Made by a program: the position numbers and the translations under genes | In this document: positions 1 through 64,000 of the stretch, in pieces | How the letters are laid out: each line of letters begins with the position of its first letter | Position numbering within the stretch: position 1 is the stretch's first letter | The notes under the pieces: model-generated | Database searches by the model: none | What the model saw: only the letters and a program-made list of their open reading frames with translations | What the model was told of the DNA's origin: nothing | Assembly (NCBI GenBank): GCA_963969365.1 | Contig: OZ017748.1 | Location: forward strand, 3,159,001 to 3,223,000 | From: Asterochloris sp. CNOR1 | Lineage: Eukaryota; Chlorophyta; Trebouxiophyceae; Trebouxiales; Trebouxiaceae | Reading direction: 5' to 3' | DNA: 64,000 bases

Positions 1-527
1 CCGCGATACGGTCCTCAATGCAGCTCAGCGCGGTCAGCAGGTGCCGTGCAGAAGCCTTGCGCTCCAACAGGGGAACCATGTCTCCGAGCTCCCAGATGAT
101 TGGGCCAGCAACAGGCCCGCTCCGCTGAGGGCCTGACATGTCTATGCCAGGCTGAAAGTGTGCACCAAACAGGTCTGCCAGCACATTGACAATCAAGGCT
201 GCTTTGGGGGAGCGAACTAGACCTGCAAGGACAGGCAACACGTGTATGTGCAATTGAAGACAACTGCGTGCACAGTTGAGCGCACAGCACAGCTGCTGAC
301 CGGTTGCAGGCATATTAAGTGGAGGATTGCTGCAAAATTGCACAGCCTGCCGCTGTAGCAAGGCGCATGTGAATCAGTGAACAGTGTAACTGCAATATCT
401 GTAGTGCACCTGGCAGCAAGCTGGCCGCCTTCACCAGCTTCAGTTTAAGTGGCAGATCCAGAGTTGCCACATCCATCCCGCCACTGATCTGCGTCAACAG
501 ACTCCTTTCGTCCACGTGTGCACACAT
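1..527 (-). CDS. Partial gene of unknown function, two supported exons
   Basis: I do not recognise this protein. Two minus-strand exons join in phase: 410-527 (reading from an ATG at 527; the exon may extend further upstream) and 1-222, which runs off the left edge. The intron 223-409 has a GTGCAC donor and a TTGCAG acceptor, and the split Gly codon (G|GT) is restored. The first exon contains DERSLLTQISGGMDVATLDL and the second contains AALIVNVLADLFGAHFQPGI, followed by a stretch with IIWELGDMVPLLERKASARH. The text looks like a soluble helical protein. No signal peptide, membrane segment or catalytic motif is visible. Further upstream exons in 528-2350 are possible but not proven. The gene would be divergent from the SWC5 gene that starts at 2546. 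Confidence 0.5.
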
Positions 528-2545
528 GAAAATTCGTTGCTTAGGTGCTGAGATCAGACAGGCTTGCAGGCCACCTATGAGTATGGCTGAGCACTGGCAG
601 CTGACGTTTGCTGGAAGCTTCTGCTCTGTATCAGATGTGTCGCAGGCTCAGTGACTCATGCACTACCTCATTAGCTGCTTCTTGCCCGTGGCCCCACAGT
701 TGTGTGCGCTATATCAGCATGTCTGACATCAACTGCAGTCGTGAAGCTTTAGAAAGCTTGGCATGACACAAGCTGACTGCTGTTGCTCATCAGGCAATCA
801 GGTAAGCAAGAAGGCCACGCGCTAACTGTAACACCCCATGCAAGGGTGCACTGCCCTGGAAATGCCCAAGGTGCAAACGTGAGCACAACGAGAAGCAGGC
901 TCACGCACCTGGCCATGGCTTCTTGCTGGGGCCAGCTTCGTCATCTCCCACGTCGCTGGTCTCACGGCGCCGCTTGCCTGTACAGCAAAACCCTTCAGTC
1001 AGACAAGATTGCCCACACAATTTCTATCGTGCTGCGTTGTATCGCAGAGGAAGTTGGTGCATCATGATGCCTGCCTCAGCCACTGCATGTGTGGTGCCTG
1101 CAGGTGACCCTGCAGTCTCAAGCATTCAGACATCAGAGCACTTGAGATGAGCAGCCACTCTCCACCAGAGTGCGCAACATAATTGCTGGACACCATACAT
1201 ATGCGGTGGGTGATGAGGAGCTGCTTCCATTGCCAGGCATCAGGGCATCTGAATCCCACGGCGGCAGCAGCGCCGCCTCTGAAGCCCAGTCCACCCATCA
1301 GGTCAGCCAGTCACAGCACCAGCCAGCAAGTAGCCGTACGGCCCCGCCCATGCTCTGGCCTCTGGAGACTGCCTCACCAATACAGTGCAGCCAGTAGACA
1401 TGGGACCATGTTGCCCTGTCAGAAGGAGATGGGTCCCTGGATCATGGCCAGCTCCAGCCATGATATGTTCATAGTATTGCCCCCACCACAAGACATCATG
1501 CCTTGCCCACCGGGCACAGCATGCATGCAACAAGCCCTCACGCAGGGCCTCTCCTCCAAGTGCTGATGCGCAATCAGCAAGCGGGCCTTTGCCCTCAGCC
1601 CAGCAGGTGGAGCACAGTTTGCACCTCGTGCACAACATCTGACACCCAGATCAGGCATGCTGCACGCTGCTTATACTATGCCAGGTGAGGTCTGCAATGT
1701 GACCGACACAGTTCCTGTGCTGCCTGCTCCACGCAAAAGAAGCAGACCCAACAGGCATGGCACCAAGCCCTGTTAGCATGCAGCCCAGAGCTTCCAGCGC
1801 CACAATCAAGCCAGCATGCGCACATCTCATCCTGAGACGAGCCTGGCAGCCAGAGGCACACCCTGACAGCAGCCAAAGTGTGCCCACCCGACTGTCCCAC
1901 CACAGCCTTGACAACCAGGTCGTTGCAGGGCACCTCAGCAAACCTGCTGATGTTCTTCCAGCCACTCTCTGTCCTGCTGCCGTGTAGGCCCGAGCCCATG
2001 GCTGCGCAGGACCTGCACCTCTGCCCTAGGCAGACAAGATGCAAGTGCTTGTGAGTATCTGCAAGAACATTTGTGTCTGCATGGTTGCAGGCAGCATCCA
2101 TGATGCACGTGAGGTTCTTCCTGGTGCCAGATCTGTTGGCCCAGAGCCCAGCAGAGCAGGACTGGTACAACATTGCCAATGCCACCATTCACAAGCACTG
2201 CTGACCTGGCTGATGTGGTGCTGGCTGAAGCTGGACCAACAGCGGCGATATGCATCCCCTGTTGCATCTACAAGCTTTGCACCCAGAATAGTTGGCATGC
2301 CCTCTGCACAAGAGGGACACTTTTCTCCCCCTTCACGCAACCACTAGGCGCACCGAGCAGCTTGGGCCTGTCCAGTACGCCGAGGTGCCAAGCCTCCTGA
2401 CTGGCTTCTTGGAATTACACCCAGAACCTTGCCTTGTCTGACACCTGCTCTGCGCCGCTGACAGCAGTGTCTTGTGTGCTCGGCATGACAGGGTGTCACA
2501 TAGATTGCCATAGGTCAGGTGGGATTGTGCCTAGAGCAATCTTCG
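528..2545. other. Region without a confirmed gene; possible upstream exons on the minus strand
   Basis: Several short minus-strand stretches look exon-like between splice-site candidates. One is near 1905-1990 (FAEVPCNDLVVKAVVGQSGG), one near 2230-2310 (MPTILGAKLVDATGDAYRRC) and one near 1120-1250 (text containing WQWKQLLITHRICMVSSNY). They could be 5' exons of the gene at 1-527, but I could not join them into one phase-consistent chain. I see no RNA gene or mobile element. The last roughly 200 bases should contain the promoter of the SWC5 gene. Confidence 0.3.
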
Positions 2546-4850
2546 ATGACTACCATCGCGTCCGCACTGCTGCCATCTGATGATGAGGGGGACCATGACT
2601 TTGATCCCAGTCAACACCCAGATGATGACACCAAAAAGCGGAAGGCAGAGGGAGCCAACAGGTGATGACCACAGGCAACAGTTTGCTTGAGGCCTGCCCT
2701 CTGCATGTCACAGAGCTCCACGATGCAACTTTCAATCAAGCTGGCCCAAACTGCTGGGTGCTTTGACCACAAGGAACCTAGATTGCCAGGTGCACAGCCT
2801 CAACATATAGCTTTTTGCTGCTCACCCATTGCCAATGGCGCGCTGCAGATCCTCTGCCAAGCGGCGGCGTGGCGCAGCAGGCACCAGCACAGGCATCGAG
2901 GCAGATGAGGGTGCACGCCCTTCACAAGGGGCAGGCCGGCGCAGCGCTGCCAGCAAGGCGCGCATCAATGGCATCTGGGCACAGCTCAGCGGCAATCGCG
3001 CAGGTCTGTGCTGGCATTACCTGACAGCGCAGTTGCCCTGTGGGCCCCCTCCTCTCAAGGCCCATCAGGTTGTGCAGTGCCATCTGCATGCTGGGCATTG
3101 TATGAGTCCCCCTCCTTCCCTCCTGTGGTGCAGATGCCATGAAGTGCTGTCTGCCACCTGCTACTCCAGGCAACGCCTATTGAGAACATGCCAGCAGCAA
3201 CATGCTTTTCAAGGATTTATTGGTACAGGTTGCAGCCACACTCAGGCTGCAGAGGCTGAGCCTGACAAGGCTCAAGATGGCCAGACACCAGGAATGGCAG
3301 CAGAAGCCAACGGGCATGCCCGTTCCCTTCCTCCTCTGCGCTCAGATCAGCCTTTCAAGCTGTCTTCCCTCTGCCAGCCTATCAGGGACAAGCCCAAAGG
3401 GGACAGCGACCGGGTGAGGGCGGTCTGCCTGTCTTGCATCATGCAATGTGTATAGCTACGCCAAAGATGTTGTGATGCCCAACCCCTAAGCCACTGAGCC
3501 CTGCCTTGCTGCTGGCCATGATTCCCAGACGGTCTTTCCCTGTGCAATGCGCTGCCTGTGTCTAATGCCGGCGTCCTGCACTGCAGGCCTGGATGGCAGC
3601 GCTTGACATACAGCCGCATGGCACGAAGCAGTCCCAACCTGTAGAGCAGGTTGGTGCTTGCTGCATGCTCCTACCTCATGAGTTGCTCTGGAGGCAGCAG
3701 AACTTGACGGGGTGTTGCTGGATGCTCTCTGCAACACACCTGAGGAGCCTGCTCCCTGTGACACATTCACGGAGCACATTCTGACATGCTGGAGTTGGTG
3801 CCCTTCTGCAGGACCCTGCTAAAGCAGAGCAGAGGCGCGCCGCAGCAGAGGCAGCACTGGCAGCCGCCCAGCGCAGCGACAAGCAGCTGGTTACGGAGAC
3901 GCGGCGCTTTGCAGGGAAAGACATCCAGGTTAGTCTAGGCTGCTGTGTGCTGCACATGTGTGCAGAGCTACCTCAGTGCAGTGCCTGTCATGTGTTTGCA
4001 GCTACTCGAGAGAGTCTGCACATGTGACAATTGCTGCTCAGTGTGGCCTGGCCTGGCACGCCTCAGTCCAGCCTGCAGGAACCTGCTGACCAACATGAAG
4101 TGTCATGTGCCCCTGCCTGCCTGCTTTACTGCTGTGCAGTCAACAAAACTGTGTAGGTGTGGCAGCAGGTGCCCCTGGTGTCCCTTGTGTAGCTGCAGCT
4201 AATTTGAAACACTAATTTTCTGCCACGTTTGTCAGCTGGCTTCATGTTATGCAGTTCAAAACCGCTGGCAAGCCAGGCCAGCAGGTGCCACCAGCCCAGA
4301 CGGCGCAGGAGCGGAAGAAGGCTGGCCTAGACGCTGTGCTGCAGTCCCTGCAGAAGGTCAAAAAGGTCAACGTGCTGGACAAGTCACGTATGGACTGGGG
4401 CGACTTCAAGTCCACTGACACACAGGTCAGCTGTCAGGCCGCTCGAAAAGGCTGCCTGAGGCTTTTGACACCATGCAATGTACTGGCTGTATGCACAGAC
4501 TGCCTGCTTCCAGCCGGGGCTCAGGGCCCCTCCAGGTCCAGTGACACACAAAAGCCATGTGCATACATGTAGCTGCTGCCCCTCATAAGGCAGGCAGCGC
4601 CCCTTGTCCAAAAGTGCCTCATCTGAGGGCCCCCTGCTGGACTGCTCATTCATTGACCTGCGCTTGATTGCTGCTGACACATGGCAATGCCTACCACTTG
4701 CAGATTGAGGAGGAGCTGGAGGACTACAAGAAGAGTGGAGACAAATACTTAGAAAAGGTTGACTTCTTGAAACGGGCTGAGCTGCGCGAGTACGAGAAAG
4801 AGAGGGACCAGCGCCTGGGATCAAACATGCGCAACAGAGGCCGCTTGTGA
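2546..4850 (+). CDS. SWC5: SWC5/CFDP1-like BCNT-C domain protein (SWR1/SRCAP chromatin remodelling)
   Basis: Exons 2546-2661, 2849-3003, 3253-3413, 3812-3928, 4255-4425 and 4704-4850 join in phase and give about 288 residues. The N-terminus is acidic (SDDEGDHDFDPSQHPDDD), as in yeast Swc5 and animal CFDP1/BCNT. The C-terminal half is the BCNT-C domain: a Lys-rich stretch with ERKKAGLDAVLQSLQKVKK, then VLDKSRMDWGDFK, then a last exon with LEDYKKSGDKYLEKVDFLKR and ending GSNMRNRGRL. The DW and YL..VDFL positions are family hallmarks. In yeast, Swc5 is the SWR1 subunit needed for H2A.Z exchange, so a nuclear chromatin role is expected from the family. Exon 3 (Gly/Ala/Pro-rich linker) is the least certain. 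The gene converges on the TVP38 gene, 287 bp away. Confidence 0.9.
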
Positions 4851-5137
4851 CATCTCCCAGCCATTGATTACAGCTTGCAGCTCAGCGCAGACATGCATTT
4901 CAGAGACTGCTTGTGAGCACCTGGCAGCACAATCAGAAACTGCCAAACTTGTGTTGTGTTTGCTGCAAGCTGGTCTCATGAGTGTTCATCAAACTTAGTG
5001 TTTGAATTGAGTGTCTGAAACGATTCCCCATTTCAAAATGCACCCCAGTGAGCGGAGCTGGGCACGCGCAGGTGTACTGGGAAACTAGAAGTTGCAAAAC
5101 GATGAATTGTACAGGACTGACTTGTGCAAGATTGGCT

Positions 5138-7909
5138 TCAAGCATCATTGCTACGCAGCCGTTGCAGGAATTTGCTTATTCTCCGACCAGGTGCGAGTCC
5201 CTTCAGCTCCTCAGGAGGCTCTTCCTGAGAGGAGATCTCGACTGCTGTCATGCGCTGAGAAACAGCATAGTAAAGCACTGCAGCGGCCACCCCAACGGCA
5301 CCCACAGCTGCTGCTGCTTCTGTGTAAGACCCGGCCTTATCAGCCAGATCTGCAGGAATCAACAGCGTTTGATGCCAGCAGCTTCACCAGATATGCTGAT
5401 GCTTGGCTGGCTGTCCTTTGAGAAGGATGGCACTGGTGTGCGTGAGGCATGCATGACAGTGTACAGGAGGCAGCTGCTTTCTGACCTGATAGCAAGACCT
5501 CCAAGTCTGCTCCAGAATTCAGTAGAGACCTGCAGGCCAGATGTCCTTGTCAGCATCACCTTCAGCACACATGGTCTGGCCAAGGGACACACACAGTGCA
5601 AGCACTTGCTGGAGAGGGAGGCAAACATTTGAGTCCTTTCACTTCAGAAGCCCAACCTGCTGGCACCTCCAAGGGAGGCGTACACCACGCTCCACACCGA
5701 CATGCCGGCCAGGGTGCCCGCCAGGAAGGCTGGCAGTGGCAGGGGCGTCATGCCCAGCAAGTAGTTGCTGGCACTGCATGAGCATGGCCAGAGGTCAGAA
5801 GCAGATGGGCAGCGGAGCTGAGCCACTGCAAGGACGAACATGTCGGCCATTTGTGTTCTAATGACGGCTGTGCGGCCGATGAGACAGCCCACATGCAGAT
5901 ACTGGGGGCGCAGCCTGCTGGAGGGCCCTGTTCTGACCTGAAGGGGACCACCGGCGTCAGGCGCAGTAATGCGACGGCTGTGGCCTGCTGCTGGAAGCTG
6001 CCGTTCTCAATGGCATCCTGTATGCCGCGGAACCTGCAAGCATGGTGAGACGCCAAGCTGAAGATGTCCAGGGATTGTGTCTTCAAGAGATCACAAACCC
6101 TGGCAAAGCACAGCAGGGTTGTACTCTCCTAGACCAGCTCACATCACTGCCTTTTGGGTCCAGGCTCATTGGCAACAGGCAGCTGCACTAGCCAGTCTGC
6201 TGGACTCATGGCAACTCTCACAGAAAGAATACCACTGCACAACCTGTGACGCAGCACTAGCGCACAGAGCGCTTCCGCAAACTGGCCCCATTGCACATCA
6301 TCAGTATGCAAGGACCTCCCAAGTGGCTGCCGATGAGTGTGGAGCCCCCAGGACTCATGCACAGCAACAAACAGATGTGGACGCAATGGATGCTCACTGT
6401 CTCACAGTGCTGCAATCCTCTGATGCTGCAACCTGTCAAGCAGAGACCCCGACAAGAAAGGCTGGAGACAGCCCCTGCTCACTGACTGTTGATAGCTCCT
6501 GGGCGCCCTGACTCCCCGACCTCCTCTGCAATGACACGCTCAGCCAAGCGGCGCCCCACGCCCCTGGACAGGCTGTATGCCAGCAGGGCTGCCAGGGTGA
6601 CGCCGCACAGGATGAAGACTGCGCCCTGCAGCATGATGTGCTGGACTCTGCAGGTGCCTTGTCGCCAGGTGTCCAGCCTGCGGCTGTTCCGCCAACACGG
6701 CTGCCAGAAGTACAGTGCACAGCATGCAGGCACCAGATTGCAGCAGGAGTCTGGCAGGTGAGGTTGCCTATTGAATCCTGCCCAAAGACAGGTTGCAAGC
6801 TGAGACCTGGGGTTGAACTGTGCAGGGTGTGACAGTGCTGGGCTTGGGAGCAGTGGCGGTGCTAACTTATCACGGAAGGGAGTGCTTCCATGCAGGCAGC
6901 ATCCTGCACACAACAAGGGGGCAGGCAGGTGCAGCAGCGCAGCCCACCTCGACTGGGCCAAAGAGCAGGCCAGCTGCCAGACTCAGCGGCTGGGTGGGAA
7001 AGAGGGGGATCATCTCGCAGCCTGCCACAGTTGCAACAAACAGAACGGGCCCCCAAGGGCCCAGCCTTTCAATGTCATCCTGCAGGAAGGCAGATATGGG
7101 ATGTTGTGTCGACACAGCAGAGAGGGGTCGAGAAGGTGAGTTGAGTGCAATGCACACTAAGCCTGTACACGCACTTGGGGTGAGCTGCCCCTTGCAGTGC
7201 TGTACGCACACAGATCACGAAGCAGATGATTGCATGTGCTTGAGCGCCAGAGTCGGGCAGACCTGCGCCTTGCGCAGTGAAGTGCCCATGATGCCCAGGC
7301 AGGAGTGCCACACGATGGTGACTGCAGTGCTGTGTTCATCAAGCCTGTCTGTGCAAGAAGCATGTGCTGTGCAGACATGCCATCTGCCAGGGTGCTGGCA
7401 GGCAGCATGCCAAACTGCATGTCCAGGCAGGCTCACAAGGAAAGACTTGAAGGCCTCGATGGGCAGTGGCGTCTCGGCAGCACTGCTCCCGCCTGGCATG
7501 GCCAGCTGCAGGCAGATAGCTGACACTAGGATTGCCAGGAGCCCGCTGCTGGCTAGCTGACGCTCTGTGACGACTGCAAACTGCCACATGTTGCACTGCT
7601 GGTGTTTTTGCTCTAGCAGTTTTGCTGAATCGAGACCTGCAGGCAGCATCACTGTGGCAGTGCTGGCATGCACCATACTTGCATATTGGCAGCTGCAGCA
7701 GCTTGGACTGCAATGCAGGCATTGGCTGCACCTATGCGTTGGCGAGTTCCTCTGAGCTGGCGCCGCGCAGCCCTCCACAGTTTGTGTGCCTTCAAGGTGT
7801 GATAGGTGAGGCTTTTCTGCATCTGCTGCCTTTTCACTACCGGCACAGAGCATATTCGCAGCTGCTTCAACTCCACACAACGACCGCTGAAGCATGTAGT
7901 CCTCAGCAT
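5138..7909 (-). CDS. TVP38/TMEM64 family membrane protein (VTT/SNARE-associated domain)
   Basis: Seven minus-strand exons join in phase: 7679-7909, 7437-7580, 6948-7079, 6483-6625, 5938-6033, 5667-5773 and 5138-5349, giving about 354 residues. The first 77 residues are basic, Ala-rich and poor in acids (KLWRAARRQLRGTRQRIG), which may be an organelle targeting sequence. A hydrophobic helix follows (GLLAILVSAICLQLAMP). The VTT domain then runs through GPWGPVLFVATVAGCEMIPL, GLLFGPVEGAVFILCGVTLA, the signature LLRLTPVVPF with SASNYLLGMTPLPLPAFLAG, and GMSVWSVVYASLG. A last membrane segment (AAAVGAVGVAAAVLYYAV) precedes a charged tail. Family members sit in Golgi/ER or plastid membranes and related proteins have lipid scramblase activity; the substrate here is unknown. 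An internal start at Met30 is possible. Confidence 0.88.
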
Positions 7910-8022
7910 AGTGACAGAGTGGTTCGAATGTGTCTCAATGCAATTCAACAGCGTGGTCAGCCTCAAGTCCCATTTTCTGTTCCACAGGGGCATCGTGAAG
8001 CACATGGGAAAATGGCAGTGCG
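7910..8022. promoter_or_regulatory. Likely shared bidirectional promoter
   Basis: Only 113 bp separate the predicted starts of the TVP38 gene (leftward) and the J-domain gene (rightward). If both starts are right, the two genes share one short promoter region or overlap in their 5' UTRs. I see no clear TATA box or other named element. This is inferred from gene position only. Confidence 0.35.
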
Positions 8023-9663
8023 ATGAACTTTCACGTGCCATTGGCACAGGTGATTGACACTGCTGTGAACAACAGTCTGCAACGTCCTGCAGACCACATT
8101 GGCAACTCATGTTGCTGAGCATGCAGCCAAATCACCGCAGAGCCCAGTCTCAATGTGGTATTGACGCTTACTGCGTCTGCTTCACAGGGTCTGCTGCGGT
8201 CGCATGTGGATCAGGCGCCACCAAGGCTCCTGTACCTGCTGAGCCTCACCCGGCTGAAGCACTGGCATGGCATCGAATACAAGTATGACAAGCAATTGGT
8301 GCGCACCTTTGCTCGCTGTCTGAAAGTCGCTGGAGGCACACCAGACACAGTCTTGATGGCAGGATCTGTGCTTGCAGCGAGACCACAAAGCTCGCACCAA
8401 GCGCTCCCATCGGCGCAAGCAGAAGGCCATGCTGGATGGCTGGGCCAGCAGCCTGGTGGATGACTGGGAGGTCAGCACATCAGGCACAGCATTGCACAGG
8501 CTCTCAATGTGCTGGAGCATGCAGTGCGGGTGGATCAGCCTACAGAAGGATTGAAAGCAGTATGCAGGCCACTGCCAATGTCGCCAAATGATGGCCGCCA
8601 ACCATGTGCTTGACTGCTGCAGCCTGCAGGGTGCAGAAGCAAGCTGGGCGAAGAGTGTGCCTGCCCGCTGCAGCCCTGCACATCCCACCTCGTCAGGAGG
8701 CAAGCTGGGCAGTGCTGCCAGCTTAGTAAGCATCTGTTCCCTGCAGAGCTATGGCCGCTGCCACCAGCACCACCTGAGCGCTGCAGGGGAGCGCCCAGCA
8801 TCTGCCAAAGCCACTTTCATGGCTGGCACCCGCCCGCAGTCAAAGCGGGAGGCACGCAGGCAGGAGGCAGGCAAGTGACAATATGGAAGTGCTGGGACGC
8901 GTCACACTACTGCAGTTGCCGCATCTGTCACGTTCACGTGCCTCTTGTGTCCACCTGGCTCCTGTGTGAGTCTCCTTAGCATGTGCTGGGATTATCACTC
9001 CAGCCATCACTGATGAGTGGCCTCAGCAGTGCAAGCGCTGCACCCTAGTATACCCCACTCGTTGCAGCCTGGCGCCAGTGGATGGATGAGCATGCACAGC
9101 ATCAGGGGCATGAGCATGGCTGGAGGGAGGCCAAGCCTGAGCAGGAGCAGCAAGAGCACACAATGTCCAAGTCCCATCACAGCAGCCACCAACACAGGGG
9201 CAGTGCAGCTGGCAGGCAGCAACGGCTCCATAGGGACTCTGACTTCGACATTTGGAAGAGCCTCTTCGGCTCTGAGGACGGGTCCAGCTGGCGCGAGCAC
9301 TTTGCTGAGTGGCGCACCACGGCGGGGCCAGGCTCACGCGCTCACTCAGGGAGGTCTGAGCAGCAGGACGGAAGCAAAACGCGCTGGCAGCAGCATAGCA
9401 GGCAGCAGAGCGCTGGTTCACAATATAACACCGAGACCTGCCGCTGCCTGGCACGGCTGGGCCTGCCTGTGAGTGCTTCCCTGAGTCAAGAGGTGCTGAA
9501 GCAGGCTTTTCACAAGATGGCCATGCAGTGCCACCCAGACCGGCACCCCAATGGGTCCAAAGCTGCTGCTCAAGTCAAATTTCAGGAGGTTCAGGCTGCC
9601 CATGCGTACCTGCAGGGTGTGTTGGTGCCAGGCACTGCTGAGGGTGCAGCCTGTTCTGCCTGA
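8023..9663 (+). CDS. Protein with C-terminal J domain (DnaJ-like cochaperone)
   Basis: Exons 8023-8049, 8188-8325, 8378-8470, 8747-8870 (GC donor, GCAAGT) and 9068-9663 join in phase and give about 325 residues. The tiny first exon encodes MNFHVPLAQ; I chose it because it is the only nearby ATG that enters exon 2 in the right phase. The N-terminal part (LLYLLSLTRLKHWHGIEYKY) is unfamiliar, then comes a basic stretch (ARTKRSHRRKQKAMLDGW). A His/Gln-rich, polar linker leads to a C-terminal J domain at about residues 240-315, with the HPD tripeptide in AMQCHPDRHPNGSKAAAQVK and the following helix VKFQEVQAAHAYLQ. J domains stimulate Hsp70 ATPase; HPD is intact, so the domain should be active. There is no zinc-finger or G/F region. 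It converges on BTAF1, 90 bp apart. Confidence 0.82.
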
Positions 9664-9753
9664 GGCCATGAATTGTGTGTATTTATCAACAAAATTATGA
9701 ACTGTCTTCCTGCCTGAAACATTGCTCCACTGAATAAGCGGAGATCAGACTAT

Positions 9754-12700
9754 TTATTGTTTTGTCCTTCCAACTTTATTGCTGAACTCGTGAACATTGA
9801 ACTCCTCAGTGTACTGATCTTCGTCCCACAGGTCTTGAAGGCCTTCCAACACTGATCTTGTGCTGCCCTTGTTGCCTGGTTTGGTCGCCACTTTACCTGT
9901 ACAGAAGCACACTCACCAGGTGGTTCAGCAGCTCATGCAGGATGGTGCACACTATGGCCCGTCACACAGGGACGCAGCCAGCAATGTGCTGTGTGCAGCT
10001 TCTGCAGCTAGCTGCACGTCAAGTAGTAGTTGCTCTTGTGGGGACGCACCTGCAATTGCTGAGTCACCAGCATCATGGCGCTGCACACCCCCAGGCTTCA
10101 AGAACAAGTCCAGCAGGCGCCCCTTGTCCATGCTCTGCATGCTCATGTTTTCCTGGTTGACAACAGTGCCGGCCACATCCAGCTTGAACTGCTGCAGACT
10201 CATTATCTTCTCCTCCAGGGTGTTGCGGGTCAGAATGCGATACACGTTGACTGTACGCTTCTGGCCGAGGCGATGTGCTCTGTCCATGGCCTGCAGGCAA
10301 CAGGGACGGCACTGACAGCAGGAAGCTTGAGCAGAAACTGGGTGCCAAGGCTGGCCTGAGATGTATGTCTTGGTTCAATGATCTGGGCTGTTGGCTGATT
10401 AGTAGGTGATGCACAGCAGCACTGCGCCGACCCATCTGTAGGTTCAAGTAGGGCTGCCAGGTATGCAACATGATGGGCAGCATTCAAAGTTACCTGAAGG
10501 TCCCTCTGAGGATTCCAATCATGCTCCAGGAAGATGACTGTGTCAGCCGCAGTCAGGTTGAGGCCCAGCCCGCCCACGTGTGTGGTCAGCAACATGACCT
10601 CTATGGTGGGGTCGCTGTTGAAACGCTGCACCAGGGCAAAGCGCTGTGATGCCTGGACACTGCAGGCAGTGAACCAGTGGCTCAGCAGGCGCACTGCAGC
10701 CAGCACAAGAGCATCTGGGGAAAGAGCTTATTGCTGTGATGCCTGGATGCTGCAGGCAGCTGGTAAGGGGCTGACGAGGCACACTCTGACCAGTAGCTAT
10801 GTCTGGAGTTGGTCTCCAGCACTGCTTCCAAGAGAAGCCTGGATGTTACAGGCTATGAGACATGCAGACCATGCAGTCAGATTGACCAGGAGGCGAATTA
10901 TAGCCAGTGACAGAGATCTGGGTCTTTGTTGAAGTGCTGGACTAGGGCAGCCTGCTGGGGGGCGTTGGCTGCTGCAGGCAGTTGGAGGGTGCCTCAGCAG
11001 GCACACTGGGCTTAGGGCTAGAGTGTTAGGCTGCTGACAAAGCGCTGCACCCAGGAGCAGCAATGGGACGTCTCGACTCTGCAGGCAATTCAATTGAGCA
11101 GGGCACTGCAGCCAGGCTGGCCAGCAGGCGCACTGCGGCCAGTGGTAGTGGTTCCGCTCCTTGTTGAAGCGCTGCATCAGGGCTGCTGTGAGGCCTGGAC
11201 ACAAGCAAAGGCAGGATGGTCCACCTCCCATGCTTGCCCGGCGGGGGTGTTGTGAGTTCCTGCTGAAGGCAATGCAGCAGCTCAGAAATGCATCATGAAG
11301 GTGACTGCTGTCGCCCCCAGCAGCAGGCTACCAGTGGTCCACGCCCAGCCTGTGTGTGCGCAGGCTGGCAGTGTTTCAGTGGGCCAACTTCACATGCTGC
11401 AACTGCTGCGGTGTCTCACCTGCCGTCCAGGCGCAGGTATGTGATACCCTGCGCCTGCAGCACGTCTGCCTCGACAATATCCAGCAGGCTGCGCAGCTGG
11501 GCAAACACCAGCACGCGGTGGGGCGGCCCCGTGTCGCCACCAGAGCTGGCTGAGCTACCACCGTCGCCGTTGCCAATGCCGCAGGCCTGCAGCAGCAGGG
11601 GCAGGCAGTGACCAGCCAGAGCTTTGCAACGGGAAGGCACCCTGCCTGAAAGCCAGAACGCCCCATCTGTGCATGGGCATGCCGAACACGGCTTGAGATA
11701 TCGTTTCAGGTGCACATTTCCAGGGCTGAGCATCATGTGGCCAAAGCCAGCTCCCGACAGTGCAGCAAGCTGAGCCTTCAAAGAGGCCAACAGGTCTGCA
11801 GGTCTGCTCTGCTTCTGCCGTGCAAGCAAACAAGGCAGATGCACAGGGTGCACAGCAGCAAGTGGCCCAGGCTGGCGCTTCTGACTGGCGTAGCTGTGAA
11901 ATCTAGAGACACACACTCAGTACCCCACCAGTCACCTGCAGCAGCTGCTGGAGGGCCTCCAGCTTGGGAGCATGGTGCAGCTGGCTGCGCACTGCTGCCA
12001 CACGGGCCTCCCAGGTGGCGGCGTCTTCCTCAGTGGCTGCCCCGGTGGCTGCATTCAAAGCCGCAACGTGTGCGGGCTGCTGAGGGTCCAGCACCAGAGC
12101 AGGGTGGCTGCACAGCTTGCGCATGTACTGCAGGGCCTGCAGGCAGGGGAGTGGGTGCACACCAGGCTCCGCATACCGTGCCAACTTTGAGGCAGAGCAC
12201 CCACCGGAGGAGACCTGCACATCCCGTGCACATGCTGTAGGGTCTGCAAGGCAGGGGACAGGTCTCAAGCAGATCTGCCGGATCCTGCACCGCCCCAGCC
12301 TGCACAGCTGCCCAGAAAGACGTGTGTCCTTGTGCTCACCCGCAATACGCTCGATGTCAGCCCCAGAGTTGCCTGCACAAACCACCCTGCTGTGCCCAAC
12401 CCCAGCACCTACCTGAAACACGTGCGGGGCTTTGTCGGCGGTGTCCTGCACTGCCCCCGTCTGCGCGAGGGCGCCAGCAGCTGCCTGGGCGGCTGTCCCC
12501 TGGCCAAAGGTGTCCAGCAGGGCGGCCTGCAGGGGCGAGGGGCTGACCAGCACGTCCTGCAGGATCTTGGGCGGCAGCTCCTTGAGCACTGCGTCCTTGG
12601 TGCGCCGCAGGATGAAGGGCATTACCTTCAGCAGGCGGCGGAATCTCAGCAAGGGTCCAGCCCCGGTGCAGCTGCGTTTTTCATGCAGTGCTTAAGCCCA

Positions 12701-15700
12701 GAATCCATGCAAGAGGTATGAAGTTCACCTTTGCTGCTGTGATGCAAGGCAGAGCTGGGTATGGGCACTCTGCCAGCAGCTGAGCTGGCAGGCCACAGCA
12801 AAAGATAATGCTGCACCTTGATGCAGGTGGGGCAGGACCAACAGCGGGGAGGCCCTGCACACACTGAGCCCACACAGCCCGCAAAGCTGGCCCGTGCAAG
12901 CTGCTACCTACCTGTGGGGCCACTGTGCCATGCATTTGCTGCTTGAGCCAGCGCAGCATGCAGAGCTTGCTGGCGCTCCACTCACCTGCTTGTGCAGGCC
13001 CTCCATGGCCAGCAGCCCTGCCTGAGCCTCTTGTGAGCCACGTCCTGCTGCCCGCGCTGATCGCAGCGCCTTCCCAAACTTTGCATTGAAGGCAGCCTCA
13101 TCCCCGAGGAATCCTGCTAGTCACCAACATGTATGTAGTGAAGCATGGGTAGGAGTGCACATCTTCTGCCACACACTCAAGGCCCTCCCTTGTGGGATCT
13201 CTGAGGTGGGCAGTGCTCCCACAAGACCCCGCCACTCTTGCAGGGATCAAGTCAGCCAGCCAATTGCAGGTGGACACGGAGAATGTGCCGCTGACGTGTG
13301 CTGCAGTGTCTCAGATCCAGCAGGACTTCTTCACCTGGCATGAGGAAGTCAAACAGGGCCCACAGCTCCAGAACATCATTTTGGATGGGCGTCCCACTCA
13401 GCAGAAGGCGGTGCTGCGCACGGATGCTCTTGCATGCCTGCAAGCGGGGGTTGCACCCTCAGACTGGCAGCTGGCCCAGGTGCCTGCAAAGTGTCTGGGA
13501 CTGGCAGGCTGCAGGTCTTCACCTCCCAGTAAGGGGTGGGGTACATGACATGCTGGCGACTCAGGGAGAGAGAAGTTTGTGACGCAGTCATGCAGGCTGT
13601 CACTCAGCCAGAGGGCAGGTGAGGGTGCCCCTGGCCACCCCGTCCTGCATTCCTTAAAGCAGCTGCGCAGCCCCAGTTTCTGCTGCTGTACCATCCTGAC
13701 ATTGAAACTTCCCAAGTCCCCTTTGCTGGGGGGGACTTTCAAGCGGGCCCAGCGCATCCACCTCAAGCTTGAGGCTGGTGGTACCTGTGCCAGGCATCAC
13801 ACTTGCGGCCCCATCTGAGCTGCCTTCAGCCTGGGGCAACCGGTAAAGTGCCAGATCACATCGAATGTTTAAGGCCCTACCTGAGCCACCTTGGACTTGG
13901 GGCTGCGGATCATATGCCCCTCATCCAGCACACAGTAGTCCCAGGAGCGAGCTGCCACCCACTGCACATCTGAGCGCAGCACCTGCAGGCGAGATAATAA
14001 CCCTAGCAGCTGTTGCAAAGCAAAGGTGAGCCGCCACCCACTGCCCATCTGAGCGCAGCACCTGCAGGTGAAAGCGCCCAAGCAACTTGTGCTATTGCGG
14101 GCTTTTTAGCGTGCTTGTTTTGCACAGCACGGGGTCATCACCATCCAGCAGCTGTTGCAATGCGCAAGCAAGTCTCCAAAGGTGAGCAGCCACCCACTAC
14201 AGATCTGGGCGCAGCACCTGCAGGGCACAGTGCTGGAGGCCAAGTCGGAATTCAAGCCTTGGTGCCCCCAAAGCCAGTACAGGTTCAGAGAGAACATTTG
14301 CAATGCAAGAGGGCAACTATACGCCACACAACACGCCAGTGGTCGCCTGCGTGTCACATTTTGGAGACAGGTCCCTCCTGGAGCTATATAGCTTGTTGGC
14401 AGACAGGTGCAAGCCAGCTGCAGACTGCTCACCTTGCACCCTCAAATCAGTGCATTGTGAGAAGCCATCAGCCGGCGCCCAGCGTACCCTGCGGGCAGCT
14501 CACCTCATACCCTAAGACCAGCACATTGTGGGACGCCATCAGGGGCTGCAGGGCAGCCCGCTCCCCAGGGTTCCCCTGGTACTGCAGCGGCTGCAGGAGG
14601 TCGGGGCTTACAAACTTGGAAACCTCGTGGACCCAGTGCCCCACCAGGATGGAGGGGCACACAATGACCGAGGGCTGTGGGGGGCGCCCGCCTGCGCGCT
14701 GCTCTGCCACAGAGGCTGCAGGGCAGGGTGTATCTGCAGTGGCTGCAGGCCATGGAGGAGGGACATGCAACAACAGAGCCGCTGTGGGAGGCGCTTGATT
14801 GCACATTGCACTGCCAGCACTGCTGACAGAGCATGTCTGCATCATGCTATGAGCAGGTCATGCAGGAAGACACAGAGCAGCAGGAGGTGTCAGAGGCTGC
14901 GATGCAGAGTGCATTGGCACTCATGCCCTGTGTTGACCATGCAGAGGAGGGAGGGACACATGCTCTGCTGCGGGGTTCGACATCTGCACGCTGCTCTGTC
15001 ACAGAGGCTGCAAGGCAGAGTGTGTTGGCAACAGATGCTTGAAGCAGGCCATGCAGGAAGGACACATGAGGATACAGGGCTGGCTGCATGTTGCTCTGCC
15101 TCAGAGGCTGTGAGCCAGCTCAGATCAATATTGCTGTGGTTGCCTCAAAGTGCCTTGCAGATGAGAGGGGGGTACATGTATGGCACAGGCTTTGTGATTG
15201 CGTGCAACATGGCAGCAAGCTGTGGGGGCCATTCTGTAGGAATGCCTTGCCGGCCAGGTGAGGAAGCCAAGGCATGCAATGGAGGCCAGGTGAGCAGATG
15301 GCGGGTAATGCCATACAGAAGAGGCACTAGGTGCAGGCGCTTGGCAGCACGGTGTGCAGGGTGTGCTGTGCAGAGGTGGCTTGTGCAGCACACGAAAGAG
15401 GCATGCAGCTCAAGGTTGTCAGCAGGTGCCGTGGATGTCACATCTGACAACCAGCCCAGCAGAAACAACAGAAGCAGTGAGCACACCTGCAATGATGGCA
15501 GTCGCCTGCAGCGTCTTGCCCAAGCCCATATCCTGCACCAGTGTGCAATAGGCTGTCATGCCAGAATGCGGATGCAGAGAGTAATTTGCCAGCATCTCCT
15601 ATGTTGAGTCACCGATCAGCATGCAATCAGTGGGACAATGGACAGGCCGATTCTGACCTGCCTGCATGGGTGCTGCCTGTCGGTGCAGACGCAGGCTTTA

Positions 15701-18700
15701 ATCTGAAGCTTTTCACATCTGGACGCGGCCGCAGGCAGCCTCTGCTGCACCCACATCAGGCAGCTGGCATAACCAGAGTGAGGTTGATCCCAGTCTGCTT
15801 GAGTTTCTTTGCGTGCACAGAGGTGCAGGTGACTCACATCTGCCAGGCAGCCATGCAGCCCTGTGCGTTTCAGGAACGCCAGCCAGCTAATGCCCTCCCT
15901 CTGATATGCCCTCAGGTCGCACTTCAGCTTGATGGGCAGCTCATATGCATCAGCCTGTACAGCAGGCACATTGTCATTGGTGAATGCCAATCTCTGTGCC
16001 GTGACATGCTCCTACTTTGCTGCAGGGAAGGCACAAGCCTGCTGCCCTACTGGAAGCACAGGGCTGGAGTCCACAGCGCTCGTGTGCTGCAGCGACGTGC
16101 ACACGCAGTGGGACAGACGGGCACATTCTGTGTCTGGCTGCTTTTGCAGCCGGCAGCGACAGTACAGCTCTCAGCAAGGCAGAGCTTGGGGCAGCCAGGC
16201 ATTACAGATATTGTCTGTGACAGGCGGCAATCAGTGGTGGTGCCATGTGATGCCCTGCTTACCTTGCTGTTGTTGATGAGCTGCTGCAGCAGGGCCCTGT
16301 CATGCTGCCAGGCCTGCTGCTGAGCTGTGTCCAAGCCTGGGGGCATGGGCGTGCCCTGCGCCAGCGGCAGCAGGGCCACAGCTGCTGCGAAGCAGGCGGT
16401 TGCCTGCTCCCGAACTGCAGGTACGGTTACATTGCTTAGACTGCATTGAAGACTGGAAGAGGCTGCATCATGGTGACTGAATACAGGCAGCAACGTATAC
16501 AGCAGGTACAAGTCAGAACAAGTTGGGGACAGACACCCTTCGCCTGGTGTCGTCGGGGGACAGTCACCAGCATTGGCATGTAGGCTAGACAGGTCGCAGG
16601 GGGCGAGGGAACCCAGTGCTGCAAAGCCAGGTGGGGTGTTGGCAGCTCTTGAGCTGACCTGCAGAGTCAGGATCAGACATGCGCCCCAGGAGGGGCACAG
16701 CCAGCAGCAGCATGTAGGGGACCAGGCGGACAGACAGCTGCTGCACCCAGGCCGCCGCAGCAGCTGCAGCGCCGCGTCGAGCGCTGTCCTGGGCACCCCC
16801 ATGCAGCATGGGGAGAACATGCCTGCAAGCCGGGCAGACAGGCCGCTACATCACGCCTGACTTCAGGCACGTGCGCTTTGCGGCCACAGGGCCTGCTGCT
16901 GTACAGGGCCTGAACTTGAAGTGAGCCCCTCGGGACGCCACACTACAGACTCAAATCCGGGACAGGGCATGTGGGTCTCCCTGGACGCACAGGTGCAACA
17001 TGACATGCGCTCGACAACACCGGCCCACCACCTCAGCATCTCAGGCATCACAGCACCTGGCATGCAAGTCACAGGCTTTGCAACCCCAACAGACTTGAGC
17101 ACATGGGTGCAAAAAGGACATCTGCTTTTGGGTCTTGCACCCAATCAAGGGTCACAAGGAATTGGAAAAGGGCTAGTGCAGCAACAAAGTCCACTCGGCA
17201 AAGCTGGCCCCTCACCTCAGTATCTCAGGCATCAAAGCCTCCAGGTGGGCCTCTGCCAGGGTGGCCAGGCAGGCCGCAGCTGCCTGGGAAACCCCTGCCC
17301 CTGCATGGGACAGGCACCTGCACATGTTGGGCAGCAGCTGCTGCAGGCTGCCCAGCAGCGCGGGGTGCAGCCTGGGCCCCAGGATCCGCAGCAGCTGCAG
17401 AGCTTCTGCCAGCTGCTGGGGCTGCGCTGTGGTTGCCTGCTGCAGCGGTGCCAGCAGCAGCTCTTGCAGCTTGGGCAGTGAGGTGAAGAGGGCAGGGCCC
17501 AGCACGGCAGCCATGCGGCCAAACGCGACCTCAGCTCCCTGCAGAGGCAGTGGGATGGGTGCCTCAGCAAAGGTGGGACCGATCTGCTGGCACAAGAGGG
17601 GCTGAGTGTGGCTTCCCTGAAAGATGCACAATACGCCGGAATGCTGCCCATGTCAGCATCAGGAAGCACAGCCCAGCAACAGGCACTTGGGACGCTCGTG
17701 TGATTTGTCAAGGAGAGCAGCAAGTCATGTATGCTCCACGGACTGCACTGACCTGTCGAGCAAGGCTGGCAGCGGACTCCTGCGGCGGCTCGCCATCAGG
17801 GGTCTTGCTGGCTGCAGGGGACTGAGGGGTGGGCTGCAAGTCGCTGCAAGCCATGACAGCCATGTTCCTCACCAGCCTGCAGGGGGCCCCGGGTTGGTGA
17901 GCTGTATTTGAAGCTGTTGCAAAACAGGAGGTCAGCTGCTGGCCCACAGGTCTTCACAACAGCAGTGGCCTGACTGACTGCCACAATGCAGCGAGAGAGT
18001 GTAGTCCCTGCGATCAAGCATCTGTCAAAGCACACAAATTGTGCCCTTGTATCCCTGCAGGCTAGGGGCCCAGCAATCTACTTAAGAGAAGCCTCACTTG
18101 TCATTTGGGCAAGGCTTGCGCGCAATGCAGAGTGCCACCAGTTGTGCAGTAGCTGTGCCCGCTACGTCCCGCAGCTGCGCATGCCTGGAAGTTCGAACAC
18201 CGGCCATGAGAGGCTGGATGACTGCGTTCAACTTGCTGGGCAGCATGCCAGTGGCCACAGTAGCAGCAGCCAGCGCCAGGGTGGCCTGCAACACGCATCA
18301 GACAGACACCCTTCAGCCTGAGGCAGGATGCCTCAACACTTGGCAAGGAAGAACAGCGGTTAGAGCTCATATGCATCACAGCTGCCCATGCATCTGGGGA
18401 GCAGTGTACTGTGGAGCAGTAAGCAGCCAACAAGTCTCAGCTGGACTCAGCAGGGAGAGCACACCTGTCTCCTTAGATATTGCAGCATCAGCACAGACAG
18501 CTTGCTGTCAGGCAGTCAGTCAGTCAACAGACGACCACCCGGCTAGTCGTGCCAGAGAGTGCAGGAGTGTCTGTGTGGCACCCAAGCAGGAGTGCACACG
18601 CCTCCGTGTCAGCCAAGCAGCACAACTGACCTGTGAGTGCAGGTATGTCTCTGTAGAGACCGCATCACTGGCACTGGCAGCCAGCTGCTGCAGCGCTGCA

Positions 18701-21700
18701 GCAGCAGCAGGCATTGTGGCTGCGGAAGCGATGCTCTGCGCCAAAGCAAGAGCCTGCTGCGCAGTGAGGGCCTGCGGCGCCACTGCAGGCAGCTGTGGGC
18801 AGCCTGGGAAGGCCAGACACAGTGCTGCCACATGTCCATGCATGACACTGTAGAGGAGGGCCAGTTCTGTGTATGGCTGCACAGCTCCTTGCGCGTCGAC
18901 CATGACAGGCCCTGCGGCAAGGGAGGTCAGCACTGCCTGCAGCATGGCCAGACAGCGCTGAACTCATCAGCTGTCACAGCCTCCCTGCAGTGGAGGCTGG
19001 TATTGCTGGCAGCACTAGCAGACAAGCATTAGAAGGCAGGTAGGGCACCGCTGGAGAGTGCTCCCGGGCACCCAAGTGCGCAGCGTATGCAGCAAGCGAG
19101 GCTATTTCGAGGGAGCACCCCCAAGCGGGGCTAAAACAGACACTGCAATTGCGTCTAAAATGACCAGCAATGTCAATAGATATGAAGGGCATAGGCTGCA
19201 AGTCAGCATCTCTCACGCTCGGGCCAAGACAGCATCATTACCTGCTTACCTGTTGAAGGTCTGCTGGAAGGGGAGCAGGAGCCTGATCTGCAGCTGGCCC
19301 TTTCGCAGCCTCCACCCAGGCACAGATGGTGAGCCCTGCCAGAAGGCGTCCAGTGGCTGCTGATCCAATGGCGTGCTGGTGTAGCAGGGCTGGCATGACA
19401 TCGCAGGCGCCTGTACAAACATGAGCCATGCTGATTTGGTCAATGCCTGGGGTGCTGCATTGCTGCTGGCTGCTCATGGCAGGCAACACAATCATCAAGG
19501 AGCTGCACTGGGCAAGAAGCTGCCATCTGGAGTTGTGTGTTTCCCCACTGAGGCAACATGCAAAGCAAGTTCTGTAGTTCTGAAAGAGCTACTCAGCAGA
19601 CGTCAGTGCAATGGCATGCCGATACAAACAGGATAATATCTGCCAGCTGACAACCCTTTTACGCGCAGGAGGGCGATGACCAAGTGCAAAGTCGCTCATT
19701 GGTGGGGCAATCGGCTCATGATCACAGCTATTCTGCCCTGCCGGCATGCAGAAGAGAAAGCAATCAGTTTAGCGCCAGGGCTGCTGCGCCCACCTGTGTG
19801 CATGAGGACCGCTGCCAGCTGCCCCACCGCCTGGGCAGCCGCGATGCGCATGCGTGGGACATCTTCCTGCCCCTCCCCGCCCAGAACAGGAGGCACCAGT
19901 CCAGTGACTGCACTACCATCCTTCGCCATGGAAGCCTGCTCAGGCGAGGGGATGTGCAGCATGATCCCTGCGTCATAGGCCTGCCCCTCGGGCGTGCTGG
20001 CCAGCTGAAACAGCTGAGCTGCAGCCTCCAGGGGCAGGCTTTCTGCGAGGATTGCAGGCGGGGCGGACCGCAGCAGGGTAGCCCAGGCTGACTGCGTCGC
20101 AGCCAGAACCTTGAGGCTTGCATCCAGGAGCAGATTCTGGAACAACAGGCGCAGCGCCGTTGTGCAGAGGGCAGGGGTCAGCCACTGCGCTGGCTGCCCT
20201 TGCTGGGTCAGCAGGGACTGCAGGCACTCCAGCACGCAGACCCGGACCTTGGTGACTGCATGGCGCAAAAAGGGCCAGAGGCGCGGCAGCATGGCGGCTA
20301 CGTCTGTGGGAGCGCCACCGGAGACAGGGAGGTGCCTCAGCAGCTGCATGATGCTTCCTGCAGGCACAGCACAGGCTTGATTGTGTGGCAGACACCCAGA
20401 TTGTGGGGTCGATTGCAGGCAGGCTGCAGAGATGTGTGCCATCTGGGCACAGGAACCCGGTTCTAGTGAAGGAAGGCAAGAAGCAGTATGCATTGCCTCT
20501 CTGGGCAGGTGTGTGGCTGACCTGGGAAGCCATTGCAGTGCTTAGTGGGGAGTCACATGGCTAATGGTGCAAAACAGGGCAGCCATGAGCTAAGGCCACT
20601 GCCAGATGCGTTGTTGACCTGTGGAGGGGCTGAGGTCCTCCACCTCCAGTAGCATGTCCCACAGCTGCTGGCGCAGCTGCGCCAGCAGCTCTGCAGATGC
20701 TGAAGCCAAAGGGCCTGAGATGGGGATGAGCGCCTCAGCTGCCACCGCCCTGACATCATCATTGGGGTCCTGCATAGAAGTCACAGCAGCAAAGTTGAGG
20801 GAGGTGCCACCTCGGGCTTCCTTCCCGGCAGGCTTGGCTCGGACGCAGAGGCAGTGCATTGCTGCTGCCCATTTTGCGCAGCCTGTGGTAGCACAGCATC
20901 AGACGTGCTGTCTGCTCCAATGCACACTTCACCTCTGACCCTGAGCTCGTGAGCACTCCAGTGGTGTTGGAGCGAGTGAGGGCGGCTGACGTGGCGGCTG
21001 GGGGGCCAGATTCTGCCCTGGCAGGGGTGATGTCTCCAGCATGACTCACCTTCAGACCAAGCAGGGCGGCTGGCAGAGCCTCAGGCAGCAGCTGGGGCCC
21101 CAGGTCTGCCCGGGCAGCCAGCAGGTACTTCAGGCCCAGCAGCCCGCCATGACGCACGTCCCACTGCTTCTGGTCAACAAGCTGGCGCACCTGCAAAGGG
21201 AGGCTGCTGTTGCTGTTAGGTGCAACACGTGCTGCCTCCAGCACAGGTAAGATACGTATACAGGCTGCATCACTGTGATCTGCAGTCTGCATCTACAGTG
21301 CAACCCAGGCATGGCATGTTTGACTTCAGCTGTGCATTGCAGAGGACTATTGCGGGCTGCAGGGCCCTAAGGCATGGCTGCCTTCATGCAGCATGCAGCC
21401 TTCCCATGCTGATGCTGCATAACACAGGCTGTGGAGCCTTGAGGCATGGCCTAATGCAGCACGCACTTCAGCCTGCTTGAAGAGCACTGCAGCCAGCTGC
21501 TTGAACATCAGACAGCATGTGCAGTGGGGGGCGCCCAGGACAAATGCAACATAGCATTTGCTGGGTTGTGAAGCAAGCCCTTGGTCCATAGCTCACCACG
21601 CGGAGCACTTGCAGGACCTGTCCAGGCGACATGCCTGTGGCCCCTGCCCCCAGTGCCTGCGCTGCCGTCTCTCTCACAGGGGCCACCACCTGCAGATCCA

Positions 21701-24268
21701 ACAGCAGCCGTCACAACACCTGGTATCACACTCCCAGGTGCCCTGCTGTTGCACGACTGGGCCCACAGGGTCCGGGCTTGGCCAGCAGCAAAATGGCTGC
21801 AGTACTGCATTAGGGATCATATACAGCAGTACTGTGTGACCTGCAGCCTTTGGTGCAGGTGCTGTGTAAGGCGTGAAGGTGCTATGCAGGGGAGCAGTCT
21901 AGTCAAGCATATCAGGGGTGGTGCCAAACCCAAAAGCCTGCACTGCGCTGCCCACCCCAGGCTCACCTGCTCAGAAGTGAAGTCCCCGAAACGGTCCAGG
22001 GCAAGGACGCACAGCAGCCGAACCGCGCAGTGCCTCAGGGCTTCTGCGTTGGCCCGGGCAGCCTCAGCTGCAGCCGGAGGAGTCACATGCTCCAGCTGCA
22101 TCCTGCCAGATCCCTCGCTCATGGTCCAGCCTGCAAGCATGGCAACAGGTCATGCTGCAGGGGCATGTGCCTCATCTCAGGCGCATTCATGGCCAAGGCA
22201 TGACAGTGTGTGAGTCAGCAAATGGGTGGGCTCAAGCGCTCCAGGGCTGGGGTGACTACCTGATGGCTCGGCCACCACAGGCGCTGCAATGCCTGCGCAG
22301 GCAGAGTGGCTCCGCAGAATCTCCCTCAGTCCAATTGCTGCTCCATGCCTGACCTGCCGGGCAAGACACAGAACACATTGGTCCAAAATGTGACGTGTCC
22401 TGGCTGCAGATGCCAATGTCAAGGCCCGTAGCTCTCAGCCTGCATGCTACCTCAGGCAGCACGGCAGCTGCAGCAGGGGCAAAAATGGCTTCCATCAGGA
22501 GGATGGCCACTGTAGGACTCCTGCTTCCCATCGATTCATACAGATGGAGCATGCCTTGATGGCATCGCAGCTGACCCTCAGCTCATGACTGTTCCTGATG
22601 CTCCAGATGTGTGCAAGACGCGGCACCCCAAGCAGATGAGCCAGCTTGGCAGGCCCACATGGCTGATGCCTGCTCCCAGGTTTCTCCGGACTCGCGCCAT
22701 AGGCCACCGTCATGAGGACTGCAGCTGACTGCTTACCTCCCAGAGCGGGCTCAGCACCTGCTCAGTGAGTTCCTCATACAGCTGCTGAAAGGGCCACTGC
22801 CCTGCACAGATGTTCTGCCACAGCTGCGCGTCCCGGTCTGCTGTTGTCGGCAGAGCTTCAGCATCACTGCCACCAGCAGCAGCTGCACCGCCGTTCTCAA
22901 GCTTGACCTTCTTGCTGCTGCAGGGTGCAGCAGAGAGCGCCATCCCAGAGTCCTGCTTCAGGAGAGCTTTGGCTTTGCGCTTGCGCTGGTTCTGCTCCCT
23001 GGCGCTGAGCCCTGGAAAGCAAAAACTTGGCAGCATGATGAGTCTGTAAGCAGGCATGTCCAGATGCGGCCACATGTAGCTTGCTGACTGATGCTGCCTG
23101 GCACCAAGCAGGATGTGAGAGCTCAGCTGGTTGTCGTGAGCCCTGCACGCGGGCTCATGTGGTGCAGGGCAAGAGCCGTGCAGCCACATCCCAGAAGTGG
23201 AGGCCCGCGTCACAGGCAGCGCTGCTGCAGCCCACCTTCCAGGCTGGAGAGCAGCTTGGCTGCCTCTCGCTGCTCAAAAGACCTGACTGGCTGCAGACCG
23301 CTGGGCTGCCCCTCCAGGTCTGCATCGTCCACCAGGTCAGTTGTGTCCATGAATGCGTCCATGCCTCTCAAGCCAAGTCTGCACGACAGGGCTCCAGCGC
23401 ATCTGACTGGTAGTGGCCGGCCCCTGGCACCGGCGTGTGTGACAAGCACCGCCACATGAGCCAAGCATGACAGGATTGCTCACCGCTTCTTCAGGTTTCT
23501 GCGAGAGGCTGTAAGCGTCTCAGCATAACTGCCAGTGAGCGCGGCGACGTCAAACTCCTGCAGGAAGCGCATAATACATGAGTTACAGAAGCCCTTGCAT
23601 GAAAGCATCCAGCGGCTGACATTCTCCTTGACTGGGAAGGAACAATTGTACATGAAGAGTGAGGCATGTGCATTTCCAACAAAAAACAGGCGCTTGTCAA
23701 AGTCTGAATACAGACAGATCCCCAGCAGTGGGCGTCGGCCTTGCCTGTCCGCCTGAGGCCAGCAGGGGACTGCCCTCCTTTAAGACTTGCTGTATATCAA
23801 TGGCAGGCAGAGGCTGAGGTGTCTCATCATCAAGGTGTGCAGCACATTGACCTGCCGCTGCCTGCAGAACAGCTGCATCATGGTGCTGGACGTGCTCAGC
23901 AATCAGCCCCAGGCAGTACCCAGCGGCAGTCCTGGCTTCCCAGTCCTTGTGCTGCAGAATGCCATGGACCTGCAGCAGGCCCAAAAGATCAGCTGGTGTG
24001 CATTGTGCATCATGCCGGTAGCAGAGCACAGGTAAGCCGCACCGTACGCAGCAAAGATGGGAGCTGCATGGGATGGGCCTTGCCGATGCTGGCAATCTGA
24101 TCCGCTGCTGCCTTGCGTGTTTCTGCATTGGTCCCGGCTGCAGACAGCAGGTGCAGGGTATCAAAACATCTCCAAAGCTGACATAGAGCATGGCATTGGC
24201 AGTGGTCGTTCACCCTCAAGGAGGTTGAGCAGCTTCGACAGTCGAGTGCCACCAGCTGATCCGGCCAT
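9754..24268 (-). CDS. BTAF1: BTAF1/MOT1 homologue, Snf2-family TBP-removing ATPase
   Basis: A very long, many-exon minus-strand gene. It starts at the ATG at 24268 (MAGSAGGTRLSKLLNLLEG) and continues with a MOT1-type N-terminus (ETRKAAADQIASIGKAHP), then KDWEARTAAGYCLGLIAEHV and HEAT-repeat text through about 16-24 kb, with the conserved middle region (DUF3535 area) within it. The Snf2 ATPase follows: AYQREGISWLAFL (15.7 kb), Walker A DMGLGKTLQATAIIAG in a 46-base exon 15487-15532, VIVCPSILVGHWVHEVSKF (14.6 kb), WDYCVLDEGHMIRSPKSKVA (13881-13982, DEGH box), HRLLLSGTPIQNDVLELWAL (13.4 kb), then helicase-C: VLVFAQLRSLLDIVEADVLQ (11.5 kb), LTTHVGGLGLNLTAADTVIF (10.55 kb), DRAHRLGQKRTVNVYRI (10.25 kb). 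The C-terminus is LWDEDQYTEEF. MOT1 strips TBP from DNA using ATP. Most internal exon borders are approximate; several introns hold exon-edge echoes. Confidence 0.93.
10612..11205 (-). repeat. Degenerate tandem copies of a BTAF1 exon edge inside the upstream intron
   Basis: The true exon edge (about 10612-10660, encoding QRFALVQRFNSDP) is preceded in transcript order by five diverged copies near 10726-10790, 10817-10905, 10924-11020, 11036-11145 and 11158-11205. On the plus strand each keeps parts of the pattern ttgttgaagcgctgcac, gtgatgcctgga, ctgcaggca and agcaggcgcactg. The unit is roughly 90-120 bp. The copy at 11.18 kb still translates as ALMQRFNKER. The functional copy is the one furthest downstream in the transcript. 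Confidence 0.8.
13953..14226 (-). repeat. Three copies of the BTAF1 DEGH-exon acceptor edge
   Basis: Plus-strand blocks at about 13953-13989 (real), 14031-14069 and 14188-14226 all carry a close version of acccactgcacatctgagcg followed by cagcacctgcagg. In transcript sense this is the acceptor CTGCAG followed by the start of the exon VLRSDVQWVAARSW. The real exon is 13881-13982; the other two copies lie in the preceding intron. Confidence 0.85.
14690..15120 (-). repeat. Echo array of the BTAF1 exon that encodes helicase motif Ia region
   Basis: The real exon begins near 14760 with DTPCPAASVAEQRAGG and leads into VIVCPSILVGHW. Upstream in the intron, copies near 14975-15060 (NTLCLAASVTEQRADV), 14855-14935 (NALCIAASDT) and 15075-15120 (LTASEAEQHAA) repeat it at about 100-120 bp spacing. 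They are diverged at the DNA level but still alignable by eye. Confidence 0.8.
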
Positions 24269-24939
24269 GGTTCACAACAGCGTGGTCACAAACGACAACG
24301 CATTTCAACATGTAGGTCAGGATCTTCCCTTCTTCCTACAAAGCAGTCTTGGATGTACAGAAGCCCCTTGTCACGGAACGCAGCATAATGGACAGGACAA
24401 CCTATTTAAGGCCCATGCCCGTTCATGATGCGCCTTGGACTCTAGACCTCTCTCTCTCTCTCTCAGGTCTGAAGGGAGATCGCAAGTTCCTTGGAATGCT
24501 GACTATCATGCCTTTACATGCAGAGTCAGGCTTCTGACGGGCCACGACCATTGTGATATGTCACTGAGCTTGCATCTGCTGACTGGGGGTTTGACCAAGC
24601 GAGGCCCACTTGTTCGGCTGGCAAAGGTGGTGAGGGCATTAAGCTGCTGCCTGTCAATTTGCACCACATCATCTGCTGAAATGTGTCGGAGCTGTAGGAC
24701 TGTAAGCATTCGTACATTCAACACCAGCTAACAGGTGCTGCCTCCCAATGTCAAGCACATGTGACCATATGTGAGTTTGTTCACCATTGGCTTACCATTC
24801 TCCAGAGATGCTGAGCCCTCGATGCAAGTTCTCAGTTGTACCGGGGCCATTCTGGACGTTTCCAAAAGCTGACTCAAAGCCACACACATGCAATGGGGTC
24901 TTGAAGGCACGCAGTCGTTTGCAGCAGAAGGCTTGAGCC
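24269..24939. other. Intergenic region between BTAF1 and tandem gene copy A
   Basis: No gene is seen. From about 24510 rightward the sequence matches 31325-31752, so it is the 3' flank of the duplicated unit, including the shared block near 24525-24740 (gcttctgac, ttgcatctgctgact, aggtgctgcctcc). A short CT microsatellite lies at about 24447-24465. The stretch 24269-24510 should hold the BTAF1 promoter. Confidence 0.6.
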
Positions 24940-27900
24940 TCACCACCTCAATCGAAGCCAGATATTGCGGTGCAGGAACACTGCAAATGATGCGATCAGG
25001 AAAGCAATCAATGACAATGCACATGCAATGTCATCAGGCTTCTTGGTTTTAATGAGGGCGAGCCAGTCGATGGGCTTCGCGTTGGCCAGGTCCCACGGGT
25101 GCGCCGCACAGCTCAGCCGCCAAGTGGCCGAAGTGGGTGACGTCCCTTTCTGTTGCCAGGTGTTGGCCCGCAGCCAGGCATCTGCAGTGCAGATTCTGGC
25201 TGGCAGGCGCACGCTTGCCATCGCATCACTTGTGGATTGGGCATACTCATGCTGGGCACAGCATAGCAGCAGAGCACTCACCTTCACCCAGGGCACATGC
25301 CACCCCCCTCTTGTGGCTACCCTTGCACTTCCACGCCAGGTCAGCCCCTACAGGCAGCAAGGAGCCTGCTCATGACATGGCAGTGATGTCGCACAGCATT
25401 TCTGAGCACACAGCAGAGTGTCAAGGTGGCAAACTGGGGTACAGGCAAGCAGGCACATCGCAGTGCTCCTGCATGTGCTCAGTGGGCTCAGCAAGTGCGG
25501 TGCAGCACACCACAAGACTTCAAGGAACCCAGGGCTGGGGAAGATCTTCGCTGGCTGCCGCTGCTCACCTTCAGTTTCGCAGGAGAGAGCAAGCTCCGCC
25601 ACTGCAATTGGGCTCTTGCAGCTGAAGTCAAGGGGGTTGGGCATGCCATGAGCGACTCCTGCACGGTGAAGCAAGCTCAGCACAGTCTGGCATGCTGAGC
25701 AGCACCAAGCTGTCATACCGCAAGCTGCTGGCCTGCCAAGCAGATTGTTTCATCACATGTAGCAGCATCAGCGCACATGCACAGGGCAAATGCACAGCAA
25801 CAAGAGATACTTACCATTGGTTATCCTGCACTCCAGTCCAACAAACGAGGTAACATTGTCAAAGGAAGAGCCTGCCAGCAGATCTGCAGCCAAGAAGCTC
25901 AGCGTGAATCGCTGACGCAGAGTTTGTGGCCACAACCAATGCAAAAGGCAGAAAGCAGCACAGCCTTCACCTTCTATAGTTGGCATCTGCTGTAGCTCGT
26001 CCTGGTCTGCAGCGCATTCAATGTTTACATTTGCTTCAGGCACAAAAAGACCTTTGCCATGCCTGGCTTGCCAACAGTCACCATTCGCATCAAAGAGTGC
26101 CGTCATTACGTGTCTGCGCCTCACCTTCGCCCAGTATAGCGCCCTGAGCCAGTCCGTCGGATGAAGCCTTGTCCCTGCAACCACACATGTCTTGCTGAGG
26201 TGTGACGACAGACATTGTGCACCGCCAAGGATCACAGCAGGGACCGCTAGGTTGCATCCAACAGCTGCACCGAGCAGAATCATGACAGACCACGCACTCA
26301 GAGATGCCTCACACAATCCCACACAGTTGCTTCAATCAGAACACCCAGTCTCCGTGCCTGTAGCAGCCTCTGCCATAGACGACAACCTGGCAGCAGGCTC
26401 CACTGATGGCCACTTCAGGCAAGCTTGCTCCAGCTGAATGAGTCATTCAGCAGGACAGAGCTTGAAGCAAGGGTCGCATGTACTCACTGTTTGTTGCCCC
26501 ACGTATGCCACCAACAGGGTCCTCAGCCACGCCACTGCTTGCGGCAGATGTATCAGTCCCTGCGGCAGCAGACAACTTGGCTGGCTTCCACAGCCAGGTC
26601 TCTGCCATGCTCAGCATTCCAGCAGGCACCACATGTGCTTGACAAAGCGCATAAGCTTGGTTTGCATCGTTGACACAAGGGCGCGCCTTGAGTCAGACGA
26701 GGCTACCCTGGGACTTACCCCGAGGGGCTTCATGTGGGCCAATAAAGGTGGAGTTGGCCGACCCAGTAGATGACGATGTCCCATTGCCTGCAGCACGCCA
26801 TGGTGTGGTTACATTGCAGCAAGCCTCTGCCCTGCAGCTGGCCTGCCAGGTTGCACATGGAGGATCCTCAAAGGGGCTAGCAAACAGAGCCTTAGCAGCT
26901 TCTGCACGAGAGCTGACTGCATTGGGATCATGCCCAAAATCATTACAGACAAGTGTGATGTGCAGCACTGCAGCCCTCAGGTGGCACACAGACATGAATG
27001 GGTGACTGCTTGCCACAGGCAGTGCATGCTGCCAGCAGAGAACACCAGCGTCTTTTCAAGGTGCCAACTGATGCCCCCACCTTTCAGAGATGGGCTGCCA
27101 GACAAAGACAGACTCTTAAAGGTGCCCTCAGTGGCGGCACCTGCAAAATCAGCAGGGTCAGCCAGGCTCAGGTCACTGCTGCAAGGCGATGATGCTGGCG
27201 GCAACATGACTGATTCTTTGTGAGGGACAGGCACAACAGCTCACCTCGCTGGTCACTCTTGGGAGGCTGCAGACCAGTGGTGGTGGCTGAGGTGGCATCC
27301 AGGAGATCTGCACAAGCAGCAGACATTGTTTAGAGCAGGTTGCAACTATGCGATTGCCAAACTAAGATACGCACAAATGATCATACAGAGCGGCTCCAGC
27401 CAGGTGCGTTTTGCTGGTCGTGAGTGGTGTTGCTGCAGCCCTGCACCAGAGTCTGTGCAGCAAAGAGGCCACCAGCATTCGACCATGACAGGGCTAGGGC
27501 CATGCAAGGAACTGGGTATTGCACCCACCTCCAGATGATGCGGCGGGCAAAGAAAAGCTCGAGTTCAGCTGTCTGCTGAGGGCAGCATCGCTGGCCCTGC
27601 TGGTGAGACCGAGGTGCACCAGCTGCCGCACAAGCTGCTGCTGCTGCGCATTCTGCTGCTGATGGGCAGTGATGCCCTCAAGAGACGAGAGCGCCTGCTG
27701 CACAGCCTCTAGCATGGCTGGGGCAGGCATGGTGGCCCTGGCTGGCTGCATCTCTGTGGTCAAACTGTGCACTATTTGTTCCAGCAAAGGCCTCAACTCC
27801 TGCTGCACCACCTCCTTCAGATGCATCCGTGTCTGGAGCGCCGGCAACTCCTCAGCAGCAGGTGCAGTCTGTGCAGCCTGGGACAGGCTGTCAACTCTGC

Positions 27901-30806
27901 TGACCAAGTGGCTGACCTGCTCAGTGAGCAGCAGCAGCGTCTGCTGCAGCCCTTCCCCAGCAGCAGGCCCAACTGGTTCTGCTGCCTGGATGTGGCTGTG
28001 GAGGCCAGGGACGTGGCTGCAGGGCTGCAGGGGAGTTGTGACAGCAGGCCCTGACAGAGGCCGAGTCCACATGTCCTGAGCTGTCAAGGCAAGGCAGCTC
28101 TCCTGCAAGGCATTCCATGGCAGCCATTAGCTGGCAGGCACCATGAAGTGCTAGCTTGTAATTGCCACTCAGGTCTGCTAGCAGCCTGGCCCAACAGCTG
28201 CCTACACTTGACCTGGGCCCCCTATCCTCTGCTGCAGTGACTGTCGGCCGGCAAAGGTCCAGCCAGGTAGAGCTTCGGTGTAGATTGGGCAGCTATGTGA
28301 AACCCAGGAGGAGCAGAAGCTCATAGTGCTGCACCCACACAACTCCCAGCATCCCCTCAGTCCTCTTGTCAGACAGCTTACAGCGTTCAGCCAGCAGCTG
28401 CTCAGCACTTGATGCTCACCGCTGGGGCCTCGCTGTGTGGTGGGTCCTCTGTGATAGACTGCCAAGCTGTCGGCTGCTCAGTGGGGACAGGGCCACCGGA
28501 ATGGGCTGCCAGCAGCCTGGCCTGCGCACGCACAGCTTGCAGGGTGGCTTCGAAGGCTGCCTGCTGGGCGCTCAGCTGAGCCCGCACAGCCTGCAGGGTG
28601 GCTTCTGTGGCAGCATGGTGGCCGCTCAGCTGAGCCCGCACTGCCTGCAGGGTGGCCTCATGCTGGGTGCTCAGCTGAGCCTGCAAAGCCTGCAGGGTGG
28701 TTTCTGTGGCAGCAATGCGGCTGCTCAGCTGGCGGCTTATGACCATCTCGTCAGAGTACCAGGTCCAGGGCTTGCCGAACATCAGGCAGATCAGCACTGA
28801 TGTCAAAGTCAGCCAAGTGTAGACCTGCATTGCAGGGACGATGGCTGTGACTGCTCATCGGGGGGCAGGAAGCAAGGCAGGAGCTGTAGAACTGCGTGGC
28901 AGAGGCCAGGGACACCAGGACGAGCCAAGTGTAGATCTGCTCTGCAAGGCGGGCAGCAGTGCGTGCAGATCCTGTTCCACAGCCAGGGCAGGCGCAGCAG
29001 ACAAGAGTTTTATAATGCATTTTGCTGTCCCTACAGCAGGCTGTCTGCAGCGCGGAAGGCACCTCCTGCTGGCTATGCCACCCTAGAGCATCAGGTCTTG
29101 CCTCTCAAAGAGGGCCTCGGCCTGCTGGCTGTGTCAGCACACAGAAACATGTGCACTTCCCACAGAGTCAGCAAACAGAGCAGAGTGTTGTGTGACTGAG
29201 ACTCACCTTTCTGGAGGCTGGCTGGCGCTGGCACGTCTGCTCAGCCCCTGTGCACAGCGCGACGTCTAAGCTGCTCTGCATGGGTGATATGTCAGGAGCA
29301 CCTCTCAGAGGCCTGCTGTCAGAGCCTTGCTGCGCTGCATTCTGTGGCCTGCCTGCAGCGGGCTGCCAGCTGGCACGAGGAGCAGAGCTCTGTAGGGTCT
29401 GGCTGGGGGTGGCTGGCCCGTGCTGGCCACGGGTTGCAGGTGCGCTGCTGCTTGCAGTCTGCATGGGCAAGGCTATGTCCCATTGTGTGCAAAGGTGAGC
29501 CAGAAGGTACCTGTGCAGGAAGCAGTACAACCCAGGCATCTCACCCGCTGTTGGGTGTTGGCAGCACGAGGCAGAATGAGCATAGCAAGGTGACAGCAGT
29601 GGCTGAGCGGGATGAGGGTGCTGCTCACGGTGCCCCCTGGACACCCCACAGCACAGATGAGTCCCACCTGTGCATCTGCATGCCCCTCTGACATGATTCC
29701 AAGCATGGGTCTTATGCTTGGCATGGCTGGCACCAGCCCAACCTGGGCAGCCTGTCTGGCTGCCAGGCGTGCTGGCTGCTGCCCACATGCGGGCTCGCCC
29801 GCAACAGTGGGGTTGCTGCTGGTTGTCTGGCCTGCTGGAGCCCCTTCGTGGCAGGACTGCACAGCGTGGCACTCCTCAGCAATAGCAGCAATGCTGCTGG
29901 GCGCCAGGCCCTGAGGGGGCTGCACAGACTGGCACCCCACCATGGCAGTAGCGTTGCTGTACAAGTTCGGTGGGGGCTGCACAACCTGGCAGCCCCCTGC
30001 GGCGGCAGCGTTGCGGCATGTTGTGAACTTCTGCACAGGCTGGACAGCCTGGCGTCCCTCCACTGCGGCAGCGTTGCTGGTGGGTGCCAAGTCCTGCAGT
30101 GGCTGCGCAGCCTGGCAAGCCTCCACAGCGGCAGCGTTGCTGCTGGCAGCACGGCCTGCCTGTTCTTGGCCGGTCTGGGCCAACCCTGCAGGGCTGTTGC
30201 TGGCCAATGAAAATGTTGGGGCCTGCCCTGGTGGGACGCGGCCGCTTGCTGCAGAATTACCCTGGCCAGCTTTGTGCACCCTTCCATCGCAGAGGTGCCG
30301 CTGGCAGCTGGGACCCCTGGTGCTTGGCCAGACATAAGCACCCCCCCAGCAGCAGGGTTGCCTGGATGCTGCCCAGACTTAGGTAGCACGCCAGCACCAC
30401 TATGGCTCTGAGCCACCTCATCCACCACCTGCAGGCAGGCACCAGCAGATCCTGGCAAGCACACCCCAGTCCGCGCCATGTCTGCATCCCATTGTGCATT
30501 CTTGTGCTGCAACAAGCACAGGCTCTGAGAGGTGCAATGAGGGTCAAGTATGCTGGGGGCTGATCAACAGTGTGGACTTGCCTGAAATGACTGACTTATT
30601 GCTATGAAGGCACTCGGACTTCCATGGTCAGCAGCTCACACAGAATTGTCACGCAAAGCAAGCGCTTTGGGGGTGGGACCCACCTGGCTTGTAGCAGCAG
30701 ATGGGGAAGAGGCTGCTGTGCGTTGCTTCGAAGGTGGCTTTGGGGTGGATCCAAGGCACCTCCAGCGAAGAAGATTCTTCATGGTGCTGCATTGACAAGG
30801 CACCAT
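24940..30806 (-). CDS. Tandem paralogue A: unrecognised coiled-coil/membrane protein, possibly a pseudogene
   Basis: I do not recognise this family. Reading the minus strand, a 5' exon has MVPCQCSTMKNLLRWRCLGS. Then come a Pro/Ala/Gln-rich part with 20-residue repeats (29.88-30.15 kb), a hydrophobic segment (VYTWLTLTSVLICLMFG, 28.8 kb), repeats of the type EATLQAVRAQLS (28.52-28.74 kb), a Gln-rich coiled coil (27.5-28.1 kb), a Cys-containing part (NVNIECAADQDELQQMP, 26.0 kb), and a last exon with CTADAWLRANTWQQKG, a membrane helix CALSLIAFLIASFAVFL and the end RLRW. The end is set by the match with copy B. Relative to B there is a 1-base length difference near 30287 that breaks the frame, and both upstream ATGs of B are replaced. 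Exon borders are approximate. Confidence 0.5.
28520..28735 (-). repeat. Short in-frame repeats encoding (ATE)ATLQAVRAQLS in copy A
   Basis: Four units of about 45-54 bp encode TLQALQAQLS, TLQAVRAQLS, TLQAVRAQLS and TLQAVRAQ, next to the hydrophobic segment. Copy B (about 34760-34870) has only two such units. On the plus strand the repeated core is cagcctgcagggtggcttc. The text predicts a heptad-like amphipathic helix. Confidence 0.8.
29878..30160 (-). repeat. Minisatellite of about 60 bp in copy A
   Basis: Five or six diverged units encode SNAAAVEGRQAVQPVQ, RNAAAAGGCQVVQPP, SNATAMVGCQSVQPPQ and similar. The plus-strand core is gcggcagcgttgctg with ctgcacagcctggc. Copy B has a single unit at the matching place (GSNPTAVGK). 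The expansion therefore happened in A, or was lost in B, after the duplication. Confidence 0.8.
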
Positions 30807-31752
30807 ATTGAGGATGGTACTGGGGAGACCAAGCAGCAGAAGAGGTCTATGCCCCTCTGACGCATGAGCTGTCAGGTGAAGTGACGCTCAGGCAGCAATT
30901 TTGGCTGCGCATGAGGGACATTTGCAGTCCTTGCTGAAAGACTGATTGAATGACGCAAGAAATTTGGCAAACAGGCAGGCCTTGTAGCCCTGCTGCCTGT
31001 GCTAGCCCTAGGGTGTACAGCTTTGCAGTGCAGCCCTGCTCACTCTTTCAGACTGGGCTCGAGACCCTCCTGTGTTGCTTCTCCTGGCCTCTTCAGCTAC
31101 GATGCAAAGTGTTTGGCTTAGGGCAACACCCGATCGAGGAGATATCTGCCTTTCCAAAGACTTCACTGGTGCCGGTGATAGCTGTAATATCGAGAGCGCT
31201 GCAGCATACAAAGGAGCGCCGCTACCCCGCAGCTCCAGTCAAACCTCTTTGACTTGACTGCTGCCTGTTCTTCAGCTGTGCCTGCTTGGTTCTTCAGCTG
31301 TGCTTGGTACTGTGCCTGCTATGCTGGGTCAGGCTTCTGACATTGAAGGCCCACCACCTTTGTGACTGAACTTGCATCTGCTGACTAGGTGGTATGACCC
31401 AGGCTCACTTTTTTGGCTGGTGCAGGCAGTGAGGTCATCTATCTCCTGTCTGTCGGTTTGCATCTCATCATCTGCTGAGCCATGCTGTGGCTGTAGGTTT
31501 ATAGGCATTCACACCACATTACACTGGCTGATAGGTGCTGCCTCCAGCTACCCAATGTCAAAGACTGTGGCACTTTCTGAGTATGGTTCACCGCCGTCAT
31601 CCAGTTTTGCAGACAATGAAACCTATGATGCAAGTCCTCGATGGTACAGGGACCATTCCAGATGTATCAAAAAGCTGACTTGACTGGCAAAGCCACACAT
31701 ATGCCATAGGGTCTTGAAGGCATGCAGTCATTTGCAGCAGGTGATTTGGGCT
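30807..31752. other. Intergenic region between copies A and B
   Basis: No gene is seen. It holds the 5' flank of copy A (conserved with 36583-37025, including gcagctccagtcaaac near 31230) and, after a short CTT/TGC-rich junction at about 31256-31325, the 3' flank of copy B. The conserved upstream block 30955-31255 is the best candidate for the promoter shared by both copies. Confidence 0.6.
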
Positions 31753-34700
31753 TCACCACCTCAGATGATGCCATATGATTCGGGGCAGGTGTGGAGTGAT
31801 CATCGCTATGACCAGGTAGAGTACTGCAAATGCACCTGCAACGTCGTCCGGGGACGTGTCAAGGATGAGGGCGAACCAATCAATCGGCCTCATCGCGACC
31901 AGGTCCCACGGGTGCGCCGCACAGGTCAGCCTCCAAGTGGCCGAAGTGGGCGCCGTCCCTTTCTGGCGCCAGGCGTTGGCCCGCAGCCAGGCACCTGCAG
32001 TGCAGACTCTGGCTAGCAGAACACCCTTGCTATCGCATCACATTGTGGATTGGCCATAGTAATGCTGGGCACAGCATGGCAGCAGAGCACTCACCTTCAC
32101 CCAGGGCACATGCCAGCGCCCTCTGGTGGCTACCCTTGCACTTCCAGGCGAGGTCAGTCCCTGCAGGAGCAAAGCTCGTGACATGGCAGTGGGGCCGCAC
32201 AGCATGTCAAAGCACACAGTAGAGCGTCAAGGTATGTCAGGCGGGCAGGCACACCGCGGTGTCCCTGCATGGGCTCAAAGGGCTCAGCAAGTGCAGTACA
32301 GCGCACCACAAGACTTGAAGGAACCCAGGGATGGTGAAACTTGCGATGCCAGCTGCCGCTGCTCACCTTCAGTCTGGCAGGAGAGAGCAAGCTCCGCCAT
32401 TGCAAGTGGGCCCTTGCAGCTCAAGTCGAGGAGGTTTGGCATGCGTTGAGCGACTCCTGCACCATCAGGCAAGCTCAACAGAGTCTGGCATGCTGAGCAG
32501 CACCAAGCTGTCATACTGCAGCTGGCCTGCCAAGCAGACTGCCCAAAACATGCAGCAGCATCAGCGCACAAGCGCAGGGCAACTGCACAGCAGCAAGAGG
32601 TACTCACGAGTGGTGATCCTGCAGTCCAGTCCAAGAAATGAGGTGGCGTTGTCAAAGGAAGAACCCGCCAGCAGGTCTGCAGCCCAAAAGTCCAGCGTGA
32701 ATTGCTGAGGCACCCAATGCAGAAGAGAGAAAGCAGCACAGCCTTCACCTTGCAAAGTAGGCATCTGCTGTAGCTCATCCTGGTCTGCAGCGCATTCAAT
32801 GTTGACATCTGCTTTCAGATGCAAGAAGACCTTTATCATGCCTTGCTTGTCAACGGTCACCATCAAATTGCATAAACTGCGCACCACTCAGTGCAGTCAT
32901 TACCTGTCTGCGCCTCGCCTTCGCCCAGCACAGCGCCCTGAACCAGTCCCTCAGCAGAAGCCTCTGTCCCTGCAACTGCACATGCCTTGCTGAGGTGTGA
33001 CGGCAGACTTTGTGCAGCGCCAAGGATCACAGCAGGCACTGATAGTTTCCTTCCAACAACTCCATCGAACAGAAGAATGACAACACCACGCACTTTGAGA
33101 CGCCCCATACAAGCGCATCGATCATGGTCCCCACGCACTCTGAGATGCCTTACACAACCCCACACAAGCGCATTGATCATGGGCCCCAATCTCAGTGCCT
33201 GCAGCAGCCTCTGTCACAGGACAGCCTGGCAGCAGGCTTCACTGGTGGCCGCACCAGGCAGGCCTGCTCCAGCTGAGTGAGTGCAGGACAGAGCTTGAAG
33301 CAAGGGTCATATGTACTCACGTTTTGCTGCCTCACGTATGCCACCAATGGGGTCGTCAGCCAGGCCACTGGTTGAGGCAGATGTATCAGTCCCTGCGGCG
33401 GCAGACGACTTGGCTGGCTTCCACAGCCAAGTCTCTGCTGCAAGGTCTTGATGCTGGCAGCGACATGACTGATTCTGTGTGAGGGACAGTCATCATAGCT
33501 CACCTCGCTGGTCACTCTTGGGAGGCTGCAGACCAGTGGTGGTGGCTGAGGTGGCATCCAGGAGATCTGCACAAGCAGCAGACATTGTTTGGAGCAGGTT
33601 GCAACTATGCTGCCAAGTGCCAGAGTAAGATACGCACAAATGATCATACAGAGCGGCTAAAGCCAGGTGCAATTGTTTGGTGGCAAGGTGGCACTACAGC
33701 CCTGCACCAGAGTCTGCGCAGTAAAGAGGCCACCAACTTTCAACAATGACAGGGCTAGGACCAACAGAGAACAGGGCATAGCACCCACCTCCAGATAATC
33801 CAGCAGACGAAGTTTGGCTCAAGGCCAGCTCGCTGCTGAAGGCAGCATCGCTGGCCCTGCTGGTGGGACCGAGTGGCACCCGCTGCCGCACAAGCTGCTG
33901 CTGCTGTGCAGTCTGCTGCTGCTGAACGGCCATGCCCTTGAGGTGAGGGGTGAGCGCCTGCTGCACAGCCTCCAGCATGGCTGGGGCAGGCAGGGTTGCC
34001 CTGGCTGGCTGCATCTGTGACGCCAAAAGTTGCAAGATCTGCTCCAGGAAAGGCCGCAGCTCCTGCTGCACCACCTCCTTCAGGTGCATCTGTGTTTGTA
34101 GCACCGGCACCTCCTCAGCAGCAGGTGCAGTCTGTACTGCCTGGGTCAGGCTGTCGATGCTGCTGGCCAAGCGGCTGACTTGCTCAGTGAGCAGCAACAG
34201 CATATGTTGCACCCCCTCTTCAGCAGCGGGCCCAACTGGCTCTGCTGCCTGGGCGTGGCTGTGGAGGCTAGGAGAGTGGCTGCAGGGCTGCATGGAAGTT
34301 GTGACAGCAGGCCTTGACAGAGGCTGCCTCCACGTCGCCTCAGCTGCCATGGCGGGGCAGCTTTCCTGCAAGGCATTCCAAGGCAGCCCTTAGCTGGCAG
34401 GCACCATAAAGAGCAGAACCTCTAACTGCCACATGGGTTTGCCAGCAATCGGGACCATCAGCTGCCTGCACTTGACCCACAGCAGTGACTGAGGGTTCAG
34501 CCAGGTGTAGCTTCAGTGTGCATCGAGCAGCACTTTGAAGCCCAGGTAGAGCAGATGCTGATAGTGCTGCACCAACACAACTCCAGCATCCCCTCATTCC
34601 TCCTGTCCGGTGGGGTGCAGCGTTCAGCAAGCAGCTGAGTCAGCAGCTGATGCTCACCGCTGGGGCCTCGCTGTGTGGTGGGTCCCATGTGTTGGAACGC

Positions 34701-37025
34701 CAAGCTGTCAGATGCTCAGTGGGGAGAGGACCTCCCAGATGGGCTGCCAGCAGCCTGGCCTGCGCCTGCACAGCCTGCAGGGTGGCTTCATGCTGGGTGT
34801 TCAGCTGAGCCCGCACAGCCTGCAGGGTGGCTTCTGTTGCAGCATGGTGGCTGCTCAGCTGGCGGCTGATGATCATCTTGTCAGAGTGCCAATTCCATGG
34901 CTTGCCGCACATCAGGCACATGAGCACTGATGTCAATGTTAGCCATTTGTAGACCTGCATTGCAGGGAGGACGGCTGTGACCAATCGTCGTGAACAGGAG
35001 GCGGGGCAGAAGCTGTGGAGCTACGTGGCAGAGGCCAGGGGCATCAGGACAATCCAGCTGTACATCTATACTGCAAGGGGGGCAGCAGTGCGTGCAAATA
35101 CTGTTCCGTGGCCAGGGCATGTGCTGCAGAAAAGATATTCATGATGTATTCCATGTGTGGGCTGCGTCCATGCAGCGTGGACGGCTCCTCCTGCTGGCTA
35201 TGCCACCCCACAGCATCAGGTCTTGCGTCCAAAGGAGGGGCTTAGCCTGCTAGCTGTGTCAACTCACAGACGATGTGAACATCTCACCATGTCAGCAATG
35301 GAACGGACTGTCTTCTGAGCTGGCTGGCGATGGCAGCCCTGCTCAGCCCCTGTGCGCAGTGTGACCTCTGAGCTGCTCTGCTTGGGTGATATGTCATGAG
35401 CACCTCTCAGAGGCCTGCTGTCAGAGCCGTGCTCAGCTGCGTTCTGTGGCCTGCCTGCAGTGGGCTGCCAGCTGGCGCGAGGGGCAGAGCTCTTTAGGGT
35501 CTGGCTGGGGATGGCTGGCCCGAGCTGGCCAGTGGTTGCAGGTGTGCTGCCGCTTGCAGTCTGCATGGGCAAGCCTATGTCTCGTTGTGTGCAAAGGTGA
35601 GCCAGAAGGTATCTGTGCAGAGGCAGCACAGATACCCTGGCATATCACCCCGCTGTGGGGTGTTAGCAGCACGAGGCGGACTGAGCATAGTAAGGTGATG
35701 TCAGTAGCTGAGCGGGATGCTTGGTGTTAGCTCACAGAGCCCCTTGACACCCTACAGCACAGATGAGTCCCACCTGTGCATCTGCATGCCCCTCCGGCAC
35801 GATGCCAAATATGGGCCACGTGCTTGGCATGGCAGGCATCAGCCCAACCTGGGCAGCCTGCCTGGCTGCGAGGCGTGCTGGCTGCTGGTCACATGTGAGC
35901 TTGCCCACAGCAGTGGGGTTGCTGCCGACAGCACGGCATGCTGCTTCATCGTTGGTCCGGGCCACCCCTCCAGGGCTGCTGTTGGCCAAAGAGCCTTCTG
36001 GGGCCTGCCTCGGTGGGATGCCGCTGCCAGCTGCAGGGTTTCCCACACCCTGGCCAGCTTCGTGCACTCCTCCAGCCGCAGAGGTGCCACTGGACGCTGG
36101 GTCCCCTGGTGCTTGGCCAGACTGGGGCACCCTCCCGGCAGCAGGGTCCCCTGTATGCTGCCCAGGCTCAGGTGCCCTCCCAGCATCACAGTAGCTCTTG
36201 GCCACCACGTCCACCACAATATCCTGCAGCACATCTTGGCCAGCACACCCCAGTTGCCTCCCATCGCGCAGTTTTGTGGTGCAATGAGCCCAGGCTCTCA
36301 GAGGTGCAATGAGGGCCAGTTTTGCGGGGGCTGATTGTGTGGACTTGCCCTGGCTTGCAAGAACTGACAGATTGCTGAGGAGGCACTCTGGCTTCCATGG
36401 TCAGCAGCTCATACAAGATTGTCACACAAAGCAAGCGCTTTGGGGTTCAGACCCACCTGGCTTGTGGCAGCAGACGGGGTAGAAGCTGTCTTTTGTTGCT
36501 TGCACACTGGTGGCTTTGGGGTGGATCTGAGGCACCCCAAGCGCAGGAATTCCTTCAGGACACTGCAGCGCCAAAACACCATATCCAGGATGGTACTGGG
36601 GAGATCAAGCAGAAAGAGAGGTCTGTACCCCTCTGACGCATGAGCTGTCATATGAAGTGACATGCAGGCAGCAATTTGGCTTCACATGAGGGACATCTGC
36701 AGTGCCCTGCTGGATGACTGATTAGATGACGCGGGACATTCAGCAAACAGGCAGGTGTTGCAGCCCTAAAGTGTACATCTTTGCAGTGCAATCCTGCTCA
36801 CGTGTATTTGTTGGGCTGGGGCCCTCCTATGTTGCTCCTGCTGGCGTTTCCAGTCATTGTGCCCGCTGACTTAGGGCAACACCCAGTCAAGGGAGTTTCT
36901 GCCTTTCTAAGGGGTATCACTGGTGCCGGCGACAGCTTCAATGGGCAAGCAATGGTATTAAGAATGGTAAAGCAGACAAAGGAGCGCCGCTGCCCCGCAG
37001 CTCCAGTCAAACATCTGACTTGTTT
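31325..37025 (-). repeat. Tandem segmental duplication, unit 2 (about 5.7 kb)
   Basis: Second copy of the block described at 24510-31255, head-to-tail. Exons and introns are both alignable by eye, with many substitutions, so the duplication is not recent on the scale of intron divergence but has not been erased. The right end stops about 130 bp before the small gene at 37154. Confidence 0.88.
31753..36663 (-). CDS. Tandem paralogue B: unrecognised coiled-coil/membrane protein
   Basis: Same layout as copy A. I set the start at the ATG at 36663 (MSLHMTAHASEGYRPLFLLD); an ATG at 36582 is an alternative. Order along the protein: short hydrophobic N-terminus (LDLPSTILDMVFWRCSVL), a Pro/Gly/Ala-rich linker around 35.75-36.2 kb that stays in one frame, hydrophobic segment VYKWLTLTSVLMCLMCG (34.9 kb), two TLQAV repeats, a Gln-rich coiled coil (33.7-34.37 kb, QLVRQRVPLGPTSRASDAAF), ECAADQDELQQMP (32.8 kb), LDCRIT, and a last exon with WLRANAWRQKGTAPTSATWR, a membrane helix FAVLYLVIAMITP and the end LRW. 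It is probably a membrane protein with one or two helices and a large coiled-coil part; function unknown. Middle exon borders are approximate. Confidence 0.55.
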
Positions 37026-37153
37026 TTGCACCTGCTGCCACATGCGTATGCTCCTGGTGCCTGTTAGACTACCCATCTCCCCAAAATCAATGGTGCGGGT
37101 GTCACAGACGTCAATGCGCATTTGGGCTGCCGAATGTTCCAGCTGTACGCAAG
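36664..37153. other. Divergent upstream region of copy B and the small gene
   Basis: No gene is seen. The left three quarters are the conserved 5' flank of the duplicated unit; the last 130 bp are unique and precede the small plus-strand gene. It likely holds both promoters. Confidence 0.5.
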
Positions 37154-37619
37154 ATGAAGACACGAATTTCACCTCATGAACTGCTCGCAGACAATGGGAC
37201 TGCCACCTGGGCCATCAGGGACGATCTCCGAGCAGTGAGCGCCATGATGGAGTTCGCCCTCGCCAACAGCTGGCCGCATGCTCTGTACAGGTGAGCTCCT
37301 GTGTTTGTCTGGTGCCTCACTGAGCAGCTGCGCTCAGAGCTGCCAATACCTGTCCTCTAGAGGAAGACGGTGCTGACATTGCAGGAGGAGCAATGCTTCC
37401 GAATCAGATGCATCAGTCCCAGTGAGCGTCTGTGGCACAGCTATGTTCAGCAAGGACACACACTCAACAACTATCTGCAGGTGTCCTCCAGCTGTCAGCT
37501 CGTCCATTCATGTGTGTGTCCAACAGATTAGTTGCCTGCATTCCCTACTGATGGATATGCAGCAGACATTGTCAGGTATACTCACAACGCATCGGAAGCA
37601 ATGGGTGACTGCTCAGTAA
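37154..37619 (+). CDS. Small conserved-looking protein of unknown function
   Basis: Three exons, 37154-37290, 37363-37480 and 37527-37619, join in phase to about 115 residues. The first exon begins MKTRISPHELLADNGTATWA and contains DDLRAVSAMMEFALANSW. The second has CFRIRCISPSERLWHSYVQQ. The last ends HRKQWVTAQ. The composition is that of a compact, mostly helical soluble protein with several Trp and Cys. No motif I know is present. Exon 2 uses the acceptor CTAGAG, chosen because it keeps the frame. It lies 617 bp upstream of the MDC1-like gene on the same strand and could in principle be an upstream part of it, but the in-frame stop at 37617-37619 argues for a separate gene. Confidence 0.55.
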
Positions 37620-38236
37620 TGCTGCAAGTCGTCACGCAGCACCTCAAGACTGTGGCGCCACAACAGCCTGATGTCACAAGTCCAGATAGGCTGTGAGAGC
37701 CTTAAGCATGCCAAGCGATTCAGCTGACATGCAGAACTTGTGGCTGTCATCAACTCAGCGCAGCACAAGCCAAGTTGGCCCCAGCTGAGAGGGACGTCTA
37801 ACAGCAGCATGGCATTGACAATCTACTTGCCACGGCTGTCATTGGCTGCAGTTGTGTTGAACCTGCTTACCATGGTGCTCGACTGCAAATTGAAACTGGA
37901 CGACAGCGTCCTTTAGGCAGCACGCCTCTCTCATCTTCCCTGCCTGCACACAGCCCAGCATCATGGGGGCTTCTGCTGTCGACCCACACTGCATGCACAG
38001 CTGCACCAATGGACTGGACCAGAACTGGTCCCAAGCTGCACCTCGATGGGCAGACAAGGTAACCTGCTACAACGGCAAGGCAAAGCCGCACGCAGCATTT
38101 TCAGTCTAGCCTACATCAGGGCTCCGTAATCCCCCTGCCTCCCAACCTGATATATGCTCGCTTTGACACTGCCACTGGGGAACCAGTCTGCAGCAGCCAG
38201 ACGATTGTCGCCAGGGGGGGCATTGCCAGGGGGGTC
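37620..38236. other. Intergenic region upstream of the MDC1-like gene
   Basis: No convincing coding exon on either strand, no repeat and no RNA gene seen. It probably holds the 3' UTR of the small gene and the promoter and 5' UTR of the MDC1-like gene. Confidence 0.5.
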
Positions 38237-41200
38237 ATGGACGAGACGCAGCTGCTGGATCTGGACTATGTCGGGTCTCCCGAGAGAGAGGCAAGTGCAG
38301 CCAACAGCTCATGCTGCTCACAGGCCCGTGTTAGCATTGCTACATGGCAAGAAATTTTTCCATCTTCCCTGCTGCAGGCAGTTCCTGTGCAGCATGGCTA
38401 CTTGAAAGTGAAAGGCGTTGACCATGCGCTCTTTGTTGGGGCCAATGTAGTGGGACGCGCCAACGTGGGACAAGATGAGTCCCAGCGCAAGGCAACTCTT
38501 GAGCGCTTTCAGTCCCAGCGCAATCTGCATCACGTTCATGGTGAGTTCCCTGCTGCAGCCTGGGGCATCATTATGTGATCCTGTCTAGCATGGCAGGATG
38601 CTTGTACATGTAATGCCTCAGGCCTGCACCCTGTCCTTGTCACTGTATTAGGTGAAGAGCCTTGCCTGCAGCCTGGGCTGCTTTGTGCTCCTGGCCCGGC
38701 TGGCTTGCAGCACATGCCTCCACGAAATGGTTGCCCTTGCTCTGGCATCAAGTTGACCTTTTTCTCAGGTCAGACTCTCAGTGTCGCTCTCTACCTGTGC
38801 AGGCGTGTTCATTGAAGCCAGTGGCGTGTCTTCAACGCATTGTGTCATCTGTGAGTATTCCTTGCCTATACTTTGATGCATATTGGCTGCTGACTGCAGC
38901 AGCAGACTTACTCTCTCTGTGTCATGTGCTATCAGGGCTGGATAATGGAGGCAGGTCATGCTGTGTTGAGGACCTGGGCAGCACCAATAAGGTAGCGCTG
39001 AGTGTCCTTAGTTCCCCCTCTCTGGCAAACGTCACCTGTAAACACCTGCCTGGCTGCACAATCCCAGAGTTACACTCTTGCCCTGCAGACAGTGCTGCAG
39101 GGCCCGCAGGGGAGTGTGCAGAGTGTGGTGGGACGCATGCCTGTCAGTGTGGAGTCTGGGTCTCAGCTGGAGATAGGTGGCGTTCCTGCCACCGTCTTCT
39201 TCAGCTCCCAGGTAGGTGCGATCATGGACGCAAGACATCAAGGGCATGGCTTATTTGCCAGCAGCCCTGATGCCGGCAGCGCAGTTGTTGGCTGCCTTGC
39301 ACCGCGGCTTTCTGTTCCACCCCTCTGTGTCAAGACACAAAGCCTTTCTGCAGGCTGCAAAGCTGCAAAAGGGCCCAAGCTCAGCAGTGATAGCCCGCCA
39401 GCTTGCCTCCTTGGTTTTACTGAATTGCTTTGCTGTACGCGCCTGCAAGCTGCTGGCACCACAGAATTCGACTAGCGCAGCATAGAAACATTGTTGTGTC
39501 TTTGCAAGCTCTTTGCTGTGCCCTCCTGCAGGCTGCTGGTGCTGCTGAGTCACCTGAGCAGGAGGCGCAGGCTGAGCAAGAGAGCGCTGGTGCGGTGGCT
39601 GCAACACCAGACGTGGATGCGGAGCACGCTCAGGTGAATGCTGCACCTATGACCACTCCATCACTGCACCAGAGGCCAGCGCTGCGGCAGATCAGGACAC
39701 GCTCAGAGCCGTTGGCAGGGTCAGACAGACACAGCCTGCCGCCTGTGTCAGAGTCGCTGTTTGCCAAAGCGTGGGGCAACCCCGTTTGGCTCGGCAGTCA
39801 CCTACTAGCCGGGCAGGCCTCTGCAACCCTGGAGAGGCGGGTGTCCTTTGGGATGCCTGCTGCCTCTGGCCTGTGCCGGGCAAGCGGCAGCCAGCATGCC
39901 CTCCGGCAGCCCAGCCTACAGGACTGGATTCCAGGGCGCAGCCCACCCCTGGGCAGGGTGTTTGATCAGGCCATTGCCGCGGTGCATGGGTTGCCAGCGG
40001 CAGGACAGCAGCAGCAGCAGCTGGTGGAAGTGCCTGCTGCTGCTGTCTCTAGGTCCACTGGGGCAGCTGGCACTGGGCCAATCCAGATCACGCTGCCAGC
40101 AGGCACCCTGAAGCTGGGCAGCACCGGCCCAGGGCCTGGCAGCACCAGTGCCCCAGGCCCACAGCGCTCAGTTGTGCCTTACAGCAGACCTGCACAATCT
40201 AAGACTCCAGGCAGATTTGGTGGATCACGTCTGAGTAGCGCCGGGGCCCGCCGTCCAAGCCCTGCAAGCGGCAGCAAGTCGCCGCAATTCAAGCGCAGCA
40301 GAAGCCCAGACACTGCGCAGCAGCTGGCTTCCCTGGATAGCACTTCGCCAGTGACCCCACCACGTAGCCCAAAGTCTCCCAGGCTGCTGTACTCATCAGC
40401 CGCAGCCGTCGAGCAATCGGCTGCTGCGCAAGGGGTGCCTGCAGGCCTCCTGCAGCAGCAAATCTCAATCACGTAGTTGTGGACTACCACCCAGCATCCT
40501 AGCAGCCTTCATGGAAGGCACTCCTGCAAGTTAGGTGCAGGCGACCATCCCCGCCTTCTCATTTGTGTCATAGTAGCAGCATCCAGACGATGCGGTCAGT
40601 TGCACCCCGCCCTTATGGCCGGAGCATAGCTGTTTCTCTGCAGACAATCTGCTTGGCCAGGCCAGGCCTGAGCCGGCCATCAATGCCCCCCCCTCCGTTG
40701 TGTTGACCCTCTGCTGCACTGCCTGCAAGCAGCCCCTTCAAGCTCTCTGAATTTGCAGTGGGGTGCTCCCCAATGCCATGTGGCTCCCGCCCGCCTTCCT
40801 CTGAAAGTGCAGTTAGAATGTAACAGGCAATGTCTCCATGTTGCTCATGTAGCCCAGATGGGCTGCTTGCAGGCCTCTGCATGATGCAGCCCACCAGGCT
40901 GTGCAGGGCTCAATGTCCCTCTGTGTTGCAGGGCGCTGTGTGGCAGCCTGCAGCTGATGTGCATGGAGCAGCATTCATGTGCATGCCCAGCTCTCTGGGC
41001 TGTGCAGAGGCTGACTGCCTCCCTTGCCCTGCTGTGTTGCAGGGTGCTGCAGAGCAAGACGTGGAGGCCACAGTGGCATTTGAGAATGAAGATTGTCATG
41101 AGACTCAACTGCAAAATGTGAGCACAGCTGATGGCCAGGCGGCAGGGGCTGTGGCCCCCTCAGCTGGCAATGATGATGGCACTGCCAGCCCTGCCAACAC

Positions 41201-44200
41201 AGCTGCTCCCACTCCGCTGCCCACTGCAGGTGAGACTCCACATTGCTGTCTGCTGGTCATGCCTAGTGCTACGCTGGGGGGGCCTACTTCTGCAGGTGCA
41301 GGGCACAGTCCTGTTGCCAGTACGTGCAGTCATCTGCCAGGCTTGAGCTGTGTGTGGGTATTGCCCACCTGCATGCACACAGGCCGTCGGCGCAAGCCAT
41401 TCAGTGAGCCAGTGTCCAGGCATCTGAGAAATTGCAGATAGACAAGCACGCACTTGGGGTCAAGTACACAACACACTCTTAAACCTGGTGGTGGGCAATT
41501 GTAGTGCCCTCCCACCCCATTGATCCGAAGGGTTTGCTCACTGCCCTGAGAAAGACTGTGAAGCTTGACAGGCGGCCTCTGTTGCCCAGTGTGAGCTGGA
41601 CTGCAGTCTAAGTGCAGCACTTCGCGCTGGCTGCCAGGACAGAAGGCTTTCCCCTGCCTCTGCAGGTGGTGGCGAGCAGAATGCTGAGGGCGTGCTGCGC
41701 TCTGCCAGGCTGCCGCCAGGCAACACTGCTGGCACAGTCAGCCAGTACAGCCTGCCCCCAAGCCTGGCCAGGAGCCAGGCGCCAGCCTCTCAACAGGCCT
41801 GTGCAGCCAGCGCAGAGGAGCAGGCAGACATGCGGGGTGCTGGTGCCCAGAGAAGTCCCACAAGTGAGCTGCTGCATTCACTTCCCACGGTTTCCAGAAG
41901 GTGAGGTTCATGCTTGCCGAGGCGCCCAACCTGCTGTTCCTGCAGGACGGGCGATGTCGCCAGATGTGCAGGAGGCAGATGTGGAGAGGCAGCAGACTGC
42001 CATGCCAGGTGTGTCACTCTCAGTGTCCGCAGAGTGCAACGTGTTGCTGCTGCCTGCCCATTTTTGGCCAGGCAGTGATGGCTAGTATCCCGGGGTGTTT
42101 CCTGTGGCAGACATGCGGTGTTGGCTGTGGGGCTGCACAGGACCAGCAGCCAGTCCTCACCGGTTGCTAGTCCTTGCTTGCGTCTGCTGCTTTACAGGCA
42201 GTGCTGCAAAGGCAGTCCTGGACGATCTTCTTGGGCCTGATGACGGCGACAGCATCTGGATGCCAGAGGTCAGCCCTCCTGCTGATGACCCTCCACCGCA
42301 GGCCACCCAAGAGCCTGCTGCTGAGGGATCGCCTGCAGGGGGTGCACAGCAGCACAGCCAGGGCCTGGCAGCAGCAGGGGCCGGCATGAATGCAATCCTG
42401 CACCAGCCTGCGCCAGGGGCAGCAGCAGCAGTAGCTGGAGCACCAGGGCAGCCCGGCGGCAGCCAGGTTGGGCCCAGTGCTCAGCAAGAGGCAGCTGCTG
42501 CTCAGGCAGCCATGACTGCAGAGCAAGAAAGTGACCAGGGGTCCCCGGAGCTGGCCATGTCAGATGCGGAGACGGAGGACTATGGTGCCAGCCCTGTCAA
42601 GAATGCCTGCCTTGAGGCAGGCACATCAGATGCCGCCGCTGCCACCGAAGGCAATGGCATGGGCCCTGCTGGCAAGGCAGTGGCCAGGCTTACCTCTGAT
42701 GCTGCCATGCATGACCCCTATGAGTTCATTGGGACGGAAGTACAGCAGACTGCTGTCCCAGAAGCCAGCAGGCCAGCCCCAGCGGCTGCTCCTCATCAGG
42801 TTGGCCACTAAGGGGTTGTTAAAGTGGGATGCTGCTGCTTGCTGGCCATCAAGTTGAGTCACAGTGGCAGCAGTGCTTGAGGATTTGGAAAACAATGTTG
42901 GCACCCACACATTCAGACCTGCGCACAGATACGTTGGCGTCTTCTGTTTTGAGCAGGGATGCAGTGTGAGCAGGACGCCCACTGCAGGGGCCAGTTTGAG
43001 CATGCTGTGACAGCACAGCGCCGCCTCATGCAGTGCAACACTCTGGCGATCGGACCGGTGGCCAGGGCTGGCTTGTGCCTGGTGCATGCTCAGGTTTCTG
43101 CAGCCCAGGCGGCATGGCCATAGCGTGTCAGACCTGCACAGCTGCTTCAGCCCCGCAGTGACAAATCAGGGTCAACAGGGACACCTCTGACACATGACCG
43201 TGTGTAGGGCCCACACCTGCAGCATTAACACCTGTGCATTGCCGTGTATTGGTCTACCCCTTCCACCCTGCAGGCTGGCAGCAGGCTGCAACCCAGGCAG
43301 CAGGCGTCTAAGGTGCTTACCCAGGCGCAGGCATCACCACCTTTTGCTGCCATGCCGCAACAGCAAACGCAGCTGCCCAGCAGCCAGGAGGTACAGGGAG
43401 CCATGGGTGACGTTCAGAACTTTGTGGACGCCCTGGGTGCCACTCAGCCTGAGGAGTCTTTGACAGAGTCAGCGGCAGGTGAGGGGGCTGCAGCAGCAGG
43501 AGTGCATCTCGATGCGTTGCGGTGGACCATTTGTGACAGTTGTGTCAACTGACAGTCAGTACTTTTTGGAAACAGGGGGCCATGCCCAGCCCAAGGCCTT
43601 GCCACAGGGTAGGCAAGGTGTTGCAGCACATTTTGGCGCGTCCATGTGCAGGAGAAAGCTTTGTCTGCTGTGTGAGGGCGCAAACGTGCTGAGTGCTTAC
43701 CAGTGCATTGTCCCTTAGCTTGCAGGTGTCATGGCAGGCAAGGGCGAGTCAAGTCACGTTAGCATAGATGCTGCTGGGATGAACAGCAGACCTGATGTCA
43801 GGGCTGTGTGAAGATGCAGATGCGCTGCGGTATACTCCGGCATGAGGGCGAGCCCATGGCATGACCAGGCGCAGCCAGGATGCTGCAGCCGGGGTGCTGG
43901 GTCTGCCTGCAGCAGCAGGCCCTGTCTTGAAGCTGTGCGTGGGCACATCAGACCAAGCGGCAGAGAGCTGCAACAGTCCCATGAGGAGCAACATCCATGC
44001 AGGTCTGTGACATGCCTCTGGCCATCACTGCTGCAGGTGGCAGTGATGCTGCTGAGAGGGCTCCACCACCACCAGCCAAAGGCGCAGAGGGAGGCCAGAC
44101 GCAGGACGATGATGGTGAGCTCGGGAGCAGGCCCATTCCGCTCTCCTGTTACCTGTCAGCATGGGCAATTTCAGGGGCAGGCCCACTACCCGAGCACGCC

Positions 44201-47200
44201 TCTTGTGCAGCTTGTTGTCGGGCCCCGTCTGACAAAGGTCTGATTCCCTTCCATTCTTCCTCAGCATGCGGTTCAGGCACTGCTGCCCAAGCTGCCGCGT
44301 GCACCTCCTGCATTGCTGTGCTGATTCAAGCACACCACACTTCAGGTTCCGTCTGTGCATTTCAGGTTCCGTTTGTGCTGCATGGCCCTCTTAGACTGAC
44401 TGCAGGTGCTCCGGTCAAGAAGCGGACCGCGCGCAAGAAGGGCGACCAGGCTGCTTGGTCCCCGCTGGCAAGCAGCAAGCCGCCGCTGGCTCAAGGTGCA
44501 GAGAAGCTAGGCCAGCTTCAACCCCAGTCAGCAGGGGAGCAGCCTGAAGCTGAGCAGCCCCAAGCTGAGAGCAGGGCCCGCGGCCGTGGCAGCGGCCGCA
44601 GCAGAGGAAGGGGCCGGGGTGGGAGGAGCAAGGCGGCAGCTGGCAAGGGCAGGCAGGGATGCGGCGCAACTGCAGAGCCTCTCAAAGCCAGAGCTGCCGA
44701 GGCTGAGCCTCAGCCGGCGATTTCTCATAGAGCAAGAAGAAACACTGCTGTCCAGGCTGCTGAGGCAGACAGGGCAGGTGTTGGTGAGCCTGCCGTGGCA
44801 GATGCTGCGGCAGAGCAGGAGCCTGCTGGCGATGAGGGCATGCTGCCTGCCAAGGTGGGCGCCATGCAGTAGCAGCCAGAGTGGATTGCTGCCCCGTTTC
44901 CTGGTCATGCAGGTGCATGCTGGTCTGCACATCAAGGCACCTGAGTTGCAGGCAAACAGGATTGGACTGGCAGTGGCGAAGTGTGCAGTAGTGCAGCACC
45001 TGTCACTTGATGTCACGCTTCAGTTCCCATGGCTAAGGTCGGCGCTTTAAGCTGCCTGACTGGTGCTTTGTCTTTTCTGCAGGTGAAGAGGGTTGACAGG
45101 CAACCTCACAAGCAGGCCACCGGTGCTGAAGCAGCAGCTCCCCAAGTCAGCTCACCGGGCGCTGAGACTCAGGTCAGCTTGTGTTTCAGACCCTGTACTG
45201 TTTTCTGGGACCCTGTGCAACATCACCAGGCTTGCGCCTGGTTAGCGCATCAAGACTTGGCCTGTGCTTTGCGGTCAGAGCTGTTCAGCATGTCCTGCCT
45301 GTATGCCCATTTACCATCTGTAGCCAGCTGCTGCTCGGGCAGAAGTGACAGCTGCCTGACCAGCCCCCTGTCGGCTCTCAGCTCTGTTGCTCTGTGTCAC
45401 GGCCATGTGGCACGAGTGCAGGGCCTCAGGAATCTAGTATACGATCAAGGAGCTTGCAGAACTGCCAGTGAAGGCAATTTCACATTGCAGGATACGCAGT
45501 TGCCTCTCCTCATTTACTTATAGCAGACAGTCATCATGAGTGGCTTTGCATGCAGCAATGTCATCAAGATGGCAGGCTTGCTAGATTCACAAGTGGCTGC
45601 TGCAGCCTTGGCCTGCCAAGGTGAATCAGGGCGGGTTTCTCTCTGCATAACAGGATGCTGCCGCTGCCTTGGCCTGGTTGGGCACAGGAGAGAACGAAGA
45701 GCGAGACCCAGCTCCTGAGGAGACTCCAAGCAGCCAGCCAGGGGGGCTAGCAGCCGTGGCTGAACCAGCAGGTGACTGGGTCAGAAGGCGTTACTGCTAT
45801 GCCATGACTCTCTGAGGCCTGATAAGGGCAGCGATGCCTGACTGACAGGAGCAGCTGTGCAAGATGTTCGTTGCTTCAAATTCGCAGCAGAGCTCTGGGC
45901 CTGCAGCAGCAGTTCAGCTGGGTCAGATGCTTGAGTGCGCAAATATGCAGCCCGGCTGCCTGTATCATACTGCTGGGCCCCACAGCTGCGCACAAGCTGC
46001 ACAGTACGCCACTTGCACAACAGCAGCCTTACCATTTTATAGTGCCATGCTGTACCATGGGCTGGAAGCTGCATGCTGCATTGGCCTGCTTGATGTCTTG
46101 GGCTGGCAGTCCTCGGTATTCCCCACTGTTGAATGTTGCGGCTGGCTGATACACAGATGGAGCTGATGAACCTGAGGGCCCTGCAGCAGGTCGCGGATGT
46201 GGCAGGGGACGTGGCAGGGGCAGGGGACGTGGCAGAGGGCGCAGCGCAGGCAGGGGAAAGGGCTCCAGGGCTGCCTCAGAGGCGCCCTCGGACGGCGCTG
46301 CCAAAGACAGCAGGCCTGCCAGGCGCAAGCGGGCACGTGAGGCATCAGCAGCGCCCTCTGAGGCTGTTGAGGCACCTTCTGAGGCACCTGCCACGCGCGT
46401 TGCCTCGTGTGAGCCGGCAGTGGCACCGAGCTCCCAGCGCCAGCGCAGGCGCGGCAGGGTCCAAGCAGCCTCTGCGGAGCCTGAGATGGACCAGCCTGGC
46501 GGGCGGCAGCAGGCCCTTGAGGGTGGACGGCAGGCTGGCAAGGCTGCTGCTGCTGCTGGCACAGGCAGGGGTCGCAGTAGGCAGCCCTCTGCCAGTGCGG
46601 CTGCTGCCGCGGCGTCTGCCAAGCCCGGGAGGCCAGACTCCCGGAAGGGGACTGAGAGTGGCAAAGCTAAGGAGGTGCCTGCAGCAGGCAGGGGTGTGCA
46701 AAGGGGCCGCCCCGGCAGCTGCGCAGTGCCAGCAGCCCAGGCAAGGGTTGCAGGCAAGCTCACGCCTGTTGCAGCGGCGGCTGCTGCTGTAGCACCGGCA
46801 GCAGCAGATGAGGAGGCTGACACAGCTGACTGGAGCAGGGATGACCCCGCAGCGGGGTCGCTGGAGTGGGCAGCTGCGCAGCCAGCCAAGCTCAGACAGC
46901 CCACCTCAGCTGCTGCCCAGGCTGCTGGTGGGTGTACGAGCTTGTTGCAGGCAGTCAATGCTGCGGTCTGCGTGAGTCAGCTGCAGCCCAGGCAACTGCT
47001 GGTGAGACTATCAGGGTGCTGCAAGCTGGTAGGGTGATGAGCAGCCGCTGCCAGGTGACTGCTGGTGGATCGATGAGGTTGCTGCAAGCAAGCGAGCTCC
47101 TCTGGTCGGAGTATATGAGTCAGCTGCAGGACTGGTGACCGCTGATGGGGAGTGACCTTGCTGCAAGCATCTGTGAACCTTGTCCAGATGCAGAGGTCAC

Positions 47201-50200
47201 CAGCAGCCTTCCGTGACTGTACCGTCAGGAGGCAGAGCTGAAAGGTCAGTATGGTTGTGGCAGTGCCGGAGCTGCTGCACATGGCATCACTGTCTCAGAC
47301 CAGACTGCTGAGGCCCTCTCAAGGTGCCGTACTTTGGGAGTAGTGATGTACATCACTTTTGATCTGCAAGTGGGCACCATCTAAGACAGAACATGCACGC
47401 AGTCACCCTGAGAATTGCATTTTGTCTGCAGGCACCGACACTCGGCGTGGCATCAGCACATCTGCCATCTGTAAGTTGCCTTCGTTCTGCAGGCATGCAC
47501 GTCAAGCCTGGTCACAAGGTCGCTGCTGCACCTGCGAGCAAGGTGGGCAAGCGCGGCAAGGCAGCCACTGGCAAGGCAAAGCAGAAAACAGCTGCCAAGC
47601 TCAGCGCCAATGATGATGCGCCGCCGGACTCCAGAAAGCGCAAGGCACCTGCTACGGCTGCAGCTGCAGGGGATGACGGTCTCACTCCCGGCAAAAGGCA
47701 ACGCTCAAAGATGGATGCCAGGTAGCTGCTGTGTGGCCTGCTCCTTTGTTGCTTTTTTGGGGATGAGCTTTCACCGCATGCACCTTGTGCTGCGTCGTCG
47801 AAGTGCGGCGTCTTTATAGTGATCGTTGTTGGCACACTCCCTGGAAGTAGAGCCCTGGCTTTCCTTGGATGCTGATCAGCCTGCACTCAGCAATCTCAAG
47901 CCAGATGTCCTGCTGACTGCCACGTTCTGCCCAACCAGACAAAGCCTCACGTCAATGTCTGCATGCAGCATCGCAGTCGTCCTGTTTTCTGTTTTGAGCA
48001 AGTGCGGCAATGCGACACCCCACAAAGCATTGATGTCCACGTCTGCCTACCAGACACAGATATCCATGCCTGTGCTGCCTGCAGGCTTGCCTCTAGCAAT
48101 GTCGGCGATATGGCCTGCAGGCAGCACGCAAACCCTGAACTGCATGCCTGCCCAACACATATTTGTCAATGCCCATCCTGCCTGCAACCCCCCACTCGTC
48201 CTGATGTTGGCAAGTTTGGGGATGTGACCAGCGTGCGGCCTGCAAAGCATTTCTCCATGCCTGCCAACACACACAGAGATCTCTGCCTGTCCTGCCTGCA
48301 GCGCGACACGCGTGCTGTTTGCCACCAACGTGGGCGACGCAGTGAAGAGGCGGCTGAGCACGGTGGTGGGGGACCTGGGGGGGCGGGTCGTTGCCCATGA
48401 CGACCACACGTTCACCCACTATGTGAGATGCGCAGCCCTGCATGTTCCCCGGCCTGCATGCCGTTTTGCGGCGGCCCTGCATATGCCTTGAGACATCCTG
48501 CGGGCGAGACACACCTTGCACAGATTTGGAGCCAACCCTGAGCTAGCTGTATTAGCTGTGTTTGTGCTGCGACCTCATCTTGCATCAAGTCAGCCCTGTG
48601 TCTGGCTAGTGACAGTCTTTGCATGTGCTGTGAGCAGCCATATCGCCATCCCTGCATGTCCTTTGAGCTATCCTGCACTTCGGCTGTACACTGGCTTTGA
48701 CATGATCTTGCCTGTGGTCTGTGGCAGCCAGAAGGCAAATCGACTCTGCACCTGCTGCAGCGTCTTGCCTGTGTGCATGCCCTGCATGCCCTCAATGCTG
48801 GCACTACGTGGGAGCAGCTAGGGGCTTCCCTGCTGGCCAAATAGTGCATGAGTTTCAGCAGGTTCTGCTGTTGATGACAGGCCTGAGCAACTTGATCTGT
48901 TGCGCAGATTCATTGTCCTAACATGCGGTTCTGCCTGTCCGCAGATCAGCAAGTATGGCTCTGGATTCGTGAAGAGCTTCAATATCCTACTGGCACTGGC
49001 TGCGGGTGAGCACTGGTCACAGCACTGAGCCTCCCAGCATGCCTGTCATGATCCAGGACACCAGAGGCAGCTTGCTGCCGGCAAGGCTGGCAGGAATGCG
49101 CTTGCCTGCATGTGCAGAGCAAGTTTCTCCACGCAGCTGATGCAGTCTTATTCGAGATCAGTATTTACGTGGACAGTGGCAGCCGTCTGCCTGCAGCAAG
49201 GCACCTGCCCCTCTGAGAGCTGAAGGGTTGAGCTGCGTGCAGGGCGGCCCATTGTGACAGAGACGTGGCTGGAGGCGTCCAAGCTTCATGGAAGCTTTGC
49301 GCCTGTACGGGACCACCTGCTGCAGGACAAGAAGGTTGAGAAGAAACTGGGATTTGACATGACTTCCAGCTGGGAGGCTGCACAGGCGGGCCTGCTGCTT
49401 GCGGGGCAGCAGGTCTTCTTCACCCCAGGTGGGCCTGCCTGCAGCATCAACACAACAATGCTGGGCTTTGGCATGACATGGGCTAGCAGGCCCGCCGCTG
49501 GTGGGGCGGCAGGACCCCTTAACATCAGGTGGGCCTGCCATCGTCTGCAAGACGCATGGCTTTGACTTGTAGGTGGCTGCGCTGTGCAGGCAGGCCTGCT
49601 GCTGGCGAGGTAACCTGCCTTTCTCACCTCGAGTTGGGAAGAGCTTTCCTGTTCCTTGGCACATGCAAGCTGTGCACTCTTCCTTAATGCTGGAGGCCGC
49701 GCAGGCAGGGCTGCTGCTTGCTGTGCAGCAGTCTTGTGGGTAGGCTTCTTGCCCTCCGTCCCAGCTCATGCAGGACAGCAAGCAACTTGAACATCTGCAT
49801 GTTGCAGTTTTGTCTTTGCAGGAGCTCGCCACCCTGTATATCTGCTGGTCTGCTGCCTCCTCATCATGGTCATTGCTGTCTGGCTGCCCTCGAAGAGCAG
49901 AGAAGCATCTGGACACTCCCAGAGGGCGCTGCCTCTTAGTGTCAATGCTGTGTGCCTGCCTGTGCAGGAACAAAAATCCGCCTAGACCCTTGTAGAGTGA
50001 GGAAGCTGTACTGCTTCTGTATCTGCTACTGCTGTGCGCCTACCTGTGCAAGGCTGACAAGCCCTCCGACATCTCCCAGATGAGGAAGCTGCTTGTGATT
50101 GATCATTGCTTCCTGCCTGTGCAGAGGCGGAGAAGCGCCCAGACATCTCTCAAATGAGGAAGCTGGCTGAGGCAGCTGGCGCCAATGTGTCCAAGCAGCC

Positions 50201-50540
50201 TCCTGCTGCGGCAGACTCACAGCATACCTGGCTGGTCATTGGGAGTGCTGATGCCAAGACAAAGGAGGCTGCGTGGGCCAAGAAGAAAATGCCTGCAGGT
50301 CAGGCAACCTGAGGGATGCTCTGGCTCTGACTGTCTGGCATTAAGGCCAGATGCTGCACTCTGCTTGGTACCCAGGCTGCACCAGCTTTTCCATCGCTGT
50401 AGTCAGTGACCTGCTTTGCCATGGTGCTGACTGTATCATGTTCTGCAGGCTTTAAGGTCCACAAGCGTGAGGCACTCACTGACTCAATTGTCAAGCAGCA
50501 GCTCGACAAGACGCAGGATGTTCTGCTGATAGCCAGCTGA
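38237..50540 (+). CDS. FHA-BRCT-BRCT protein with MDC1-like architecture (DNA-damage mediator)
   Basis: Phase-consistent N-terminal exons: 38237-38290 (MDETQLLDLDYVGSPERE, GC donor), 38378-38540, 38803-38850, an exon ending at EDLGSTNK near 38991, and 39089-39211. Together they form an FHA domain: GYLKVKGVDHALFVGANVVG, the GR pair, SSTHCVI with Ser and His, GSTNK, then ATVFFSSQ. About 9 kb of Ala/Pro/Gln/Ser-rich exons follow, with RG-rich boxes (44.58 and 46.19 kb) and a basic NLS-like end (PDSRKRKAP, GKRQRSK, 47.7 kb). Tandem BRCT domains end the protein: TRVLFATNVGDAVKRRL, GGRVV, FVKSFNILLALAAGRPIVTE, TWLEASKLHG (48945-49005 and 49243-49428), KKLGFDM, then KRPDISQMRKLAEAAGANVS (50125-50298) and the last exon 50449-50540. 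FHA binds pThr and tandem BRCT binds a pSer tail such as gamma-H2AX. The central exon chain is only partly verified. Confidence 0.8.
40898..41080 (+). repeat. Echo of an MDC1-like acceptor edge
   Basis: The real acceptor and exon start (ctgctgtgttgcagggtgct, about 41029-41048, then the AEQDVEATVAF exon) is preceded by a diverged copy at about 40898-40970 (tctgtgttgcagggcgctgt). Both are preceded by a ctgtgcag block. Confidence 0.65.
46905..47170 (+). repeat. Four copies of an MDC1-like donor edge
   Basis: The real exon end (SAAAQAAG, about 46908-46929) and following intron start are repeated near 46979-47025, 47041-47095 and 47117-47170. Each has cagctg(c), then ctgctggtg or a variant, then ttgctgcaag. 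Spacing is about 65-80 bp. The real donor is the first (5'-most) copy. Confidence 0.75.
48050..48330 (+). repeat. Echoes of the first BRCT exon acceptor edge
   Basis: The real acceptor (tctgcctgtcctgcctgcag) and the exon start encoding TRVLFATNVGDAV lie near 48280-48345. Diverged copies lie near 48058-48120 (ccatgcctgtgctgcctgca, then tagcaatgtcggcgatat) and 48168-48240 (catcctgcctgcaa, then tgttggcaagtttggggatg). Confidence 0.65.
49348..49755 (+). repeat. Four copies of a BRCT exon donor edge
   Basis: The real exon end (about 49348-49436, GFDMTSSWEAAQAGLLLAGQ) is followed in the intron by diverged copies near 49457-49550 (gggctttggcatgacatggg), 49556-49625 (gcaggcctgctgctggcgag) and 49684-49755 (gcagggctgctgcttgctgt). 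The real donor is the first copy. Confidence 0.8.
49956..50168 (+). repeat. Three copies of the second BRCT exon acceptor edge
   Basis: The real edge is at 50112-50168 (acceptor, then exon KRPDISQMRKLAE). A clear copy at 50037-50092 still translates as DKPSDISQMRKLL. A weaker copy at 49956-50007 keeps gcctgcctgtgcagg and gaggaagctg. The real acceptor is the last copy. Confidence 0.85.
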
Positions 50541-50603
50541 ATCACGTGGTGCCTCCCCGAGCACTCATGCATTCCCATTGAGGTTTCAGGACAGCACTGA
50601 TTT

Positions 50604-53600
50604 TCAAAGATCCTGCCTGAACGTAGGGCTCTGCAGCTGTCTCAAATGCATGGAAGATTTTGACACTGTGTGTTTCAGATGATCTCTCAAAAGCAGCGCA
50701 GCATTCTTGCCAGCAATGGCACTCATCTCCATGGCAGACGCTGCATTCTCCCAGGCATTGCAGTACAGCAGTCCAGCAGTAAGCTTGAATGCAGCAAATT
50801 TCTCCGGTGGATTGAAGTGTGGATAGGCCAGCCAATCATGCTCTGTGATGACTTTGTGTCCCTCAAACACCACAGCCAGTTGGTCCTGGGACAGTGGCAG
50901 CTTTGAGAACAGCTTGAAAAGAGTTGTGTTGCCCAAGGTCTTGATTGGTGAAATGACACTGTAAAAGGTATTCGCATCCTCAGTTGTCATGATGGCCCCT
51001 GCACAGACGCTCAGTTGTATATCCAGGACAAGAGCTCAAACAGCACCAAGTTTCGACGCGCAGGCAGGGGCGCTAGGCCACGCAAGGACCCACCCTGGGG
51101 CATCTCAGACTCGCCGAAAGCAGAGGGGCGCAGCGTGCCTCTCACGTATGTTGTCACAGTCCTCTGGTATTTCCTGGCAGGCAGCTGGGGAAGTGTATGA
51201 CCCTGGAAGGACAGGTTTGCCTGCTCCAAAGGGGTGGCAATCACAACGGCATCAAAGGGCCCAGCAGTCTCCTGCAGGGCAACCATAGCTGTCAAAGATA
51301 TATGCTTTGCCCAGTGCTGCATTGCAGCACACGCCCTGTGGCAATTGGCACAGTGAATCCCTCTGAGCCCTTTGCTGAGCCATTGATCAGAGGCATTCAG
51401 TGAGGGTAGGCCCCAGGTGCGACTGGGGGCAACACGTGCCAGCAGGCAGGGCACACCTTTCTCTCCTGGCTGGCTGCTGATGACCCCGCGAACTGCAGCT
51501 GCCACTTGCCACTGCTGAGGCGATTCACTGAGGTGACCTGCGCTGCGTGGTGCAGAGTGGCGCTCGCATTCTTGAGCAGCGCCTGCAGGAAGAGGGACAC
51601 AAGTGACAGTGGGCAACCCCCAGCATCACAACCCTCCATGCCAGCTGGCAGCATGCAGATCACTCAGCACGCAGCACATGCAGTGCGTCGTCACACTGAC
51701 GTCAAGCACTACAGCTTTGCAAGCAGGTGGCAGAAAGCATAGACGCCAGCTGATCCAGGGCAAGAGCAGCTGATGACCTGTTGCAGCAGCATGTTTCCTC
51801 CATTGATCAGTGGGCAGCACACTGACCTGTGGCAACAGCATGTTGCCCCCCTTGATCTTGAAAAGCCTGCCATCCACGGTTGGCAGCATGGAGACCAGCC
51901 CTGTGCACAGGCAGCAGCCTCTCACCAGTGAACAGCTTTGCATGGGGGGGCAGGGGGCAGGATACAAGGATGCTCTGCTGGCTGCCATGCGGTGCCCAGT
52001 GACGCGACAGCATGCTGTGCTGCGACCGGCTGTTGCATACAAGCAGCACAGGAGAAGGAGCTTGGTGCTCGCCTGCAAGAGAGTTCAGCAGATTGCCTTG
52101 ATTGTAGTTCACGCGGTTCACGGCTGCCACCAGCTCCCTCCCAAAGCGCAGGGAGACCTCGTCAGTGCCCAGGAAGTCCTGCACTGCACACGAGTCATGG
52201 ACAGCTTGCTACACTGGCCGTTCTTCAGCGTGAATGCTGCAGCTAAGCTAGGCTGGTGTTGTATGCTGTCCTGACCATAGAGACAATCTGGGCACGCATG
52301 ACAATACATGTGTGCGTAGACGTTGACAAAAGTGTGGGCCTCTTCTGCAGCCAGGCATGTCTCTGGCCAACATGGCAGCTCACCGCAATGAAAGACTGCA
52401 TGATCTGCATGGAGTAAAACAGGTCTGCGTGCTGCAAAAGGTGTGCTGCACGGGCAACAGCAGGCCACTGCGGTCAGGACCATGTGAACCTAAAGGGGGG
52501 GGGTGGGGGGGGGGGTCACCTCAATGAATGACTGCATGGTCTGCTGAGTGGAGTCGTACAGGTCCACGTGCTGCAGCAAAGCCTGGGGGGTCTCAAAAGC
52601 GATGCCCTGCTTCTGCAGGTCGTAGATGTGGAGGAAGCGCTTGAGCATGGAGGCTGGGGCTCCCCTGAAGCTGCACCAGCGCAGTGGATTGAATTGATAT
52701 GGACATCTTAAGAGTGCAGCAAGCGTTTGGGCAGGAGGTAGGGGCTACCCTAAACCTGCAAAAGTGGGGTCCCTGAGGGTAACAACTTGGCAGGTGTGGG
52801 GGAGGCATGGGAGGATGGAGGGCTGCCAAGAGTTTGAGTGGTGTGAACATGATTGACTAAGCCAGGGCAAGCGGCTAGTCAGAGCGCAGTCCTAGTTGGG
52901 TGCGGCAGGGCTTGTTATGCTGTCAGCAGGGATGACAGGAGGACAGCTGGGGCCATGCAGATGAGCAGCTCCTGCCTGCATGCAATGTTGAATGGCCATG
53001 AGCTCCCCACTGCTCCGATTGAAGGAGCTAACCACGCTACCGCCGCGTATGGAGAAAAGTGTGTTGGTACAGTAAAGAATTTGACCTAATAGAACGCTAT
53101 AGCTCGGCTCAGCAGCTCTTGCCTGAAGTGGGCTGAAGCCCCAATGGTGCAGTGCAGAAGAGAGTGTGGCACAGCCACAGCCCTGTCCTGCTGCTCCTGT
53201 TACCTGAAGTAGCTGAGGCCCCAGCGGCGCACCATGCGCAGCAGGGTCACAACGCTCCAGGGCGACTGCTTGAAGACTATCTGGGTGCCATCATATATGT
53301 TGAATCCGTCCTCCGACTGAGGAGCCACCCGCTGCAGCCCCATGGCATCTGCAAGGTCCCTGCATGGGGACGGGGCAGATCCTTGAACACAGTAGATTTC
53401 CCAGTCACCATGTTCTGCTGTCCCCTGACTGTGGGGGGGCCCCGCTGCAGCGTCATGGCACCTGTCAAGTTCCTGCAGACCAGCATGGAGACTGACAGCA
53501 GCGTGAGGGCATCCCTGCTTCAGCTGCCAGGTCCCTGCAGTTGGGCTTAGTAACTGGCAGCTACTTGTTGCTGGCGTGGCCCTCCAGTACTTCAACACAG

Positions 53601-54468
53601 CTGCCTGAGTATGGCATATGAACGGGTGAGCATGTGAACTAAGGGGCAGAGTGGATGTCAGCTGCATGCGGGTGCTGGAAGCCTGTTGGGTGACCATCTG
53701 ACAGGCAGGCGCGCCGTCCGCACTGATGCGGCACTCGGCTGGGTTCGTTCATCGCCCAGCAATGGCGCACTTTCGAAAAAGAGAAAGAGAAACCCGAAGC
53801 AGATGCATGGCATGCTTCCTTGCACACCTGGGCCGACAGGGCCAGCAGAGGCTGCTGGGCTGAGTCATTCTGCACTTCAGCAGCTGGTGCCATCAACTTG
53901 GTAGGCAGAGCCTTACCGCATGTACAGATTCTGCTCAAAGATGATGGATGCGCCAACCTCAAACACCTGCAGGGCAAAAACTTGCTGCTTTGCTGCATTT
54001 GTCCAGGGGTGTGTGTGCAGGAGGGTTTGTGCAGGAGTGTTTGTGCGGACCATTCAGATGGGCCCAGTGCATGCATTTGTAGGCCACTGCTGTGCTTCTG
54101 CTGCCTGACCTGGCCCTCGTATGTCATGCTGTGAGCCCGTCCACCGACAGGCCCCCGCTCAAACCTGCAGGGGGGCACAGTTGAGACGTTTTTGATGGGG
54201 GAATGGCAAAGGAGTCTTGCATGCTGCCTGTCACTCTTCCCAATGACCAAAGAAGGCCTCACACATGCAGCTCTGCCAAAGGTCCCAGCTCCTGCCGTGC
54301 AAAGTAAGCTGTGGTGCTGCCTCCAACCCCAGCACCAATGATAGCGACTTTGAGGGCATTGGAATCTGGCAATTTGGGAGCCTGCAGAGCCAGTGAGATC
54401 CATGGCCCCAGAAACAGGGCCAGCCATAAGCATGGCCACATTGGATCCTGCTTGGAAAACCTGGCCAA
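50604..54468 (-). CDS. Prenylcysteine oxidase/lyase (FAD-dependent)
   Basis: The multi-exon minus-strand gene starts at the ATG at 54468. Exon 1 (54263-54468) has a hydrophobic stretch that looks like a signal peptide or anchor (PCLWLALFLGPWISLAL) and the FAD-binding dinucleotide motif VAIIGAGVGGSTTAYFA. Exon 2 (54110-54164) gives FERGPVGGRAHSMTYEGQ, the family's ERG..GGR segment. Next come VFEVGASIIFEQNLYM (53.95 kb), DLADAMGLQRVAPQSEDGFN (53.3 kb), HVDLYDSTQQTMQSFIE (52.55 kb), FDAVVIATPLEQANLSF (51.3 kb), and a C-terminal exon with HDWLAYPHFNPPEK and CNAWENAASAMEMSAIAG ending near 50604. The enzyme oxidatively cleaves the thioether of farnesyl- or geranylgeranyl-cysteine released from prenylated proteins, giving a prenyl aldehyde, cysteine and H2O2. 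Plant and animal enzymes are lysosomal/vacuolar or membrane-associated. Not all middle exons were traced. Confidence 0.9.
52380..52580 (-). repeat. Echo of a prenylcysteine oxidase donor edge
   Basis: The real exon end at 52519-52580 encodes HVDLYDSTQQTMQSFIE. In the intron downstream (52380-52440) lies a copy that reads HADLFYSMQIMQSFIA and is also followed by a GTGAG donor-like sequence. The real donor is the 5'-most copy in the transcript. Confidence 0.85.
52495..52515 (-). repeat. G9-T-G11 run next to a splice donor
   Basis: Plus-strand G runs, broken by one T. In the prenylcysteine oxidase transcript this is a C tract that starts a few bases after the GTGACC donor. It could form a G-quadruplex on the plus strand. 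Confidence 0.8.
53300..53478 (-). repeat. Echo of a prenylcysteine oxidase acceptor edge, about 35 codons long
   Basis: The real exon start (about 53270-53365) reads CRDLADAMGLQRVAPQSEDG and later QIVFK. Upstream in the intron, 53385-53478 reads CRNLTGAMTLQRGPPTVRG and later STVFK with the same spacing. The intron copy has lost conserved residues. Confidence 0.88.
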
Positions 54469-54758
54469 GTGGGAGGGTTTCTCAGCCAGTTCTTTGGCTC
54501 AGGCAGCATTGTTGGTCTCTTGAATCCAGCAGGGATCAGCATCAGCACCAGCCGTTGCCAGCTGACGTCCCCAGCGGACTTCTCACTTCACCCGCCAGTG
54601 CGATCAGTGCACCCTTGCAGCACAGTTAGGCAGCAGGGGCCATCCAGCAGTGGCCCAGGGACTACATGATGGCTTCCAAGTGGCACAGGCAGCACCAGAG
54701 CAGCCTTTGAGGGCCTGGAGCACCACAACATTCCCAAATCTGTGGACCGGAAGGCAGC
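54469..54758. promoter_or_regulatory. Divergent promoter region, prenylcysteine oxidase and MAPK15
   Basis: The 290 bp between two divergent starts must contain both promoters or 5' UTRs. No named element is recognised. Confidence 0.35.
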
Positions 54759-57700
54759 ATGACTGAGGAGATTGACAAAGCAGTTTTTAGGAAGTATGAG
54801 ATCCAGACAAAGCTTGGGAAAGGGGTGAGTGGCCTACACTGCTGCGCTGGCGGGTTTTGTGGCGCAGCAGCCAATTCTTTCGGTGCCCTTTGTCTCTGAA
54901 GACAGCGAGTGCTACGGCAGCAAGCTCTTGCAGTGCTTCTATCCCTGTTGAGAGCCGGACATCAGACAAAAATCATCTGGTACAGGCGTATGGCATTGTT
55001 TGGAAGGCCATTGACAAGAAGACGCGGGAGGTCATTGCTCTCAAGAAGATATTTGATGCATTCCAGAATGACACAGATGCTCAGGTGAGTGTGCAGGACG
55101 CCTGCTGGCAGCCCAGAAAGGCAAGATGCGGGTATTGCCAGGCTGAGTGGCAGTCAGCACACCACTCCCCAAAAGCGAGGTGCCTGCTGTGCAAGGCAGG
55201 GTGGCTGTCAGTGGCCCATGGCAAGCTGGGGTACCTGACAGCAGTTCCTTAGTGAGGTGACTGCTGTGCTGAGCAGGCTAGCTGTTTGTAACCCCAAAGA
55301 ACTGGCCACTTCTGCCGGGTATATGCTTGCATCGCTGACTGCCAGCAGCCTTAGGACCTAAGCAAAGTGGCCGTGCACTGCCTGCAGAGAACTTTCAGGG
55401 AGATCATGTTTCTTCAGGAGCTTGTCAACCACGAGAACATCATCAAGTAAGAGCTTCACAGTTGCACAGGTGCCTTGCATGCCTAGTCCTCAATCGCATG
55501 CCACCAATGCCGGTGCCTGATGGGCCAAGCACACTGGGTAACATGTAGCTGCTTGCCCCACAGGCCTGTTGCATACTATGTTCAGAGCTGAGGCTAGGAG
55601 CCAGCTCAGCCTCACTTGCTGCATCCTGCAGCTTAGCCAACAGGGAGCAGGACCACCCACTTTGGGTGCTGGCATGCTGCTGAAATGTGTCAGCATCACA
55701 AGCACAGCTGTGCCTGCCTTTCAGGCTGCTGCCTGTCTTTGACGTCAACACCGCCAGCCGCCTCTCACCTATTGCACCCTGGCCCACAGGCTGTTGAACG
55801 TGATCAAGGCTGAGAATGACAAGGACATTTACCTTGTGTTTGACTACATGGAGACAGACCTGCACGCAGTGATCCGGGCCAACATCCTGGAGGAGATACA
55901 CAAGCAATACATCATGTACCAGTTGTTCAAGGCACTCAAGTACATGCACAGCGCCCATTTGCTACACAGGGACATCAAGGTCAGCCGTATGCTGCACAGA
56001 AAGGCTTTGATCTGCTCAGGACCATGCACAGCACTTGAGTTGCCCCACAAGAAAGGCCATCACAGGTCTGGTGCAACAATCAGTACCAGGGCCTGCTACA
56101 TACCACTGCCACTGGTGCACATCTGCTGCTCAGCTGCACATATGGCTGCTGACAACGCCAGCCTGGCCAGCAATTTGGTTTGCTGCAGTGACTGTGGACG
56201 CCTGCAGCATGTAGGCAATTGGTGAAACGGCGCAGGGCCTCTGCTGCCCTGCAGCCCAGCAAAGGTCCTGCTGAGCAATCCTCCATTGGCCTGCAGTCTA
56301 GCAGCTGAACCCCCTTGCCCTGCCCTGCAGCTTTCAGCTTCCTGCTGAACAGCGGATGCATGGCAGGACTCCGCTCTCTGGCCTTCAAGGGTCAAGCTGG
56401 CCCCTGAACACCCTTTCCCCTGCCCTGCCCTGCAGCCCAGCAACCTCCTGCTGAACAGCGAGTGCATGGTGAAGCTGGCAGACTTTGGGCTGGCTCGCTC
56501 AGTGGCGCAGCTGCAGATGGGGGAGGGGCCCAGCCCCATACTGACGGACTATGTGGCCACACGGTGGTACCGGGCGCCTGAGCTCCTGATGGGGTCAAGG
56601 AAGTACACCTTTGGAGTGGACATGTGGTCCAGTGGTGAGTGCTCTTGGTGTGCACCCACTCCAGGCATGCCTCAGCGCTGAAAGCCTGGTGGGCACCTGC
56701 AGATGTCATTGCGCAGCCCTCACTCTTCTTCTTTAGTGGATTTTGCTAAGGACAGCCGTCAAGAGCCGCCAGGCATTCCCCGTGCGGGAAGCCATGTGTC
56801 TGCCAGAGCTCTAGGCTGTGCACCTGCCCACCGCACACTCAGCTGCAGTGCTCTGGCAGCTAGCAGTTTCTCTCTGGGTCGGCTGCTGCTTACATTCCTG
56901 CTGCTCACCTCCCATGCGGGCTGCATACCTGGGGACTTCGTGGTCACTTTTGGGCTGCTCATCTGGGCCGCTGTTGATGCAGGCTGCATGCTCATGGCAG
57001 CTGATGGTCACCTCCGTGCTGCTCACCCAGACTGCTGCAGGTTGCATGCTTTTGCTCAGCTGCTGATATATGCTTGCTGCTCACCTGAACCGCTGCCCCT
57101 GCAGGCTGCATACTTGGGGAGCTGCTGTGCGGGAAGCCCATCTTCCCAGGCAACTCCACCATGAACCAGTTGGACCGCATCATGGAGGCCACAGGTCAGT
57201 CCAGCCCCTGCCTGGAGCAGGTGCATGGCTCCAGCCAGCCAGGTCTCAGTCGCTGATGTGGCAGTAGGCAGCCGGAGGGATGGCAGCTCGCCAGTATGCA
57301 GAGTTGCTCCTGTGCAAGTCCATATGCAGCGAGGCAGTGCCAGGCTGATGGCTCAGCTCATGATTTGCTTGAGCAGCTGCAGCACATATCAAAGGGGCAG
57401 CCAATGGCCCTTTGGGGATGGGCTCCCTCAGCAGTCAGCTACCAGCCACCTGGTATTTGGTCTCACCTAAGCGTGCTCTGCAGTCAGCAGAGGCATTGTG
57501 TTCTGGAGAACACCTGGCCGAAACTGCTTTAGGAGGTAACACAAAGTAACAAGGCTGTACACACTCGCTGGCTCCTCTGGCCTGCAGCATGCCCTTTCAG
57601 CAAGGGCTGGACTGTGTTTCAGCAAGATCAGGCCCTCTGCGGCTGCATCAACACTTCTGTTAGGCTGCAGAGCGCCTCACAAAAGACATCATGACACAGT

Positions 57701-58641
57701 GTGGCTGCACCTACGAACAGGCTCCCCTGATCAGGGGGCTGGGCCGCTTCCTGTGCAGCTGAATCAGACTGAGTCCAGATGAAACTTGAGCTGCAATCCT
57801 CATCATGATGCACCCCCTCACCTGGTACCTCCCCATGGCTGCAGGGCGCCCCTCACATGAGGATTTAGACGTGATTCAGTCCCAGTTTGCCACCACCATG
57901 CTGGAGTGCCTGCCCGGCGGCGAGCCCAAGCCCTTCTCGCAGTTGTTCCCCAATGCCTCCCCGGAGGCAGCTGACCTCATGTCCAAGCTGCTGCACTTCA
58001 ACCCCAACAAACGCATATCGGCGGCTGAGGCGCTGAAGCACCCTTATGTCGCCCAGTTCCATAACGAGGCTGATGAGCCCAGTGCACCTGGCATCATCAC
58101 TATTCCCATTGACGACAACCACAAGGTGTGCTGCCCTGACTTGTGCAGTGCTGTGGTCTGAATCTTGGCAAAGCCTGCCCAGGCCTATTGCATTGAGCAC
58201 GGCCTCATCATTTCTGAGGCTTTGCAAAGCTCTGCTCAAAGCTCTGCCCAAAGCCCTGCTCGTGCCCCAGCAGCATCACCATGAGATACCAAGCACGGGA
58301 TGTATGCTCCTTGCTGCAGAGTGCTGCCCTGCTGTTCTCGACAGGGGTCAGTGGAGGGGTGTGCCATGACACTGCAGCAGTACTGTGCAGGCCTGCAGGG
58401 TGTCAGTGTGCTGCAATGCAGCCAGCGTCCCACTTTGATGCAGGCCTGCTGCGGCTCACAGATGCTCCTGGTGCTGCAGTATGAGATGGCAGACTACCGG
58501 AAGAAGTTGTACAATGATATTGTGCGGCGCAAAAAGGAGTTGAGGCGTAAGCAGAGAGAGCGGGAAGGCACCAGCTCCCGCTCCCGCAGCAGCAGGCCCA
58601 GAACCAGCGGGGATGGCACTGACAAATATTACCGACGATAG
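54759..58641 (+). CDS. MAPK15: ERK7/8-type MAP kinase (MAPK15 group)
   Basis: Eight exons join in phase (54759-54824, 54986-55084, 55388-55446, 55790-55979, 56436-56634, 57105-57194, 57845-58125, 58480-58641), about 381 residues. Kinase motifs: Gly-loop [12 protein letters not shown], catalytic Lys in [18 protein letters not shown] (the FDAFQN..DAQ stretch is typical of ERK7/8), [28 protein letters not shown], activation loop [35 protein letters not shown], and the C-lobe ending [15 protein letters not shown]7/8 kinases are linked to cilia, autophagy and stress in other eukaryotes. The dual-phosphorylation site is TDY, not the TEY of animal MAPK15. The tail is short and basic ([10 protein letters not shown], then Ser/Arg-rich), unlike the long tail of animal ERK8. 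Confidence 0.93.
56245..56480 (+). repeat. Two echoes before MAPK15 exon 5
   Basis: The real edge (about 56425-56480) has cctgcagcccagcaacctcc and tgctgaacagcgagtgcatg. The intron copy at 56325-56372 has cctgcagctttcagcttcct and tgctgaacagcggatgcatg. A shorter one at 56250-56282 has cctgcagcccagcaaaggtc and ctgctgag. The real acceptor is the last copy. Confidence 0.9.
56893..57140 (+). repeat. Three echoes before MAPK15 exon 6
   Basis: The real edge (about 57078-57130) has ctgctcacctgaaccgctg, cctgcag and gctgcatacttggggagctg. Copies at 56895-56945 (ctgctcacctcccatg, ggctgcatacctgggg), 56958-57003 (ctgctcatctgggccgctg, gcaggctgcatgctcatggc) and 57018-57066 (ctgctcacccagactgctg, caggttgcatgcttttgct) precede it, about 60 bp apart. 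Confidence 0.9.
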
Positions 58642-58758
58642 ATTGCCAGACATCCGTTCTCTCAGAGGGGGGACTGCTCCTGTCAATGCAGATGACAATG
58701 CATGCTTTAAATCAGTTCAGCGCTGGAACATCTGTTCTGTGACACAACACTGCTTCAG

Positions 58759-60252
58759 CTAGAGCCGCATTCGCTTCCTTGGTCTTGTTTGAAGGATCTT
58801 TCCCTGGCTCTCAAGCTGCTGAAACGCCATGCGGTAGTGTGAGGGCTGCAGCCGGCCATCCTGGCTGATCTCATTCAGCTCATGGCCTATCTGACGTGCT
58901 GCACATCAACAGCTGACGTTCCAGTCAACCAGAGGTGCAGGGCAGCTAAGGATGCCTGACATGCAAGAGATACACTGAAGCACACCTGTCTCCACAAGGT
59001 CTCCCACAAAGAGCTTCACCACAGCGCCCATGACGATGAGCATCTGGTCATTGCATTTTGAGCCAGCCACAGCCTCCATCACCTGAAGCAGCAGGCACAG
59101 CTTCCTTTCACTATGCCAGCTTGCCAAGCAGACACTTGCCCATGCAGCTTCCCCAGGGACAGGCTTTGCTGTTTGGGCCACTGTGCCCCAGCAGCCCTGC
59201 CACCTGCCCTTCTCAGGGCTGCCCTTGAGTCATGTGAACATGCAGACATATTCACATGCGACAGTGTTCCACAGTCTCCTCAGTGACTGCCATTACAATG
59301 AATCACTAGTGCCGACAGATGTCAAGGCAACCCCGTGCCCAAGCAGCAAAATTCAGTAGTTGAGGACTGCCTCCAAGTGACACCATCCCACGGATTGGCT
59401 CAAGCAGACCGGCCACGCACCCTTTTCAGGACTGCCTTGGACAGCTTGGAGCGGCGAAATAACTCGTACCGATCCAGCTCCTCCTGTGACATGATGCCCA
59501 TGACTTGCCTGCAGCACAGGCAGAGCAAGGATCGGCAAGAGCTCCCCTGCATGGGCTCCCATGTGCCTCCCCCTGCTTGAATGCCTGTCAATTCCTGCAG
59601 GGCATTCAGGGCCAGATGAGCGGAGTTGTGATGCCCATGACTTCATTGCAGTGCAGTCAGGCAGCACAGATGGGCAGAGACCTCACCATGCATGAGTTGA
59701 CTTCAGCAAAATCAGGGCAGCACAGATGGGCAATGTAGAAGGCTGCATTGCATGAGCACCCCTTTGCAATTACAGCGGGCACAGCCCCCTGCCAAGCAGT
59801 TGTCACTGCATGAGCCAGCAGCTGCGGCATAGCAGCACAGACATCCCCTGCATAAAGCAGCAGTCAGGCATCTTACGCAGTGTACTCTGCCAGCGCCAAC
59901 TGCTGAGGTGTCTTATCGGAGGCAGAGGGCACCACAGCCAGCTGTGCCTGCTCTGCCTGCTCATCTCCACCTGCAGAGTCACAGGCACTCAGACGACCTG
60001 CATGCATCTTTGCTGAAGCCCATCTTCGAGATGCTGTGGCACACCTTGCTCCTCCTCTTCAGATAGATCCTGCTCATTGTCTGAGGCAAACATAGCTGCC
60101 TCAAGGGCTGCATCATCCTCGTCACCATCTAGCTCTGAGCTTGCACTGCCAGACTGGCCAGGCTCCACACTGTTGTCCTTGTCACTGTGATCTATGTCTG
60201 CCTGCAGTTGCTGGGCTGGACTGAGGTCTTGTGAGGACCTCATGCTTGTCAT
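58759..60252 (-). CDS. TAF11: TFIID subunit TAF11 (histone fold)
   Basis: Five minus-strand exons join in phase: 60045-60252, 59877-59970, 59421-59508, 58986-59082 and 58759-58898, about 208 residues. The N-terminal third is acidic (SSELDGDEDDAALEAAMFAS, DLSEEEEQ). The histone-fold domain has the TAF11 signature: MSQEELDRYELFRRSKLSKA at its start, MLIVMGAVVKLFVGDLVETA as the central helix, RQIGHELNEI, and the C-terminal DGRLQPSHYRMAFQQLESQG. The tail RPRKRMRL is basic. TAF11 pairs with TAF13 and contacts TBP and TFIIA within TFIID. The canonical helix-1/loop region (EAVAGSKCNDQ) has no insert. The start could be Met1 or Met4. It converges on MAPK15 (117 bp) and diverges from the last gene (88 bp). 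Confidence 0.93.
59490..59730 (-). repeat. Echoes of the TAF11 exon 3 acceptor edge
   Basis: The real edge (plus strand 59490-59520) reads gatgcccatgacttgcctgc and agcacaggcagag. A copy at about 59628-59675 reads gatgcccatgacttcattgc and agcacagatgggcag. A third at 59692-59730 keeps gttgacttcagcaaa and gcagcacagatgggca. In transcript order the real acceptor is the last one. Confidence 0.85.
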
Positions 60253-60340
60253 GTGGAATACTAAACTGACCTAGCATGAAGTTCAGGTTTGCATTGCCAT
60301 TCCCCAATTTTGTGCTCATTGCGGCTGATCCGCTTGCGAC

Positions 60341-63300
60341 ATGAAGGAGGCTACCGCTGTCAATGGTGTTAGAAAGCGCAAGACCAGATGGGGTGCTGAT
60401 GTGACTGTTGCCCAGCCTCCTGCTGCTGGTGAGGGTGCAGGGCCCCCTGCTGGAGGTGCTGAAGGTGAAGCCAAGCGTCCCAAGCTGAATGCCAAGCCTG
60501 ATAGCATCCAGGCTTTGCCTCAGGTAAATGCCTCCACCATCGAAGCTCAGAGGCAGGGCAATGGAGCTGCAGCGGAGATCCAGACAGGTCCTGCAGACAT
60601 GCAGCAGAGCAATGGGCCAGACCAGCGCCCGAGGTGAGCCCCTCTGGCTGAGAGAGACCCACATGAAGATGATGGTCTGCGCTCCCAGCCACCAGCCATC
60701 ATAGCTGTCAAGCAACACAACTACTAAAGTTGGCGCCCTCCTGTGTGCAGGCAGCAGCCTTCCCCTGCCAGCGTCGGGCCCGCACTGGGCAGTGCACTGG
60801 CCGCAGCCCGGGCTGTGGCAGCTGGCCTTTCGGGCCTCGCTCCACCCCCGCAAAGCTCTGCATCTCCTGCTCACCCTGCTGGTGGACTGGCTGCTCAGCC
60901 AGCAGCAGCAGCAGAGGCCACCCCTGCTGACACCGCACCCACAGCATCGCTGCCAACTCAACTGGCCAGCGGCAGCAGAATTGCCACTGCTGCGCCAGGA
61001 GGCAGGGAGCCCGCCAGCCTGCCGCCCCCACCCTTCAGGCCTGCCCCCAAGCCGCATGTGCTCTCAGCCAGCTCTTTCCAGACGCCAGCCCAGCTCGCCG
61101 TGGCTCAGGAGGCTGTCAAGATTGCGCAGGAGGCCGCTGCTGCCCATGCTGCCATGCTGGCACAGCAGCGAGCAGCTGAGTCAGGCAAGGCTGCTCCAAC
61201 AGATGCTAGCACCGCCATGACGCAGCCCACAAGCGCAGCCGTGGAGAGGGTGTCCCAGGCAGGGTGAGCAGGCTGCTGCCATCACTTGTCAGAATGCCTG
61301 CTTCTGATAGGTATGGGGAGTGGCAATGGCAGAGCTCATGTCTCAGGGTGCACTTGCTGTGGAGCAGATGTCACATGCAGGTCAAGAGAGTTCATTAGCA
61401 AAGGGCATAACAAGGTGGTGCCGTTATGTGGCTGACTGTTGGCTGCTACTTATTTGGCCTGCTCAGTTCACGCTGCCCTGAGTCCCTGCTGATTTCCATG
61501 GTGCCAGACATGGCGAATCTGTGCTTAAGATGTCATGCGTAGCCCCCCCCCCCCATCTTCAACTTGTCAATTTTGTTATTGCCTGAACAGCAGCATGACT
61601 TGTTTCAAGACACATGACATGTCCCCTCAGCAGCCAGATCAGTAGCTAAACACTGCTGGGGCAGGTATTATCTGCGGCTGCTGATCTCAGCAGGTGCTCT
61701 CGCTGGCGCCAGTGGTCGTTCAGCATGACATATGGCTACACACCATAGAACTCAGTCAGTCACCTCTGTTCATCACACTGCTGTGCAGGGCCCAGTTGCA
61801 AAAGAGCCAGGCAGGGGAAGCCCATGTCGCAGACATGCCAGCAGCCTTCGACTACACTGCTGCCCTGTCAAGAGCTCTGCCCCCGTCAGGTCCCTGCAAG
61901 CTGTACATCCCTTCTGCCATTGCAGTGGACTAGTCTGCCGCGCCGCATTTGTATGCAGGCGGCGCCGCCAGTGGGCTGAGCCAGAACCCGCATGCTTCTG
62001 CATCTGGTCTGCTTGTGTTCATAAGCTGGGTTTTACACGTGTTAATCTTGCTTGGCGCATTTTGTCAGCTTGTTTGTGACAAGCTGACCTGCCTCAGCTA
62101 GATACATGTCAGTCCAGTGGGCTTGTGGGCCTATGTTCAGCTCAAGGGCTTCAGCAGAGCTGGTCTCTGGTGGGCTTGTAAGGTCGGCGCAGGGTTTCCT
62201 CAGATAAGCTGCTTTGCATGCAGATCTGGTGGCCCCCGGCACAACTGAGGATCCAGGAGCTCCCGGCGAGGCAGCTGCAGCCCAGGCACAGGCGTACTCA
62301 GCTGCCTACTCCCACGCAGGCAGCTATGGGTACAGCAGCTGGTATGGGGCCTATGCAGGGCAGCCCATGCCAGACCTGGGAGCCTCAGCGGCATTGGCAG
62401 CGCCTGCAGTGGGCGCTGCTGAGGAGCCCCCTGCCCCGGGGATGGAGGGAGCAGAGCCGCTGCCACCAGGTAGGGCGGCACATCTAGTGCTGCCGCTGTC
62501 GCTGCATGGGTGCAGTGCTGAAAGACTAGAGCGGCTGCCGAGTGAGGCCTGTGGCACATGGATGGAAAGGCAGAGCTGCAGCCACCAGGTAGGACAGCTC
62601 TGGCTGCTGTGCTGTGTTGATGCCCTGCTGCAGGACCACCACTGCTGCTAAGAGGACCCCAGGCAAGAGGGGACAGGCCTCCCCCTGCCAGATTGTAAAG
62701 CAAAATCCGCTGTCACTGCTGGAGGAGGTGTACAGGCTGTATGCATAATGCAGCAGGGCAGTGAGGCAGGCACAGACCCAAGAGTACAAGTAAATGCAAG
62801 GGCTCACTTCAGCTGCCCATTTGCTGCAGGCATGGGCAGATATGCAGCAGCCACCCTGCTCATGCTGCTGCTGAGGGCCTACAGCAGTTTGATCGCAGCA
62901 GCTTTGCTCAAGCGTAGCTGCCACCGGTGCTGCAGGCGAGGATGACGCTGCAGCCTCAGCCGCTGCTGAGGCTGCTGCCCTGGCCTGGCAGCAGGCTGGG
63001 TACGATTACTCTGCTTATGGAGCCTACGCAGCCTGGCCAGGCTATGAGGGGTATGAGGGCATGTATGGCTACCAGGGCTACTATGACCCAGCTGCCTATG
63101 CGCAGTATGCGGCTGCCTCTGGCGCTGAGGCAGCCCCAGCAGCAGCAGGCACAGATGCGGCAGCCCCAGCGGAGTCCCAGGCTGGAGCGGAGGCGGACCA
63201 GGAGGACACCAAGTCACATCCACAGGCGGCGCAGAGTTTGGCAGAGGGTGGCCCGGCAGTGCAGGGTGGGGACGGCAGCGGCAACTTGGCGGCAGAGGCA

Positions 63301-64000
63301 GCTGCAGAGTGAGTGAGCGAGCCTGGCATGCATGCAGTGCCTCTTCTGGGAACTGGAGGCGGGAGGGGGGGGAGGCTGCAGCATGGTGTTTGCATGGCAG
63401 CAGCAAGCCATCAGGACAGGCGGCTGCACAGAGGGAGTCTTGCTGGCCTGCATACACTTCTCAGTCTGCCTCAGGAAGCATCAGCAGTCATGCTACTTTA
63501 AATTCTTGTCTGCCTTGTTACACATATTCTTCCAGAGTGATAGCCTGGCATTGACATGCACGCACACACTGGCTGCATGTGATGCTGGGCCGTGATGCAG
63601 GACAGCCCTCACCTCAGCAGTGAGGGTGCTGTGAGCCAGTTCCCAGCAGCTGCACTCACACCAGCTGCCTTTGATGCAGGAGCAGTGATGCAGCCCAGCC
63701 CAAGGCGGCGCCCGCCAAGTCCAAGCCTGCTGTGCCAGTGGTGCAAGTGAAGCTGCCCAAGCAGTTTTACGAGAAGCAGCGGCAGCGGCAGGCCCAGGAA
63801 GCTGAGCGCAGGAAGGCAGCCATCGCAGAGGCTGCAGCTGAGCAGGTGAGGCCTGCCCAGGAAACTCCTGCTGAGGCATCGTCACTTTGACGGCTGGTGC
63901 AGCTGGGCAAATAGGCAGGTGATCTTTGGCTGAAGCTCTGCTGAGGCCTGGGATGCTGGGTGCAGAACGCTGCCAGAGCAACAGAGGCAGCTGAGCAAGG
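60341..64000 (+). CDS. Tyr/Ala-rich protein with RKRKTRWG start, cut by the window end
   Basis: Exons 60341-60633, 60751-61263, one near 61791-61890, one near 62222-62471, one near 62930-63311, 63679-63846 and 63966-64000 (open) join in phase where checked. The protein begins MKEATAVNGVRKRKTRWGAD; a basic patch before RWG is common in RNA-processing proteins such as SF1 and SURP/G-patch factors, but that is only a hint. A long Ala/Pro-rich part follows, then Tyr-rich low complexity (SYGYSSWYGAYAG, and GYEGYEGMYGYQGYYDPAAY), then a basic, probably helical part LPKQFYEKQRQRQAQEAERR. The low-complexity Tyr/Gly text resembles phase-separating RNA-binding proteins. No RRM, KH or WW domain is visible before the window ends. 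It diverges from TAF11 by 88 bp. Confidence 0.65.
61543..61554 (+). repeat. C12 homopolymer
   Basis: A run of twelve C in the second intron of the last gene. It is a likely site of length variation or sequencing error; it does not affect the coding frame if the exon model is right. Confidence 0.85.
62430..62601 (+). repeat. Echo of a donor edge in the last gene
   Basis: The real exon end (about 62440-62480) reads gatggagggagcagagccgc and tgccaccaggtagggcggca. In the intron, 62560-62601 reads gatggaaaggcagagctgca and gccaccaggtaggacagct. The real donor is the 5'-most copy. Confidence 0.9.

Follow-up and report, generated by a model that had tools for sequence, protein, structure and literature searches.

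Short direct repeats that lie close together, or paired short duplications, are overrepresented in eukaryote genomes. In the green alga Asterochloris sp. CNOR1 such duplicates are found in introns and in in-frame coding sequence, and not in the intergenic DNA of the sample. Those of main concern here, termed echoes, are diverged copies of an exon-intron junction that lie within the adjoining intron. A tandem duplication across an intron-exon boundary has been described in the potato RNA-dependent RNA polymerase gene (PMC4974935). As in that case, the duplicated unit crosses the junction and brings along the splicing signals of its parent; in potato, however, a single event yielded a new intron together with inserted exonic sequence, whereas here the inner copies are absorbed by the existing intron, at least one junction echo being present in 50 of the 340 predicted introns of at least 180 bp. 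Echoes also resemble intron gain by tandem duplication of AGGT exon segments in that a genic direct tandem copy is neutralised by splicing (here predicted). Unlike in that process, no new intron position is seen, and none of the window pairs inspected by eye has the shift equal to intron length that is its hallmark. Long introns are also known from the core-Reinhardtinia green algae, the mechanism driving them being left open (PMC8226300). These algae and Asterochloris both have compact, intron-rich genomes; the short-intron peak is missing in the former, whereas the introns predicted here (median 173 bp) are commonest at 60-100 bp and have a long tail. The available part of that account makes no mention of such duplicates, and among the matches listed, which cover the literature in part, none describes junction echoes as a general algal pattern. 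Junction echoes are a real trace of a way in which introns can lengthen, and the type of mutation underlying them is already known.

The window, the whole 64-kb stretch to which the positions below refer, was analysed together with 230 kb of the same genome, and the gene finder was trained on both. They cover 294 kb of 56.4 Mb (0.5% of the genome) on five contigs, and shifts of 25-300 bp were searched. Within their own intron, 29 acceptors and 26 donors of the 340 introns have an echo at p<=0.005, 1.7 being expected on each side (introns of at least 180 bp, contig C13 excluded). Exon-edge probes, which hold no splice site (introns of at least 70 bp, exons of at least 40), match their own intron at the same threshold for 14/545 acceptors and 20/540 donors (2.7 expected each), against 2/504 and 0/502 in non-adjacent introns of the same gene and 4/545 and 2/540 in the own intron reversed. 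Junction-centred probes (302 of 709 kept, introns of at least 150 bp and exons of at least 50) return 13/302 acceptors and 15/302 donors (1.5 expected each). The 340-intron test finds more cases than the exon-only test; it includes introns that adjoin very short predicted exons, and part of these exons are miscalled echoes. Contig by contig, the exon-edge test at p<=0.01 gives 0/25 on either side in C17, 1/20 on each side in C9, and 0/3 and 0/2 in C13. Exact direct 14-mers at 60-120 bp spacing number 21 in the window, where the rate at 500-4000 bp would give about 0.2, and this excess fades past a few hundred bases. The echo pattern proposed by the first-pass annotation is therefore confirmed, the controls with non-adjacent and reversed introns being near chance. 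Chance matching would draw on the strong acceptor consensus CTGCAG|G and on the TGCAG-rich composition of the introns (21 per kb); it is nevertheless a very improbable source of the echoes, as the class-matched nulls, taken from other introns, retain the motif and own-intron matches still exceed them 9-17-fold, and as probes without splice site are also positive.

Six genes of the window had been named as carrying echoes. In these, 23 junctions, picked since earlier tests had flagged their introns, were each compared with 200 unrelated intron stretches; the best score has P<=0.01 in 13 and P<=0.05 in 18. The BTAF1/Mot1 gene contains the following features.

10660..11419, minus strand: intron with four acceptor-junction echoes (10733-10759, 10920-10982, 11030-11087, 11162-11214), scores 23-30, null maximum 19 in 200 nulls
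14028..14071, minus strand: acceptor echo (source 13949-13992), shift 79, 93% identity
14184..14224, minus strand: second echo of acceptor 13949-13992, shift 235, 90% identity to the exon copy
14427..14478, minus strand: donor echo in intron 13983-14503 (source 14498-14549), score 28, 0/200 nulls that high
14984..15030, minus strand: acceptor echo in intron 14716-15486 (source 14692-14738), best score 39
17010..17054, minus strand: donor echo in intron 16823-17215 (source 17194-17238), shift 184, from similarity search and null test

The best scores in introns 13983-14503 and 14716-15486 are 38 and 39, respectively. Over intron 10660-11419 the Mot1 alignment chain is unbroken, residue 1699 being followed by 1700. 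Inside echo 14028-14071 the gene finder calls a 24-nt exon (14038-14061), and the Mot1 alignment is ungapped there once its 8 residues are dropped from the query. This echo and 14184-14224 are 84% identical to each other, so that the exon copy and the two echoes display additive divergence (93, 90 and 84%). The other five genes contribute the following.

49736..50124, plus strand: MDC1-like intron with three acceptor echoes, shifts about 73, 157 and 229 bp, best score 35, P 0.005
51774..51808, minus strand: prenylcysteine oxidase donor echo (source 51823-51857), similarity search and null test
52371..52440, minus strand: prenylcysteine oxidase donor echo (source 52507-52576), score 37, with a 21-nt exon called inside
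52730..52770, minus strand: prenylcysteine oxidase acceptor echo in intron 52671-53203 (source 52645-52685), similarity search and null test
56330..56371, plus strand: MAPK acceptor echo in intron 55980-56435 (source 56436-56477), similarity search and null test
56635..57104, plus strand: MAPK intron with four acceptor echoes against a null mean of 0.92 (P 0.005), best single score P 0.015
59185..59229, minus strand: TAF11 donor echo in intron 59083-59420 (source 59398-59442), one echo, score 18, P 0.005
62563..62603, plus strand: last-gene donor echo (source 62444-62484), score 32, with a 7-nt exon called inside

The best prenylcysteine oxidase scores are 28 (acceptor) and 37 and 27 (donors), and an acceptor echo of the last gene scores 24. 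Each of the six genes thus has at least one case, TAF11 being the weakest. Five junctions are not significant against the 200 null stretches: MDC1-like 39212 (P 0.41) and 40661 (0.055), the TAF11 acceptor (0.53), the BTAF1 10660 donor (0.96) and the prenylcysteine oxidase 52179 acceptor (0.975). The label MDC1-like itself lacks confirmation, as a Pfam search returned no family for either of its two pieces tested; a piece of the last gene likewise gave none. The spacing of 50-120 bp given for the echoes does not hold as a limit, since shifts fill the whole range searched (median 113). Homologues of MAPK, TAF11 and BTAF1 have no insertion over echo-bearing junctions. The MAPK gene model has two stretches without counterpart in its homologue (residues 23-50 and about 357-369), which bear no relation to the echoes. 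Tiny exons are called inside echoes in BTAF1, prenylcysteine oxidase and the last gene, and junction echoes account for some such spurious exons in gene models. As for the echo splice sites as putative cryptic sites (introns of at least 90 bp and exons of at least 40; 418 kept), the dinucleotide is intact in 6/10 acceptor and 14/18 donor echoes spanning it; this being near the identity of neighbouring bases, there is no clear sign that these sites would be kept or purged.

In the window Tandem Repeats Finder reports 10 arrays, of which the two that are long (28522, 29975) are exonic, and none overlaps the window echoes listed above; identity with mini- or microsatellite arrays was rejected on this ground. 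Nothing was found to favour mobile introners or dispersed repeats, which would have left the same sequence in many introns: when three echo-bearing introns were searched against the 56-Mb genome, very common words being skipped, each had itself as its sole match, and similarity fades past a few hundred bases (contig C13 excluded). This origin is exceedingly improbable.

The reading we prefer, at a probability of roughly 0.72, is short, direct and largely tandem duplication within genes. Short genic segments would duplicate in direct orientation, with shifts mostly below 200 bp. Where a splice junction falls within the unit, the messenger would stay intact if the outermost donor or acceptor is used, and selection would therefore tolerate it; among exon duplicates nearly all survivors would have shifts in multiples of three. 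The inner copy would turn into intron sequence, probably neutral, and be eroded into an echo by substitutions and indels, while arrays may re-duplicate in repeated rounds, so that the intron grows. Slippage or microhomology may be the molecular cause.

Orientation and frame bear on this reading directly. Once low-complexity pairs are removed, strong similarity pairs are 71 direct and 0 inverted (191 vs 16 at a lower threshold), and shifts are multiples of three in 26/28 exon-exon pairs vs 17/54 within introns. Excluding exon-exon pairs, about 37 of 71 strong pairs (37 or 38 by count) are similar over at least 0.8 of the shift, against 11.6 expected if only a 30-bp core is related; 23/71 cover less than half of it. 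C1 112562 and 129777, which are among the freshest units, are complete tandem copies with, as read by eye, a partial third copy at the edge. One tandem insertion is polarised by its absence from two paralogues.

33085..33130, minus strand: 46-bp intron insertion, copied in tandem from the 55 bp next to it

It is the one tandem copy among the four polarised insertions of at least 12 bp in the paralogue set. Break repair with locally templated insertions, in which filler DNA or end joining copies 20-60 bp from nearby, would instead explain sharp patches that lack contiguous extension despite high identity, such as C1 95882, a 33-bp patch of 94% at shift 91, and the donor echo of BTAF1 at shift 184, which has no flank similarity past 20 bp. 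Templated insertions are expected in both orientations, and the lack of inverted pairs, with the contiguity of 37/71, makes them an unlikely source of most echoes. Whole-exon duplication would leave copies of a complete exon with both splice sites; the aligned exon part in echoes is at most 60 bp, the probe holding no more, and flanks past 20 bp are mostly unrelated, C1 124178 being a likely exception. At 36 echo junctions the windows that start just past 20 bp stay close to background on either side (0.451 for exon, 0.438 for intron, 0.421 for the null), and flanks are significant at 0.05 in 4/16 exon and 3/16 intron cases at score >=18 and in 5/43 of each at >=14 (introns of at least 120 bp, exons of at least 50 and 60, C13 excluded; 345 and 328 kept). 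The better-kept exon part predicted for echoes was not found at the 36 junctions (Wilcoxon p=0.35); the three-copy BTAF1 set alone fits it. The cause of the echoes is local direct duplication, and the tandem origin first proposed holds in part: at least half of the strong cases are tandem, while about half of the strong pairs are non-contiguous.

The intron side holds 2-5 times as many echoes as the exon side. The outermost-copy rule of the first-pass annotation stands to that extent; it follows from only the outer copy keeping the protein unchanged, and it is no independent law, an intron always lying before its acceptor and after its donor. Junction probes match at about twice the intron-interior rate. 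Pairs touching a junction number 79 vs 54 inside introns (low-complexity pairs removed), which gives 1.5, and units of 80-110 bp placed uniformly give 1.0-1.5; placing whole units is the fairer null, random short match windows having inflated the junction excess. Junctions are thus not strongly special as duplication sites. Duplicates are found for 120/4486 intron probes vs 8/2068 intergenic ones, 10 being expected in the latter, which show no excess (introns and intergenic segments of at least 180 bp, C13 excluded). Uniform neutral duplication does not predict this intergenic lack of excess, which counts against the preferred reading, as do the near-background flanks, the strong pairs covering less than half of their shift and the three polarised insertions that are no tandem copies. 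Microhomology supply, an 8-mer collision rate that in introns is only 1.8 times that of intergenic DNA, was rejected as the cause of the intergenic lack, seeming too small. An intron- or splicing-linked process, for instance transcription-linked duplication, that copies junctions preferentially would fit both the intergenic result and the twofold junction rate, as well as the denser interior duplicates of echo-bearing introns (44/1098 probes vs 31/2007 in introns without a junction echo). Interior duplicates nonetheless stay about three times above chance in introns without junction echoes, the share of junctions is close to what geometry predicts and in-frame exon duplications occur too, so that such preferential copying is rather improbable.

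Returning to duplication within genes as the preferred reading, duplicate density rises weakly with intron length, by the raw counts of three length classes (14/710, 53/2021 and 53/1755 probes), and a share of intron length may have been made in this way. This much of the suggested intron growth is retained, and the signal is there in the sampled DNA; a genome-wide mode, as originally worded, goes beyond the 0.5% of the genome on which it is based.

Since exon edges serve as references for faded copies, the origin of intron length becomes testable from sequence alone. The echoes point to a neutral way for genes to acquire longer introns with their proteins unchanged, and they raise the question of why introns, and not intergenic DNA, are the site. 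A process tied to transcription, splicing or intron sequence might confine short direct duplication to genes and chiefly to introns, a possible though doubtful proposal. If true, introns would be lengthened continually out of their own splice junctions, and this might bear on the unusually long introns of some green algae.

Echoes, that is, diverged copies of an exon-intron junction inside the adjoining intron, are real in Asterochloris sp. CNOR1 and occur beyond chance. The genome (56.4 Mb, 21 contigs) was sampled in the window (G000:C3:3159001-3223000), in 200 kb of contig C1, in 10 kb each of contigs C9, C13, and C17, and later in 8 kb of C14. Gene models were obtained with a two-strand hidden Markov gene finder self-trained on the sampled sequence, from which all splice sites are predicted. 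Across the whole sample, it converged on the donor CAG/GTGAGC and the acceptor CTGCAG/G (slash, splice site), a very strong consensus, and TGCAG or its complement occurs 21 times per kb in introns vs 8 in intergenic DNA. The second version of the gene finder returns 81 complete genes whose coding sequence is 300 bp or longer, and 709 introns (median length 173 bp) are predicted together with an exon on either side. Alignments to Mot1, MAPK, TAF11, and prenylcysteine lyase back the models, in which some echoes are called as tiny exons, and the MAPK model contains two stretches absent from its homologue and unrelated to echoes. The genes of the window discussed here are the following.

5138-7499: predicted membrane protein, its translation resembling what we take to be the DedA/TVP38 kind
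7938-9663: gene with an HPD motif in its translated last exon (9068-9663), this stretch presumably being a J domain
9754-24268: BTAF1, the Mot1 homologue, a single gene model of 40 exons
24940-30782 and 31163-36857: tandem gene pair, 76-79% identical, with a third copy at C14:310501-318500

The first-pass annotation had described echoes of the adjoining exon edge in several introns of the window, and the wider sample bears this out. When the splice site is left out of the exon-edge probe, 14/545 acceptors and 20/540 donors find a match in their own intron (p<=0.005; 2.7 expected each), exceeding both the non-adjacent introns of the same gene (2/504 and 0/502, respectively) and the own intron reversed (4/545 and 2/540). 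Against nulls from the equivalent position of other introns, probes centred on the junction match at 13/302 acceptors and 15/302 donors vs 1.5 expected; interior probes centred 40-80 bp off the junction give 4 to 8 matches of 288-302, the probe 20 bp inside the acceptor 3/302, and those 60 bp into the exon 1/258 (acceptor side) and 3/259 (donor side). Among the 340 introns of at least 180 bp, 50 have at least one echo at p<=0.005, counting 29 acceptors and 26 donors. The excess of direct repeats is confined to short distances.

Acceptor echoes had been claimed to lie upstream of the true site and donor echoes downstream, and among 29,100 probes scanned (chance level 1%) intron-side matches indeed outnumber those on the wrong side. 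Probes within 20 bp of the acceptor match upstream in 5.7% of cases and downstream in 1.1-1.5%, while for probes at the donor the shares are 5.5 and 3.8% downstream vs 2.3 and 1.5% upstream. This rule is expected because, after a junction-spanning duplication, the protein is unchanged only with the outer splice site. Homologue alignments agree with outer-site use at both echo-bearing acceptors of MAPK, in TAF11, and in the BTAF1 intron 13983-14503 (Mot1 alignment, the query lacking the 8 residues of the echo). Within intron 10660-11419 of BTAF1, intron sequence with one echo included supplies 43 extra residues of the predicted protein, across which the Mot1 chain runs from residue 1699 to 1700 with none missing.

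Duplication largely explains the junction echoes. The strong pairs (high-threshold local repeat pairs outside exon-exon) comprise 71 direct and 0 inverted copies, and those at a lower threshold 191 and 16, respectively. The matched length tracks the shift between copy and source, at least 0.8 of which is covered in 37/71 strong pairs vs 11.6 expected. The shift is a multiple of three, keeping the frame, in 26/28 exon-exon pairs and 17/54 within-intron pairs. Among the freshest units, C1 112562 (79 bp) and C1 129777 (25 bp) consist of full tandem copies that run on into an incomplete third one, an arrangement that slippage between short repeats may have produced. At C1:1124093-1124507 (124093-124507 in the C1 sample), adjacent exons and introns resemble an array of diverged exon-intron repeats with shifts of 110 and 223. 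In the three-copy family, a 46-bp intron insertion is a tandem copy of neighbouring sequence and is absent from the other two copies; it is the only tandem copy among four polarised insertions of at least 12 bp. The second copy of this family (31163-36857) misses ~570 bp kept in the other two. Exonic tandem repeats occur at 28522-28731 (54 bp), 108 bp longer than in the neighbouring paralogue, and at 29975-30140 (63 bp). The segment 24400-24960, downstream of the gene ending at 24940, matches C14 (76%) and the 31.3 kb region (71%), and probably belongs to the duplicated block.

Several observations fit a simple tandem account less well. Coverage falls below half of the shift in 23/71 strong pairs. 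In 36 echo pairs, the 20-bp windows just outside the 40-bp probe are near background on both sides, and among the stronger pairs only 4/16 exon and 3/16 intron flanks align significantly (0.05 level) when gaps are allowed. Such poor flanks reflect either rapid indel erosion of the copies or an origin of some echoes as short templated insertions, against which stands the absence of inverted copies among the strong pairs. Slower decay of the exon part, if present, would account for the twofold junction excess; it is not seen across the 36 echo pairs (p=0.35), and three BTAF1 copies are consistent with it (93, 90, and 84% identity).

At equal opportunity and with class-matched nulls (0.5% expected), duplicate probes number 120/4486 in introns vs 8/2068 in intergenic DNA (52 segments), counts in which adjacent probes depend on each other. 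In introns lacking a junction echo, 31/2007 probes remain positive, and duplicate density rises weakly over three classes of intron length (14/710, 53/2021, and 53/1755). Random placement predicts 13.6 intergenic-intergenic pairs vs 1 observed. This intron-only distribution, which uniform neutral duplication does not predict, could reflect sequence composition, an intron-bound process, or constraint on the compact promoters and untranslated regions.

Tandem duplication within genes is an established source of introns (PMC3443670, PMC2891723), one tandem duplication across an intron-exon boundary is published in potato (PMC4974935), and a Chlamydomonas study leaves the driver of intron length in that group open (PMC8226300). 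Among the matches listed in our literature search, no paper describes echoes of splice junctions as a general feature of an algal genome. Where echoes span the splice dinucleotide, it is intact in 6/10 acceptor and 14/18 donor echoes, close to the surrounding bases. Judged from their sequence, the echoes are a passive supply of predicted near-sites for splicing.
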